The notes under the pieces: model-generated
What the model saw: the letters and a program-made list of their open reading frames with translations, nothing else
Told to the model about the DNA's origin: nothing
Databases searched by the model: none
Position numbers and translations under genes: made by a program
Origin: Astropecten irregularis
Taxonomy: Eukaryota; Echinodermata; Asteroidea; Paxillosida; Astropectinidae
Length of the DNA stretch: 64,000 bases
Assembly (NCBI GenBank): GCA_963971285.1
Contig: OZ020254.1
Span: 17,638,932 to 17,702,931, forward strand
Reading direction: 5' to 3'
Shown: positions 1-64,000 of the stretch, piece by piece
Position numbering within the stretch: the stretch's first letter is position 1
How the letters are laid out: each line of letters starts with the position of its first letter

Positions 1-1167
1 ACCCAATTCTAGACAGACAGAATCGTAATTTGTCGAGAATGACATAGTTATAATGTCTCCCGCTAGATATAATTCTGACTAGAATTCATTGAATCGCCCT
101 ATTTTCGTTGCACCAACGGAATATTAATGCAAAGGAAATTTAATTTGGATCAAGACTTTAGAAACGAGAAACTATAAGGAATTGTTAGGCCTGAAAATTT
201 TACAGGTCTCCATTCACCCAAATGTAGGAGTTTTGGCGCCACAGGAGTTATTAAATACATGCATCTTCTCAAATTTATTCAATGATATTTTCAGTGAATT
301 GACTGATTGTAGGAGTGTAATTCTATTGACTATATTATGTATCTAGAAGGAAATTCAATATCTGATACACGTCGTTCAAATTGTGTAGGCCCTACACAAA
401 ACCCCTGTCATTCTCCACATGAGTAGAACACATCTTTTCACGTACCCACAAGGCTTCATCCCTTCTCAAGAATACTGGTTATTCCAGTGCACACTTCCAT
501 TCATCCACTATCCATAGCAATGAAACGGATTATGGATACAACATGATAAAGCTGTGCCAGGCAGACATTTCATAACTATGTAGAGACTGAAGTTTCTGAA
601 AACATCTGAGTTTCATCAAAATTCCTTTGAGTGCTAGTCATGTATTGGCCTTCACGAAATGAGGCTTGAGGCTAGGCTTGGCATTTATTTTGCTACTGCC
701 ATTTTGTGCCCTACATTAAATGAAGGGCTTGAGATACATGGTGAAGCTGAAGCCTTTCTTCGGCTTCGTCATGTGGCCCAGTCCCTTCATTTGGTTTTGT
801 GGGTCTCAAATGGCGGTAGCAAAATAAGTACCAAGCCTAGCCTCAAGCAACGTTTCGTAAAGGCCATTATGATTCACGTGAACATGCGCATTTCGGTTTA
901 TTTTCACTATGGTGATTTGCGTGTAGCTTGTTCACAAACGCGCGCGCCGCTCGCGACGCGTGGTGACAAAAGCGTATACGCCCGGAATACAACCAAATGT
1001 TTTAGTCAACACAAAAGTCATATCGTGTGTGATTGTGTTGTTTGAATCTGTGCGCTAAGGAAAGGCAAGCGTAGTGTGTAGTGTTTGTGGGTGCCCGAGG
1101 CAAAGTTTGTCCTGGATTTTGCCGTAGGGAACCCACTTGCAGCCCCGAACATCTTAGCCTATCAGTT
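1..1167. other. Upstream region and presumed 5' UTR of the prominin gene
   Basis: No ORF here resembles a known protein. Bases 1-640 are AT-rich and show nothing I can name. A foldback element lies at 647-865. Bases about 925-990 are CpG-rich and could be part of a promoter, and transcription probably begins between there and the ATG at 1168. No clear TATA box was seen. Confidence 0.5.
647..865. repeat. Foldback (MITE-like) element
   Basis: The segment begins GGCCTTCACGAAATGAGGCT and ends with a near-perfect reverse complement at about 830-865. The inverted arms are about 55 bp with a few mismatches, around a centre of about 100 bp. The open frame over this stretch is just the inverted repeat read through. 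The family is not recognised. Confidence 0.75.
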
Positions 1168-1447
1168 ATGGCCAAGCTACACGGGGTAATACATTGCCTT
1201 GTCATCCTTGCCACATTCTCTGCAATCGGTACCATCACACCATGTACTGCCGCTGGGGAGAGCTCTAGCGTGAATGCTAAACCACCATCACCCGGTCATG
1301 GCGTCGGGCGGACCGCCGGTGGTCTCGCTTCACGGTGGGTGCTCTTTGGAGGGGAGTTCGATGAGGATTTAAGATGGCTGCTCGGCTCCTATGCGGAACT
1401 TGCAAAGGAATTTGTCTACAAGATAACACCAGATGGATTTCCATGGG
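1168..1447 (+). CDS. prom1: Prominin exon 1 (residues 1-93)
   Basis: The start is ATG 1168, with G at -3 and G at +4, immediately before a hydrophobic signal peptide (MAKLHGVIHCLVIL). An in-frame ATG at 1081 would put 29 polar residues ahead of the signal peptide and is less likely. The donor is GG/GTGTGT, leaving phase 1. Confidence 0.85.
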
Positions 1448-4400
1448 GTGTGTAATACAAGTCGTGAGATAATTATGTCTAACGTTAGTTTTCTACTTCT
1501 TCTTTCGTGTCCACTAATCCACTAATCACTTTATTGGAGCTCGGGTAGACAGGTAGATGTGGTTCATCCACAGTTCAACACATTGTTGTTCTTTCACATT
1601 AAACTCTACTACCAGTAGGGGGCGTCTCGAGAGGTGCTCCATGAGCCGATTTCGGAAACTTACGCAACATTTTCAACCTACCTTCGTTGCACATGTTATG
1701 CTCGTTTCAAGAAACTTTCGCAACATTTGCACCTTGCGTAAGTTACGCAACATTGTTGTGAATTCGGCTGCTGTTCTACGCAAAATAAACCTCGCCATTT
1801 GCTCACTGAATAAGCATACATGTATTTAGCATGTTAAAGGGTTTGAAGGCCATTATCACAAATATTCGCTAGTAATCACATAATCGATTCCAGATGAGAG
1901 AAATTCCGATTTCGCTTTTTTTAAGGATTGTATAAACATAATGAAGGCACTTTCTAAATATTTACGTAATACCAAAGTGTTCCTCTCTAGCACAGAGTGC
2001 AGTTAGTGTCACGATTTCCTGGTTAGAGCCTACTTAATGGTGGAGCCCTTTTGCTTTAATATCCGTTTTCTTTCCATTTCTTTTTCCAGATCCATTGATA
2101 GGCATCTTCACAGGATCTGCTGACATCATTGACGCTTTGCTGGAGGTACGTTGATGCATTCAGTTTAGCAGTTAGTTCTGAAGGATGTACGTAAACCAAG
2201 ATGACGAAAAACTTCTTATTTTCACTTCAGATTCTCAAGTCCGAAGGAGGCATCCTCGCCGTGTGTCTTATCCTGATACTGCTGGGGATATTCATACCGA
2301 TTGTCGGCGCCTTCTTCTGCCTGTGCCGGTGCTGTGGCAAGTGTGGAGCCGTAAGACGGGAAGAGAGAATCCGCAAATTGTCGTGTTACAATGGGACGAT
2401 CATGGGTGCATTTCTGCTGGTCACATCACTCATCATAGCGTGAGTATCCACCGACACGTTCACTGGACTCAATTCAACAGCGCCTTATGAATCTGTAACG
2501 TACAAGACTTTGGGTCGATTTCACAAAACTCATCGTAACTTACTATCAATCGTGGCACTTACGATGCATTGCAGCCCAATGTACGATACGATAAGTTAAA
2601 CTTCGAGTTACGATCGATCGTAAGGCTTCGTGAAATCGAGCCAAGGAGATTAATTACTGGGGATTCTAAGATTGATATGATTGATATGTTATAATCCGTG
2701 CAGAGCCGCCGGCTGTTTTACCATCCTCTCCGGGGAACGATTGTCAGAGAGTGTAACTCATTTCGAGGGGACAGTCAATTCTATAATGGACGACATCGAC
2801 ACCTTTCAAAAAGATCTACTCTTCGTAAGTCTATAAGTCCACCTTTGCCTGACTTTTAATGAAAAGGGAGATTTCCTTCGTTTCATTTTGGCGAAGTGAT
2901 CCTTTACCACTCTCCACAGAGTTTTGCTCCCATTAGGGCCTATGCACCCTTCGTGCTGTGTTTCAACTAACCAGAAAACAAGGTTTAGCGAACGTTAATG
3001 AAACGAATTCGATTATTTTTGTTCTTCAAAGGATCTGAGGCAGGTTGGTAATATAAGCCACATTGTTGATTCCACCATGGATTCTTTATCGGGTGAGTTT
3101 AAATATACATACAGGTAATTATGAAATCAAGTCTTTGCGAGAATAGAGGCGATATCAGAGTCCAACTGCACAAGTGTATTTGGAAGACTTTGTAGTTAAA
3201 TCTCAATACGCCTACCTGCCGAAAACAGTCACATTTTGTACTTGTACATTCAATTTTATAAAATATGAAATAAAGTCTTAGTGAGAATAGCTAGTCGATA
3301 TCAGACCCCAACTGCACATGGGTGAAGGGAAGACTGTGTATAGTTTAATCTCAATAAGCCTACTTGTCGAAAACATTCACATTTTGTACTTGTCTGCTCC
3401 AAGATTAAAATTAATAAGGTTCTACCTTATTGTGATATAGATGCAGAGAATGCTATCCTTGGACCTGTCACTGAACAATTTGAGGACATTACAGTCCCGC
3501 TGAACAACACAATATCACAGCTACAAGAAGGTAATAATTATAAGCCAGCACAAGGGAATTGGAAGCGTGCAGCTTCACGCGAACGTTCATAGACATGGAC
3601 AGCTCATTAACGCTGGGTGGCAACAGACTCGTTTTCATTTCATCATCTTGCCTTTTGCACGCTTCGGAGAATATTGGTGGCGCCCTCCGTCAAAGGTCAT
3701 AGTACAAAATCACTCGGGACGTCCGTACGTCACGTTGAGTGATTTTGTACAATCATTGGGCCGTATGCATAAAAAGTAGCAATTGCTTGCAAGCATTGCT
3801 TCAAGTACAAGCAATTGCTTGTCAGGCAAAAGATCAAGCTTAAGCAATTGCTTAAATCCGTATGCATAAACTTTTGCTTCTGCTTAAACCTTTTGCTTGC
3901 TTTCAGCAGGCAATTGCTTGAGGTTTCAACAATAAGGACGCCACGCCAGTGCAAAAACCATTCCATGGGAGTACAAAGGCGGATTACGTAATATGTAACG
4001 TGGGTGGGGAGGTGATCAGTACAAGATGCCTAACACTCATACAAGCTCTACAGCAGGCAAAGACCAAAAATCATGACCAGTATTGGCAGAAGGATGGGTG
4101 AAAAACAAATGAAGACAAGAGCGAAAACAAAACACAAACAGAATAATTTGCGATAGGTCGCTGGAGCTATTCTTCTCGATTTACTCTACTCCTGTACAAC
4201 TTCGGGGTTTATCTTACGATCATGAACACGATAAATAAACGCAAACATCATGATTAAGCAAGAGCTCAAGCTGGTATGACGGAGCTTCAAAAAAACGTAA
4301 GCAATTGCTCATAAGAGCAAGCAAAAGGTTCGTTTTATGCATACGTTTTCTATAGCAATTGCTTACCTTTAAGCAATTGCTTGCTGTCCGCAAGTTATTG

Positions 4401-7400
4401 CTTGTGCTTGCTAGCAAAAGCTTTTGCTTGCAAGCAATGACTTATTTTTATGCATGCGGATTCAAGTAAAAGGCTAGTACAAGCAATTGCTACTTTTTAT
4501 GCATACGGCCCAGAATCCCGATTGACCTTGGACGAAGGGCGCCACCAATACTTTCAGACCCCGCGTATTGTAGCAGCCTTTTGCTAAAATTTAAAAAATC
4601 TAATTCTTATCAACTCCCACCTACCTTTTGTAGCGTTTTGAATCCAGTGATATTTAGATCATAAATATCTGTGGAAGAAAAAAAAACATGATTAAGACAC
4701 ATTTAGAGCAAGTTGATTTGGAAATACATGTATTGCATAATGATTAAAGGAATAATAATAACCGACGATGGGACCTTAGGGAGACTTTCCCATAGGGTCG
4801 TGCACACACTTTACTTTAAACCTATTTTTAAATATCCTCCAAACCAATGAACTTGAAATTGACATGTTCGTATTGAGAGCATTCTCTGTCTTGTATTAAA
4901 ATATGGACATTAAAAATATGTCTTTAAAAGGTAGCTGGTACCTTAGGGAGACATCGAAAAGTCCCCATAAGTCACGATGTCTCCCCAACGTCAACTTTTA
5001 GATGCTAACGTGTCTCCCTAATACCCCATTTGTAATGTTAACTGTTCTGTTTCTGTTATCATTTTGAAATCGCTGCAGATGTATATAGCTCTCAATTCCT
5101 TTACTGGCAAACACAGGCAATAATCAATGTCTTGAGGATATAATTTGTATTTTTATTGGCAATGCATTGCTTGGTGGCCTTTCCAGATTTGGCGAATCCA
5201 CTAACAACATTATCCAGTATGGCTGGATTGCTGTCCACGACCATCGTGCAGGTCATAGCCGATGGAATAGCCTTCGAGACGGCAGTCACTGGTGCCTCTG
5301 CTTCGCTGGTAAACTTCCATGATAACGACTGCGCCTCGAGTCTTCCTGACTCTCTGTACGGAGTGTGTGCCTTGATTCCCGACGAGGATCCATTTCTGAC
5401 TTCATTTTCATTTTCCACGGTAAGGAAAACTAGACTAGCCACAAGTCCCAGATGTTCATTTTGATATACGTGGTCCAAATTATGAATCTGAATCATGCCT
5501 AGGCCTATCACGCACAAAGCAAAAATATAAAATGTATACTTTTTTATCGATGAGTCCAAATTCATTTAGTTATTTTGAACATAATTATGCGATTGATCGA
5601 AGAATTCTTATGAAAAATACTAAGTACTGTAATAATGTATTTGTATTTTCTTTTAGTTGAGTGTGTATAATTTTGCACCTGTCATGTTTTACCCGACCAT
5701 TGTGAATGCTGTTCTGACCGCATATTCTGACGCACTCTCGGATGTAAGTTGTATTTAAAGTATTTGTTGTTGTTGTTATTTGTGTTGTTGTTGTTGTTGT
5801 TGTTGTTGGGGGTTTGTTTTGGTGTTTTTTTTTTCACTGTAATCAAATTTGGGAAGGGAATGAAAGTGCTTTAATGCTAGGAGTCCACTGGGCCGGCGCC
5901 AGTTGGTGCCAGTTCGCGCCAAAGATTATGTGATTGACGCGTAGTGGCTCGCTGTGGCGCGCGCCATTACATTCCAGTGGATTCCAATAGGCGGATTGTT
6001 TGAGCCATTTGGTGCCACTTGGTGGACACTTCGCGCTGATTGCTCGATGCAAGTAGCGCGACGAAAAATTCAAACATTTTGAAATTTTTTTGCCGCCAAA
6101 TTCAATTTTTGGCGCCGTTAATACGGGCCACCACGAGGCAGTTTGAGCCACTGCACGCCACTAGGCACCTTATTGGCGATACTAGGTGCCACAGCAAATT
6201 GCATTGGAACAAACTGGCACCAACTGGCGCCGGCCCAGTGGACTCCTAAACGTTCGACCAAAACGTTTTTAAAAAAAGCAGTTCCGTCATGTATGCCCCG
6301 CCCCCAAAAAATCCCCTTGAAACCCATTCACACAACAATGCGTGTGACGTCACCTACAGAACAAGTATAGGCTCGCACCACAGTATACTGCGTGGCGTTG
6401 TGTGTGACGTAAGCAATGTTTTTCTTCAAGTGGGGTGCTAAATTATGGGTCTAAAATACCTCCTTTTTCTAAATATACAATTTTTTTAGCACAAACAATG
6501 ACAGACGTGTTGATGTTTATAACAATACAGATGTATTCCACTTCACATGTCTTTTGATTTCAGTAAACCTTTAAGTAAGAAGTTTGGTGTTTGTGGTCAT
6601 ACAAACATTAATTTGCTTGTTTGATGCTTGAGTTGCCTAGTGCTTATGTGTTGTTTCTGTTTCTGCTGTTTCCAATATTAAAATGTTCAAGCCATTATAA
6701 CTGATGTCAGAACATGTATACTGCGTTCGTGAATTTGTACATGCCTTCCGTTTACAGGGAGATGCTGCACTGAAGGAGGCTCAGGCCACAGTAGTCAATG
6801 CCAGCAACGAGGCCTTTCAGGGTATGTACAGTACATCACTGAGGCAGCTGCACACAATGTGTCCAATTTCATAGAGCTGTGTAAACATCCATATTTCCTA
6901 AAGCGCCAAAAATCATTGTTATGAAATTAGATTAGGTTTACAATCATACCGCACGTGTTTAAAAAACGATCAACGAATGAAGGTCAGAAGCAAAATATCA
7001 GAGGAAGGTTCATTTTGGGTAATTAAACTCGACCTTAGTACAGAAATAAATATAAATAGACCGGTTAGGGTTAGGTTAGGGATACTGATTTTCCTTTCGT
7101 TTTCCTTTTCTTTAGCAAAAAAGGAAGATCATAAAATGTGGTAAAAAATTATGCTGCTGCGAGCAAGCTTGAAGTGCCTATTCCCTCCTGTGGTGTGCCA
7201 CACATAATTCAAATTACCCCCAACTCAGGCCACTGGGCAATGCACTCGTTACATATTAAAGGTAGTATCATACTTTGGCAGCTAGCACACCGAAACAGAA
7301 ATGTTTACGTATAAGTTAACAGGGTATGTATAAGTATATGGTGATGGTACAAACATACCGTTAAAATCTGTATGTCTGAAATGCTGTATTAACCAGAAAA

Positions 7401-10400
7401 GAGTATAAATACTCACCAAAATTATTTTTGATCTTTTAAAGATCAAAAATAAAAGAGAAAAGACTTACGAAATAACTGTGGCCGTTTTTCACTGTTTTCT
7501 CAAAAAGTGGGCATCGTTTGGGACTGAATTTTTCACAGATGACTGTTACTGTATTTGTTCTTGATATTTTTGCCCATGTATGAGTATTTCTTTGACAAAA
7601 ACCAAAGTATGATATTGCTTTTAACAAGTACAAAGTATTTTTTTATTCTAATTCGCCTGGCACTCAACTGAATTACATACTTCTAGTTTTATCTAAGGCA
7701 GAATGTACACTGTCAACATTTGAGGTAACATTTTAGGTAACATGTTGCCCAGGTGGGGCACTGGGTGGTCAACTGACTTTATAGAAACTATTCTAAAATC
7801 AGTCTTACCGATTTCATTCTGGATGTGAATTCTCGAAATAAAACTTTCTAAGTATATATTTATTTTAAATTAGGCCTATGTGTACAAAATCGCATAACTA
7901 TTCGGCAATGTATTTATATTGTGCAGTTAACACGATAGTGTCGAAAATGTCAAACATGTGGTTGTCTTTCTTCCAGCAGACGTCGGTAACATTTTGACAG
8001 ATGTCGAGGTGACTGTATGGAATGCAACGGACGAGGTCGTCTCTGGACTAGAAGAGGTTAGCACCACGACTGGAAAAGAGTCTATTATTATACTGTACTT
8101 CAAACGCATTCCCTTTAAATGCATATTTCTTTTAATATAAATCATCAAACACAAAAGGAAACTGACTGGGTGTACAAAGAAAATTGACTATTAGGGACAC
8201 CACCAACATAAGGCTGAATAGCTCAGTTGGTAGAGCGCCTGTACGGTATTCAGAAGGTCGCTGGTACGAATCTCACTCCGGTCAATTTTTCTTTGCTGAC
8301 TTTCAAATGACTTCAAACATAAATGCTAATTTAGAGATTATGATATAAAGTATTTCGACTACAATACGCGTTATTCACGACGCATCCATCTTGTCAGCAT
8401 CCTTGTATACCCGTTGGAAAAGATAACACCAATTCTAAAAAGAAAACGGGTACCAGACTACTTTGAATCCAATTGACTTTGGTTTGATTGCACTGCTTCG
8501 AATGTAGGGTGAATAAGGCTTGAAGCTATGCATGATGGAAGTACTAAAAGAATGTAGGTTTGCGGTGACACCATGTTTTCTCTTCTGTGAGAGTGTGTGG
8601 CTCTGAGAAGATATTATCTCCAAGTTCCGAACAGTGTGCCCTGTTCGTCCTCAGGAGAGTGACTGGTTGCTTGACTTCGATGATGTGGAAAATTATGTAG
8701 ATGTAGATGATGTGGAACGAATGTAGAGTGGATGCACCTTGAATTATGTCTATCTGAGGGTTACAGCTGAATTCTTCACAAAGCAGCATGATATTTTTCA
8801 CTCCACACAACCCAATGCTTTACATAAATAAGCATATGCATGCAGAGTTCGTAAGTTGTTTCTGCAAAGATCGAGTGTGAATCAGTAACAGAATAAAACC
8901 TGTTGTCCCATCTATACAGAGTTTAGGAGAATCGCTGGATACGCAGGGCTTCCGAGATCAAATAAAGGAATACGTGGACCTGGTAGAGGAGTACGACATG
9001 TACAGGTTAGTCAATGAAAATGAACTATGGCAATCACTCCTACAATCTCCTACAATCACTAAAATCAGTACTGAAATAAACTTTGAATGAAATGATTCTG
9101 TAATTCTGCAATCGATGGGGGATAGATAGCCTTACACACATGAGGCAGACGGGCCAATTTCAGCTTAGCTGCTAAGCACACACAAAAATGCTTAGCACAA
9201 AAATAGCTTGCCCAATAAAACAAACCATCATTGAAAATTTCATTTGATATTCATGGTCAGCGAACAACAGGCAAAGAACAATTGCAAGTGATACACAACA
9301 CATGGACATTTGTTTTTTCGTCCTCTTTTTACTAAGACAGAAATGTCATGCTTAGGGAATTTTTGTGCTAAGCAGCTCTATGAAATTGGCCACTGATTAA
9401 TCTCCTGGCGCACGCGCACATATTAAAAAGACACTCGGCGTCTGGTTGATATACTGAAGTCAATATTCAAACTTCATTGATTAGAGAGCAGCATCCTCTT
9501 TGAGTGATCACCATGTACTGCTTCTCAGGTTGCAGCATTGCTAATGCTGCGCGTATCTTCAATGATCCTTGGGATTTGGCGGTATGTGAGTGGTTTCATG
9601 GCTTGTGACTGCCAAACGAACAAAGATAATTGACTATTAGGGACACCGCCAACATAGGGCTGGATAGCTCAGTTGGTAGATCGGCGATCAATAATATGGT
9701 ATTTCGGTGGTCGCTTGTTTGAATCCTGCTCCAGTCAATTTTACTTTGTTCACTTTGCAAAGACTTAAAATTAATCCAGTCAGTTTCTCTTGTGTTTAAT
9801 TGATGATAATATTCAAACTTGTTAGAGTTGAAGGAGAGTGACAATATTAAAATGCAAAATAAAACATGATTTGAAATGTTGGTTTAAGGTTTGTCCACAC
9901 TTGTCTTAAATTGATTGTCTCCCATTAGTTATGTGGCTTTCATGGTATTTGCGTCCATCGGGTTCGTCATGTCACTCCTTTGCATACTGGGACTACTTTT
10001 TGGAGCGTGTGGATATAAGAAGTCTAGGCGGCCAAGTCAGCGGAGTGATACATCGGAGTGCGGCGGCCAGTTTATGATTGGGTAAAAAAAACCAGAATTT
10101 TTGAAATTTATTATGGTCGCTTAGATGTAACGTGATAACATTGTGAAACCGATGCATGAAGCATATAGCATGGTGGTAAGTTTTATAGATCGGAGCTATC
10201 TGAGTAGGGCAAGACAATTTGCTTATGAATGAAGTCACTTCTGGTGATTTATGGTTACCAGTTTGCTAAGTAGAATCTTTATTGCTAAGTATAATAGCTC
10301 CAAATGTTCTTCCTCTATCGTCACAATGATTGAACAGTAAGTCTCGATCCTCTGGGACCAATTTCATACAGCTGCTTAAGCACAAGATTTGCTAAGCGTG

Positions 10401-13400
10401 AAAAGTCTTTCTTGATCAAATAGGAATACTAACCAAATTTTCATGCGACGTTCAGTGCATTTGACTTGTATTCAGCCATTATTTGCTGAGTATAGCATTC
10501 ACAGTCAAGGTGTTTTGGTTGGAATAGGGCCGACTGATTTTATTTACCAAGGTTGTTGGTGCTTAAGCAAATGTTGGTGCTTAAAGCAGCTCTATGAAAT
10601 TGGCCCGTGGTGATATTTGCTTAACTTCTATCTGCTAAGCAGATGTTCTTTCCCTATCGTCTCACTGATTTAACAGCAAAGTCTATGAACACGTCTTGCA
10701 GCCATTACTAGCTGTCAGTAGTATGAGCATCCCATCAAAATGTATGTAATTGGGCGTAGGTTATACCAAATTACACTCACTCCGCCGGGCTTTCTTTTCT
10801 CATACCAACCCCGGGGGTCGATTTCATCATACTCATCGTAACTTACAATCAATCGTAGGACTTATGATGCATTGCAGCCCTACATAGCATAGGTCCCTAC
10901 GATAGGTTATCCTTCTTAACTTGAGTTACGATCGATTGTAAAATCGTGAAATCGACCCAGACCTCTTCATCGTTCTCCTCTACCCCTTCCTTTTAATCTT
11001 TCAATATGTTTAAATTATATGCTCCTTTAGAGCCTGTTCAAACGTGAAGTGATATTATTTGGTGTCATTTCTTTATTTGCTACGTTTATAGTTCGACGTC
11101 ATGGACCTTCATTTTTGCAGTCATCTTCTGCGTGCCGACGGCTATTTGGTTTATCATCGGAGCGAATGTGACGCTGTTATGTGATGCAATGGTTGATCTC
11201 AGCATCTTCGACAAGGTTAGTGAAGACCTTTTTTTTGCAACGTCACAGATCGAGTTCATGCCAACCAAGATGGCGGATTAAACTATGGCAAGCCATCAAA
11301 GCCAAGCAAAACCATATACATTTAACCACAATGTTGTACACAACGTTTCATAATCATTCAAAGATATTGCTGAATTTAATAAACACAACACAAACATGGG
11401 TGGTGTGTCTTTTGTATAGCTGTGGAAAGTTTGCTAAAATGTTGATTTTGGTCACATTCTGTCGAAAATGAAATATTTGGCAACATTTGGCAGCCCATGC
11501 CAATCACCAGCGGTTATTTTTAAACTCAAAAGAAAGGTCTATGAATACCGTAACTGAGTATGTTCCTCAAATATACAAACAATGCACGTCCTCGGTGACA
11601 ATCAGTTTGAGTTTGGTTAAGAATGAGAATTCAATATCGGTTTCAGCGGTCGTTGGGGGCGTCATTCAACAAATGTTTCGAAACAATGAGTTTTCATCTC
11701 CGAGATCGAGGCTGTTTTTTGGTCTTTGGTTGTACTCTTTTCTAAATAGGCCTGTAACATTTTAGGCAAAAAAAAAATGAACGGTATGTTTCTACCATCA
11801 CCATCTGTATATCCTGTAAGTTATAAGTAAATTTGTGAAGATTTCTATTTAGGTATGTTACCAATCCTGTACTTTACCTTTAAGGCACGTTTAAAATTTA
11901 ATATGTTTTTCTAAAATATTTTATTTTCAGGTGGTTGATAACCGTGAACTATGGGGCGGCAATACACTGTTAGATTCGGTCGTTCAGTTCGGAGATTCTC
12001 CGCTCAATCTTACAGCTCGCCATTTCATTGAGTAAGCCCAATCGATTTGTCTTGGAACATCGTTGTAATTGCTCAGCCGACCCGAAGGGGCGCCCTCTGG
12101 CTACGTACGATGGCCAGCCTGATGCTGACATCGATCTTCAGCAGGTGTATCTGGCCAATAGGCCTATGCCCCCAGACTCTGGCTCTTTTTACAAACTGAC
12201 TTGTTATACAAGCACTTTGCGAAATTAGAACCAAATTACTCATGGGAATTTGAAGACGATATTCCTAAATTGTGTTTTGAAGAACTGTGGGGTCGATTTC
12301 ACAGAGTTGCTTATTAGCACAAAATTTGCTTAAGCATGAAATGTCTTCTTTGATCAAACGGGATTACCAACCAAATTTTCATGTGATGTTTACTGCTTTG
12401 GACTTGTATTCGGCCATATTTGCTGGGGCCAATTTCACGGGGCTGCTTAGCACAAAAAGTTGCTAAGCATGACTTTTCTGTCTTAATAAAAACAGGGTTA
12501 GGCCTATCAACCAAATGTTCATGTGTTTGGTTGTTCTTTAGCTGTTGTTCACTGACCGTGAACATCAAATGAAATCATTGACGGTGGTTTGTTTTATTGG
12601 GCAAGACATTTTTATGCTAAGCAAATTCTTCTGCTTAGCAGCACCATGAAATAGGCCCCAGATTATAGTATTCACAAGGAGTTTTGGCTGGCATACTGAT
12701 TCTACTTACCAAGGTTTTTGGTGCTTAAGCAAGTTTTGGTGCTTATGCATCTCTATGAATTTGGTCCCTGTGCATGGAACGGTCATGATCGCACAAATTG
12801 ATTAATTTAAGGCATCGTTTGATTTCGGCACACCACATTATGAAAATAATTCCCATGAAATTAAGAGAGATTATTTCAAAAGAACTGGGGCCAATTTCAT
12901 AGAGCTGCTTAAGCGCAAAATTGCTTATACCGTAAGTCTTCAATGATCAAACAGCATTACCAAACACACTTTTCATGTGATGTTTATTGCTTTTGACTTG
13001 TATTCAGCTATTGTTTGCTGAGCATAACATTCACGAACTTTTTGGTTGGCATACTGATTTTATCTACTAAGGTTTTTGGTGCTTAAGCAAATTTTGGTGC
13101 TTAGGCATCTCTGTGAAATTGCTCCCTGGGCGTGGAATGGTCGGTTCTAACCATGACCCGTTTATTTTGAGTTTGTTTGGTTCATCGCTAGGGATTGCCA
13201 GGATGATCAGACACTGTATGAGGCGTTGCATCTCTCATCAGCGGGGCTACTGGACGATATTGACGGCGTAGATGTACAGGAGGTTTGTAGCAGTGAAAAC
13301 AGAATTATTGCAGTCATTTCGCATTTGCCATCAACTACAATATACACAGTTGTCTTCACGGTGCACTTAAGGGGCATGTACAACATTGGTAAAGGTGACA

Positions 13401-15766
13401 GAGTAGCTGCAGGCTGCTCTTAATTCGATCTGTCATGGAATAAAAACAAACCTGTGAAATGTTCAGCTGAATTGATCTGTGGAAACAGTAGAAAACGGCG
13501 AAAACCCGTTGCAATTGTTTATACGCCAAATTGCGTGGGAATAGCTGTCTCGAGTTCTTTTTTTTTTCATTCCAAGATAAAAGGTTTTGGTGTTTGGTTT
13601 TACTCTTTTTTGGATAAAATACAGCATTGCTGACAACAACATTTTTATTACCGTATTATATCCTGTAAGTAAATGTGTGAACATGTCTGTATTGGTTTGT
13701 TACCAATTATGTTGTATAATATTTTTTAAAAGCACTGAGTAAACAGTGCCCAAGGGCGAGGCTTATTTGCCTAATTATATTTCCCCGACGAAAAGTCATT
13801 AATTACAACAATTACCATAATTGAATGTCTGTTCAGGGTAGACTTACAGAATTGAGTCACACCTTATCCAAAATCCGTATCCAATGTTTTATCTTGGTCA
13901 TAGTTTACGCCATACGTGGATACCTTTACCAGCAACATGACGGCGTCAATCGGCGGGCTTGACCTGATGGGCCCTACCGATCTCAGCCTTCTTGTCACCG
14001 CTATCTCGCCGCCAGCATTCCCGCTGATTTCACTGGTCCTGTCGGCCCAAAGAGTAAGTCAGACGCAGTGTTTTTGGTCGAAATTTTTTACTGACGTTTT
14101 GCATTTCAGTGGTTTTTCTTTGCAAATTTCGAGCGAATGTGTCATTCGTTATTTATCCTTTGTTCTCGGTTTCATGCAGAGCTCCACGAGTGCCGTTACC
14201 AGATAACCACATATAATTTACTTGTCAACTTGCCAAGTCAACTTATTAAGCCCAAAAAGTCGACTTATAGAGATAATTTATTTGTACAAGATGACTTAGT
14301 GAAAACTACGAAGTCGGCATATCATGATTTTTTTTTATCTCGCCAAGACGACTCACTGAAAGAAGGAAGTCGACTTGTCCCGATAGTTTACCTTGTAAAG
14401 ACATCTTAATAAATTAACTGAGGTTATTTAGACGACTTTAGATGCACTTCGTTGACTTGGCCAGATAAATTATCAGGAAAAAAATGATACGTCGACTTCT
14501 CGTTTTCACTAAATGTCATCTGGTTCAGATAATTATTGAGACAAGACGACTTTAACCACTCCAAAAGTCGACTTGGCGAGATAAAATTATGTGGTTTTAT
14601 GGATACGTTGAATGGCACTCGTGGAGCTCCGTAGTTTCAGTTGAATTTTTCATTCTTTCGTTGATTCAGTTGGCCTTTTATATTATTATACACTGTGTTT
14701 TTGTTTTTGCAGTTACGCCAACTTACGGAAGCCCTACCAACAAATGAGACCATTGATAGTTTGAATTATTTCATCAATCAGACGTGGGAGGGCTACAATG
14801 ACCACGGGTCGTCTCAATCGGACTTTCAGGTCAGAGGTCATGGGTCAAATAGCTAATTTTGTTTTTGTCAGAATAGGCCTGTTATAATTTGTTTCTGGGA
14901 ATATAAAGCGGTATATGGCACGGACACTGTTATTATATATGAAATTAAAAAGAATCATCTTGTTTTAAAGGTACTATCATACTTTGGTAGCACACCGAAA
15001 CAGAAATCTTCACAGATTTGCCTATAACTTTCAGGGTATAAAGATGGTGATGGTAGAAACATACCGTTAACATTTCTGCCTATAGTGCTGTATTTATTCA
15101 GAAAAGAGTAAAACCAGTGACCCAAATTGTTTGTTTATCTTTTAAAGATCAAAAATAAAAGAGAAAAGACTTAAGAAATACTATGGCCATTTTTCACTGT
15201 TTTCTCAAAACGTGGCACCGTATGGAACTGGAAATTTCACAGATGACTGTTACTATAATTATCTTCCTTGATATTTTTGCCCATGAATCTGTATTTCTTT
15301 GACAAAAAAAACCAAAGTATGATATTAACTTTAAAAGGCACCGTGGGCTGAATTGTTTCAGGCACGAGATCAGTGATCTTGCAGATCCACTTCCCCATTC
15401 AGGATACGCTAAATGGGATCCGGAGCAGCGGGATCACTGATCGTGTGCGTGAAGCAAAGTAGCAAACAGACCCAACAATACATGCGATTCAAAATCGCTC
15501 GACCTAGCTTTTCCGTGCATTTTGATTGGCCAACTCTTGGGGCACTCTCGTCAGTAGGTCTATTATAGGGCGTTTACGAAACGGAAGCTCAGGGCTCCGT
15601 CTCAGGCTCCGGCTCCATTTCACGAATCCATTCTGAAATAACGTGTATCAAAATAGAGGCTTTTGGCTGCGGTTCGGAAGTAGATTCTCTGGTTTGGAAA
15701 AGAAAACAGAGCTTCAGCTTCAATAAAAAAAACTATTTTCAGCATGTGGGTTTCAGAGCTGGAGCA

Positions 15767-15827
<61 letters not shown>

Positions 15828-16663
15828 CCGTTTCGTAAATCTGTGCCACTCATTGCAGTGTTTTTTTCCTCTAATTTAACAGGACCAAGTTGACTATGCT
15901 GATGTCGTCATCACTGAGTTACAAACCTTGGAAACCATGCGAGCCAACCTATTAACACTTCTGGTAAGAACGAATTCTCTCTACATTTTTATTGATTTTG
16001 TCAGTGTCGTCTGGTTTCTACTAAAAAAAGATATGATTTTTTCTTCACTAAACCAGATCTGAATCATTGCTTTCATCCAATACTTTTTGTAATACTCCAA
16101 TTATATTCATTATACTCATATTATGTTTAAAAAAAATTTGCAAATTTATTATGACGACGTGATTGCTACGGTAACTATTTAATGACGTCAAGTACCACGT
16201 GACGGTTTATGGGCGTTTACGAAACGGAGGTTCAGGCTCCGTCTCAAGCTCCGGTTTCCATTTCTTGAATCTATTCAGAAATTGAACGGGTATCAAAATA
16301 GAGGCTTTTCACAGCGGTTCGGAAGTAGATTGTCTGGTTTAAAAAAGAAAACAGAGCTTTTGCTTCAATGTTATACCGCAACCTATAATTTTCAGCATTA
16401 TGGATGTCAGAGCTGGAGCCTGAGACTGAGCCTCCGTTTCGTAAACGCCCTTTGTCAGCGACCGTCTGGTGTCGAACGCACCTTATCTTAATTTTGCATT
16501 TTGCATTGTTGTTCTTTTCATAGGCAATTTAGTTGGTATTTTATTACTTCTGCAGGACACATTTTCACTGGAAGTTGCTTTCTTCGAGGCCGCTTTCTAC
16601 CAAGTTACGGTAAAAATGCATACTTTTTTGGATGTAGTTTGATTTGTCATGTTGCCTCCTTGG

Positions 16664-16694
<31 letters not shown>

Positions 16695-19416
16695 ATTTAA
16701 GGTTCAAAATTATTTAGGGTCTTTTTCAAAGCTCGGCTCCGGCTCCATTTCGTGAATGCATTCTGAAATAACGGATATAGAGACTTGTCTCTGCGGTTCG
16801 AAAGTTAATTCTCTGGTTTGAAAAAGAAAACAGAGCTTCAGCTTGAATGAAATTCACAACTTATTATTTCCAGCAGTGGATTTCAGAGACGAAGCCGGAG
16901 CCTAAGCCGGAGCCGAGCTTTGAGCAAGGCCTCTTATATTATGAAAATGTCACTCCCGCCTCTTGATGGCAGCAGACACATATTCTTGAAGGAAAATTGC
17001 ACTACGTCTGTTTTCGTATAGTAAAACCACCTATAAATTTAATAAGAACTTTGCAGTAAGGGGGTATTTTTATGTTACTGATTTCTATAGAATTTCACAG
17101 CTGATGCAATACCAATCATCTCGTCACGCTCACAAGACTTGCAAGACTTTTCATCAGATGCCAGCAATATTATCACGGCGGTAAGTCATCCATTTGACCG
17201 AATTGGAGCATTAAAAAACAGCAAATCTGAAAGAAACAGACAAAATATCAAGTACATTGCGAACTAAAGGAAAGTTACGGGCGATTCAAGAGTTAACGAT
17301 GCGTTGGCCAATCACAATCCCAATGCGTGTCTGAAAGGGTCCACATAATTATTCCGCGTATTGTGATTGGCCAATTCGTTGCAAAATCTTGGTTGCGCAT
17401 TGCATTGGGTATTGAAATCGCCAGTATTGGTTCCTGTATATTCATATTTATTAGCATTTATTTATTTATTGAAATGTATTTACCCAGGGATGCCCAAATA
17501 GTTCAAAACTGGTTTTCATTGGCGCCGTGCATGTGAAAAATCAACAGTTATTAATTAACATAACACAGGCTACCCTACAGTAATTGTTTTATGCTTTAGT
17601 AATTTCCTGATTTCCTTTCCCTTTGAAAACAGTCACTGACTTCATTCGCCGACAACGTTATTTCAGATACGGAAGAACTTATCAACGAACCCAAAAATAA
17701 GGTATGAGTGACACTATACGTACATGTATTCTGCTTTACGTGACATTTAGACGAAGGTGGTAAATTATGTGCTTCTCTTCACATTGATATCTTGGTGCAT
17801 AGGTCGTATGTTACATCTGAAAATAACAAGCAAAAGGAATGCTCTTATAATAGAGCATTTATAATGCGCACAGTTTCTGGATCGAGGAAAATACCATTCA
17901 AAGGCGCAGGTCTGGGAAGGTTAAAGATGGAAGGCAAGATTGAAAAGATATGTCTTTAGATGGAGTTTGAAGCGTGAGAGATTATTTTCGTCCCTCAACT
18001 TGTCTGTGTCTGGCAAAAAATTCCAGAGACGCGGTGCAAAGCTGGAGAAAGCCCTGTCGTCATAGGTTGCCAGACGAGTCTTGGGAACGGACAGAATATG
18101 AGAAGATGACGATGACCTCAGACCGGGAGCCAATTTCACGTCGCTGCTTAGCACAAACAAATTTCTAAGCATGACATTATTGTCTTAATAAAAACAGGGT
18201 CAACAACCAAATTTCCTTGTGTTGTGCCGTGATTGTTCTTTGGGTGTTGTCCGCTGACCATGGATACCAAAGGGAATTTTTAACAGTGGTTTATTTTATT
18301 GGGCAAGACATTTTTGTGCTAAGCAAATTTGTGTGCTTAGCAGCTCCATGAAATTGGCCTTAGGTCTATTGCAACATGTCCTGGATGTAGAATTTTCTGC
18401 TGTTAGGATGAATCCTAACGTCCAATACCTATTTCAAAATTATAAGTCATTTCCTTTCTTCATAAACAAGTTTTTGAAAAGGAATAACATTTGGCACCAT
18501 TATTAGAAATGTAATACTCTCTCCTTAAAAAATTATTTTTGATATTCCCTATTTTCTAGATTGCGAATGACATTGGTCGTTGTGGTGTGATTGCCCGAGC
18601 ATATGAAGACGTAGTGGCTGAAGTTTGTGTACATTTCCTAACCGGTTTCGTAAGTAAATCTCCAATAATATCATGTCTTTAGGCCTACTAGTCATTGATG
18701 GTACCATCGGCGACATTGGGTTTGATGATTTGTACAGTCTGGTAATTTGGTAGAAATGTATTACTTTTAGTCACTGATTCTAAAAAGACAATAATTTTTA
18801 ATCTTTAAGCAATTTAATGAGATTTTGAAGTCGCCAATCATAGGGCGTTTACGAAACGGCTCCATTTCCGGCTCCGGCTCCATTTCGTGAATCCATTCTG
18901 AAATAACGGGTATCCAAAAAGTGAGGCTTTTTGCTGCATGCGGCTGTGAAGTAGATTATCTGGTTTGAAAAGGAAAACAGAGTTTAAGCTTCAATGAAAA
19001 ACCACAACCTATATTTTCAGCATATGGATGTCAGAGTTGGAGCCTGAGCATGAGCCTCCATTTCGTAAACGCCCATAGTGCGCCAATTTTGTCAACCCAA
19101 TGCGCATCTTGAAAGGGTATTTAAACCAATTCCGCGCATTGTGATTGGCCAACGCTTTACAAACTCATGGTGGCGCACTATTGTGAATTGCCCGTATTTT
19201 CCGATCCTTGGGCGATTGTGATTATATTTTCCTTAACTTGATCTTACTTTTTTTCCCCTCCAGAATGCTCTCTGGTTGTCAACTGGAATCATTTCCGTGT
19301 GTTGTCTACCTATCATCATTCTTAATGTATGTCTCTCCAAGTATGTTCGGCGAGCTAAGCCAGCAGATGGCAATGTTTATCGGGACCTATCCCCGATGAA
19401 CAGGGGGGAGGCTTAA
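1168..19416 (+). CDS. prom1: Prominin (CD133-like) pentaspan membrane glycoprotein, 23 exons
   Basis: Complete gene. Joining 1168-1447, 2090-2145, 2231-2439, 2704-2824, 3032-3092, 3441-3530, 5187-5419, 5657-5743, 6758-6821, 7980-8056, 8920-9005, 9929-10081, 11092-11215, 11931-12031, 13192-13282, 13904-14053, 14713-14829, 15883-15963, 16556-16609, 17091-17180, 17633-17701, 18560-18649 and 19264-19416 gives 2637 nt (878 residues plus stop) with every phase closing and no internal stop. Vertebrate prominins are about 830-870 residues. Seen in the sequence: a signal peptide (1-30), TM1 about 118-140, the prominin hallmark CLCRCCGKC at 142-150, TM2 about 167-188, a large extracellular loop, TM3 about 457-480, TM4 about 510-533, a second large loop, TM5 about 831-852 and a 26-residue cytoplasmic tail with tyrosines. 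There are about nine N-glycosylation sequons, all in the loops. Family knowledge: prominins bind cholesterol and mark plasma-membrane protrusions and photoreceptor discs. The choice between PROM1 and PROM2 orthology is open. Exon edges are predicted by eye without transcript data. Confidence 0.93.
2090..2145 (+). CDS. prom1: Prominin exon 2 (residues 94-112)
   Basis: The acceptor TTTTTCCAG ends at 2089 and the donor is GAG/GTACG. The exon encodes the juxtamembrane stretch DPLIGIFTGSADIID and ends in phase 0. Confidence 0.85.
2231..2439 (+). CDS. prom1: Prominin exon 3 (residues 113-181): TM1, Cys-rich loop, start of TM2
   Basis: It carries TM1, then CLCRCCGKC (the diagnostic cytoplasmic cysteine cluster of prominins), a basic loop and the first part of TM2. 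The acceptor is CTTCAG and the donor GC/GTGAGT, leaving phase 2. Confidence 0.95.
2512..2642. repeat. MITE-like element, GGGTCGATTTCA family, copy 1
   Basis: Lies in prominin intron 3. It begins GGGTCGATTTCAC and ends in the near reverse complement GTGAAATCGAGCC. The internal TCGTAACTTAC and GAGTTACGATCGATCG are also mutually inverted. A second copy lies at 10815-10958. Confidence 0.75.
2704..2824 (+). CDS. prom1: Prominin exon 4 (residues 182-222)
   Basis: It completes TM2 (AGCFTIL) and starts extracellular loop 1. The acceptor is GTGCAG and the donor TTC/GTAAGT. Confidence 0.9.
3032..3092 (+). CDS. prom1: Prominin exon 5 (residues 223-242)
   Basis: It encodes DLRQVGNISHIVDSTMDSLS, which includes an NIS glycosylation sequon. 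The acceptor is TTCAAAG and the donor G/GTGAGT; it exits in phase 1. Confidence 0.85.
3441..3530 (+). CDS. prom1: Prominin exon 6 (residues 243-272)
   Basis: Extracellular loop 1, with a heptad-like helix and an NNT sequon. It enters and leaves in phase 1, which fits direct splicing to exon 7 at 5187. Confidence 0.85.
3672..4549. repeat. Nested pair of inverted-repeat elements in prominin intron 6
   Basis: The outer termini are ATTGGTGGCGCCCTCCG (3672) and its reverse complement ending at 4549. Inside, a second element runs 3758-4511 with about 30-bp termini beginning GGGCCGTATGCATAAAAAG. The inner element is filled with the short palindrome CAAGCAATTGCTT and variants, more than ten times in both orientations. 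Several frames look open only because of this simple composition. Confidence 0.75.
5187..5419 (+). CDS. prom1: Prominin exon 7 (residues 273-350)
   Basis: The acceptor TTTCCAG ends at 5186. The frame LANPLTTLSSMAGLL then runs to DPFLTSFSFST before ACG/GTAAGG. Two cysteines (NDCAS, YGVCAL) are candidates for a loop disulfide. Confidence 0.85.
5657..5743 (+). CDS. prom1: Prominin exon 8 (residues 351-379)
   Basis: The acceptor is TTCTTTTAG and the donor GAT/GTAAGT, with phase 0 at both ends. It encodes LSVYNFAPVMFYPTIVNAVL and onward, part of extracellular loop 1. Confidence 0.85.
5764..5808 (+). repeat. (GTT)n microsatellite
   Basis: A nearly uninterrupted GTT run in prominin intron 8, about 45 bp. 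Confidence 0.85.
5880..6246. mobile_element. MITE with 35-bp perfect terminal inverted repeats and TA flanks
   Basis: It begins GGAGTCCACTGGGCCGGCGC. Bases 5878-5914 are the exact reverse complement of 6212-6248. Treating the outermost TA on each side as a target duplication gives a Tc1/mariner-like non-autonomous element of 367 bp. GCGCCA-type words recur inside. It has no coding capacity. Confidence 0.85.
6758..6821 (+). CDS. prom1: Prominin exon 9 (residues 380-400)
   Basis: The acceptor is TTTACAG and the donor CAG G/GTATGT. It encodes GDAALKEAQATVVNASNEAF with an NAS sequon. It exits in phase 1. Confidence 0.83.
7255..7624. mobile_element. MITE-like element, ATACTTTGG family, copy 1
   Basis: Lies in prominin intron 9. 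The termini AAAGGTAGTATCATACTTTGG, trimmed to AAGGTAGTATCATACTTTG here, face CCAAAGTATGATATTGCTTT. Related copies lie at 14965-15336 and 45062-45435, and degenerate pieces lie near 11640-11885, 13590-13710, 26970-27050 and 59270-59540. Confidence 0.75.
7980..8056 (+). CDS. prom1: Prominin exon 10 (residues 401-426)
   Basis: The acceptor is CCAGCAG; use of the second AG keeps the phase. It encodes DVGNILTDVEVTVWNATDE and onward, with an NAT sequon. The donor is GAG/GTTAGC. Confidence 0.8.
8176..8294 (+). repeat. tRNA-like repeat with short terminal inverted repeats, copy 1
   Basis: Termini AAAGAAAATTGAC and GTCAATTTTTCTTT enclose a tRNA-like core from 8212. The D-arm and A-box AGCTCAGTTGGTAGAGC are perfect, and GGTACGAATCTC is B-box-like. 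The 5' GGCTGAA does not pair with the 3' end and the anticodon arm is irregular. I therefore read it as a tRNA-derived repeat, not a functional tRNA gene. Confidence 0.7.
8920..9005 (+). CDS. prom1: Prominin exon 11 (residues 427-454)
   Basis: The acceptor is CTATACAG and the donor AG/GTTAGT. It encodes SLGESLDTQGFRDQIKEYVD and onward, just before TM3. It exits in phase 2. Confidence 0.85.
9152..9391. mobile_element. GGGCCAATTTCA-family MITE (short subtype), copy a
   Basis: The termini GGGCCAATTTCA and TGAAATTGGCC are inverted, with inner TGCTTAGCAC/GTGCTAAGCAGC words. It lies in prominin intron 11. Short-subtype siblings lie at 12425-12659 and 18125-18360. Confidence 0.8.
9622..9748 (+). 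repeat. tRNA-like repeat with short terminal inverted repeats, copy 2
   Basis: It has the same plan as 8176-8294: AAAGATAATTGACTATTAGG at the start, the core TAGCTCAGTTGGTAGA, a B-box-like GTTTGAATCCTG, and GTCAATTTTACTTT at the end. The anticodon region differs completely from copy 1. Confidence 0.7.
9929..10081 (+). CDS. prom1: Prominin exon 12 (residues 455-505): TM3
   Basis: It encodes TM3 (YVAFMVFASIGFVMSLLCIL and onward) followed by a basic/polar cytoplasmic loop, KKSRRPSQRSD. The donor is GG/GTAAAA. Confidence 0.92.
10354..10606. mobile_element. GGGCCAATTTCA-family MITE (long subtype), copy b
   Basis: It runs from GGGACCAATTTCATACAGCT to the inverted AGCTCTATGAAATTGGCCC. The long subtype has TTTGGTGCTTAAGC and TGATCAAA words internally. 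It is shared with 12289-12768 and 12887-13127. Confidence 0.8.
10815..10958. repeat. MITE-like element, GGGTCGATTTCA family, copy 2
   Basis: The termini GGGTCGATTTCA and TGAAATCGACCC are perfectly inverted. The body matches 2512-2642 (ATCGTAACTTAC, ATGATGCATTGCAGCCC, GAGTTACGATCGAT). It lies in prominin intron 12. Confidence 0.8.
11092..11215 (+). CDS. prom1: Prominin exon 13 (residues 506-547): TM4
   Basis: It encodes TM4 (WTFIFAVIFCVPTAIWFIIG), followed by ANVTLLCD at the start of extracellular loop 2. The acceptor is TTTATAG and the donor AAG/GTTAGT. Confidence 0.9.
11931..12031 (+). CDS. prom1: Prominin exon 14 (residues 548-580)
   Basis: The acceptor is ATTTTCAG and the donor GA/GTAAGC. 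It encodes VVDNRELWGGNTLLDSVVQF and then an NLT sequon in loop 2. It exits in phase 2. Confidence 0.87.
12289..12768. mobile_element. Long-subtype MITE interrupted by another MITE
   Basis: Left part 12289-12424 and right part 12660-12768 together make one GGGCCAATTTCA-family long-subtype element, collinear with 12887-13127. A short-subtype element sits between them. It lies in prominin intron 14. Confidence 0.78.
12425..12659. mobile_element. Short-subtype MITE nested in the preceding element
   Basis: It starts GGGGCCAATTTCACGGGGCT and ends CATGAAATAGGCCCC, closely like 9152-9391 and 18125-18360, including the internal TTATTGGGCAAGACATTTTT. Confidence 0.8.
12887..13127. mobile_element. GGGCCAATTTCA-family MITE (long subtype), copy e
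   Basis: It starts GGGGCCAATTTCATAGAGCT and ends near GTGAAATTGCTCCC. It ends 64 bp before prominin exon 15. Confidence 0.8.
13192..13282 (+). CDS. prom1: Prominin exon 15 (residues 581-611)
   Basis: The acceptor is CATCGCTAG and the donor GAG/GTTTGT. It encodes DCQDDQTLYEALHLSSAGLL and onward, with a loop-2 cysteine. Confidence 0.84.
13904..14053 (+). CDS. prom1: Prominin exon 16 (residues 612-661)
   Basis: The acceptor is GGTCATAG and the donor AGA/GTAAGT. It encodes FTPYVDTFTSNMTASIGGLD and onward, with an NMT sequon; phase 0 at both ends. Confidence 0.85.
14179..14629. mobile_element. MITE with GAGCTCCACGAGTGCC termini
   Basis: It lies in prominin intron 16. The termini GAGCTCCACGAGTGCC and GGCACTCGTGGAGCTC are perfect inverted repeats, and outer arms of about 50 bp are also inverted. 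The body is rich in AAGTCGACTT-like words, so most of the element can fold back. Confidence 0.82.
14713..14829 (+). CDS. prom1: Prominin exon 17 (residues 662-700)
   Basis: The acceptor is TTTTTGCAG and the donor CAG/GTCAGA. It holds NET and NQT sequons in extracellular loop 2. Confidence 0.87.
14965..15336. mobile_element. MITE-like element, ATACTTTGG family, copy 2
   Basis: It runs from TTAAAGGTACTATCATACTT to the inverted CCAAAGTATGATATTAACTT. The body is collinear with 7255-7624 (AGAAAAGACTTA, TTTTTCACTGTTTTCTCAAA). Confidence 0.8.
15568..15839. mobile_element. GGGCGTTTACGAAACGGA-family MITE, copy 1, with microsatellite
   Basis: It begins GGGCGTTTACGAAACGGA and ends CCTCCGTTTCGTAAA. Its 3' terminal repeat contains a (GAGCCT)n run at about 15767-15829 that the other copies lack. 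Confidence 0.82.
15883..15963 (+). CDS. prom1: Prominin exon 18 (residues 701-727)
   Basis: The acceptor is TTTAACAG and the donor CTG/GTAAGA. It encodes a helical stretch, DVVITELQTLETMRANLL; phase 0. Confidence 0.87.
16211..16450. mobile_element. GGGCGTTTACGAAACGGA-family MITE, copy 2
   Basis: Both termini are intact: GGGCGTTTACGAAACGGAG against CCTCCGTTTCGTAAACGCCC. The body matches copies 1 and 4 (AAAATAGAGGCTTTT, GAAAACAGAGCTT). Confidence 0.87.
16556..16609 (+). CDS. prom1: Prominin exon 19 (residues 728-745)
   Basis: A 54-nt exon encoding DTFSLEVAFFEAAFYQVT. The acceptor is TTCTGCAG and the donor ACG/GTAAAA; phase 0. Confidence 0.82.
16717..16931. mobile_element. GGGCGTTTACGAAACGGA-family MITE, copy 3 (diverged ends)
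   Basis: The body matches copies 1, 2 and 4. The ends are different and still inverted: CTTTTTCAAAGCTCGGCTCC against GGAGCCGAGCTTTGAGCAAG. It may be a related subfamily. It follows a poly-T run at 16664-16690. Confidence 0.7.
17091..17180 (+). CDS. prom1: Prominin exon 20 (residues 746-775)
   Basis: The acceptor is TTCTATAG and the donor GCG/GTAAGT. It encodes NFTADAIPIISSRSQDLQDF and onward, with an NFT sequon; phase 0. Confidence 0.85.
17279..17422. repeat. Foldback element with GGCCAATCACAAT arms
   Basis: GGGCGATTCAA faces TTGAAATCGCC, and the internal GCGTTGGCCAATCACAAT faces ATTGTGATTGGCCAATTCG. A related short foldback lies at 19076-19180. Confidence 0.65.
17633..17701 (+). CDS. prom1: Prominin exon 21 (residues 776-798)
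   Basis: The acceptor is GAAAACAG and the donor AAG/GTATGA. It encodes SLTSFADNVISDTEELINEP; phase 0. Confidence 0.83.
17921..18124 (-). pseudogene. C-terminal tail of a non-LTR retrotransposon reverse transcriptase
   Basis: The minus strand encodes VPKTRLATYDDRAFSSFAPR, then LWNFLPDTDKLRD and, after a short gap, FKLHLKTYLF. From family knowledge this is the usual end of CR1/L2/Rex-type RT polyproteins (a TRL-x-YGDRAFS, LWN-LP, F-LKTHLF pattern). Only about 70 residues remain. The fragment is cut on its upstream side by the MITE starting at 18125. It lies antisense in prominin intron 21. Confidence 0.8.
18125..18360. mobile_element. GGGCCAATTTCA-family MITE (short subtype), copy f
   Basis: It starts GGGAGCCAATTTCACGTCGC and ends GCAGCTCCATGAAATTGGCC. 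It is collinear with 9152-9391 and 12425-12659 and abuts the LINE tail at 17921-18124. Confidence 0.8.
18560..18649 (+). CDS. prom1: Prominin exon 22 (residues 799-828)
   Basis: The acceptor is TTTTCTAG and the donor TTC/GTAAGT. It encodes IANDIGRCGVIARAYEDVVA and then a second cysteine just before TM5, an arrangement typical of prominins. Confidence 0.87.
18843..19074. mobile_element. GGGCGTTTACGAAACGGA-family MITE, copy 4
   Basis: It runs from GGGCGTTTACGAAACGG to CCATTTCGTAAACGCCC and is flanked by ATA on both sides, a possible target duplication. A short foldback follows directly at 19076-19180, with TAGTGCGCCA against TGGCGCACTA. Confidence 0.85.
19264..19416 (+). CDS. prom1: Prominin exon 23 (residues 829-878): TM5, tail and stop
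   Basis: The acceptor is CCCCTCCAG. It encodes TM5 (WLSTGIISVCCLPIIILNVC) and a short cytoplasmic tail, SKYVRRAKPADGNVYRDLSP and six more residues. The stop is TAA. The tail is shorter than the vertebrate one but keeps tyrosines that could be phosphorylated. Confidence 0.92.
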   Translation, partial: NALWLSTGIISVCCLPIIILNVCLSKYVRRAKPADGNVYRDLSPMNRGEA

Positions 19417-19437
19417 TATCGTCAGCTGGGAATAATA

Positions 19438-19757
19438 GTAATCCAAAAACAAATTTTTGAATGGCGCCCTCGTTTGATTAAAACAAAAAAATGCGGTGGT
19501 GTTTTTCGGTCTTCGTGCACTACTATACCACTCCGTGGCTCACGATTTATTCCTGAAAGGAACACAGAGATAGGCGAATATTCGGCATCATGGACAACAT
19601 CTTCAACATTTCCCTACCGGTCTTTTGCTCATGATTAGCTTTCCGGCCTCCCAGATTCCAATAAAAAATGACTTGGCAGTGTAAAAGGTAATAATACTGA
19701 CATCAATGCATTTTTGTATCACAAGAGGGCGCCACTCAAAAACTTGTGTTTGGATTA
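19438..19757. mobile_element. MITE in the prominin 3' UTR
   Basis: It begins GTAATCCAAAAACAAATTTT, 22 bp after the stop codon. It ends in the inverted counterpart TTGTGTTTGGATTAC, with GGCGCCCTC facing GAGGGCGCC. The 3' UTR therefore begins inside a mobile element. Confidence 0.78.
19660..19665 (+). terminator. Candidate polyadenylation signal AATAAA
   Basis: The first AATAAA after the prominin stop codon, 244 bp downstream and inside the MITE at 19438-19757. More distal sites exist (for example near 20523), so its use is inferred. Confidence 0.45.
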
Positions 19758-22650
19758 CTGTATAATACGCTAGCTAGTTAATATTATAATTTTCTCAGAA
19801 TTATAAGCCTTTAAGTGAATTATGGCATTGGAAAAGAACGATATTATTTCCTTTTTGTGTTGACCATTCATCATCCCTTGTTAAATTTACAAACGTATAA
19901 TTTCTGAATTCAGTCTGGCCTATCGCCGTCTGATAAAGATTGTGACTGAATCGAAGCCGTGGTTATTAATAACTGACAAGGAGAGTGTACCTTTTGCTAG
20001 GATCTAGAAAATAATCAGTGTGAAAATGATGAAAAATAATGAAACACAATTAAATGAAACGTAATTTGCACCAATTAAAGCCATATCAAAGTCGATTTGA
20101 ATGCAAATAAATTATGCAAATAATTATGTACAAAAATTAATATTATCCATGAAAAACCTGACGTACAAACAAGTATTAACAACCATGTTTGTCTTTATAG
20201 CCATCGATAAAAGTGTATCATTAATTAATTTGTTTTACCTTGACTTTTTTTCGTGACAGTCATGGGCCTAATAAATCGACAAAAAACATAACTCACCACA
20301 AAATATATCAAAGATTAATTCATTTGATTTCTGTCACTCGGTTTACTCAACCACTGTGACATTGGTCGTTTAAACTGTTTTATATAGTAGCCTATTGTAT
20401 TTCGCATTATTTTCACAAATTAATTAAAGATCTCATTGGCTTTGTTCGATCTGCAATAATTACCTTTGTGACTATGAAAAGGCTATTGATTAATGTATGT
20501 GAGTCTACAACTTGAAGATAAGTAATAAAAAGAAAGCAGACTAAACTGGCAATTATATTAATTCTGTTTCGCAATGTTTTGTGTGTGTAATTGACTTGAA
20601 TCGTCTGATGTTCATGTATTAAGACTTAACCAGACGCATCTTTTATTAGATTCTTTGATTCACTGTTTGGACTAAAATTGTTTAATATTTCTTCAGAAGT
20701 ATAAACTATCAAACACCTACGGCGATTCTTAATTCCACCCCTATACATAATTTCCATAATTATTAGTCAGTTACAACATCGGTGAGCTGCATAATATTCT
20801 AAAAACGCGGGACCCCTCTTAATTTGAACATTATGCCTCCGATGTATGATCCAAACCAGGTGCTTTAAATTTGAATATTTTTTTATAAGAATTTGCCGCA
20901 ATTTTCACGTGGCCTAATTGGCAAACTGGAATTATTTGTGCAGGAGCCCTGGATGGATCGCGGGTACAAAACTCGATGGGGCATGAACATTATTATCAGA
21001 TAATTATAATGATAATCAATACAAAAAGAAGTCAATGCTGCCGTTAAATGATAAACCTTTCATTTAAACGTGAGTTGTTCAAGATTGGTTATGTTTGTTC
21101 CTGGAAGGGACTAGAATTCATTCATTTCGACTAGACGGGCGGGGATATTGGAAATATTAATGACAAAACGAGGCATCTATAATTTGTATCTAGCGCCCTC
21201 AATTCAAGCAGGGATTTTTTCTAAACTTTAAAAAAAAAAGGCATTTAATATGTATTTAGCGCCCTCAAGCGTTCATTTTCAAGCTATGTCTAGTTCCTAG
21301 ACGTTTTATTAATAAATTCAACGATAAATACAGACGGGAGCCCGACGATTAATCCAATGGTTGGCACATGCATCTTCGAAAGTGTATCATTGGATGTCAA
21401 AACAACCCGTAAATGTCTCTTTTCAGATATACTACCCCAGTTCTACACAGCTGAGATTGAAGTTCATCATAACGTGCATCCAGTAAGTTAACTTTTAAAG
21501 CATTTAACGCCTATTTCGGCAATTGTGAATGATTGTAAAGTTCGGAACTCGCCTGTGTTTTTCTAATTAGCGTAACGCACACAGCATGCGCCAAGTGAAG
21601 GGGATGGGCGTGCACATGATAAACACACGGGGGAGGGGGTCCTTACTCCTTACATATGTACTTTACAATCGCCGCTTTTTCTGTATAGGCCTAGTCCATC
21701 AGTAGAATTCTTCCCTTTATTGCCTGTGTCCAAACAATTTAGAAATTGATGCCCAGGTTTAACATTTTAAATGCCACACCCCCTTCCTCATTTATTTTGG
21801 GGGTGTGTCCCTAGTTTTAGCCCCATGCCAAAATAGTTAGTTGGCCATTCAACCACGATTGTGGACAAGTGGTTCCCAAAACTAAGGAGAGGACAAGTGG
21901 TTTCGAAAACTAAAGTTTTTATAGCTTCTAGTACTGCAGCTCCCAAACAATATTTTTAATTTTATTCCAAAGTTCCTGAGTCCTTAAAAATAACCCTAGA
22001 TTCAAGAAATTTCTCTAATATTTCAGTGAAAAAGTACATTTTTCTTACCAGCTTCTTGGTATACACCCTGATACAAGTAGTTTTAGGAACCACTTGTCCA
22101 CAATTACCCATTTAACAATTTTCATAATTGCACTGGATTATTATTCGAAATGGAATGATCAAACGTTAATAATTCCACTAAAACCATCAACATTGTGCAT
22201 AAACCCTATGGGACTGACGTAGAACATTTTGAAAAAATGGTTGTCACAGCATTCGAAGTGTATCATTGTAGGTACAAAAACACCTGTAAAACTCACTTTT
22301 AAGATATGCTACCCCAGTTTTACACAGCTGAGATTGAAGTTCGTCAGTGGAATTCTTTCCATTTAAACCTGTAAACTAATCACCCAAAAGAGTCTCTTTG
22401 TTACTGTGAGTTCAGCAGATTCAGGTTATTGTCTTTTGGGATGGTTCAAATTAGTAGCCCATAGAATGTAACAGTTGCGTACATAAACCAAAGCCTATCA
22501 TGGATTCATACAGGCTTTTGCTGATTGGTCAACCTTTTGTCATTTTTTGTCACAGGTTTGATTTAATCAACTTGGTTCAGCCTAATCTTAACTGATGCCA
22601 AGATTCCAGATGTTGTCAAGGCAACCAGCTGTCCAGACAGTCAGGCAACC
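19758..22650. other. Intergenic AT-rich region
   Basis: I see no supportable gene. Two diverged direct repeats share CCAGTTCTACACAGCTGAGA-like sequence (21405-21480 and 22245-22350). An inverted pair has GTGGACAAGTGGTTCC near 21862 facing GGAACCACTTGTCCAC near 22083. A short direct repeat with TAGCGCCCTCAA occurs at about 21190 and 21259. Confidence 0.6.
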
Positions 22651-22742
22651 TATCAGAACATTCATGACTATCCTACTCTCCTACCTCCCCGCCAGCCAAC
22701 CAGCCTGACAACCAACCTGTCAACCAACTGGACAGGCTCCTG

Positions 22743-23480
22743 GACAGCCTCCAGTCAGAGCATTCATGGCTACGCTACAAGACTACCTACCAGCCAGCCA
22801 ACCAGCTGCCAACCAACTAGACAGCTTTCTGGTTTATTGGGAGACAGTCACCAGTCATCCAGCCAGTCATCCAGCCAGTCATCCAGCCAGTCATCGAGCC
22901 AGTCATCCAGCCAGACATCCGGGGAGTCATCAAGCCAGTCATCCAGCCAGGGGAGTCATCCAGCCAGCCATCCAGACAGGGGAGTCATCCGGTCAGTCAT
23001 CCAGCCAGTCATCAAGCCAGTCATCCGGGGAGTCATCTAGCCAGTCATTCAGCCAGCCATCCAGCCAAGCCAGTCATCCGGGGAGTCGTCCAGCCAGGGG
23101 AGTCGGGGCGCCAGCCATCCAGCCAGGCGAGTCATCCAGCCAGTCATCCAGCCAGTCATCAGGGGAAGTCATCCAGCCAGGGGAGTCATCCAGCCAAGCA
23201 GGTCATCCAGCCAAGCCAGTCATCCAGCCAGTCATCCAACCAGTCAGAGCATTCATGACTATGTTACAAGACTACCAACCTGGCAGTACCTGCCAGTCAA
23301 CCACCCTGCCAACCAACTGGATGACCTTCTGGTTTATTGGAAGACAGTCACAAGCCTTCCAGCCAGTCATCCAACCAGTCGGAGTATCCCTGACTCCCCT
23401 ATGGAGCCAGCCAACCTGCCAGCCAACCAGCCTGGCAACTGACCTGACCAGCTTTCTGGTTTATCAGGGAGACAGGTACC
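22743..23480. repeat. Minisatellite, CATCCAGCCAGT units
   Basis: About 8-12 bp units of CATCCAGCCAGT with GGGGAGT variants repeat from about 22855 to 23240, inside longer units containing AGAGCATTCATGACTA and TTTCTGGTTTATTGGGAGAC. The same longer unit appears inverted at 60050-60720. The 242-residue frame across it is a by-product of the repeat. Confidence 0.85.
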
Positions 23481-23826
23481 AACCAACCAGTTAAACATTT
23501 TATTGGTGAGAACGTGACTGTCCAACTTCCCACCTAACCAGCCTTCAAGTCTATCAGGAAAAAATCAGGTCTCCAGCCACCCAGCCAATGAGAATGTGAC
23601 TGTCCAACTAGCCAGCCTTTTAGGAAGCAGTCATCCAGCCATTCAGCCATAACTAGAAGATGCCTCACTTGGATTGGGACAGGTACACTTTAACAATTAT
23701 TGCTAGATTTTCAAACTTGCTTATGTTAGGGCTTGTGGAATGATGATGGACTCACTGGACAGGTCTGTATGACGTTCACGATACCTAAGCAAGAGGACAA
23801 AGACTTGGGTCTTCAGGTCCCTTATC

Positions 23827-24228
23827 TTGCCTGTCTTACTCTGTGATTGTGAGACAGGGACTTTGGCTGGGGGCCTGGGGAGGCGACTCAATTTCTTTGG
23901 TTCTGGGTCTCTGAGAAGGATCCTTCGGGACCGCTGGTCGGACCATGTGTCTAACGAGAGGTTGCTCAGGAAAAGTTGTGAGATAAGTGAGCGCCAGATG
24001 CAGCTATACGGTCATGTGGCTCAATTCCCTGTAAGTGATCCTGCCAGGCGAATTCTCCCTATTAGAGAACCTACTGGTAGGACTCGCCCAGTAGGGCGTC
24101 CACCTGACACGTGGTTGTGTCACATAGACCGTTATTTTGCTGGGGTGGGAAAGGGTCGCAAGGCTGCCTGGGGGATGACTATCAGGAGACCAAAGGAGTA
24201 CCACTCGAAGGTAGATGCAGATGTTTGA
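23827..24228 (+). pseudogene. Non-LTR retrotransposon RT C-terminal fragment, copy 1
   Basis: The frame contains LRRILRDRWSDHVSNERLLR, then QMQLYGHVAQFP, a DPARR segment, VGRPPDTWLCHI and RKAAWGMTIRRP. This order (RI/RW-x-D-x-SNE, LGHV-R, GRP-TW, W-x2-A) is the standard end of LINE RT proteins, which I recognise from the family. There are about 110 residues with no RT core and no 5' part. It sits in the left palindrome arm; the right arm has unrelated sequence at this point. Confidence 0.8.
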
Positions 24229-25007
24229 TTCAGTTTCATTTCCCTTAACACTCTGTTGATTTCCAATGTTGTTTTCTTGTCACAGGTTTGATCTTATTCA
24301 ACTTTGCTGGACCTGATGTCCTGATCTGAGCTGATGCCAGACCCCCTGATTCCAGCAAGGCAACCAGTTATCTGTCCATCAGTCAAGCCCAGTCAAGGGA
24401 GACAGTCATCATGCAGCCACCCAGCCATCTAGTCTGACTGTTCAACTAGCCATCCTCTTAGGAAGCAGTCATCCAGTCATCCAGTCATTCAGCCTGCCAA
24501 GATGCCGCAGGTACAAACTTGATGTTATACATTCAACAGACTTGCATCTTGAAAGAGTATGAACTTTTCAACAGAAAGACTTGGTTTATTTCTTGATATT
24601 TTGCCAGCACAATTAAGCTTCAGAGGATTTGGAATCAGTTGCTTGTGAATTTGTATTCCTGTACCTTGTACATTGTCAATCACTGAGGTTAAGCTGATAG
24701 GAGAGTATTTATTTGGAGACCATACCCATTTTACAAGTCCATTTTAATGGTGTTTTCCTATCACAGGTTTGATCTCAACTGATGCCAAGACCCCAGATAC
24801 CAGCGTCTGTACTCACTGTATTTCCCTTCTGTACACATGTCTCATGTGGGAGCACATCATCTGGAATCAGTTATGCATCAATCAAGTAAGTGTGACTTCT
24901 CCTACTAAATGTTAGTCAAGACGATTAGCCTTAAAGGGATAACACATGATTGGTATGATGATGATAGTGAAAACCTTCCATTCAAATATATCTGCCTGAA
25001 AATGAGG

Positions 25008-25080
25008 TGATCAATGTCACCTGATGTTGTGTTACTGGTAGCGATGTTTCGGATGCTAGAACTGCTAGTTCAGGGAGAGT
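25008..25080 (-). pseudogene. Degenerate Penelope terminal fragment (hammerhead remnant)
   Basis: AGGTGATCAATGTCACCTGA is followed by GGTAGCGATGTTTCGGATGC and matches the minus-strand end of the Penelope elements at 27075 and 56341. The ribozyme core is damaged: the position of TCATCAG reads AGTTCAG. Confidence 0.65.
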
Positions 25081-25145
25081 CAGTTTAAACCTATTTACCT
25101 ACATGATACGTGAGCGCAAATGCGACTGTACGTTCATGTTGCTAG

Positions 25146-26031
25146 TAGTGCTGTGCATTTTCGGAGCTTTTGAAAACCGGAAAACGCTTTGAAAAAATTA
25201 GCGGTTGCCCGAGCTCCGATTCATAAAAATGAATGATAGCGCTATATTACGCACGTGTCGATAATGTGCACGATCAAATGATGCATAGCGCTGTATGTAG
25301 GAGTGTGTAAAACATGCTACAACGATCGTTGCGCCGACGTATACATTCAGTTTCTGGTCTCGATCTACGTGCGTGTTAGGGAATCTTGCAATGATTTGGT
25401 GCCGGCAACCTTACAGAATATTCAGTCAGAATCTTTCATAACTTGCTCAGCGTGACATGTCTCATTTCTTACCGAAAAATCTGCATTGAAGCCGGCCGAA
25501 ATCCACGGTACCGAGCGTGACTTGACTGCATGCACCAAATACACACGTTGTACGTACGACATGTAGGCTTCCACTTCCGGCCTGATTGCGAATTGGCGAC
25601 TGTGTACTGGTGTACAACGTATGCTTTGAATGGTGCGGCGCACATTACACATCGTGGAATTTTCTGGATGCAATGCCGCTGCTGCATGGTCCGGGCCATG
25701 CGGCCACGTGGTGGGCATGCGGTGTTCATGATGCATCGTACGCGATATGTTTACGTCTTCTTTCGAGCGATCGTCGCGTTCGGAAGGCTGTTCGCAATAT
25801 TTGTTTAATCAAGTTTGCGAAAAGTTTGTTTCTGCTTGGCAAAATGGACCCAAAACGACTGAAATTCAAGTATGTATTATACAGTATACACTTTTGGGGT
25901 TGTTTATTTATTGGGCAAACGTCAGTCTACTTTTAAAAATGTTGGTTTCGTATTCCGTTTTTGTAATTTTGAAACCGGATGGCAAGATTTTAAGCGGGAG
26001 CCCGTGAATCCGTTTTTGATGCACAGCACTA
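25146..26031. mobile_element. Non-autonomous hAT-like DNA transposon
   Basis: An 886-bp element with perfect 13-bp terminal inverted repeats TAGTGCTGTGCAT, flanked by the exact 8-bp duplication GTTGCTAG at 25138-25145 and 26032-26039. The 8-bp duplication and TAGTG ends are hAT hallmarks. It has split the second LINE tail; removing it restores collinearity with 23985-24100. It contains no transposase-like frame. Confidence 0.9.
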
Positions 26032-26039
26032 GTTGCTAG

Positions 26040-26235
26040 ATTCCTTGTAATCATCCTGCCAGATGGATTCTCTCTATGAGAGAATCTACTGGTAGGACTC
26101 GCCCGGAAGGGCGTCCACATGACACGTGGTTGCGTCAGATGGATTGTTATTTTGGTGAGATGGGGAAGGGTCGCAAGGCTGCCTGGGGGATGGCTATCAG
26201 GAGACCAAAGGAGTACCGCTAGAAGGTAGATGCGG
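26040..26235 (+). pseudogene. Non-LTR retrotransposon RT tail, copy 2 (split by hAT element)
   Basis: It continues the fragment that begins near 25100, up to the hAT insertion. CTACTGGTAGGACTCGCCC, GGGCGTCCACATGACACGTG and GGGAAGGGTCGCAAGGCTGC match copy 1 at 24070-24165. The frame is broken. Confidence 0.75.
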
Positions 26236-27074
26236 ATGTTTGATTCAGTTTCATTTCTTTTAACACTATTGATTTTCAATGTTGTTTTCTTGTCACAGGT
26301 GTGATTTCATTCAATTTTGCTGGACCTGATGTCCTGATCTGAGCTGATGCCAGGCCCCCTGATTCCAGCAAGGCAACCAGTTATCTGTCCATCAGTCAAG
26401 GGAGACAGTCATCATGCAGCCACCCAGCCCAGCCATCTAGTTTGACTGTTCAACTACCCATCCCCTTAGGAAGCAGTCATCCAGTTATTCAGCCAGCCAA
26501 GAAGATGCCACAGGTACAAACTAGAAGTTAAATACATTTAATGAACTTGCATCTTGAAGGAGTCAACAGAAAGACTTGGTTTATTTCTTGATATTTTCTG
26601 AATTTACTGACTAATAAGTAATTGTTTTTTTTGCCAGAACAATTAAGCTTCAGGGGAATTGGAAGTAGTTGCTTGTACCTTGTCAATAACTGCTGTTAAG
26701 CTGATAGGAAGATATTTATCTAGAGACCATACCCATTTTTCAAGTCCATTTTAATTGTGTTTTATTATCACAGGCTTGATCTCAACTGATGCCAAGACCC
26801 CAGATACCAGTGCCTGTACTCACTGTATTTCCCATCAGTACACACAACATGGCTGGTACCATGAGCATCATCTGGAATCGGTTATGCATCAATCAAGTAA
26901 GTGTGTGTTTTCCTAATAAATGTTAGTCAAGATGCTTAACCTTTAATATTGGATAATACATGGTTGGTAAGATAAAAAAAAAACAGAAACAGAAATCCTC
27001 ACATTTGACTTTCACAATATGATGATGATAGTAAAAACCTTCCACTCAAATATATCTGCCTGAAAATAAGGTGA

Positions 27075-28745
27075 TCAATGTCACACGATGTTGTGTTATT
27101 TTAGCAATGTTTCGGCTGCAGGAACTGCTAGCCTTTATCATGCAACTGAAGAACTGGATGCTGCGCGATGTGGTATCCGTTATATCCTGTTGGTCCACGT
27201 CCGTGTTCACCATACTGTGTTCTGCGGATGTCGAATGGGTCACTATAGTGGACGTCGTACAGTTCACTCTGTGGTTGGCTGGGGTGTGTTCTCGTCACGG
27301 CTTCGGTGTCCTCCAGTGGTTCTATCCGTTGTGTGACGGTGGTCCTGGTGCCGGATAGTGGCAAGCCAGAATCCGGGTTCAGCGGACTTCGAACAGGTCA
27401 CTCTAGTGGACATCGTACGGTTCATTTTGTGGTTGGCTGGGGGCGTGTCCTCGCGCGGCTTCAGCATCCTCCATGGGTTTCATCAGTTGCAAGCCGTGGT
27501 TGTGGTGCCAAAAAGTGGGAAGCCAGAAATGGGGATGTCAATGCCACTGTCCCAGTTGAAGTTCTGACTGAGGCGGATGTGAATGGCCTCTTTGATGCAT
27601 CTGGTGTACCAATGTTGTTGACGGTCGATACACTGCACATCGCCCCAGGTAGGGTTGTGGCCTGCTTCATAGGCGTCTTCAGCATTCAGCTACCGCCAAT
27701 CCATCCACATGGGGGAGTGTCACTTTGCGTTGATGGTCCTTGATCCTCTGGCCGATTGGTCTGCTGCTTTCACTGATGTTCATACACCTGGTTTCAATCG
27801 TTGCAGTCATAAACTCCTCCTCGTCTTCCTAGTGGGACTGGATCCTTCAGGAGGACAAGCTGGTTCCTCAAGGTGGTGGAAGATCAGAACACGGTATGGA
27901 TGTCATGCCCCTCAAGGATTCTCTTCAGCTGTCTGAAGATGCCATCCATCATCCATGAAGTTAAGTCCACTCCGTTTTGGTGCTGGTCCTGGGCGACGTA
28001 TGAAAGGTGATGGTAGGTGTTTGTTCGCTGTGAGGGCAGTGTGCAAACGGCATCTCTGGTCACCAGACGTGTGGCACGATCATGGACACACTTGGCCACT
28101 TCCCGCTTTATGGACTCAGGGTGGTGCAAGCCGAAAGCCAGGTACTGGTCAGTGTGTGTGGGCTTGCGTTTATACACAGTGCTAGTCAGGCTGCCGTCCT
28201 GCTCTCTTTGGTCCAGGGTGTTGTTCTCCTCGATGCTGAGCTGACCAATGGTCAGGAGGGTGAACAGCTGGTCTGACTGGTCTGCGATGCAATGACAATG
28301 GTGTCGTCGACATACCGCTTCCATACCGTGGGGAAACAATCTGGTGGGCAACTCTGTAAGGCTTCCTCCACGAACGTGTACAAGTTGGCGATGACCGCTA
28401 ACACCTGACTGCTCGTAGCTGCTCTGTCCGTCTGCTCATAGAATGTCCGTGGACTGCAAGATTCTAACAGGGTGAAGATCTTGGTGGGGAGAGCAAGGTC
28501 CAGCTCGGCAGGTTCCGGTCTTTTTCCATGTGTTGTAATGCCACTCTGCATGCGCCTTATATGGGACTGAACATCTATTAGATGTTGGTAAACAACAACT
28601 TGACATTAAAGGAGATCAGCGCCTCGTGGTGGTTGATCCATTGTCCGTGGAGGAATTCCACAAAATGTCATGGAGTTGGGCACCATGTTCACTGTGTTGC
28701 TAGTCAGTAGAGACTGGATCCCTGCCAAGTACAGTGTACTTGGAT
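27075..28745 (-). mobile_element. Penelope-like element, minus-strand copy (RT and GIY-YIG remnants)
   Basis: Read on the minus strand from about 28745. RT pieces include FTLLESCSPRTFYEQTDRA, KRYVDDTIVIAS with an intact YVDD at 28314-28303, and KPTHTDQYLAFGLHHPES; KRILEGHDIHTVF follows near 27920. Downstream, damaged GIY-YIG-region sequence and the Penelope 3' end follow to about 27075. Several frameshifts make it non-coding. It is 5'-truncated and meets a plus-strand copy head to head near 28750. Confidence 0.85.
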
Positions 28746-28754
28746 AGGTCATAC

Positions 28755-30350
28755 GCAAAAGAGCTCATGTCTCCACTAACCGGCAACACAGCAAACATGG
28801 TGCCCAACTCCAAGGCCTTCGCGGAATTCCTCCGCAGACAACAGGTCAACCACCACGAGGCATTGATCTCCTTCAATGTCTAGTTGCTGTTTACCAACGT
28901 TCCCATTTAAGGCTCATGCAGTAGCCTAACAACATCTGGAGGAAGACCAGAACCTGCCAAGCTGGACTTCGCTTTCATCCACCAAGATCGCTACCCTGTT
29001 GGAGTTCGTCTTGCGGTCCACATATTTTCTGCATGAAGGGACGTTCTACGAGCAGATGGAAGGAGCCAGCTATGGGCAGTCCCATCTCGGCGGTCGTCAC
29101 CGACCTGTACATGGAGATATTCAAGGAGGAATGCCTTTCAGAGTTGTCCGCCCCGGTTGCCGCCCCACGGTATGGAAGCGGTATGTTGATGGCACCTTTA
29201 ACATTGCACAGTCTGACCAGCTGCTCGCCCACCTGAACAACCACCAGCCCAGCATCCAGTTCACCATCGAGGTCGAGGAGAATAACATCATCTCCTTTCT
29301 GGACACCCTGGTCCATAGAGACCCCGACAGCAGCCTGACTAGCACCATTTACCACAAGGCCACGCACACCGACCAGTACCTGGTTTTTGACTTGTACCAT
29401 CCTGGGTCCATAAAGCGAGGGGTGGCCGGTGTGTCCACGATCGTGCCTCGCATCTTGTGACAAGACTGCGGTGTACGGCTGCTGAGAGATGCGGTGTGCA
29501 AGCTACCCTCATTGCGAGCCTCATACCCTCGAGAACAAGCAGATCCCTTCATCATGTTCATGGATGACATCTCCAAATTGTTTAAGAGAATCCTTGAGGG
29601 ACACGACATCCATACCGTGTTCTGATCTTCCACCACCTTGAGGAACCAGCTTGTCCATCCGAAGGATCCAGTCCCACCAGGAAGATGCAGAGGAGTTGTG
29701 TACATCGGTAAAACCGGCAAACCAATTAATTTGCAATAGGATTAAGGAGCATCAGCGTGACATGAGGCTCTCATGTGTGGATGGATTGGCAGTTGCTGAA
29801 CACGCCTGGGAAGCTGGCCACCACCCTAACTGCGACGATGTGAAAGCGACTGTGAGCAACATTGGTACACCAGGCGCATCAAGGAGGCTATTCACATCCG
29901 CCTCCGTCTGAACAACATCAACTGAGAAAGCGGCATCGACTTCCCCAGATTCCCCATTATCACATGACCACCACCCTGTGTCAGATGGAACCACCAGGGA
30001 ACATCAGAGCCGAACGCTCCCAGCAGAATGTGGAGTGGCCCATGGGACGTCCACACGCTGGCATGAACCGGTGAACAGATGCCAGGCAATGGATGGAACC
30101 ACCCGAGGATACTGAAGCTGCGCCGACGACACACCCCCAGCCAACCGCAAAGTGAACTATACGACATCGGATAGAGTGATCCATTCAACGTCCGCTGAAC
30201 ATGTTACGGTGAACATGGATGATGTGGACCAACAGGATATAACGGACACATCAGCATACAGTTCTTCAGTTGCCTGATGAAGGCTAGCAGTTCCAGCAGC
30301 CGAAACGTCGCTACCAGCTACACGACATCGCATGACATTGATCACCTTTT
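28755..30350 (+). mobile_element. Penelope-like element, plus-strand copy (RT and GIY-YIG remnants)
   Basis: RT pieces run in order: FAEFLRRQQVNHHEALISFN (about 28800), FLHEGTFYEQMEGA, AMGSPISAVVTDLYMEIFK in another frame, KRYVDGTFNI (29179-29208; the second catalytic Asp of YVDD reads Gly), VEENNIISFLDTLVHRD and KATHTDQYLVFDLYHPGS. A GIY-YIG endonuclease region follows at about 29690-29910 (VVYIGKTGKP, RIKEHQRDMRL, VAEHAWEAGHHP). RT followed by GIY-YIG is diagnostic of Penelope-like elements. Stops and at least two frameshifts make it a relic. Confidence 0.88.
30262..30325 (+). ncRNA. Hammerhead ribozyme motif, Penelope type
   Basis: CTGATGA at 30274-30280, stem II GGCT (30282-30285) with AGCC (30298-30301), GAAA at 30302-30305, then CGTC with predicted cleavage after C30309. 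All conserved core bases are present. Stem III is only the self-complementary ACGT, as in dimer-forming hammerheads reported in Penelope-like elements. Activity is inferred. Confidence 0.78.
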
Positions 30351-30600
30351 TTCTTGTCTGTGTCTACCTTGATGAATAGCCATTTCCTTTCTAAATATCT
30401 GTTTCCTATCATTGAATAAGTTTTCATTGATAAATTAGCCAAAATTTTATTATTTTATGTCTGCCAAATCTGTTTAAGTATGAGTGCTGTTCTCTGACCT
30501 TTACCAAACATGTGTTATCCCATACAAACAATACATTTTCCAATTTCCATCACTGAATTTATATTGGATATGGATTTAGTTGTATCAGTTTAGGCCATAG

Positions 30601-31061
30601 AGCTATATTAAAATTACTAGAGCGCTAGCTCCGTGTTGAAAGTGATGCCTGCTGGGCGCATCCATGTTTGTGCACAAACCTATGGAAAGCCCACAATTTT
30701 GGACATTTTTTGTACGTTCATTTGCATACCTGCGTTGTGTTCTATACGGGTGCGTCATCGAAGCCAAATACGCCCGAAATCCGACGCACCCTCGGTAAAT
30801 GCGTGTTTCATTTAGGGCCGTGCGCGCACATGCTCTGCACTTCAGTCACGCAATGATTTCATGCGTCATAAAGACGCGCTAGGTACCGTTCGCGCATACT
30901 TGAGCGTTGCATATAGAGTACACTCTTCGAAAGGCATTCCAGTCAAAGTGTTCTTGTTCCACAGACACGCACACAAATTCAAAATGACTGCGCCCAGACG
31001 GCTTCAAAACGTCTACTCACGGAGAACGCAGAGCTAGCGCTCTAGTAATTTTAATATAGCT
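30601..31061. mobile_element. MITE with perfect 31-bp terminal inverted repeats
   Basis: Bases 30601-30631 (starting AGCTATATTAAAATTACTAG) are the exact reverse complement of 31031-31061. TA dinucleotides flank it one base out. The interior is CpG-rich compared with its surroundings. It is absent from the corresponding part of the right arm. Confidence 0.87.
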
Positions 31062-31530
31062 GTATGGTTTTGGCCTATATACATGATATACAATTATTAA
31101 CCAATTTCTGTTTCTTTGACTGTATTAGGTGATCTTGTCAAGGCATTCTACCAATGAGATGTCACCCATTCCAGTGATGTTGCCTGTCCAGTACTAGAAG
31201 GAGTCGTCATAAAGTAAATAAAATAATTTTATCTATTTTTGGAACAATATTTGTGGAAACAATGGATAATAATTGTACTTCTATGTAAGGCAAAGAAAAT
31301 ATAGTTCTGCTTCTGATTACATGGCATTTCAGAAAAGGGTCGGTAATTTGGGAATTTTTGGGTGTCAATTTTTTTTTAATACAATCAAGGGAATTATAAA
31401 ACTTTTTTCAATTTTTCCAAATTTCTTTTTTAGGGTCGCGATCAAAAAATAGGGTTGGTTGTGTAACCGGAAGCAGAACTATTTTTGTTTGGCCTAACCA
31501 AGAATCCATTCAGCTTTAAACATTTATTTC

Positions 31531-32165
31531 AGATGTCAATGTAGGTGGTAAATCTCAGTAGAAATATTAATGCAAACTTGCAGCTATCAGGCTCCTCTGG
31601 TGGGATTTGAACCAGAGACCAACCTAATACCTGCGAGAGAAAAACCCAAAGCTTCAATTCTGTGATCAAGAATGTGTAGCATTGCTGAAGGACAATTACT
31701 TTGTTGTGAATGTGACATAAGGATTTCAACACTGATATAGTTCCTCTGGTGGGATTTGAACCAGAAACTTTAGGTTAATGCTCAGATTATCTGAGAAACT
31801 TGTCTGATCAAGTAAGGAACCCAATCCACATTGGTGCCTCTGGTGGGATTTGAACCAGGGACTCTTAGGTTTACAGTCTTTAAATAATTTGTGGAGCTTA
31901 CAAGGTCGACTAGAGAACCCAATCCTGTACCTCTGGTAGGATTTGAACCAGAGACCCTCTTTATGCTCATAGGTGAGATTTTAGGTGATCAAAGACAGTT
32001 GTTTGATCCACATGGTGCCCCTGGTGGGATTTGAACCAGACACCATATTTATGCTCATAAGTGATAGTTTAGGTGATCAGAAATAATTGTGTGATTGTCA
32101 TTAATGATGGCAGATCCACATGGTGCCCCTGGTGGGATTTGAACCAGACACCCTTTAACTGAAAA
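31531..32165 (-). repeat. Tandem repeat with B-box-like hairpins
   Basis: About six units of 80-100 bp, each holding on the minus strand CTCTGGTTCAAATCCCACC followed by AGAGG. GGTTCAAATCC fits the pol III B-box consensus, and TCTGGT/ACCAGA forms a hairpin, but no A-box or full tRNA fold is present. The right arm has three related units at 56940-57190 and an outlier at 58120. Confidence 0.75.
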
Positions 32166-32254
32166 ACTATAAAATGGAACTTAAAAATAAGTGGGCTTTG
32201 GTTTACCTCCATACATTGACATCTAGTTTTGTTGACTTTAGAGCGTGATCCAAA

Positions 32255-32834
32255 TCCGTCCCTCACGTGAGGGACGGACATCAATGCATTAATTGCTTTG
32301 CCAAAGATTCCTTGAAAACTTATCATCAGTAAAAAACATGTAAATGTTTAGTCCTGACACCAGTGCAAGTCGGCCACATGCCATTTTCAATTTGTCTGTT
32401 TTCTTTATTTTTTTAAAGAAGATTTTAGGGCGTGAGGGACGGACATCAATAAAAATGACTACCTGCACCTGAGACTACTGATTTGTATTTATTATTGAAA
32501 CTTGGAAACATTTTCAACTGTGGTTAATTAAATTCAATACACTAATGTTCAAACTCCCCACTGACAAAATATTAAATCACTAACACTTACTAGAAAGCTT
32601 ACACTTGGGTTGAATTAAATGTGAGGGACGGACATTTTGTGTGTGAGGGACGGACAGAGATGTGACTAATTTTGAAAAACAAAACTTTATGAAAATGTTT
32701 ACTGTAAATTAAATGACTGAATCATAATCAATAGAATAACACAAATTGTGTTATAATTTGATCTAATTTCATTATAATTTTGAGCCATCAAAATAAATGT
32801 GAGGGACGGACATCATCAGCGTGAGGGACGGACA
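32255..32834. promoter_or_regulatory. Subterminal 14-mer cluster, right of the transposase stop
   Basis: GTGAGGGACGGACA occurs at about 32267 (with a near-complete inverted partner, TCCGTCCCTCAC, abutting it), 32432, 32621, 32643, 32799 and 32821. Clustered identical short repeats next to transposon ends are often transposase-binding sites; that role is inferred. Confidence 0.75.
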
Positions 32835-32947
32835 GTAGTTAACTATCAGCAAAGCTAGCTTACAACAATTTCCATCTTACAACACTGGGACCCTGTCCTA
32901 TTAAGGATGGAAGCAGTCAGACAAAAGGATTGTATAAGTTGTACTTT

Positions 32948-35209
32948 CTACAGAAATCTCTCCTTAAACAAGTGCTGAATGTCTTCAAAGTCAGACTTGG
33001 ACAGTGTTTGAACTGAAGACCGAGAAAATGAGATAGGAGTTGGTGCTTCTCTAAGCTTAAAGAAGATGTCTTTTTTGTCTGCCCAGCATGTGTCTTTGAC
33101 TTTGAAGACATTTTGCGTTGGATTTGCATGTTCTGAGAATTCAAGCTTCACTTTATGACTGCAGTCACCATTTCCAATTTCCAAGAGAATACCAACAAAC
33201 CAATAATGAAATAGGCTGAAGTAAACAGCAAACCAGTGACCAGCCTTTAAGTCTGTATCTGGCACGTTTTTAGCCTTTTCAACAACATGAGGGTGGGAGG
33301 TACATGTGGTAGATGCCATTGGTGGCCTGTGAATTGACATGTCATATTCCAATGACTGCATACAAGTACTGTCCTCATCTTCATCAGAGAAAGATGAATT
33401 TTTGTAGAACAGCAGCTTCCATTTTTGACAACCAATGCCTTTTCGTACAACTTGGTGAACTTGCCTGGTTCCAGGTACTGCAGTTGCTGATGACAGAGAT
33501 TCTGACAGAATAGCAACTTTACTTTTGTCAAGATACATTACTTGTGTTTTCAGAATCTGATTTGCATATGATGCAAATTCAGAAGCTGATGTTAAGACAA
33601 CTTTTTGGGCCATAACATCTCTGAATACAGAGCTTTTCACGGTGCCACCGATGGCATCTACCACTCCCTTACCATGATGAGATTCAAAATAGTTCCATGT
33701 TATGTTCAAATCACTTGGATAATCACACAGTAAAGCAAACGTATATCGTGACTTGAATTGGGCAGCGCATCCATCACTCCAAAAGTTTACAAATTGAAGA
33801 TTTGGTACATGCTGCCTGATGTTTTCAAGCAACATGTTATTGCATGTGAATGCAACAGCTTTTCCTCGCTCATGATGATCAGACTCATTACTGACCACGA
33901 CAAATGACTTAGATTCAGTGTCTCCAGATCGATTTGAAAACCATACACATGCTGTGTATAGGGCAAAATTCTCATGTCCAAAGTAGGCAGACTGAATTTC
34001 ATGCTGTTGCTTATTTTCATAATTTTCCGCAAAGTCAACATGAAAGATGGCTGTTCCAGGGGGGATGCTGGTTCGCATGGCTTGCATCACAGCATGTTGT
34101 TCTTTAATGTTATAGTGATGACGGCGGAAATTCTTTAGCATGTTCTGTAGCTCCTCTGCTGCTTCAGGACCTGTGACAGTTTGTGGCAGTTTTTCAGGAT
34201 ATTTTTTTTCCGAAGACTTTTTCCACTGATGAAAAGTGATGGAGTCAACCAACTGTAATTCTTCCAAATTGTCTTTGAGAAGTTCCATTCCTGGACACAG
34301 ATCACACTCACCATCAATACACTCCTTATTGTCATCGGAGCATATCGTGAGGAAAAGTAAGCCCCTCTTTGATATTGTTGGCAGCTTTGTGTGGGCATCC
34401 ACAGAGTGGAGTAGTAAGTCCAAGTTCTCACAATCAGGGCACAAGCATGAGAATTGAGGGATGTCACTCTTGACTTTGACATAGTTGAACTGTGGTAAAT
34501 TCATCATTCTTTGGAATGTTCCATATCCAATTGTGCAGCCATATTCACACTTCAATTCCTCATTGAGCATTGGCAGAATGGAACTGTAAGTCCACAATAA
34601 GTAGCGCTTTGACTTGTACACCTTGGATCCATCTTCCGCCTTTCCACAGTAGACCACATCTTTTCGGCCAGGACATGCATACGTGATACTCTCTTTCTGG
34701 AAGAACTTTTCTACACTGGCTATCTGCGCATCATTCAGAGTCTTCGGTCTGCCTGCTGTTGGGGCTGAAGTAGAAGGGCTTGATGGCAATGATTCTGCAA
34801 TTTTTTTCTTGCTTGCTGGACTGAGGTTATTTACCAGACGATGAATGATGGCATGCCTCTTTGCTGGAGAATGCGGTAGGGCAGAACTGGCACGTTTAAC
34901 ACTCCGAAAAAATGTCTGTTTATACTTGAATGGTGTTTGATCTGCTCCATTCTGCAACTTAGTAGGACTTGGTTCAGGTACTGGTTCTTCATCATTAGGC
35001 TGTATTGCGCTGTGCTTCTTGGCTTGTCTCTCCCTTTGCTTTCTCTCTCGATCAGCTCTACGATGTCCTTCTGCTTGATCTTTATCCATGTAGATTTTTG
35101 CTCGTGCTCTTTGTTTCCGTAGCTTTTCCCGGTTTCTGATTTCTCGAAGGTGGTTTTGCCTATACTTGGACTGCCTTTGCGCACTGCTCATAGCTTCTTT
35201 TTTATCCAT
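32948..35209 (-). CDS. DDD/E-type transposase, 753 residues, intact
   Basis: A single uninterrupted frame from ATG 35209 to TAG 32948. The N-terminus (1-65) is very basic and helical (QRQSKYRQNHLREIRNREKL), a likely DNA-binding or bZIP-like segment. Cysteines at 255, 257, 260, 290, 297, 302 and 305 (CLCPDC, CIDGECDLC) may bind zinc. The RNase H-like core shows VDFAENY with Asp392, FWSDGCAAQFKSR with Asp479, and FESHHGKGVVDAIGGTVK with Glu509 and Asp518. From family knowledge these three blocks define a group of transposon-derived proteins common in cnidarians, arthropods and fish; Asp518 or Glu509 would be the third catalytic residue. The C-terminus (about 655-720) has a WFAVYF / YWFVGILLEI / DTCWADKKDIFFKL domain, probably SH3- or Tudor-like. 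Intact length suggests recent activity. A second in-frame ATG lies at 35191. Confidence 0.88.
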   Translation of the reverse strand: MDKKEAMSSAQRQSKYRQNHLREIRNREKLRKQRARAKIYMDKDQAEGHRRADRERKQRERQAKKHSAIQPNDEEPVPEPSPTKLQNGADQTPFKYKQTFFRSVKRASSALPHSPAKRHAIIHRLVNNLSPASKKKIAESLPSSPSTSAPTAGRPKTLNDAQIASVEKFFQKESITYACPGRKDVVYCGKAEDGSKVYKSKRYLLWTYSSILPMLNEELKCEYGCTIGYGTFQRMMNLPQFNYVKVKSDIPQFSCLCPDCENLDLLLHSVDAHTKLPTISKRGLLFLTICSDDNKECIDGECDLCPGMELLKDNLEELQLVDSITFHQWKKSSEKKYPEKLPQTVTGPEAAEELQNMLKNFRRHHYNIKEQHAVMQAMRTSIPPGTAIFHVDFAENYENKQQHEIQSAYFGHENFALYTACVWFSNRSGDTESKSFVVVSNESDHHERGKAVAFTCNNMLLENIRQHVPNLQFVNFWSDGCAAQFKSRYTFALLCDYPSDLNITWNYFESHHGKGVVDAIGGTVKSSVFRDVMAQKVVLTSASEFASYANQILKTQVMYLDKSKVAILSESLSSATAVPGTRQVHQVVRKGIGCQKWKLLFYKNSSFSDEDEDSTCMQSLEYDMSIHRPPMASTTCTSHPHVVEKAKNVPDTDLKAGHWFAVYFSLFHYWFVGILLEIGNGDCSHKVKLEFSEHANPTQNVFKVKDTCWADKKDIFFKLREAPTPISFSRSSVQTLSKSDFEDIQHLFKERFL

Positions 35210-35800
35210 TTTTTTTACTGTGTTTCACTCTCTAGCTCAGTGCCCAACACCTTCTATGAATGACACTGTACTGTACTTGAATAGTTGACATGTACATGTA
35301 CATATGACCACCAGCATTACCACCAGGGAAGAAAATCGAAGGGGGTTTAATGGAGAAATGGGTAAATTCTTCAGTATTCATTGTGTACAGTTAGGAACCC
35401 TTTTACATGTACACCCCTATTTCAAAAATAGGCTTGCCATCATGTTTAAGGCACAGTGCATGCCCTAATTAAAAGTATTACATTGTATAGTTTTAGGTGA
35501 AATTAAATGTATCAAATATGACACAGAAAAATTTCTGGGGCTGGATAATATTCCTGGAAAATGGGCCGAAGAGCAAAGTGCCATGCTGTGCACTATTGGT
35601 AGGAATAAATTACTGCTGCTTTTTCATCAGGTATGCTGATGACACCCACATAATTGAGATACCTGTATAAGGAGAATGTCTGTTCTGCCCTTCCACTCAA
35701 TGTTTTGCACTGTTTTTTTTCTTGGTTCATCAACAATGATAAACCCTGGAAAGTTACCATGTGTAAAAATATCGCTACTGGCCTGAGAATTATCATTTTA

Positions 35801-36185
35801 ATTATCGTGAGGGACGGACATGTCCGTCCCTCACGATAATTAAGATGGTATAACTTCATACAATAAAAGCCAAGATGCAAATAGTGTTGTATCCCAGTAG
35901 TGATTGATAATCATCAATAGGTAAGATATATTCTAAATCCATTTGATTTATTTTGTGCCTTGAGAAAAACAAAGATGATTCTAATGCGTGAGGGACGGAC
36001 AATATTGGGAATGTTGTGCTGAAGTGACCCTCCTGTTTAATAACGAAGGGGCAGTTAGTTTAACCCATGTTTGTAAGAAAGCTATAGGTATGTATTCTTT
36101 TAATATGCACAACAACTGCAGGATTCCAGCCCTTCCTTAATTTCAGAACTCACCCTTTTAAATGAAGTTGCTGTCCGTCCCTCAC
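35801..36185. promoter_or_regulatory. Subterminal 14-mer cluster upstream of the transposase gene, with 40-bp palindrome
   Basis: The same GTGAGGGACGGACA word occurs at 35807 (+), 35821 (-), 35988 (+) and 36172 (-). Bases 35801-35840 form a perfect 40-bp palindrome whose half-site is the 14-mer plus ATTATC. No copy of the 14-mer was seen inside the ORF. Confidence 0.78.
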
Positions 36186-38629
36186 ATTTTACAATAATTA
36201 GTTTCACCTTTAACGCATGATACTCGTGAGTTAATGGTGACATTGTAAGAAATACCTTTTAGATTAGAAAAATATGATCCTTTCTTAGTAAAAAGAAGTA
36301 ATTTTCAAGGTTGTTGAAGGAATTTTAATTTTTTCCCTAAATGTTACCTAATTTTGGATCACGCTCTTTATTGATGTGTAATTTATTGTATCATACATTT
36401 GTATTTTTTGCCTGTTGTACTGAAGAAACACTCAATGCTATGACAGCTGAATGTCCATGCTAATCATTGCTAAACAAGTTGGCTTTGGGAATTTCGATTT
36501 TATTTAAAAATATCCAAAATAGTCAAATTCTTGCCTGAGATGGATCTTTTCCTTGTGGAAGATGGCCATGATATGAAGAAGATGATACTTTGTAGACTCA
36601 GTCTTTCTTGAGCCAATGATGGTTTCAAACAAAAATGAAATTTGATTCCAAGCTACGTGTATTCAATGCATAAACAAAAACAATGTCAACAATTTCTTCT
36701 TTTTTTAAATCTTGTCTAATGCAGTGTAAAAAGTGGTCATGTGCATTGTGTGTTTCTGACAGCGAGCTAGGGTTTATGTCAAAGATGGGATGGATTCGTG
36801 ATATTTTTGTAGTCAGTTTTTCAGACCCCAAATTATAACACTGCCTTGGTGGCAAATCAATTTCAATTCTGCATTGTATGTCACACCTTGTGTCCATGCA
36901 ACACAAAACTATTTCCCCTGGGTGGGAACCGTTTATCAGGTCCACTTGTTACTTTGTATTTTTGCTCAAGTTAGTCCCTTTTCCCCTGGTTGGGGCAACT
37001 TTCCACAATGAGCAGGCTTTTCCTCTGAAACATTCTAAATGTGACATGTTTGAATCCCAAATTCTGCCATCAAATTTGATCATGCTGCTGTGCCATTTCA
37101 CTTTCCTCTTTTCCTTCACAAATGGATCCATCCCTTCTCATTGTAAAAGTTCTAAAACTTGCATCTATAGTGGTTCAGGATTTGGTATCACATTCAGACA
37201 TGTATAAAATATCCATTTTTATTTCCTTTTCTTTAGGCCTATACATGAAATTCTTTCAGAGCTATTTTGGAAAGCTTTTTCCCTTTTCGATCTCCAGTTC
37301 TCAAACATCAATTCTAGTCATTTTGGAATTTTTCTAAAATATCAGCATCTTTTTTTTTCTTTGTGGACATAATACATGACTGCCCGTAATTAGACAGTAT
37401 TGAGTCGATATGTTTCACTCATAAAATACTTTTTACATATTTTACATGAATTTCTCATCCTCTTCAAATTCAAACTCTTACCAGTTGTACCCCTGGGTGG
37501 GACTTGAAACAAACCCCTTTAAATTTCATGGCAAAATTCTATCTTTAGGCCTACATAATGTTTGAATGTGATTCACAATCCTGAACCATATCTTTGCTTA
37601 ATAATCTGAAGTAAATTTTTGTACATGTTTTAGGGTTCATTCATTTGAAGTGACAGGGGTTGTAGATGTCCAAAAATGTGGGTTTGACACAATTTCAGAT
37701 TCATCTTTTACATTTTTTCTTTTTAATTCTGGTATTCACATGTTATTTTTTTGAGTTGAGATACATATCATTCAATTTGGGGTTTAAAAAAGATAGGGTT
37801 TTTTCCTTCTTTGTTTGGTCTTTTTTTGGGGGGGGGGTGTTGGCAATAACTTTTTTCCCAAATTTTTTTTCGAGACCTAATGAACAACTCCATAATTTCA
37901 AATGAATGCACTCTAAAATTCTATTTTATTGCTTTTTTCTTATGTTTTATCTTTGTGGGTGTGTGAGTTTCTCCAACAGACAGATTGATCATGCGTCGCT
38001 AAGCAACAATAACAACCTCAAATTGTGTGCGTCCGTACAAGAAAATGCATGAAAATTCATGCAGAAGCACTAAAAAAAAATGCATATTTTTGTGCATATT
38101 TCACATTCAATACTATTATTTCCTACAAAATATGTGCCAAATTCCTTATTGTGTGTGTATCTTGCTATGCAACAATAACAAACTAAAATTGTATACAAGA
38201 AAATGCATGAAAATTCATGCAGAAGCCTTGAAAAAGCATGCATATTTATATGTGCATGTTTCTTGAACTTAATAGTAGCAATTTTTCCTATAGAAATATA
38301 ATGTCAAATGCCTTGAACTGTTCATTATGTATCCCAAAATTCAAAACTGCTTCAAAACATCAGGACAAAATTGATTTAAAATATTTTCTCTTCAAAACTT
38401 AAGAAGCAAAAACAAGCTTTTTCATTTGGACAGCACAAAACTTTTCACAGTTTCTTGTCTAAATTTTCCTTCCCATGTACATCGTCACATTTTAAGGAGC
38501 TGATCTAGATTCTGTTTGTTGGAGTAATTCTCACATCGTTATTTAAAATTGTTATAATCTGTTGTTAAAGTGTTTAAATCCTGTACAGATCAAATACACA
38601 TAGGAAAGAAGCTCAGACGAGCATGTGAG

Positions 38630-41600
38630 TGTCGGTTGGTGCGTTCCTCTGCTGTCTATAGGATGTGGAGCAACTTTAATGACCCGGGTGCATTGGTTGA
38701 TATGCGTCAGCTTGAGTGAAACCTGTCTTCAGTGTTGCTGGTATTCTACTCTGTAAGTGTTCTGCCTCACATGATTTGACAAGCTCATACCCAAATTCTG
38801 CTTGCGGCAAAAACTAGAAGAAAGGAATTGATTGTTGTACACTAAGATGCTGATAGCGCTTGTATGATTGGTGCGAAGGACAGAGGACCCTTTTTTTCGC
38901 ACAGTTTTTTTCGCACTGATACTTTTGTTATCCTAAGTTGGTACCCTTCATCTTACTGTTCCTGTGTAACCAGGTCTCTTTTTAGGCCGGTCATGATGAC
39001 CAACCCTTTTGCATAGGACATCTGCTTCTGATCTGAGGGGGCTCTTGACCTGATAGATGATGGTGACCTCTACTCAGTTGTTGATGTGATGATTAGAGAA
39101 ACAGTTTTTTGGCATTGCTGGTTTACTTCATTACACTTCTCAGGTTTTGACCATTGGTTTCACTTGTGTAGTAGAATTTAAGGTTTTAAAACTTAAAAAA
39201 TTTAGCAAGCTGTGGCACTGTGATAAAATGATAACATAATTTGCATTAGTGAAGTACATGTAATTGTTAATATAAAATCTTGCTAAGAATACAACAGTAA
39301 TGTAACCAAATGACAGAAATAAAGATAAAGGCTGAAATAACCATAAAGTAACAATAAAAAGTTATCTTCATATTAACCTCACCCTAAAAAATACTGACAA
39401 AGTCGGTACAATTATTGAAATTGAAAACATCCAAGAAGTCAAAAAATAATCAGATAAAATTAGGAATAAACTGATATGGGGGCATTTTCAGAAGCACCAA
39501 AAGGCTGGTATAGAAAGTAACAGCCTTTTACAAAAAAATTATAAATGATCCGTGTTGCAACAGAAACAACCAATAATAGAAATGTAACATGATAACGGAA
39601 CATCAACTTCAACCTAAATATTAGTTGTGTGATAGAGATTTCAACTGACAAAATAATTAGGAACAAACCAATATGGTGGCATTTTCAGAAGCCCCAATAT
39701 AAATGGCCAAAATGTATGCCAAAAAAAATAAATAAATAACCCTAAAAAGTTATCTTCATATTAACTTCACCCTAAAAATACTGGCAAAGTCGGTACAATT
39801 ATTGAAATTGAAAATATACAAAAAATCAAAGAATAATTAGATAAAATTAGGAATAAACCAATATGGGGGCATTTTCAGAAGCCCCAATATAAATGGCCAA
39901 AAGTTATGCAAAAATTATGATGTTGCAACATAAACAAATAATTATTAGAAAGACACATTAACTTCAACTTAGATATAAGTTGTGTCCTCTTAACATGTTG
40001 ACTAGCATGCACCATTTAGGGCCTTTCATCAGAAGATTAATTTATTCACGCAGATCTAGAATAAATCAGTAAATCACTCTAAAAAATACAATGAATGCTA
40101 CCATAGGATACCTTGATAAATGAAACTAAAAAATGCAATAGGTTTAGGATTCCTAAACCTATGGTATAAACCATCTATCTACATTAGGAGTCAATTTACT
40201 TTAGTTCACTTCAGTATTTATTTCCACATAGGTCAACATATTTGCAAAGTCAGTATAATTATCAAGATTATAAACAAACAAAAAGTAATTAAAAAGATGT
40301 AAAAAATGATCACATCTCTGCGACTAACAAAATAAACAGGAATAAAAAATAGGTATAAAAATGGCCAAACATAGACAAGTAATAACTAGACATTTAATGT
40401 TCGTCCCGTGGGCGAACACGAAAGCTGTTCCGATTTTGTTCCGAATTTGCTCATTAGTCCGACAACACAGTTCTGTAGCTTTGGTTGTATCCGTAACTAT
40501 GGTTACGAACATGTGACATAAGGAAGACATTTTTCCTTCTTTTTTAGGGTTTAAAGCCTCAAAATAATCTTTTATGATTACTTTTCTTTAATTCTGTTTA
40601 GCAAAATCATCCCTGAAAATAAAAAACATGTTTTTTGACGTGAGGTAAATAGGTTGAATTCTGAAGAAAAAGAACGAAGGAATAAAAAATGTAAATAATC
40701 TGATGATGTCATAATGACTTTATCATTAAATCGTAAGATTATATGTAACACAGATTTCGTACACACTAAATGTCAAGGCAATCTGCCATTGTTAGGGGTA
40801 AAATGATGACATCATGTTGATGTCATAATAATTTTTGTGGCAGCATACATATCTATGGTATGTAGCAGTACTATTGCAGACTAAGAATAGGGCGCTAACA
40901 AAATTGACTCATTCAAAATTCTGTCATGTTCCTAATATATAAACAATTAAGCAAAATACTTTTTTGATGCAAATTTACCTTATAAGCTTTCATATGATTT
41001 AGCTTTTAAGCATTGAAATAATGCTAAGAATAAGAAGTCGATTATTAAAACCAAAAGCACAAAGTAAAAGTTAGGCCGAGAAGGGTGATAAAGAATAATG
41101 AAAAATAATAATAACAAAAACAATCACAAGCAATTTAAAAACTATTCCGACCTGGAATACGTCAGAGCAGCTAATAAAAAGTTTGTAAACTAGGATAGTT
41201 ACAGGTAAATAAGTAAAATTATTCAGGTATTAGCGTAGAAAATACTGGTAGCATTCTTCTTCTACACAAGTGAAACCAAGAAATCCATGAGGACATGATT
41301 GTTTCATTACTGCGCATGAGTTCATGGTTTTTGAGGGGGTAATTTGTGATTCAGAATTCACAAACAGTTAAATTCGGGGCAAAAACGTTATTCAAAATTT
41401 GCCGAAGTAAGCTGCATGTTGAGATGTTGTTTCTCTGGTCAGCACATCATCATCTGGGCTGAAGTTGTTGTCATTTTGAAGGTCAAGGACTCAATTAGTG
41501 ATGGAGTGGAAGTGTCCAGATGAATCGGCCTTTATTTTTGCTTTTTTTGCCTCCAAAGTTCACCACCAAAATGTCTTCCAAGAACATATAGCGGCCTGTT

Positions 41601-41910
41601 GCCCGAACAGGGGGTGAAGTCTGAAGTACACCCATGCAGGTCTATTAAGATTTAAGTGTACAACAATGAATCCTTTCTAAGCTTTGTTCAGGCCTTTGCT
41701 AGTCTTTACAATGCGCGGCATTTGCATGCCAACAAAAGCCTGCATAGGCAATGAGCTTGTTGAAATGTGTGTTGCAGAACGCCTATTGAGCAGAATACCA
41801 GGGACACTAAGTTGGGTTTCAACTCAAGAGGGCGCTTTATCAGCCGAAGTGCTTGGGTCATTAAGTTGCTTCATGTTCTGGACAGCAGAGGGCGCACCAA
41901 CCGGCACTTG
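38630..41910. repeat. Nested long-inverted-repeat unit in the left arm
   Basis: Sequence starting GGTTGGTGCG at about 38634 reappears inverted, ending near 41903, with diverged terminal repeats of roughly 550-650 bp. Shared words include AATGACCC, TTCATTGTTGTACAC-like sequence and GGTTTCACTTGTGTAG. The AT-rich centre has a direct repeat (39361-39500, part of 39640-39710, and 39749-39920; ATATGGGGGCATTTTCAGAA). No protein-like frame was found. It could be a non-autonomous element or an older foldback. Confidence 0.7.
40126..40150. repeat. 25-bp odd palindrome around TTTAGGATTCCTAAA
   Basis: ATAGGTTTAGGA and TCCTAAACCTAT flank a single T. It is conserved in the mirrored position near 52764-52790 of the right arm, within a block of near-identity. 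Confidence 0.6.
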
Positions 41911-42459
41911 CAATTAAAAAAAAAATAATAAAAAAAATAATTGACACGATAGACAGTGATCTCTTTTTGCATTTTTATTTTGTCAATACCTGAAGTACCC
42001 CCTCTATTTACAAATATATGTGGTTAACCAAGAGTACACTTAACTGGTTTTAAAGGGACTACATTGCAAACAGCCTCTCTGAAAAATGGACAACAGTAAG
42101 AGGGCGCTATTTCAACAGACTATTATCCAGCATCAACAGCGCCCTCTAATTATAGACCATTTTCAAAGATGCTTATTGAAATAGTTTCAACAATACAAAC
42201 TTCTGGCAATTTTCATGCGACCTCTATACACATTAACCTGACACTGCACAGAGGTCATATGTAAATAACCTAAAGATTGTACGACTGGGACACATTTCAA
42301 CTTGCAATGCAGCCCCTTTGCAAAGATGCCATTTGAAACCTAACCTATGACCTTGTTTTTCTTATTACAGCGCAAGCAATGCAACGGATATATAAAGTTT
42401 TTGGGCTTGTACGAATGAGAGAACTTGCGAAATAGCAGAACAGATGCAAAGAATATTGA

Positions 42460-42900
42460 CTTTTGAATGTTGTAGCGCATATCAATGTTTCTTTCTTTGT
42501 ATTCCTTTTTGTATTTGCAGGAAAATGCTTTTGGGTGCAACACGATGATTCTAATGTGAACGAACAAAGTCAAACAGATATGAAATTCTGATGTTACTTT
42601 TGAATGTTTACGCGCACATCAAAGTTTCTTTCTTTGTATTCCTTTTTGTATTTGCGGAAAGTGCTTTTGCATGGGTGCAACACGATGATTCTAATGTGAA
42701 CGAAAGTCAAACAAATATGCAATTCTGATGTTACTTTTGAATATTGTCGCGCATATCAAAGTTTCTTTCTTTGTATTCCTTTTTGCATTTGCAGGAAAGT
42801 GCTTTTGTATGCAACACGGTGATTCTAATGTGGACGAACAAAGTCAAGCAATACGCAATTCTGAGGTTGCAGCGCAGACAATTTGGAAAGGTCACTGAAT
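42460..42900. repeat. Tandem repeat of about 133 bp, left arm only
   Basis: Three units share TTTCTTTCTTTGTATTCC and GATTCTAATGTG (starts near 42463, 42597 and 42735). The right arm has one copy of this unit, but three copies of the neighbouring sequence. Confidence 0.75.
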
Positions 42901-45061
42901 AATGTATGGATCGGCACCCTTTAAACCAGTAGAAACCTGCTACCTTTAGTGAGTCAGATTCAAATTGTTGTTTCCGAATTTGGTTTTCTTTTATGTGGCT
43001 AAACCAAAATGAACTTGTGCAATTTAAAATGGAAAATATATCAGAAACTTTTTGCTCATGTTAGTCCCTTTTCCCCTGCATGGTTGGGGCAACTTTCCAC
43101 AATGATCAGGCTTTTCCTCTGAAACATTTTAAATTCTTTAGACATTTCACTTTCCTCTTTTTTCCTTCACAATTTTTGAGAATAATTTCTGTTTTTTTCA
43201 CTTTGCAATGTATAAAAATTCGGGTACAAATTTCTGGTTGGAAATGTATAATTTGCAAAACAAAACGGTGATGTTACGAAAAAAATTCAGATGCAGGTAT
43301 TGAATTTTTTTAAATGACTTACAAATTCGACTTAAAATAATTCAGTTAGTTTCCCTTGTGGTTATTTGATGATCCAAGTTATATTTCTTTGAATTCGCTT
43401 ACTGACTCAGTTTATGGTAACAGGTTACATGTACCTATGGTTAACCACTTAAGGTATGGTGACAATTTGCCAGCTGATAACGTAACTCGTGTTAATTGTT
43501 GATGAGGATTTTGTATTTTTGTTTTTGTTATAATTCCAAAATTGACCCAAATATCCTTAAATGCCTATTTTAGGAAAATTATTTTTGTATGCAGGTGAAT
43601 ACATGTACATGTAGTTGCTGAACAATGTTGCACTATTTGACACAACCATCTCAAAATCAACCGTCAAATTTTTGACTTTTGGAGATGTACAATCTACGGC
43701 CGTCTTTAACAAAAACGGATTTTGTTCAGTATGTGAAACTTAAAACAGGCCACTTTTTCAGAGAAAACATGTTTTTCATAAAGCATCTTTTTCTGTAATT
43801 TCAAAAACCTTTAAAAAAAATCAATTTCACTTAATATTCATTTATCTCGTGACAGCTTAAATCATTCTTCCAAAGATAGGTAACAAGGTCAAGGATATCA
43901 ACTGGCAAATTACCAACCATTCACATAGTTTCAATGCAATGCCAAAAAAAAGACTGGAATCTGGTCAATAAGTTAACACGCATTTCTAATACTTCATTAC
44001 TGCTCAATTTGTAAGTTTGGTACTTGCATATGAATCAATCTGAAGAAACTAAATTTTTACTTGTATTTCAACAGATTTGTGTAGAATTCAATAACTCCTT
44101 GTGTTTGATACTCATCAAGAAAAGTATAAGTATTTTAGGTCCACTTTGTTTGGTAGTGACAAGAATTTTCAAATTCTGAATAATTTTAAAAGCAGAAAAA
44201 GACACAAAGTTGAAAAGAAAATTCAAAAAATCCTTTGCCGCGGCTATTTGAATGTAAATATGACCAGATACCAGATTTTTTTGGTTCAAATAAAAGCACA
44301 CAACAAATGAGTGCACCAGGCACTCATATCTTTAATCACTTCAATGTACAATAACTGTTAACGAGTCCATCTAACTGTGAAACACGGTTTGCCGAATACA
44401 GTTCTTGAAGTTGCATATCGTAGTTTCTTCCAAGGCAGGAGTCTCTGGTTCAGATGGAGGCATAGATATTTCTTGAATCAAGTTGAATGCTCCATTTGTT
44501 TTCAACCAATGAATTGGTTATATTTGTTAATCTTGGTAGAAGAATTCAAACAGTGTAGTATACCATTGTCTATGGCCGTGTTTAGCATAAGTGGGTTAAT
44601 TAGCTTCAGCCATGTGGCAAGCCTCAAGGTTTGTTTTTCATATTTGAAGATAATTTTGCAGCAATAATATTTCTTGTATATTTTGACGTTAAATTGAGAT
44701 CTTGTAGCTGACAAAATGTTGAGATGTCCAAACACATGCCGACACTTCACTTCTGATGTCATTCAGGTAGATTTACACGGAGGTCATCTCTTGTGTCTTC
44801 AAACGTCAAAGCCAAACCGTCTCAGCCTTTGAAAGATCTGAACAAGAAAAAACAACAAAATGATGTGATTTTTCAGAGACCACAAAAATATGCTTCTTTG
44901 CTCATGTTCTCGTTTTCTTAAAGAGTGGAAGAATTCCACAGATGACCATCACTTTGGGATCAGTTTCCCTTATGGTTATTTGATGATTACAGTATTTCAA
45001 GATATGTTTTATTACAGAAAATTATACAGATATTCATGGTTTTTTCTCTAACCGACCAGCA

Positions 45062-45435
45062 TTAAAGGTAATATCATACTTTGGTTTTTGTCAAAGAAAT
45101 ACGTATTCATGGGCACAAATATCAAGGAAGATACAATTACAGTCATCTGTGAAAATTTCAGCCCCATACGGTGCCCACCTTTTTGAGAAAACGATGGAAA
45201 ATGGCCACAGTATTTCTTAGTCTTTTCTCTTTTCTTTTTGATGTTTAAAAGATCATAAACAATTTTGGTCACTGGTTTTACTCTTTTCCGGATAAATACA
45301 GCATTTCAGGCAGAACAATTTTAACGTTATGTTTGTTTCTACCATCACCATCTTTATACGCTGTAAGTGTAAGTTATAGGTAAATCTGTGAAGATTTATT
45401 TTTCGGTATGCTACCAAAGTATGATACTACCTTTG
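45062..45435. mobile_element. ATACTTTGG-family MITE, copy 3, left arm only
   Basis: AAAGGTAATATCATACTTTG faces CAAAGTATGATACTACCTTT. The mirrored site in the right arm (47680-47698, CAGTCTTAATGCTGGTCGG) is unoccupied, so this copy inserted after the arms formed. Confidence 0.85.
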
Positions 45436-46074
45436 TAAGACTGGGTCACTAATACATTATACATGTAAAAGTCTTCCATTTATGAACGGTTTTAAATTTT
45501 GAAGTGATTTTAGGCAGGTATGTGAAAGTCTGAACTCTGAGCAGTTTCTCAGACAATAAAGAATTGAAAAATGACTTCAGTGTTATGGTTCTATAATTTA
45601 TGTCGTCTCCCGTAACGTTATAAACATTATAAAAATAAGGTGATATTGTAAAAATGTAAGCATAATTTTATAGTTGAATATTTGAGCCTCAAAAAACGGC
45701 ATGGTGCCACACTTGCGGCTCTCGGCAATAAATTGTCATAATTTTGTCAGGAGAGTATTAAAACCTACCCTTTTGGCCTCCAGAGTTTCTTAAAAGACAA
45801 ACCAAGCCAAGAGCTTTCTCAATATTACGGGAACCTTCCATTTTACCGGGATTTTTTAAAACATGGATGACGGAAATTGATGGGATTTCTCCCGTGGTGC
45901 AGACATCGTGTTACCTCGACGGAACGCAGGCGAGAAATGGCGCGTCTTGATTTGAACAAAGCATTATTCCCATCATGCTCTAAAAACCATTCAGAATCAC
46001 TGGGGCATTCAATAAAACAGCGCCCTCTATCTATTGTTTGAGGCAAAAAACAATAGGCCAGGGGCTACGTCACT

Positions 46075-47035
46075 CTGTTGCTAGTCTTGTTTCAAGTCGT
46101 TACTATCCCCGTTGAGCTTAAAAAGACCGTACATTGTGGTCTATTTCACTACTATCGGGTTAGCAACGACTTGAAAAAAGACTACATACAGTTGTAACCT
46201 AGTCTCTTTTCAAGTCCGTACTATTCTGTGCGAGGTGAAATGGACCACAAAGTACGGTCTTTTCAGCTGCGCCAAAGATATTTCAGACTTGAAACAAGAC
46301 TAACACTGCCCACGTGTTCCTTATCGACTAGTCAGTAGGTAGTCTCTTTTCAAGTCTGAAATGCACTGGCGAGGTGAAATGGACCGCAAAGTACGGTCTT
46401 TTCAGCCGCACCAAAGATAGTTCAGACCTGAAACAAGACTAACACCGAACACGTGTTCCTCGTCTATTTTTAAGTTTAACGGACTGCTAATTTCCTTAAT
46501 TTAGATATTTGCTTGATTCAGATAACCAAATAAAGATTAAGAATGCCTGCTAAACATTATTTTAATGTAACAACGACTTTTAAGCTAACACTGTGTCAGA
46601 GAAACCTACAAATTGACAGGAATCACGTGGGCGGTGTCTAGTCTTGTTTCGAGTACAAAATAACACGTGACCGGCTAAAAAGACCATAATTTGCGGTCAT
46701 TTCACCTCGCTCAGTGCATTTCAGACTTGAAAAGAGACTAACTACTGACTATTTGATAAGGAACACGTGGGCAGGGTTAGTCTTGTTTCAAGTCTGAAAT
46801 ATCTTGGGCTCGGCTGAAAAGACCGTACTTTGCGGTCCATTTCACCTCGCTCAGAATAGTTCGGACTTGAAAAGAGACTAGGTTACAACTGTGTGTAGTC
46901 TTTTTTCAAGTCGTTGCTATCCCGATAGTAGTGAAATAGACCACAATGTACGGTCTTTTTAAGCTCAACGGGGATAGTAACGACTTGAAACAAGACTAGC
47001 AACAGAGTGACGTAGCCCCTGGCCTATTGTTTTTT
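46075..47035. repeat. Centre of the palindrome: foldback units of about 120 bp
   Basis: Each side of the axis carries about three units bounded by AGTCTTGTTTCAAGTC or AGTCTCTTTTCAAGTC and the inverse GACTTGAAA, with AAAGACCGTAC or GTACGGTCTTTT inside. The unpaired spacer is about 46475-46640. Confidence 0.8.
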
Positions 47036-49429
47036 GCCTAATACAATAGATAGAGGGCGCTGTTTTATTGAATGCCCCAGTGATTCTGAATGGTTTTTAG
47101 AGCATGATGGGAATAATGCTTTGTTCAAATCAAGACGCGCCATTTCACGCCTGCGTTCCGTCGAGGTAACACGATGTCTGCACCACGGGAGAAAACACAC
47201 CAATTTCTTCATCCGTGTTTTCACAAACTCCAATAAAATGGAAGGTTCCCGCCATATTAAGAAAGCTCTTGACATGATTTGTCTTTTAAGAAACTCTGAA
47301 GGCCAAAAGGGTAGGTTTTATTACTCTCCTGACCAAATTATTAGATTTATTGCCGAGAGCTGCGGCAGAATAATTTCAGGGTGCGGCACCATGCCGTTTT
47401 TCAGGCTCAAACATTACCAAATGATAATGTTAATAACGTTACGGTAGAGAACATACATTATATTCTCTGATAAAACACAATTAGAACCAGAAAGATATTA
47501 ACCAAATTAAACAATTACAAGAATAAAGCCACAAAATTGAAGGCAATGTCTTTGGTCATTTTTCAATAGGATATTCTTTATTGTCTGAGAAACAGCTCAG
47601 ATTTCTGGCTTCATAAAATCACACACAAAATTTAAAACTGTTTGTAAAAGAGAAAGACTTTCATAGGTGACCCTCTCAGTCTTAATGCTGGTCGGTTCCT
47701 ACAAGTAATATAGAATATACAAGAATATATCATATTTTGAAATGTTACAAAATATTTGGAAAACATAATGACTCATTTTTTAGACATTGACTCATGACTT
47801 TGCACATTACTAGCAAAGTGATGGTCATCTGTGCAACTCTTCCACTCTTTAAGAACATGAGAACTACCAGGGTTTTAACAATTAAAAAAGAAAGGAGTGC
47901 TTAGTATTTCAATTTTCAATCACAGAAGGGTCGTTCTTATGCATTTGCGGAGGATTCTCAGAATGTGCATTCTGCTCAGTCAAGTTAATTTCCATTTCAA
48001 AGAAGCATATTATTTGTGGTCTCTGAAAAATCACATCGTTTTGTTTTGTTTTTTCTTGTTCAGATCTTTCAAAGGCTGAGATGGTTTGGATTTGACGTTT
48101 GAAGACACAAGATGACCTCTGTGTAAATCTACCTGAATGACATCAGAAGTGAAGTGTCGGCATGTGTTTAACCATCTCCTGGAAATTTCTTCACCTACAA
48201 ATCTCAATTTAACCAAGATGAATTTATACTACCGATTCATTTGTGGAAAAATTGATCCTTCAACTTGATTCAAGAAATATTTTTGCCTCCATCTGAACCA
48301 GAGACTCCTGCTTTTGAAGTAACTTTACAATGCAATATGCAACTTCAAGGACTGAATTTGGCAAACTGTGTTTCACAGTTTATGGACTTGTTAACAGTTA
48401 TTGTACATTGAAGTGATTAAAGATATGAGTGCCTGGTGCACTCATTTGTTGTGTGCTTTATTTGAACCAAAAAACTCTGGTATCTGGTCATATTTACTTT
48501 GGAAAAGCTATGGCAAAGAATTTTAGGCCAAGTGTTCTTTCTGAAAATTTCCTATCAACTGTGTGCCTTTTTTGCTTTTAAATTTGTTCACAATGGGTAA
48601 ATTCTTGTCACTACCAAACAAAATGGACCTAAAGTTGACGTGTATCAAACGCAAGCAGTTATTGAATTCCATGAAAATCTGTTACGATCTACAAGTTAAA
48701 ATTAGATTGATTCATATGCATGTACGAAACTTACAAATTGAGCAGTAATGAAATATAAGAAACATGCGTTATTGACCAGATTCCAGTCTTTTTTGGCATT
48801 GCATTGAAATGATGTGAATGGTTGGTAATTTGCCAGTTGATATCCTTGACCTTGTTACCTATCTTTTCAAGTAATGATTTTGCTGTCATAATAAATGAAT
48901 ATTAAGTGAAATGTTTCTTCTTGAAAGATTTTTGAAATTACAGAAAAAGATGGTTTATAAGAAAGGGGTTTTTTCTTTTAAAATGGCCCATTGTAGGTTT
49001 CACGTACTAAACAAAAGACGTTTTTGTTAACGAAGGCTGTACAATGTGCATCTCCAAAAAGTCACAAATTTGACGTACAGTTAATTTTGAGATGGTTTTG
49101 TGTCAAATACTGCAACATTATTCAGCAACTATTCAGCTGCATATAAAAGTAATTTTCATGAAATAAGGATATTTGGGAAATTTCGGAATGATAAACAAAA
49201 AACCTCATCAACGATTAACAAGAGTTACGTTATCAGCTGGCAAATTGTCACCATACCTTAAGTGGTTAACCATAGGTACATGTAACCTGTTACCATAAAC
49301 TGAGTCAGTACAAAGCGAGTTCAAATATTACCTGTGCTAAAATTGGCAACCTCTCTTGGCATGTTAACATGTGTTATACTTTCTGGTTTTCAATTGTACG
49401 CAGCGTCAACTTTTTTCTTCAAATTGTAA

Positions 49430-49890
49430 ATATCTGCATCTGAAATTTCTTTCCTAACATCAACCGTTTGTTTTGCAAATACATTTCCCATTAGGAATTT
49501 TTACAGGACTTTTGATACATTGCAGCGACAAAGAAAAATTCATTCTAAACAAAAGATTCTTAGTTAAATATCTGCTGTAGCGATTGCTGTAAATATCTGC
49601 ATCTGAAATTTCTTTCCTAACATCAACTGTTTGTTTTGCAAATACATTTCCCATTAGGAATTTTTACAGGACTTTTGATACATTGCAGCGACAAAGAAAA
49701 AATTCATTCTAAACAGAAGATTCTTAGTTAAATATCTGCTGTAGCATTGCTGTAAATATCTGCATCTGAAATTTCTTTCCTAACATCAACTGTTTGTTTT
49801 GCAAATACATTTCCCATTAGGAATTTTTACAGGACTTTTGATACATTGCAGCGACAAAGAAAAAATTCATTCTAAACAGAAGATTCTTAG
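49430..49890. repeat. Tandem repeat of 163 bp, right arm only
   Basis: Three units start TCTGCATCTGAAATTTC at about 49431, 49594 and 49757 and are nearly identical. The left-arm counterpart (about 43100-43300) has only a single diverged unit. Confidence 0.85.
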
Positions 49891-50187
49891 TTACTGGGTT
49901 TTGTTTTCATTTTGAATTGCACATTTTGATTTAGTGTAAAAAATACACCAAGTTTTGAAGGGATAATCTGACTCAATTAAGGTAGCAGGTTACTTACTAC
50001 TGGTTTCAAGGGTGCCGTTATTCTGTGACCTTTCCAAATTGTCTGCGCTCCAAAATCAGAATTGCGTATTGCTTGACTGTGTTCGTCCACATTAGAAATA
50101 CTGTAGTCGTGTTGCACACCGCAAAATCACTTTCCTGCAAATACAAAAAGGAATACAAAGAAAGAAACTTTGATATGCGCGTCAACA

Positions 50188-50575
50188 TTCAAAAGTCAAT
50201 ATTCTTTGCATCTGTTCTGCTATTTCGCAAGTTCTCTCATTCGTGAAAGTCTAAACCTTTATATTTCTGTTGCATTGCTTGCGCTCTGATAAGAAATACA
50301 AGGTCATAGATAAAAACATTCAAAAGTCAATATTCTTTGCATCTGTTCTGCTATTTGGCAAATTCTCTCATTCGTACAAGCCTAAAACCTTTACATTTCT
50401 GTTGCATTGCTTGCGCTGTGATAAGAAATACAAGGTCATAGATAAAAACATTCAAAAGTCAATATTCTTTGCATCTGTTATGCTATTTCGCAAGTTCTCT
50501 CATTCGTACAAGCCCAAAAACTTTATATTTCCGTTGCATTGCTTGCGCTATAATAAGAAAAACAAGGTCATAGAT
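50188..50575. repeat. Tandem repeat of about 130 bp, right arm only
   Basis: ATTCAAAAGTCAATATTCTT occurs at about 50188, 50319 and 50449 in near-identical units. The left arm has one copy, around 42345-42470. The 161-residue frame across these units is repetitive and is not a supported gene. Confidence 0.82.
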
Positions 50576-50999
50576 AAGGTTTTAAATGGCATCTTTGCGA
50601 AGGGGCTGCATTGCAAGTTGAAATGTGTTCCAGTCATACAACCTTTAGGTAATTTACATATGACCTCTGTGCTGTGTCAGGTTAATGTGTATAGAGGTCA
50701 CATGGAAATTGCCAGAAGTTTGTATTGTTGGAACTGTTTCAATAAGCATCTTTGAAAATGGTCCATAGTGAGAGGGCGCTGTTGATGCAGGATAAAGTCT
50801 GCTCAAATAGCGCCCTCTTACTGTTGTCCATTTTTCAGAGAGGCTGTTTGCAATGTAGTCCCTTTAAAACCAGTTATTAAGTGTACTCTTGGTTAACCAC
50901 ACATATTTGTAAATAGAGGGGGTACTTCGGGTATTGACAAAATAAAAACGCAAAAAGAGATCACTGTCTATCGTGTCAATTATTTTTTTTATTATTTTT

Positions 51000-53900
51000 T
51001 TTTTAATTGCAAGTGCCGGTTGGTGCGCCCTCTGCTGTCCAGAACATGAAGTAACTTAATGACCCAAGCACATCGGCTGATAAAGCGCCCTCTTGAGTTG
51101 AAACCAGACTTAGTGTGTCTGGTATTCTGCTCCATAGGCGTTCTGCAACACACATTTCAACAAGCTCATTGCCTATGCAGGCTTTTGTTGGCATGCAAAT
51201 GCCGCGCATTGAAAAGACTAACAAAGGCTTGAACAAAGCTCAGAAAGGATTCATTGTTGTACACTTAAATCTTAATAGACCTGCATGGGTGTACTTCAGA
51301 CTTCACCCCCTGTTCGGGCAACCAGGCCGCTATATGTTCGTGGAAGACATTTTGGTGGTGAACTTTGGTGGCAAAAAAAAGCAAAAATAAAGGCCGATTC
51401 ATTTGGACACTTCCACTCCATCACTAATTGAGTCCTTGACCCTAAAATAACAACAACTTCAGCCCAGATGATGATGTGCTGACCAGAGAAACAAAATTTC
51501 AACATGCAGCTTACTTCAAATTTTGGATTAACGTTTTTGCCCCCAAATTTGATAGTTTATTCAAATTACCCAATGAAAAACATGAACTCATGCGCAGTAA
51601 TGAAACAATCATGTCCTCATGGATTTCTTGGTTTCACTTGTGTAATAGAAGAATGCTACCAGTATTTTCTACAATAACCTGTTAATTTTATAGCTTAATT
51701 TAACTTTTAACCATCCTGGTGCTAAAATCTTATTGGCTGTTCCGACGTGAGTGTTCCAGTGCGGAACAAGTTTTAAATAGGTTGAGAAAAACTTATTTAG
51801 ATTATTTTTGTTATTATTATTTTTCATTATTCTTTATCACCCTTCCCTAGCTTTTATGTTGTGATTTTTGTTTTTATACTACACTTCTTATTATTAGCTT
51901 TATTTTTAAAGCTCAAAAGGTAAATCATATGAAAGCTTATGAGGCAAATTGGCATTAAAAACTTATCTAATTTGATCATTTATATTTTAGGAACATGGCA
52001 TAATTAGTCAATTATGAGCCCTATTCTTCATCTGCAATAGTACTGCTACATCTTGTAAATATGACATCATCATGATGTCATCAAAAAGACAATTTTCATT
52101 TTACCCCCGGAATAATGGCAGATCTCCCTGACATTTGGTGGGTATGATATCTGTGCTATATAATCTACCTGTTTAATGATGAAGTCATTATGACATCATC
52201 AGATATTGAGTTATTTAACTTTTTTTTATTCGTTCGTTCTTTAGAATTCAACCTACATGTGTATTTACGGTATGTCAAAACTGTTTGATATTTTCAGTGA
52301 TGATTTTGCTATACAGAATGGAAGAAAAAGTAATCTTAAAAGATGAAATTTAGGCTTTACACCCCTATATTTTAGTAGTCATAGCTGCGGATACAACCAA
52401 AGCTACAGAACGTTGTTATAAATTAGCCTAATGAGCAAATTAAAACATAATCGGAACAGCTTAGTGTTCATCCACGGGACGAACACTTAAATGTCTAGTT
52501 ATCATTTGTTTCTGTTGCAACATAGATCATCTATGTTCTTTTTAGTCAATGGACATTTCTATAACTATTGTTTTATTCCTATTTCTTTTGTTTGTCACAG
52601 TGATGCGACTGATTTTTATATGTTTATTATTTTTATTTAGATCTTGCTTGTTTTTAATCTCGATATTTACACTAACTTTATCAATATGTTTACCTATGTG
52701 GAAATAAATACTGAAGTGAACTAAAGTGAATTGACTCCTAATGTAGATAGATGGTTTATACCATAGGTTTAGGAATCCTAAACCTATTGCATTCTCTAGT
52801 CTCGATTATCAAGGTTTCCCATGGTACTGGTAGCATATTTTTTAAAGTGATTTATTGATTTATTCTAGATCTGCGGGAATAAATTAATCTTGGTGCATGC
52901 TAGTAAAAATGTTGAGAAGACCACTGGTTATATAAAGCCTTGATGCATGTCCTTAAATATGGCATTACTGAAGATAGTTGAGAGATTTTTCTTTTTTGTT
53001 TCAAGGTGGAAATCTTTCTTGTGTTCCAGAATTGAATAATTTTAAATCTGTATTACACAACTAATATTTAGGTTGAAGTTAATGCATCTTTCTTTAACTT
53101 GAATTCTGTTGTTTTCATTATTTGTTTTTGTTGCAACATCATCTGCATAATTTTGGCCATATATATTTGGGGCTTCTGAAAATGGTCCCATATTGGTTTG
53201 TTCCTAATTATTTTGTTATCTAAAATCGCTATTACACAATTAATGTTTAGATTGAAGTTAACGTAAATTTCTTATGTTTAACTTCTATTATTGTTTGTTA
53301 CTGTTGCAATGTGGAATTTATAAATTGTCTTTTTTCTTTGCAAGCCTTTAGGGGTTTCTGAAAATGCCCCATATTGGTTTGTTGCTAATTTTGATCTGAT
53401 TATTCTTTGATATGTCAGTTTCATTTAGTTTTCAAACTAATTGTACTAACTTTGTCAGTATTCTTAGGGTCAAGTTAATATGAAGATAACTTGCTAGGTT
53501 ATTCTATGGTTATTTTAGCCTCTATATTTTCATTTCTGTGGATTTTTGTTGCTTAAATTACTGTGGTCTTCTTAGCAAGATTTAATATTTGTTACAGCAC
53601 TAAGGAATATTATGTTATCATTCTTATCACAGCAATAAAGCTTGCTAAATATTTTAAGTGGTCCCTCTTGCCTTCTAGATCCGACACAACCCTAATTTCT
53701 ACTACACAAGTGAAACCAATGGTCAAAACCTGAGAATTGTAGCAAAGTAAACCAGCAATGCCAAAAAACTGTTTCTCTAATCATCACATCAACAACTGAG
53801 CAGAGGTCACCATCATCTATCAGGTCAAGAGCCCCCTCAGATCAGAAGCAGATGTCCTATGCAAAAGGGTTGGTCATCATGACCGGCCTGAAAAGAGACC

Positions 53901-54250
53901 TGGTTACACAGGAACAGTAAGATGAAGGGTACCAACTTAGGATAACAAAAGTATCAGTGCGAAAAAAACTGTGCGAAAAAAGGGTCCTCTGTCCTTCGCA
54001 CCAATCATACAAGCGCTACCAGCATCTTAGTGTACAACAATCAATTCCTTTCTTCTAGTTTTTGCCGCAAGCAGAATTTTGGTATGAGCTTGTCAAATCA
54101 TGTGAGGCAGAACACTTACAGAGTAGAACACCAGCAACACTGAAGACAGGTTTCACTCAAGCTGACGCATATCAACCAATGCACCCGGGTCATTAAAGTT
54201 GCTCCACATCCTATAGACAGCAGAGGAACGCACCAACCGGCACTCACATG
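51000..54250. repeat. Nested long-inverted-repeat unit in the right arm
   Basis: Mirror copy of 38630-41910. The outer repeat at 53690-54250 is nearly identical to 38630-39180, while the inner AT-rich part is clearly diverged. Confidence 0.75.
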
Positions 54251-56334
54251 CTCGTCTGAGCTTCTTTCCTATGTGTATTTGATCTGTACAGGATTTAAAC
54301 ACTTTAACAACAGATTATAACAATTTTAAATAACGATGTGAGAATTACTCCAACAAACAGAATCTAGATCAGCACCTTAAAATGTGACAATGTACATGGG
54401 AAGGAAAATTTAGACAAGAAACTGTGAACAGTTTTGTGCTGTCCAAATGAAAAAGCTTGTTTTTGCCTCTTTAGTTTTGAAGTGAAAATATTTTAAATCA
54501 ATTTTATCATGATGTTTTGAAGCGGTTTTCAATTTTGGGATACATAATGAACAGTTCAAGGCATTTGACATTATATTTCTGTAGGAAAAATTGCTACTAT
54601 TGAGTTCAAGAAACATGCACACTGTATATAAACACACTTTATGCATGCTTTTTCAAGGCTTCTGCATGAATTTTCATGCATTTTCTTGTACGAGCGTATA
54701 CAATTTTAGTTTGTTATTGTTGCATAGCAAGATACACACACAATAAGGAATTTGGCACATATTTTGTTGAAAATGATAGTTTTGAGTGTGAAATATGCAC
54801 AAAAATATGAATTTTTTTCAGTGCTTCTGCATGAATTTTCATGCATTTTCTTGTACGGACGCACACAATTTGAGGTTGTTATTGTTGCTTAGCGACGCAT
54901 GATCAATCTGTCTGTTGGAGAAACTCACACACCCACAAAGAGAAAACATTTATAAGTAAAAACCAATAAAATAGAATTTTAGAGTGCATTCATTTGAAAT
55001 GATGGAGTTGTTCATTAATTTGGGAAAAAAGTTATTCCCCCCCTCCCCTCCCCCCAAAAAAAAAGACCAAAAAAGAAAAGAAAGAAACCCTATCTTTTTT
55101 AAACCCCAAATTGAATGATGTATCTCAACCCCAAAAAATGACATGTGAATACCAGAATTAAAAAGAAACAATGTAACAGATGAATCTGAAATTGTGTCAA
55201 ACCCACATTTTTGGACATCTACAACCCCTGTCACTTCAAATGAATGAACCCTAAAACATGTAAAAACATAAACTTCAGATTATTAAGCAAAGATATGGTT
55301 CAGGATTGTGAATCACATTCAAACATTATGTAGGCCTAAAGATAATGAAATTTAAAGGGGTTTGTTTCAAGTCCCACCCAGGGGTACAACTGGTAAGAGT
55401 TTGAAATTGAGGAGGATGAGAAATTCATGTAAAATATGTAAAAAGGATTTTATGAGTGAAACATATCGACTCAATACTGTCTAATTACGGGCAGTCATGT
55501 ATTATGTCCACAAAGAGAAAAAAAGATGCTGATATTTTAGAAAAATTCCAAAATGACTAGAATTGATGTTTGAGAACTGGAGATTGAAAAGGGAAAAAGC
55601 TTTCCAAAATAGCACTGAAAGAAATTCATGTAAGAAAAGGAAATAAAAATGGATATTTTATACATGTCTAAATGTGATACCAAATCCTGAACCACTATGC
55701 AAGTTTTAGAACCTTTTACAATGAGAAGGGATGGATCCATTTGGAAAGGAAAAGAGGAAAGTGAAGTGGGTGAAAAATTGATGGCGCAGCAGCATGATCA
55801 AATTTGATGGCAGAATTTGGAAACTGAGAATGTTTCAGAGGAAAAGCCTGATCAATTGTGGAAAGTTGCCCCAACCAGGGGAAAAGGGACTAACATGAGC
55901 AGAAATACAAAGTAACGAGCAGAAGCGATGAACATTTTGCAGACATCCCCACCAAGGGGAAAAGATTTTTGGGGGCACAAGCATGACAAGGTGTAACATG
56001 TGATACAGAATTGAAATTGATTTGCCACCAAGGCAGTGTTATAATTTGGGGACTTACACAAAAAGTTAAAATATCATGAATCCATCCCAACTTTGACATA
56101 AACCCTAGCTAGCTGTCAGAAACACACAATGCACATGACCACTTTACACTGCATTTGACGAAATTCACAAGTTTAAGAGTTGTTGGCATTTGTTTGTATG
56201 CATAAAACCTGTACAAAGTTTTGGAAAAAGAAAGACCAAATCTACAAATTATTTTCCTCTTCATATCATGGCCATCTCAGGCAAGAATTTGACATTTTTT
56301 CAGATAAATTGCAAAAGCCAACTTATTCAGCAAT

Positions 56335-56675
56335 AAGGAAAAAGGTGATCGATGTCACGCGATGTCGTGTTGCTGGTAGCGACGTTTCGGCTGCTGGAAC
56401 TGCTAGCCTTCATCAGGCAACTGAAGAACTGGATGCTGCGATGTCCGTTGTATCCTGTTGGTCCGCTCGGGTGGGTGTCGTATACTTCACTCCGTGGGTG
56501 GACGGGGGCGTGTCCTCGGCGTGGCTTCGGTGCGCTGCGGTGGTTCCATCCATGGGGTTGCGGTGGTCATGTTGCTGGATGGTGGGAAGCCGGAATCCGG
56601 GAATGTAGCAGTTCCAGCAGCCGAAACGTCGCTACCAGCAACATGACATAGCGTGACTTTGATCACCTTTTTCCT
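56335..56675. mobile_element. Mini Penelope-derived inverted-repeat element
   Basis: It begins GGAAAAAGGTGATCGATGTC and ends with the inverted GATCACCTTTTTCC. Both ends carry the Penelope terminal sequence of about 70 bp in opposite orientation. The left one holds a complete hammerhead core (minus strand), the right one lacks CTGATGA. It is about 335 bp and is absent from the mirrored left-arm position near 36470. Confidence 0.8.
56370..56428 (-). ncRNA. Hammerhead ribozyme motif, minus strand
   Basis: On the minus strand: CTGATGA (56416-56410), stem II GGCT/AGCC, GAAAC and GTC (56388-56381). The core is identical to 30274-30309. The preceding GTTGC could pair with GC and GCAAC beyond the cleavage site. 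Confidence 0.77.
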
Positions 56676-57590
56676 TAACTGTAATTACCGCCACAAATAA
56701 TCCTTTCCTTGTTCAGTAATGATTATTAAACGTGAACATTCAGCTGTCATAGCATTGAGTGTTTCTTCAGTACAACAAGCAAAAAATACAAATGTATGCT
56801 ACAATAAATTACACATCAATGAAGTAAACAAAACTAGATGTCAATGTATGGAGGTAAACCAAAGCCCACTTGGTTAACTAGGTCCATAAGATTGTAATAG
56901 TTCATGTAATAGTTTTTCAGTTTTCAAGTTAAGGGGTCCCTGGTTCAAATCCCACCAGAGGCATCAATGTAGATTGAGCTTTTACTTGACAAGTTTCTCA
57001 GATAATCTAACCTTAAGTTTCTGGTTCAAATCCCACCAGAGGAACTATATCAGTGTTGAAATCCTTACGTCAAATTCACAACAAAGTAATTGTCCTTCGG
57101 CAATGCTACACATTCTTGATCACAGAATTGTAGCTTTGGGTTTTTCTCTCGCAGGTATTTGGTTGGTCTCTGGTTCAAATCCCACCAGAGGAGCCTGATA
57201 GCTGCAAGTTTTTAGGAGTAATCCTGCTGAGATTTACCACCTACATTGACATCTGACTTTACATAGTTACATAAAAACTTACAATTCTAATGCACAAATA
57301 TTATAGCAATGATAGATAAAATAATTCTATTTACTTTATGATGACTCCTTCTAGTACTGGACAGGCAACATCACTGGAATGGGTGACATCTCATTGGTAG
57401 AATGCCTTGACAAGATCACCTAATACAGTCAAAGAAACGAAACATAATTTGGTAAATAATTTTACATAAACTGACTAAATCCATATCAAATATATATAAA
57501 TTGATGGTAAATGTGTTGTTTTAAGGGATAACACATGTTTGGTAAAGGGTCACAGAACAGCACTCACACTTAAACAGCTTTGACATTTAC

Positions 57591-58100
57591 TGTGTGTCCC
57601 AAAAAAAAAACATACCCAATTTCAAAATGTTATGGAAAGAAATTGTATGTTTTAAGCTATTTGATTTTTTGTCTATTGCATTCACTATACTGGGTAAATT
57701 CTGACAAAATTTCAGTGCGATCCATTCATGCATCACCGAGCAATATACACTGTCTTGAAAACTCCATTAAACTACCACTACAAATGAGTGACAGTTGTGG
57801 TCATCTTAGTGGTGATCTGTGTGTACTGAATGTGGGCGGCCACATCGAGGGGAGATTTACAGATCACAACTAAGAATGTTAAGATGACCACCATTGTCAC
57901 TCAATTATAATGGAAGCAAAATGGACTTTTCCAGACAATCAGTAATTGCTCATTGATGCATGAATGGATTGCATTGAAAATTCATCAGAACATGGTCTGG
58001 GAGATTTTGAATGCATTATACTAAAAATCAAATACCTACACACTTACAATTCCTTTTCATAATTTTTTGAAAAATGGGTATCGTTTTTGGGGGGACACAC
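57591..58100. mobile_element. Hairpin-like MITE with GTGTGTCCC ends, right arm only
   Basis: TGTGTGTCCC followed by an A-run and CATACCCA faces ATGGGTATCG and GGGGGGACACAC. Further pairs inside, such as TCCATTCATGCAT against ATGCATGAATGGA, make most of the 510 bp self-complementary. Confidence 0.78.
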
Positions 58101-60049
58101 TGTCTTTAGCATAAAGAGGGTCCTTGGTTCAACTCCCATCCAAGGCACAATGTGGATTGAGTTCTCTACTTGATCATACGTGTCTGCAGGGCTCGAAATA
58201 TCCACTAGACCGAGGACCGAGTCTAGTGATTTCAGTGTCGGTCTAGTAAAGTGTGAACCGCACAAGTCCGGTTGTCTAGTGATTTTGTTTTCCTTGCACA
58301 AATAAAATGGTTCCTAAAAATGATGATTGTTGACACATCATTGCATACAATAATGGTTTTCCTATGTACATGAAAGCTACAGGTCTAGTGAAAAAAGTTC
58401 AGGTCTAGTAAAATGCTTCAGTTACTAGACCTGCTGTCCAGAGCTTTTATTCACTAAATTCGACCCCTGGTCTGGTATTTCAGGCAGATATATTTGAATG
58501 GAAAGTTTTTACTATCATCATCATACTGTGAAAGTCATCTGTGAGGATTTCTGGGATTTGTTTTATCTTACCAATCATGTGTTATCCCTTTAAGGTTAAA
58601 CATCTTGACTAACTTTTAGTAGGAGAAGTCACACTTACTTGTTTGATGCATAACTGATTCCAGATGATGCTCATGGTACCAGCCATGTTGTGTGTACTGA
58701 TGGGAAATACAGTGAGTACAGGCGCTAGTATGCAGGGTCTTGGCATCAGTTGAGATCAAACCTGTGATAAGAAAACACAATTAAGATGGACTTGTAAAAT
58801 GGGTAAAGTCTCCAAATAAATACTCTCCAATTAGCTTAACAGCAGTTATTAACAATGTACAAGGTACAGGAATACAAATTCACAAGCAACTGCTTCCAAT
58901 TCCCCTGAAGCTTAATTGTGCTGGCAAAAGTCTTTCTGTTGAAAAGTTCATACTCCTTCAAGATGCAAGTTCATTGAATGTATAACTTCTATTTGTACCT
59001 GTGGCAGTCCAAGTGTAGCATCTTGGCTGGCTGAATAACTGGATGACTGCTTCCTAAGGGGATGGGTATTTGAACAGTCAAACTAGATGGCTGGGCTGGG
59101 TGGCTGCATGATGACTGTCTCCCTTGACTGATGGACAGATAACTGGTTGCCTTGCTGGAATCAGGGGGTCTGGCATCAGCTCAGATCAGGACATCAGGTC
59201 CAGTAAAGTTGAATAAGATCAAACCTGTGACAAGAAAACAACATTGGAAATCAACAGAGTGTTAAAGGTAAAAATACATGATTGGTAAAGGTCACAGAAC
59301 AGCACTCATACTTTGTCTGATCAAACATGTACATGAAATAATAAACCTGTGAAAATTTGAGCTCAATCGGACATCTGAGTCATGAGAAAATAGCGAAAAC
59401 CCAACTAAATTTTTCTTATAAAACATGAAAAATGGTTTTGGTCTTACGCCAAGATCAAAACTGTTTTCGGTCTTTGTTTTAAATAATTTCTGGATAATAC
59501 AGCATTTCAGGTGGAAATATGTTGACATCTTCATACCTTGAGTGAAAGGGGATAACTAAAACAACTCAAGTGAGGGTGTCCTTTATGTTTGTTCCAAAAA
59601 TCGTTCGGACGAACGATCATTGGAAAAGACACTAAATCTTGATTTCCTTGAAAAACCCAGCATTGATGATGAACCAAGATTTCCCATGGTGACTGTTTGC
59701 ACTGTTTACGAACTGTCGAGTCCATTTTCTGTCTCAAACTCAATAATTGTTTTTTGGAGGCCTTGCAAATCCTATACGCCGCCTTTAAAAACATTGTGAA
59801 TGAAAATGAATCAGACAGCACATCTGTCACTGTCTTATTTCATGAAGATTATTTTAGCCCTGCAAGCACCACCAGATAAAATTTGCAACTTGATCCTCGT
59901 ATGGATGAACAAGTCTGAAAATCTAGCAATAATTGTTAAAATGTACCTGTCCCAATCCAAGTGAGGCATCCTCTTGGCTGGCTGAATGGCTGGATGACTG
60001 CTTCCTTAGAGGCTGGCTAGTTGGACAGTCACACTCTCATTGGCTGGGT

Positions 60050-60720
60050 GGCTGGTGACTGTCTTTTCATGATAGACTTGAAGGCAAGTTGGCTGGCTGG
60101 CAGGTAGGTACTTTTGTAGGATAATCATGAATGCTCTGATTAGTTGGATGACTGTCTGGATGGCTGGTGACTGTCTCCCAATAAACCAGAAAGCTGTCCA
60201 GTTGGTTGGCTGGCTGGCTGCTAGTGCTAGTCCCCAGATAGTCATGAATGCTCTGACTGGTTGGATGACTGGCTGGATGGCTGGTGACTGTCTCCCAATA
60301 AACCAGAAAGCTGTCAAGTTGGTTAGCTGGCAGGTTGGCTGGTTGGTTGGCTGGCTGGCTGGCTGCTAGTCTTGTAGGGGAGTCATGAATGCTCTGACTA
60401 GTTGGATGACTGGCTGGATGGCTGGTGACTGTCTCCCAATTAACCAGAAAGCTGTCCAGTTGGTTGGCTGGCAGGTTGGCTGGCTGGTTGGCTGCTAGTC
60501 TTGTAGGATAGTCATGAATGCTCTGACTAGTTGGATGACTGGCTGGATGGCTGGTGACTGTCTCCCAATAAACCAGAAAGCTGTCCAGTTGGTTGGCTGG
60601 CAGGTTGGCTCAACTTGGCTGGCAGGTTGGCTGGCTGGCTGCTAGTCCCCAGATAGTCATGAATGCTCTGACTGGTTGGATGACTGGCTGGATGGCTGTT
60701 GACTGTCTCCCAATGGAGAG
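60050..60720. repeat. Minisatellite of about 117-145 bp units at the right end of the palindrome
   Basis: CATGAATGCTCTGA recurs at about 60126, 60243, 60384, 60512 and 60657, each followed by GATGACTGGCTGGATGGCTG and TGTCTCCCAATAAACCAG. It is the inverse of the unit at 22743-23480. Confidence 0.85.
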
Positions 60721-61080
60721 ACTACATATGTAAGTTACTGGTAAGCAGGTGATGAAGCTGGCTGACTGAGTAGCCCTCACAGGGAGACTAGGTTACTGGT
60801 AAGCAGGTGATGAAGCTGGATGGCTGAGTAGCCTTCGCAGGGAGACTAGGTTACTGGTAAGCAGGTGATGAAGCTGGCTTACTGAGTAGCCTTCACAGAG
60901 AGACTAGGTTACTCACTGGTAAGCAGGCGATGAAGCTGGCTGACTGAGTAGCCTTCACATGGAGACTAGGTTACTGGTAAGCAGGTGATGAGGCTGGCTT
61001 GCTGAGTAGCCTTCACAGGGAGACTAGGTTACTGGTAAGCAGGTGATGAAGCTGGATGACTGAGTAGCCCTCACAGGGGG
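60718..61080. repeat. 58-bp minisatellite
   Basis: About six units of GACTAGGTTACTGGTAAGCA followed by GGTGATGAAGCTGGCTGACT, GAGTAGCC and TCACAGG. It lies just outside the palindrome. Confidence 0.85.
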
Positions 61081-61850
61081 ATAAGAAGATGGTGACCTTG
61101 CCCTTGTGCACCTGAAGGCCCTGGAAGAACAAACACATAAACATAATACCATGTCAATCAATTTTTTTACCAGGACCAAATTGTTGACACAATAATAGGT
61201 ACATCTATTCATTCCAATTTGCATCAGGACTGAGACCGCTGAACATAGTCAGAAATTCAAATCAGCAAATTCCCAACAATTGCAGAATGCTGCTGAATAC
61301 CAGCATAAACATCGCTGTCCATGCGTACCGCTAATGCACGTTGTCTATGGGCGCGCACGAGTACTTGTTCAAAAGTTGTTGGTTTTGCTCAATAATTTCA
61401 GTAAAGAGCGATCAGAATTACGGAAAATTGCGTATTGATTATTTTCATGCGTTGAAAATGTGATACTTTGGTTAACAGTTTGGCAGATATGCCGGAAAAA
61501 AGAATTGGCCGCGCGGTTGCCTATGCCACAGCGTGCACTAGTACTATAGGGTCTTTTCCGCTTCCGATTACATGGGATTAATAAATTTTCCCTCGCATAC
61601 CAGTAACAAATTGTTGTCTTTTCATTAGGGAATTCACACCACATAAGTATGAATCTTGGCAGCTATTCTCTCTAAGTACTATACAAGCTAATTACTGCGA
61701 CCGTATAACCGGCGTGAGGCAATTAGCTTGATTTTTCCATTCTGGAAGTTTTCATTTATTTAATTTATTATTTCTCAAAACAGAAAACAAGGAACTTTCA
61801 AAATAAAGAGAACAACAACAGAGTCTGATTACCCCCGACAATTGCCTATA
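61081..61850. other. Unassigned region with one weak candidate exon (minus strand)
   Basis: On the minus strand TTTGTTCTTCCAG (about 61135-61123) is a good acceptor followed by an open GLQVHKGKVTIFLSP. No donor is clear and the frame runs into the minisatellite. Nothing else recognisable was seen. Confidence 0.25.
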
Positions 61851-61886
61851 GAGAGCATGCAAGTGAAGTCATTTGACAGCTTATCG

Positions 61887-62071
61887 GCCATTTTGGACGG
61901 CACGCGTACGCGCGCATGTGTACGCCTACGTACCAGACAGCATCATTATGTGCAAGCACTTCTGCGTACGCGTCCGGTTGATTTGCAAGCTACGCGAACG
62001 TATGTGGGTTACATGTATACACTGTTAGTACGTGCATTATACATGTGTACAGCGTTGCCGTCCAAAATGGC
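61887..62071. repeat. Foldback element with GCCATTTTGGACGGCA ends
   Basis: GCCATTTTGGACGGCA at 61887 faces its near reverse complement, TGCCGTCCAAAATGGC, ending at 62071. The interior is rich in CpG and ACGTACGC-like words. The stretch 62072-63001 shows only AT-rich sequence with no supported gene. Confidence 0.78.
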
Positions 62072-63001
62072 GTCCTGATCACGTGACTGCACAACCTCTA
62101 TAAAAGTAATCTGAATCAACAATTATAGAGGCCCCAGTCCCCGGCGATTGACTAAAAATAATAATATAATTTGTAAACAGTGACAAACTCAATAAGCTCT
62201 AAACACGCGTACTGACAACACTATTCCCATAAGACACATCTACAAAAGTGGATTATTTAGTTAATTGTACTAAAGAGTTTTTATATTTATTATTATTTTT
62301 TTCTTCTTCAAATAACCACAAGGATGTTTTCATCACAAATGCATATATGAAAATTGATTGTAATCCAATCTAATTTCCTTTGCCATTTCCCAGAAGTTGA
62401 CTAAAACAATTCTTCTTGATTAAATGTCCTCGATTTACTTAACGGATTGATAATATTCACTAATACTTCTCATAATATTTCTATGAAAATTACGACAATA
62501 CAAGTATATATATGCAGAATAACATAAGAGCTCCATACTGTGCGTGTACAGTGTACTGTATAATGTACGTACATGTATTGCATATTGGCCAAGGGACTAA
62601 ATATACTTACTTTCGAGCAATATTGCATAATTTGATGCCGTGAAAAATCAAATATTTGGTTGAGAAACCTTGCTTTATGTATTGACAAGAATTCAAGTTT
62701 ACACTTATGTTTTTTTACGATTTTAGTGAAAGTTTACGATGTATACCACACGACCGCCATGTGTTTTGTGCACGGTACTCACGCACACATGGCAATGTTT
62801 ATCCTGAATGCCCTTTGACCTTCTACTTTCCGGATATGCGCAGTCGGAATGCCGAACTGAACTGGCTTACTTTGCAGAATACCCTGCCACTCATCCCTCC
62901 CTCATTGAATCGAACCTGTGTCAAATTTCAAATGACCTTCTTGGCCGCTCAAATTTTATGTTTATGTAGGCCTACACTAGTGAGTAGTACAGTACAGCCA
63001 C

Positions 63002-63512
63002 AGACATAAATAACCCATAGTGCATAGACTGACAGCGCCCTATTCAAATGCATGGCGGGGTACCGTAATTGTGACGGCACCCGACTATTGCCAAACTATG
63101 GGCAAACAATTTTACTTTTACGCACGCTTGAATAGGAAGGATTTATTCAAACGGGAAATTCTAGATGAAAACGAATTGGTATCCACTTTAAACCCATTGG
63201 AGCATTCAGTATACCTCACGTACCATTGAACAGTAATATAACTTTCTCAAATAATGGAAAGATTGAATGAAAACTTTTGTGTTTGAAATTTCATCTTGAT
63301 TTTATGAGAGGGAACTAGCGCGAGATTACGTGCGCAACTGGCCTCTTTTAGAATCTTTGCAAGATTTTGAAATAAATCAATAGTTTACGTGCGGCGCGCG
63401 CGCCTCGCGCACTGAGTGACGCGCACTTTGCCCATAGTTTTTTGAGATGGCGTCCGTTTCCAAAATTACGCGCTCACGCCCTCTGCTGTCGGTCTATAGG
63501 TTATTTATGTCT
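63002..63512. mobile_element. Inverted-repeat element with AGACATAAATAACC ends
   Basis: AGACATAAATAACC and GACAGCGCCCT at the left face GCCCTCTGCTGTCGG and GGTTATTTATGTCT at the right. It is about 510 bp. The 69-residue frame inside has no family I recognise. Bases 63513-64000 show nothing I can name. Confidence 0.7.
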
Positions 63513-64000
63513 ATGAGTACAGCCTATACACTACACTCAACAGCTTTACATAGCCTAGGGCCTACCAACCTACAGGGATTTCGAGTGTGCACTCGATTCT
63601 CCATCCAAACTTTAACAACCAATAGCCTACGTTTTTTCTATTTAATCAATGGCAAAAACGGTACAACAGGGAGTAGTTTATCAAATTTAAGCAAAATTAT
63701 ACCAGTATACAGTACCTGTACTCTGTAGTGTTATTTGGACGTTGTTTGAGAAGGATTTTTTCTTGGGAAAATCTTCAGACGGTCGCATGGCTTCTAAATG
63801 AAGGCCGCCCTCCATAGTTGAGTCTTCACCAGACTAAGCAAATTACTACGGAAGCGTATTACCGCCACGATAATAATAAAACCCTCATCATGAACGTACA
63901 CATAATAATAATTGATAAACCACGAACTTTACCTCGTTGTTTTATACTCTCCCTCACATTTATGTGGTAACTAAAAAGACACATTATGAACAATTAGGGC

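What the first reader, a model, noticed from the sequence alone, without database searches (positions are those of the whole stretch)
22650..60720. A 38 kb imperfect palindrome beside the prominin gene
At least a dozen blocks between 22.65 and 46.5 kb recur inverted and in mirrored order between 46.6 and 60.7 kb, and both outer ends lie in the same minisatellite family. Palindromes of this size are rare outside sex chromosomes and amplified regions. The axis has a short spacer of about 165 bp, which leaves room for cruciform formation. It may be an inverted duplication of an intergenic locus or a giant foldback element.
Basis: seen in the sequence. Interest (0 to 1): 0.82.

Follow-up and report, generated by a model that had tools for sequence, protein, structure and literature searches.

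The report
Repeated giant palindromes at chromosome ends
In an echinoderm genome this mirror-image DNA is one of about 27 copies of a unit of roughly 25-35 kilobases crowded near a few chromosome ends, and each half looks like a copy of a spliced gene that makes RNA but no protein.

Summary
The inverted repeat is real. The inner arms (about 10.2 kb each, axis near 46,546) align at 86.7%; the outer arms are broken by insertions. It is not a one-off. Two capped genome searches with a 621-bp arm block give 49 copies in about 27 palindromes: 17 in the last 3.7 Mb of contig C18, 7 in the first 0.9 Mb of C1, 2 near the end of C15, 1 near the end of C23. C18 and C23 end in TTAGGG repeats. Between six palindromes compared, homology mostly stops 13-18 kb from the axis, in minisatellites. 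Left and right arms of three C18 copies form separate clades, so whole palindromes were copied; one 1.5-kb patch shows arm-to-arm conversion. No ORF of 140 aa or more is open in all six. The 621-bp block is 96% or more identical between all 18 arms read. Near the outer end an 81-85-nt segment between an acceptor and a donor on the inward strand is conserved in 12 of 12 arms. Best reading: tail-to-tail copies of a spliced noncoding-RNA gene, amplified with their mirror. Transcription is inferred. The host is an echinoderm, probably a sea star.

The parts
36366..46546 (-). left inner arm
   Evidence: 86.7% identical to the right arm over 9,210 aligned columns; chain of inverted matches
46547..56824 (+). 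right inner arm
   Evidence: same
22624..32238 (-). left outer arm with inserted material
   Evidence: inverted matches to 56,822-60,714
56824..60714 (+). right outer arm ending in minisatellite
   Evidence: no match to other arms in the bins 14.25-17 kb from the axis
46082..46998 (.). axis with six 102-103-nt hairpins (46082-46184, 46200-46302, 46340-46441, 46639-46740, 46778-46880, 46896-46998)
   Evidence: fold z-scores -3.0 to -10.7 for 6 of 6; 58 motif hits in 11 sources, two of them (113 nt, C1) not of this family; covariation counts
53690..54310 (-). 621-bp near-invariant noncoding block, right arm (strand inferred)
   Evidence: 18 of 18 arms, mean pairwise identity 97.9%, minimum 96.1%; genome copies; no frame open through it in all 12 arms tested
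38562..39183 (+). the same block, left arm
   Evidence: G000:C18:17677493-17678114, 98%
50600..51570 (.). second conserved block, right arm (left-arm counterpart begins at 42,318 and runs down)
   Evidence: 18 of 18 arms, mean pairwise identity 94.4%
57335..57419 (-). exon c, right arm (85 nt)
   Evidence: acceptor ...TATTAG and donor GTAAAT in 12 of 12 arms
31129..31213 (+). exon c, left arm
58639..58761 (-). exon b, right arm
   Evidence: CACAG acceptor and GTAAGT donor shared with left-arm copies and with one arm each of A and B; C keeps the donor but has other sequence at the acceptor; not found in D or E
26774..26896 (+). exon b, left arm, copy 2 (copy 1 at 24767-24885)
58999..59224 (-). 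exon a, right arm
   Evidence: AG acceptor and GTACAA donor
24286..24510 (+). exon a, left arm, copy 1 (a second copy lies within 26259-26577)
22697..23490 (+). outer minisatellite, left
60083..60714 (-). outer minisatellite, right
54300..55900 (.). arm-to-arm conversion patch, right arm (partner about 36,950-38,560)
   Evidence: W_L-W_R 86-97% (mostly 94-97%) while W_R to A_R and B_L falls to 77-92%; W_L+W_R clade, support 1.0
32241..36366 (-). passenger DNA transposon in left arm, 758-aa ORF 32,951-35,224; duplication TTTA at 32237-32240 and 36367-36370

Best explanation
Shown: this is one member of a family of bounded palindromes, roughly 25-35 kb each where read, clustered near a few contig ends of an echinoderm. 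For the C18 copies compared, whole palindromes were duplicated after they formed, and arms occasionally convert each other. Inferred: each arm is a copy of a spliced, noncoding-RNA gene whose exons lie on the strand that runs from the outer end towards the axis, so each palindrome holds two convergent, tail-to-tail genes. Selection keeps several noncoding blocks and axis hairpins nearly constant while introns and minisatellites drift. The minisatellites resemble expanded copies of outer-exon sequence. The likeliest way of working is a multicopy structural or regulatory RNA made from both arms. If transcripts cross the axis they would be complementary over kilobases; that step is untested.
For: Copies: 49 blocks, 22 complete minus/plus pairs (21 at 14.1-16.8 kb, one at 23.1 kb) and 5 singles. 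Location: C18 last 3.7 Mb, C1 first 0.9 Mb, C15 and C23 ends; TTAGGG at the ends of C18 and C23. Bounded: in six palindromes shared homology mostly stops 13-18 kb from the axis; no second copy of the right flank 61,082-63,900 among the 40 of 927 candidates scored, only a dispersed repeat. Whole-unit copying: right-type arms of W, A, B and C and left-type arms of W, A and B are separate clades, support 1.0. Exon signature on the inward strand: exon c in 12 of 12 arms, ungapped pairwise identity exon 0.983, acceptor 0.90, donor 0.92, flanks 0.42 and 0.49; exon a with both splice sites in 9 copies by direct search and a tenth in the alignment; exon b; inward acceptor at 50,135 in 10 of 10 arms, no outward acceptor above the same cut. 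Noncoding: frames closed or shifted. Constraint: 621-bp block 97.9% in 18 of 18 arms; next to it 79.1% in the 10 of 18 arms that could be collected.
Against: No transcript data exist here. General splice scans found few conserved sites on either strand: outward donors were as many as inward ones (7 and 5), an outward acceptor at 48,063 passed an earlier cut, and no exon chain to a 3' end was found. Full exon a was seen in 10 of 20 matches; C has none and B one. Exon b was not found in D or E. The ungapped flank figures for exon c overstate flank divergence where indels occur. The 621-bp block has no clear splice edges, runs through a possible inward donor, and does not fold unusually (z -0.1 and +1.2). 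An ORF of 143-153 aa near the axis is open in four of six palindromes, and a possible 38-codon ORF across exons b and c exists in some C18 copies, so some copies might code. Very local conversion between copies could also keep a block uniform.
Confidence: 0.58

Rival explanations
1. A giant foldback or long-terminal-inverted-repeat mobile element, non-autonomous, moved by a transposase encoded elsewhere and preferring chromosome ends.
For: Bounded unit at many sites, both orientations on C18, outer flanks unlike each other in most of the six palindromes compared; hairpins near the axis.
Against: No ORF of 140 aa or more open in all six palindromes, and the one open in four matches no Pfam family in the window copy; no target-site duplication recognised; scored copies confined to four contig ends; A and B share about 5.8 kb of outer flank; exon-like conservation inside the arms.
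Confidence: 0.16
2. A segmental-duplication mosaic near chromosome ends with no function; conserved blocks stay alike only because ectopic gene conversion keeps hitting them.
For: Clear arm-to-arm conversion patch; arms of the C1 and C23 copies pair within locus; flank shared by A and B; some variant sites in the 621-bp block are shared across distant copies.
Against: The block's edge near 54,300 falls at the same place in the 12 arms shown; group structure persists inside the block (C18 query: C18 97-99%, C1 and C23 96-97%; C1 query: C18 96-97%); exon c is conserved between splice signals in 12 of 12 arms.
Confidence: 0.18
3. A dual-strand piRNA or endogenous siRNA source: convergent transcripts of the arms form double-stranded RNA that silences repeats or chromosome ends.
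For: Convergent inferred genes, long inverted arms, chromosome-end position, transposons trapped in the left arm.
Against: No small-RNA data; such clusters are not known (recalled) for invariant exons and splice sites.
Confidence: 0.1
4. Assembly artefact: fold-back or missed-adapter reads, or haplotypes joined head to head.
For: Palindromes are a known artefact shape (recalled).
Against: Arms differ by 13% with insertions on one side only; other places on the same contig carry the same axis at 74-98%; right and left arm types are consistent across W, A and B.
Confidence: 0.02

Closest known systems
Palindromes of mammalian sex chromosomes and the willow sex chromosome (PMC8981503, PMC7023750: search listing and start of abstract only)
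   Same: Long inverted arms, multicopy, arm-to-arm gene conversion.
   Different: Arms here are 81-93% alike within the six palindromes compared, not over 99%; no protein family recognised; a family spread over four contig ends; sex linkage unknown.
Multicopy noncoding TTTY genes of the human Y (recalled; PMC11054740 seen in search listing and start of abstract only)
   Same: Noncoding multicopy genes in inverted repeats (recalled).
   Different: Different organism; no sequence comparison made; near chromosome ends; extra near-invariant blocks and axis hairpins.
Foldback and other long-inverted-repeat transposons (recalled)
   Same: Inverted arms, repeats at the ends, several bounded copies.
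   Different: No transposase recognised, no target-site duplication found, exon-like conservation.
Subtelomeric segmental duplications (recalled)
   Same: Blocks shared by several chromosome ends; flank shared by A and B.
   Different: The repeated unit is a palindrome that keeps its symmetry and spacing.

Membership tests
Sex-chromosome-type ampliconic palindrome | inverted arms of 10 kb or more with a short spacer | tested here: met
Sex-chromosome-type ampliconic palindrome | arms over 99% identical through conversion | tested here: not met
   86.7% in the window; 81-93% in the five others; only a patch of conversion shown in the window copy
Sex-chromosome-type ampliconic palindrome | sex linkage and germline expression | not testable with these tools
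   no population or expression data
Foldback / long-TIR DNA transposon | bounded copies at unrelated sites | tested here: met
   (exception: A and B share about 5.8 kb of flank; left flank of the window not searched)
Foldback / long-TIR DNA transposon | transposase in at least some copies | tested here: not met
   no ORF of 140 aa or more open in all six palindromes; the ORF near the axis open in W, A, B and C matched no Pfam family in the window copy. Copies not read could differ
Foldback / long-TIR DNA transposon | target-site duplication | tested here: inconclusive
   ends lie in minisatellites, so junctions could not be placed
Spliced long noncoding RNA gene | conserved exon with acceptor and donor | tested here: met
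   exon c 12 of 12 arms; exon a full in 10 of 20 matches
Spliced long noncoding RNA gene | no conserved reading frame | tested here: met
   against: a 38-codon ORF in part of the C18 copies, and an ORF of 143-153 aa near the axis in four of six palindromes
Spliced long noncoding RNA gene | transcript observed | not testable with these tools
   no RNA data
Known structured RNA family | match to an Rfam model | tested here: not met
   no hit at gathering score in the window; sub-threshold hits only in 46,000-57,600

The most novel reading that the evidence does not exclude
A chromosome-end family of mirror-image RNA genes in an echinoderm: about 27 palindromes, each making two convergent spliced noncoding RNAs whose near-invariant parts and axis hairpins serve a structural role, for example in chromosome-end chromatin, pairing or dosage, with the palindrome itself kept because it lets the two arms correct each other.
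Probability: 0.22. Interest if true: 0.87.

Novelty: new variant of a known kind. Interest (0 to 1): 0.72.

Why it matters
Large multicopy palindromes are best known from sex chromosomes and carry protein genes (recalled). Here is a family of about 27 confined, as far as searched, to a few chromosome ends, apparently noncoding, with both arms under constraint. It gives a natural series in which formation, copying and arm-to-arm repair of palindromes can be dated, and it points to an undescribed multicopy RNA gene that can be tested with ordinary RNA sequencing.

Tried and rejected
Protein-coding explanation: Pfam on ten ORFs gave nothing, and no frame stays open through any of eight conserved blocks in all 12 arms. 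Rfam: nothing at gathering score; weak hits, mostly miRNA models, around 46.4-47.0 and 50.6-50.9 kb are below threshold. No tRNA. Structured RNA in the 621-bp block: no unusual fold on either strand. Splice-site scans with recalled weight matrices: weak overall; only the exon-by-exon alignments were convincing. Hairpin covariation: 84.9% of cells paired against 82.6% in shuffles, 78 double changes against 48.5, but the number of pairs with double changes was not above shuffles (12 against 12.4), so structural selection on the hairpins is suggestive only; 46 of the 47 distinct hairpins listed were aligned (the odd one from C23, L026:9456-9554, was dropped). Larger duplication including the neighbouring DNA: no second copy of the right flank among 40 of 927 candidates scored; the left-flank search did not complete. 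Literature: eight searches, with 1 to 15 papers listed each, showed no paper on such palindromes in an echinoderm or amphioxus; only listings and starts of abstracts were seen. An early guess of amphioxus was dropped after the mitochondrial COX1 was found to fit the echinoderm code.
Full report
OBSERVATION. Self-comparison of the window confirms the inverted diagonal. The inner arms, 36,366-46,546 and 46,547-56,824, align over 9,210 columns at 86.7% identity. The best inverted match scores 3,887 bits; the best in 20 simulated sequences scored 37.4. Farther out, pieces of 22.62-32.24 kb pair in largely mirrored order with 56.82-60.71 kb, and both ends run into one minisatellite family. The left arm is longer because of insertions: a 4.1-kb DNA transposon with 14-bp inverted ends, a TTTA duplication and a 758-aa ORF, whose empty site is visible in the right arm; an inverted pair of Penelope-like fragments (named by eye; Pfam found nothing); and a local direct duplication.

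A FAMILY, NOT A SINGLE LOCUS. The window is C18:17,638,932-17,702,931 of a 475.7-Mb assembly in 168 contigs. The axis sequence recurs along C18 from 16.7 to 20.3 Mb at 74-98% identity, with partial matches on C1, C15 and C23 (30 of 30 candidates scored). An arm block (53,697-55,916) is found in outward-facing pairs around most of those axes (40 of 129 candidates scored). The 621-bp block 53,690-54,310 was searched twice, with the window version (40 of 113 candidates scored) and a C1 version (40 of 117 scored). All 80 scored places cover at least 609 of 621 bases at 96-100% and lie on four contigs. Together they are 49 distinct copies: 31 on C18, 12 on C1, 4 on C15, 2 on C23. Sorted by position they form 22 minus/plus pairs, 21 of them 14.1-16.8 kb apart and one 23.1 kb, plus 5 singles, counted here as about 27 palindromes. 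Because of the caps these are lower bounds, and weaker copies elsewhere are not excluded.

POSITION. C18 is 20.399 Mb long, C1 39.04 and C23 15.41, C15 21.66 Mb. The copies lie in the last 3.7 Mb of C18, the first 0.9 Mb of C1, the last 0.35 Mb of C15 and the last 0.43 Mb of C23, about 1% of the assembly. C18 and C23 end in TTAGGG arrays; the first 2 kb of C1 have none; the end of C15 was not read. A genome-wide telomere search did not complete.

ANATOMY OF OTHER COPIES. I read 40 kb around five axes (A C18:18.598, B C18:19.252, C C18:20.277, D C1:0.751, E C23:14.985) and 20 kb around three more (F C18:16.745, G C15:21.418, H C18:18.885). A to E are all palindromes; with their minisatellites the arms reach about 12-17 kb from the axis (the printed list for C was cut). 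Homology between palindromes, interspersed repeats aside, mostly ends 13-16 kb out, 18 kb in one arm of D and 24 kb in the insertion-laden left arm of the window. The exception is A and B, which share about 5.8 kb of outer flank at 87-92%, up to the end of the sequence held. The right flank of the window copy gave no second copy among the 40 of 927 candidates scored; the other 40 places match one roughly 520-bp dispersed repeat. So the unit is bounded, and at least some copies arose by larger segmental duplication.

HISTORY. In a tree of 11 arms (the poorly aligned left arm of C left out; 5,686 columns of the inner arm), right-type arms of W, A, B and C form one lineage and left-type arms of W, A and B another, with support 1.0, while D and E arms pair within locus, also with 1.0. 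For these C18 copies the palindrome therefore existed before its copies were made; on C1 and C23 the arms were homogenised, or formed later. In 54.3-55.9 kb the two window arms become 86-97% alike (mostly 94-97%) while similarity to A and B drops to 77-92%, and the tree there (1,376 columns) joins W_L with W_R at support 1.0: a conversion patch.

CONSTRAINT. Noncoding blocks stand out. The 621-bp block is present in 18 of 18 arms of nine palindromes, mean pairwise identity 97.9%, minimum 96.1%; block 50,600-51,570 in 18 of 18, 94.4%; the neighbouring 54,340-54,980 could be collected in only 10 of 18 arms, 79.1%. No reading frame is open through any of eight conserved blocks in all 12 arms, and the fold of the 621-bp block is ordinary. 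Six hairpins of 102-103 nt flank the axis (z -3.0 to -10.7) and recur in the other copies (58 motif hits in 11 sources, two of which are longer non-family hits). In 46 of 47 distinct ones aligned, covariation is modest: more double-changed cells than shuffles, but not more double-changed pairs. An ORF of 143-153 aa close to the axis is open in W, A, B and C but not in D and E, and matches no Pfam family in the window copy.

EXONS. Near the outer end, on the strand that runs towards the axis, three segments look like exons. Exon c (57,335-57,419 and 31,129-31,213) has a TATTAG acceptor and GTAAAT donor in 12 of 12 arms of six palindromes (85 nt in 11, 81 nt in one E arm); ungapped pairwise identity is 0.42 upstream, 0.90 at the acceptor, 0.983 in the exon (equal-length pairs only, 55 of 66), 0.92 at the donor and 0.49 downstream. 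Exon a (58,999-59,224; left copies at 24,286-24,510 and within 26,259-26,577) gave 20 matches in A-E and W, of which 10 are full. A direct search recovers 9 of them with an AG acceptor (8 CACAG, 1 CATAG) and a GTACAA donor, 225-234 nt long. Indels of 4 and 10 bases inside it argue against coding. C has no full exon a and B one. Exon b (58,639-58,761) is shared by W (three copies) and one arm each of A, B and C, with other sequence at the acceptor in C; it was not found in D or E. In five of these six copies a short ORF starts (ATGGCTGG) and, if b is spliced directly to c, would run for 38 codons. The minisatellite units look like exon a content repeated. A general scan found an inward acceptor at 50,135 in 10 of 10 arms and no outward acceptor above the same cut, but outward donors as numerous as inward ones, and an earlier scan passed one outward acceptor against five inward. 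I therefore hold the inward spliced gene as likely, not proven.

HOST. The assembly has a 16,335-bp contig (C168) whose COX1 reads TGA as Trp and has AAA at four positions that are Asn in vertebrate COX1 (recalled), as in the echinoderm mitochondrial code. Sea star is my guess from mitogenome size (recalled).

VERDICT. The finding is real and larger than stated: a multicopy family of palindromes near chromosome ends, probably pairs of convergent spliced noncoding-RNA genes. The foldback-element reading is not excluded but lacks a recognised transposase and target-site duplications.

Noticed in passing
window 32,241-36,366: DNA transposon with GAGCGTGATCCAAA inverted ends, 4-bp TTTA duplication and an intact 758-aa ORF with no Pfam match; the 4-bp duplication recalls Sola elements (recalled).
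   Followed up: partly
window 27,530-29,947: Self-inverted pair (69%) of Penelope-like reverse-transcriptase fragments, broken; identified by eye, no Pfam hit.
   Followed up: partly
window 56,945-57,190: Three copies of a tRNA-like T-arm / B-box motif (GGTTCAAATCCCACC) inside the arm.
   Followed up: no
window about 48,420-48,450: Short perfect hairpin (ATGAGTGC..GCACTCAT), little changed in the 12 arms shown.
   Followed up: no
window 62,998-63,515: A roughly 520-bp repeat at 93-95% in 40 other places on many contigs (capped).
   Followed up: no
G000:C131:32162-33484 and G000:C25:9951047-9952018: C131 carries a COX1 open by the standard code, likely a bacterial contaminant contig; C25 holds a partial COX1 with 7 TGA codons, likely a nuclear copy of mitochondrial DNA.
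   Followed up: no
window 45,062-45,434, 14,967-15,334, 7,258-7,624: A roughly 370-bp interspersed repeat present in the left arm and twice left of the palindrome, and also in other palindromes and their flanks.
   Followed up: no
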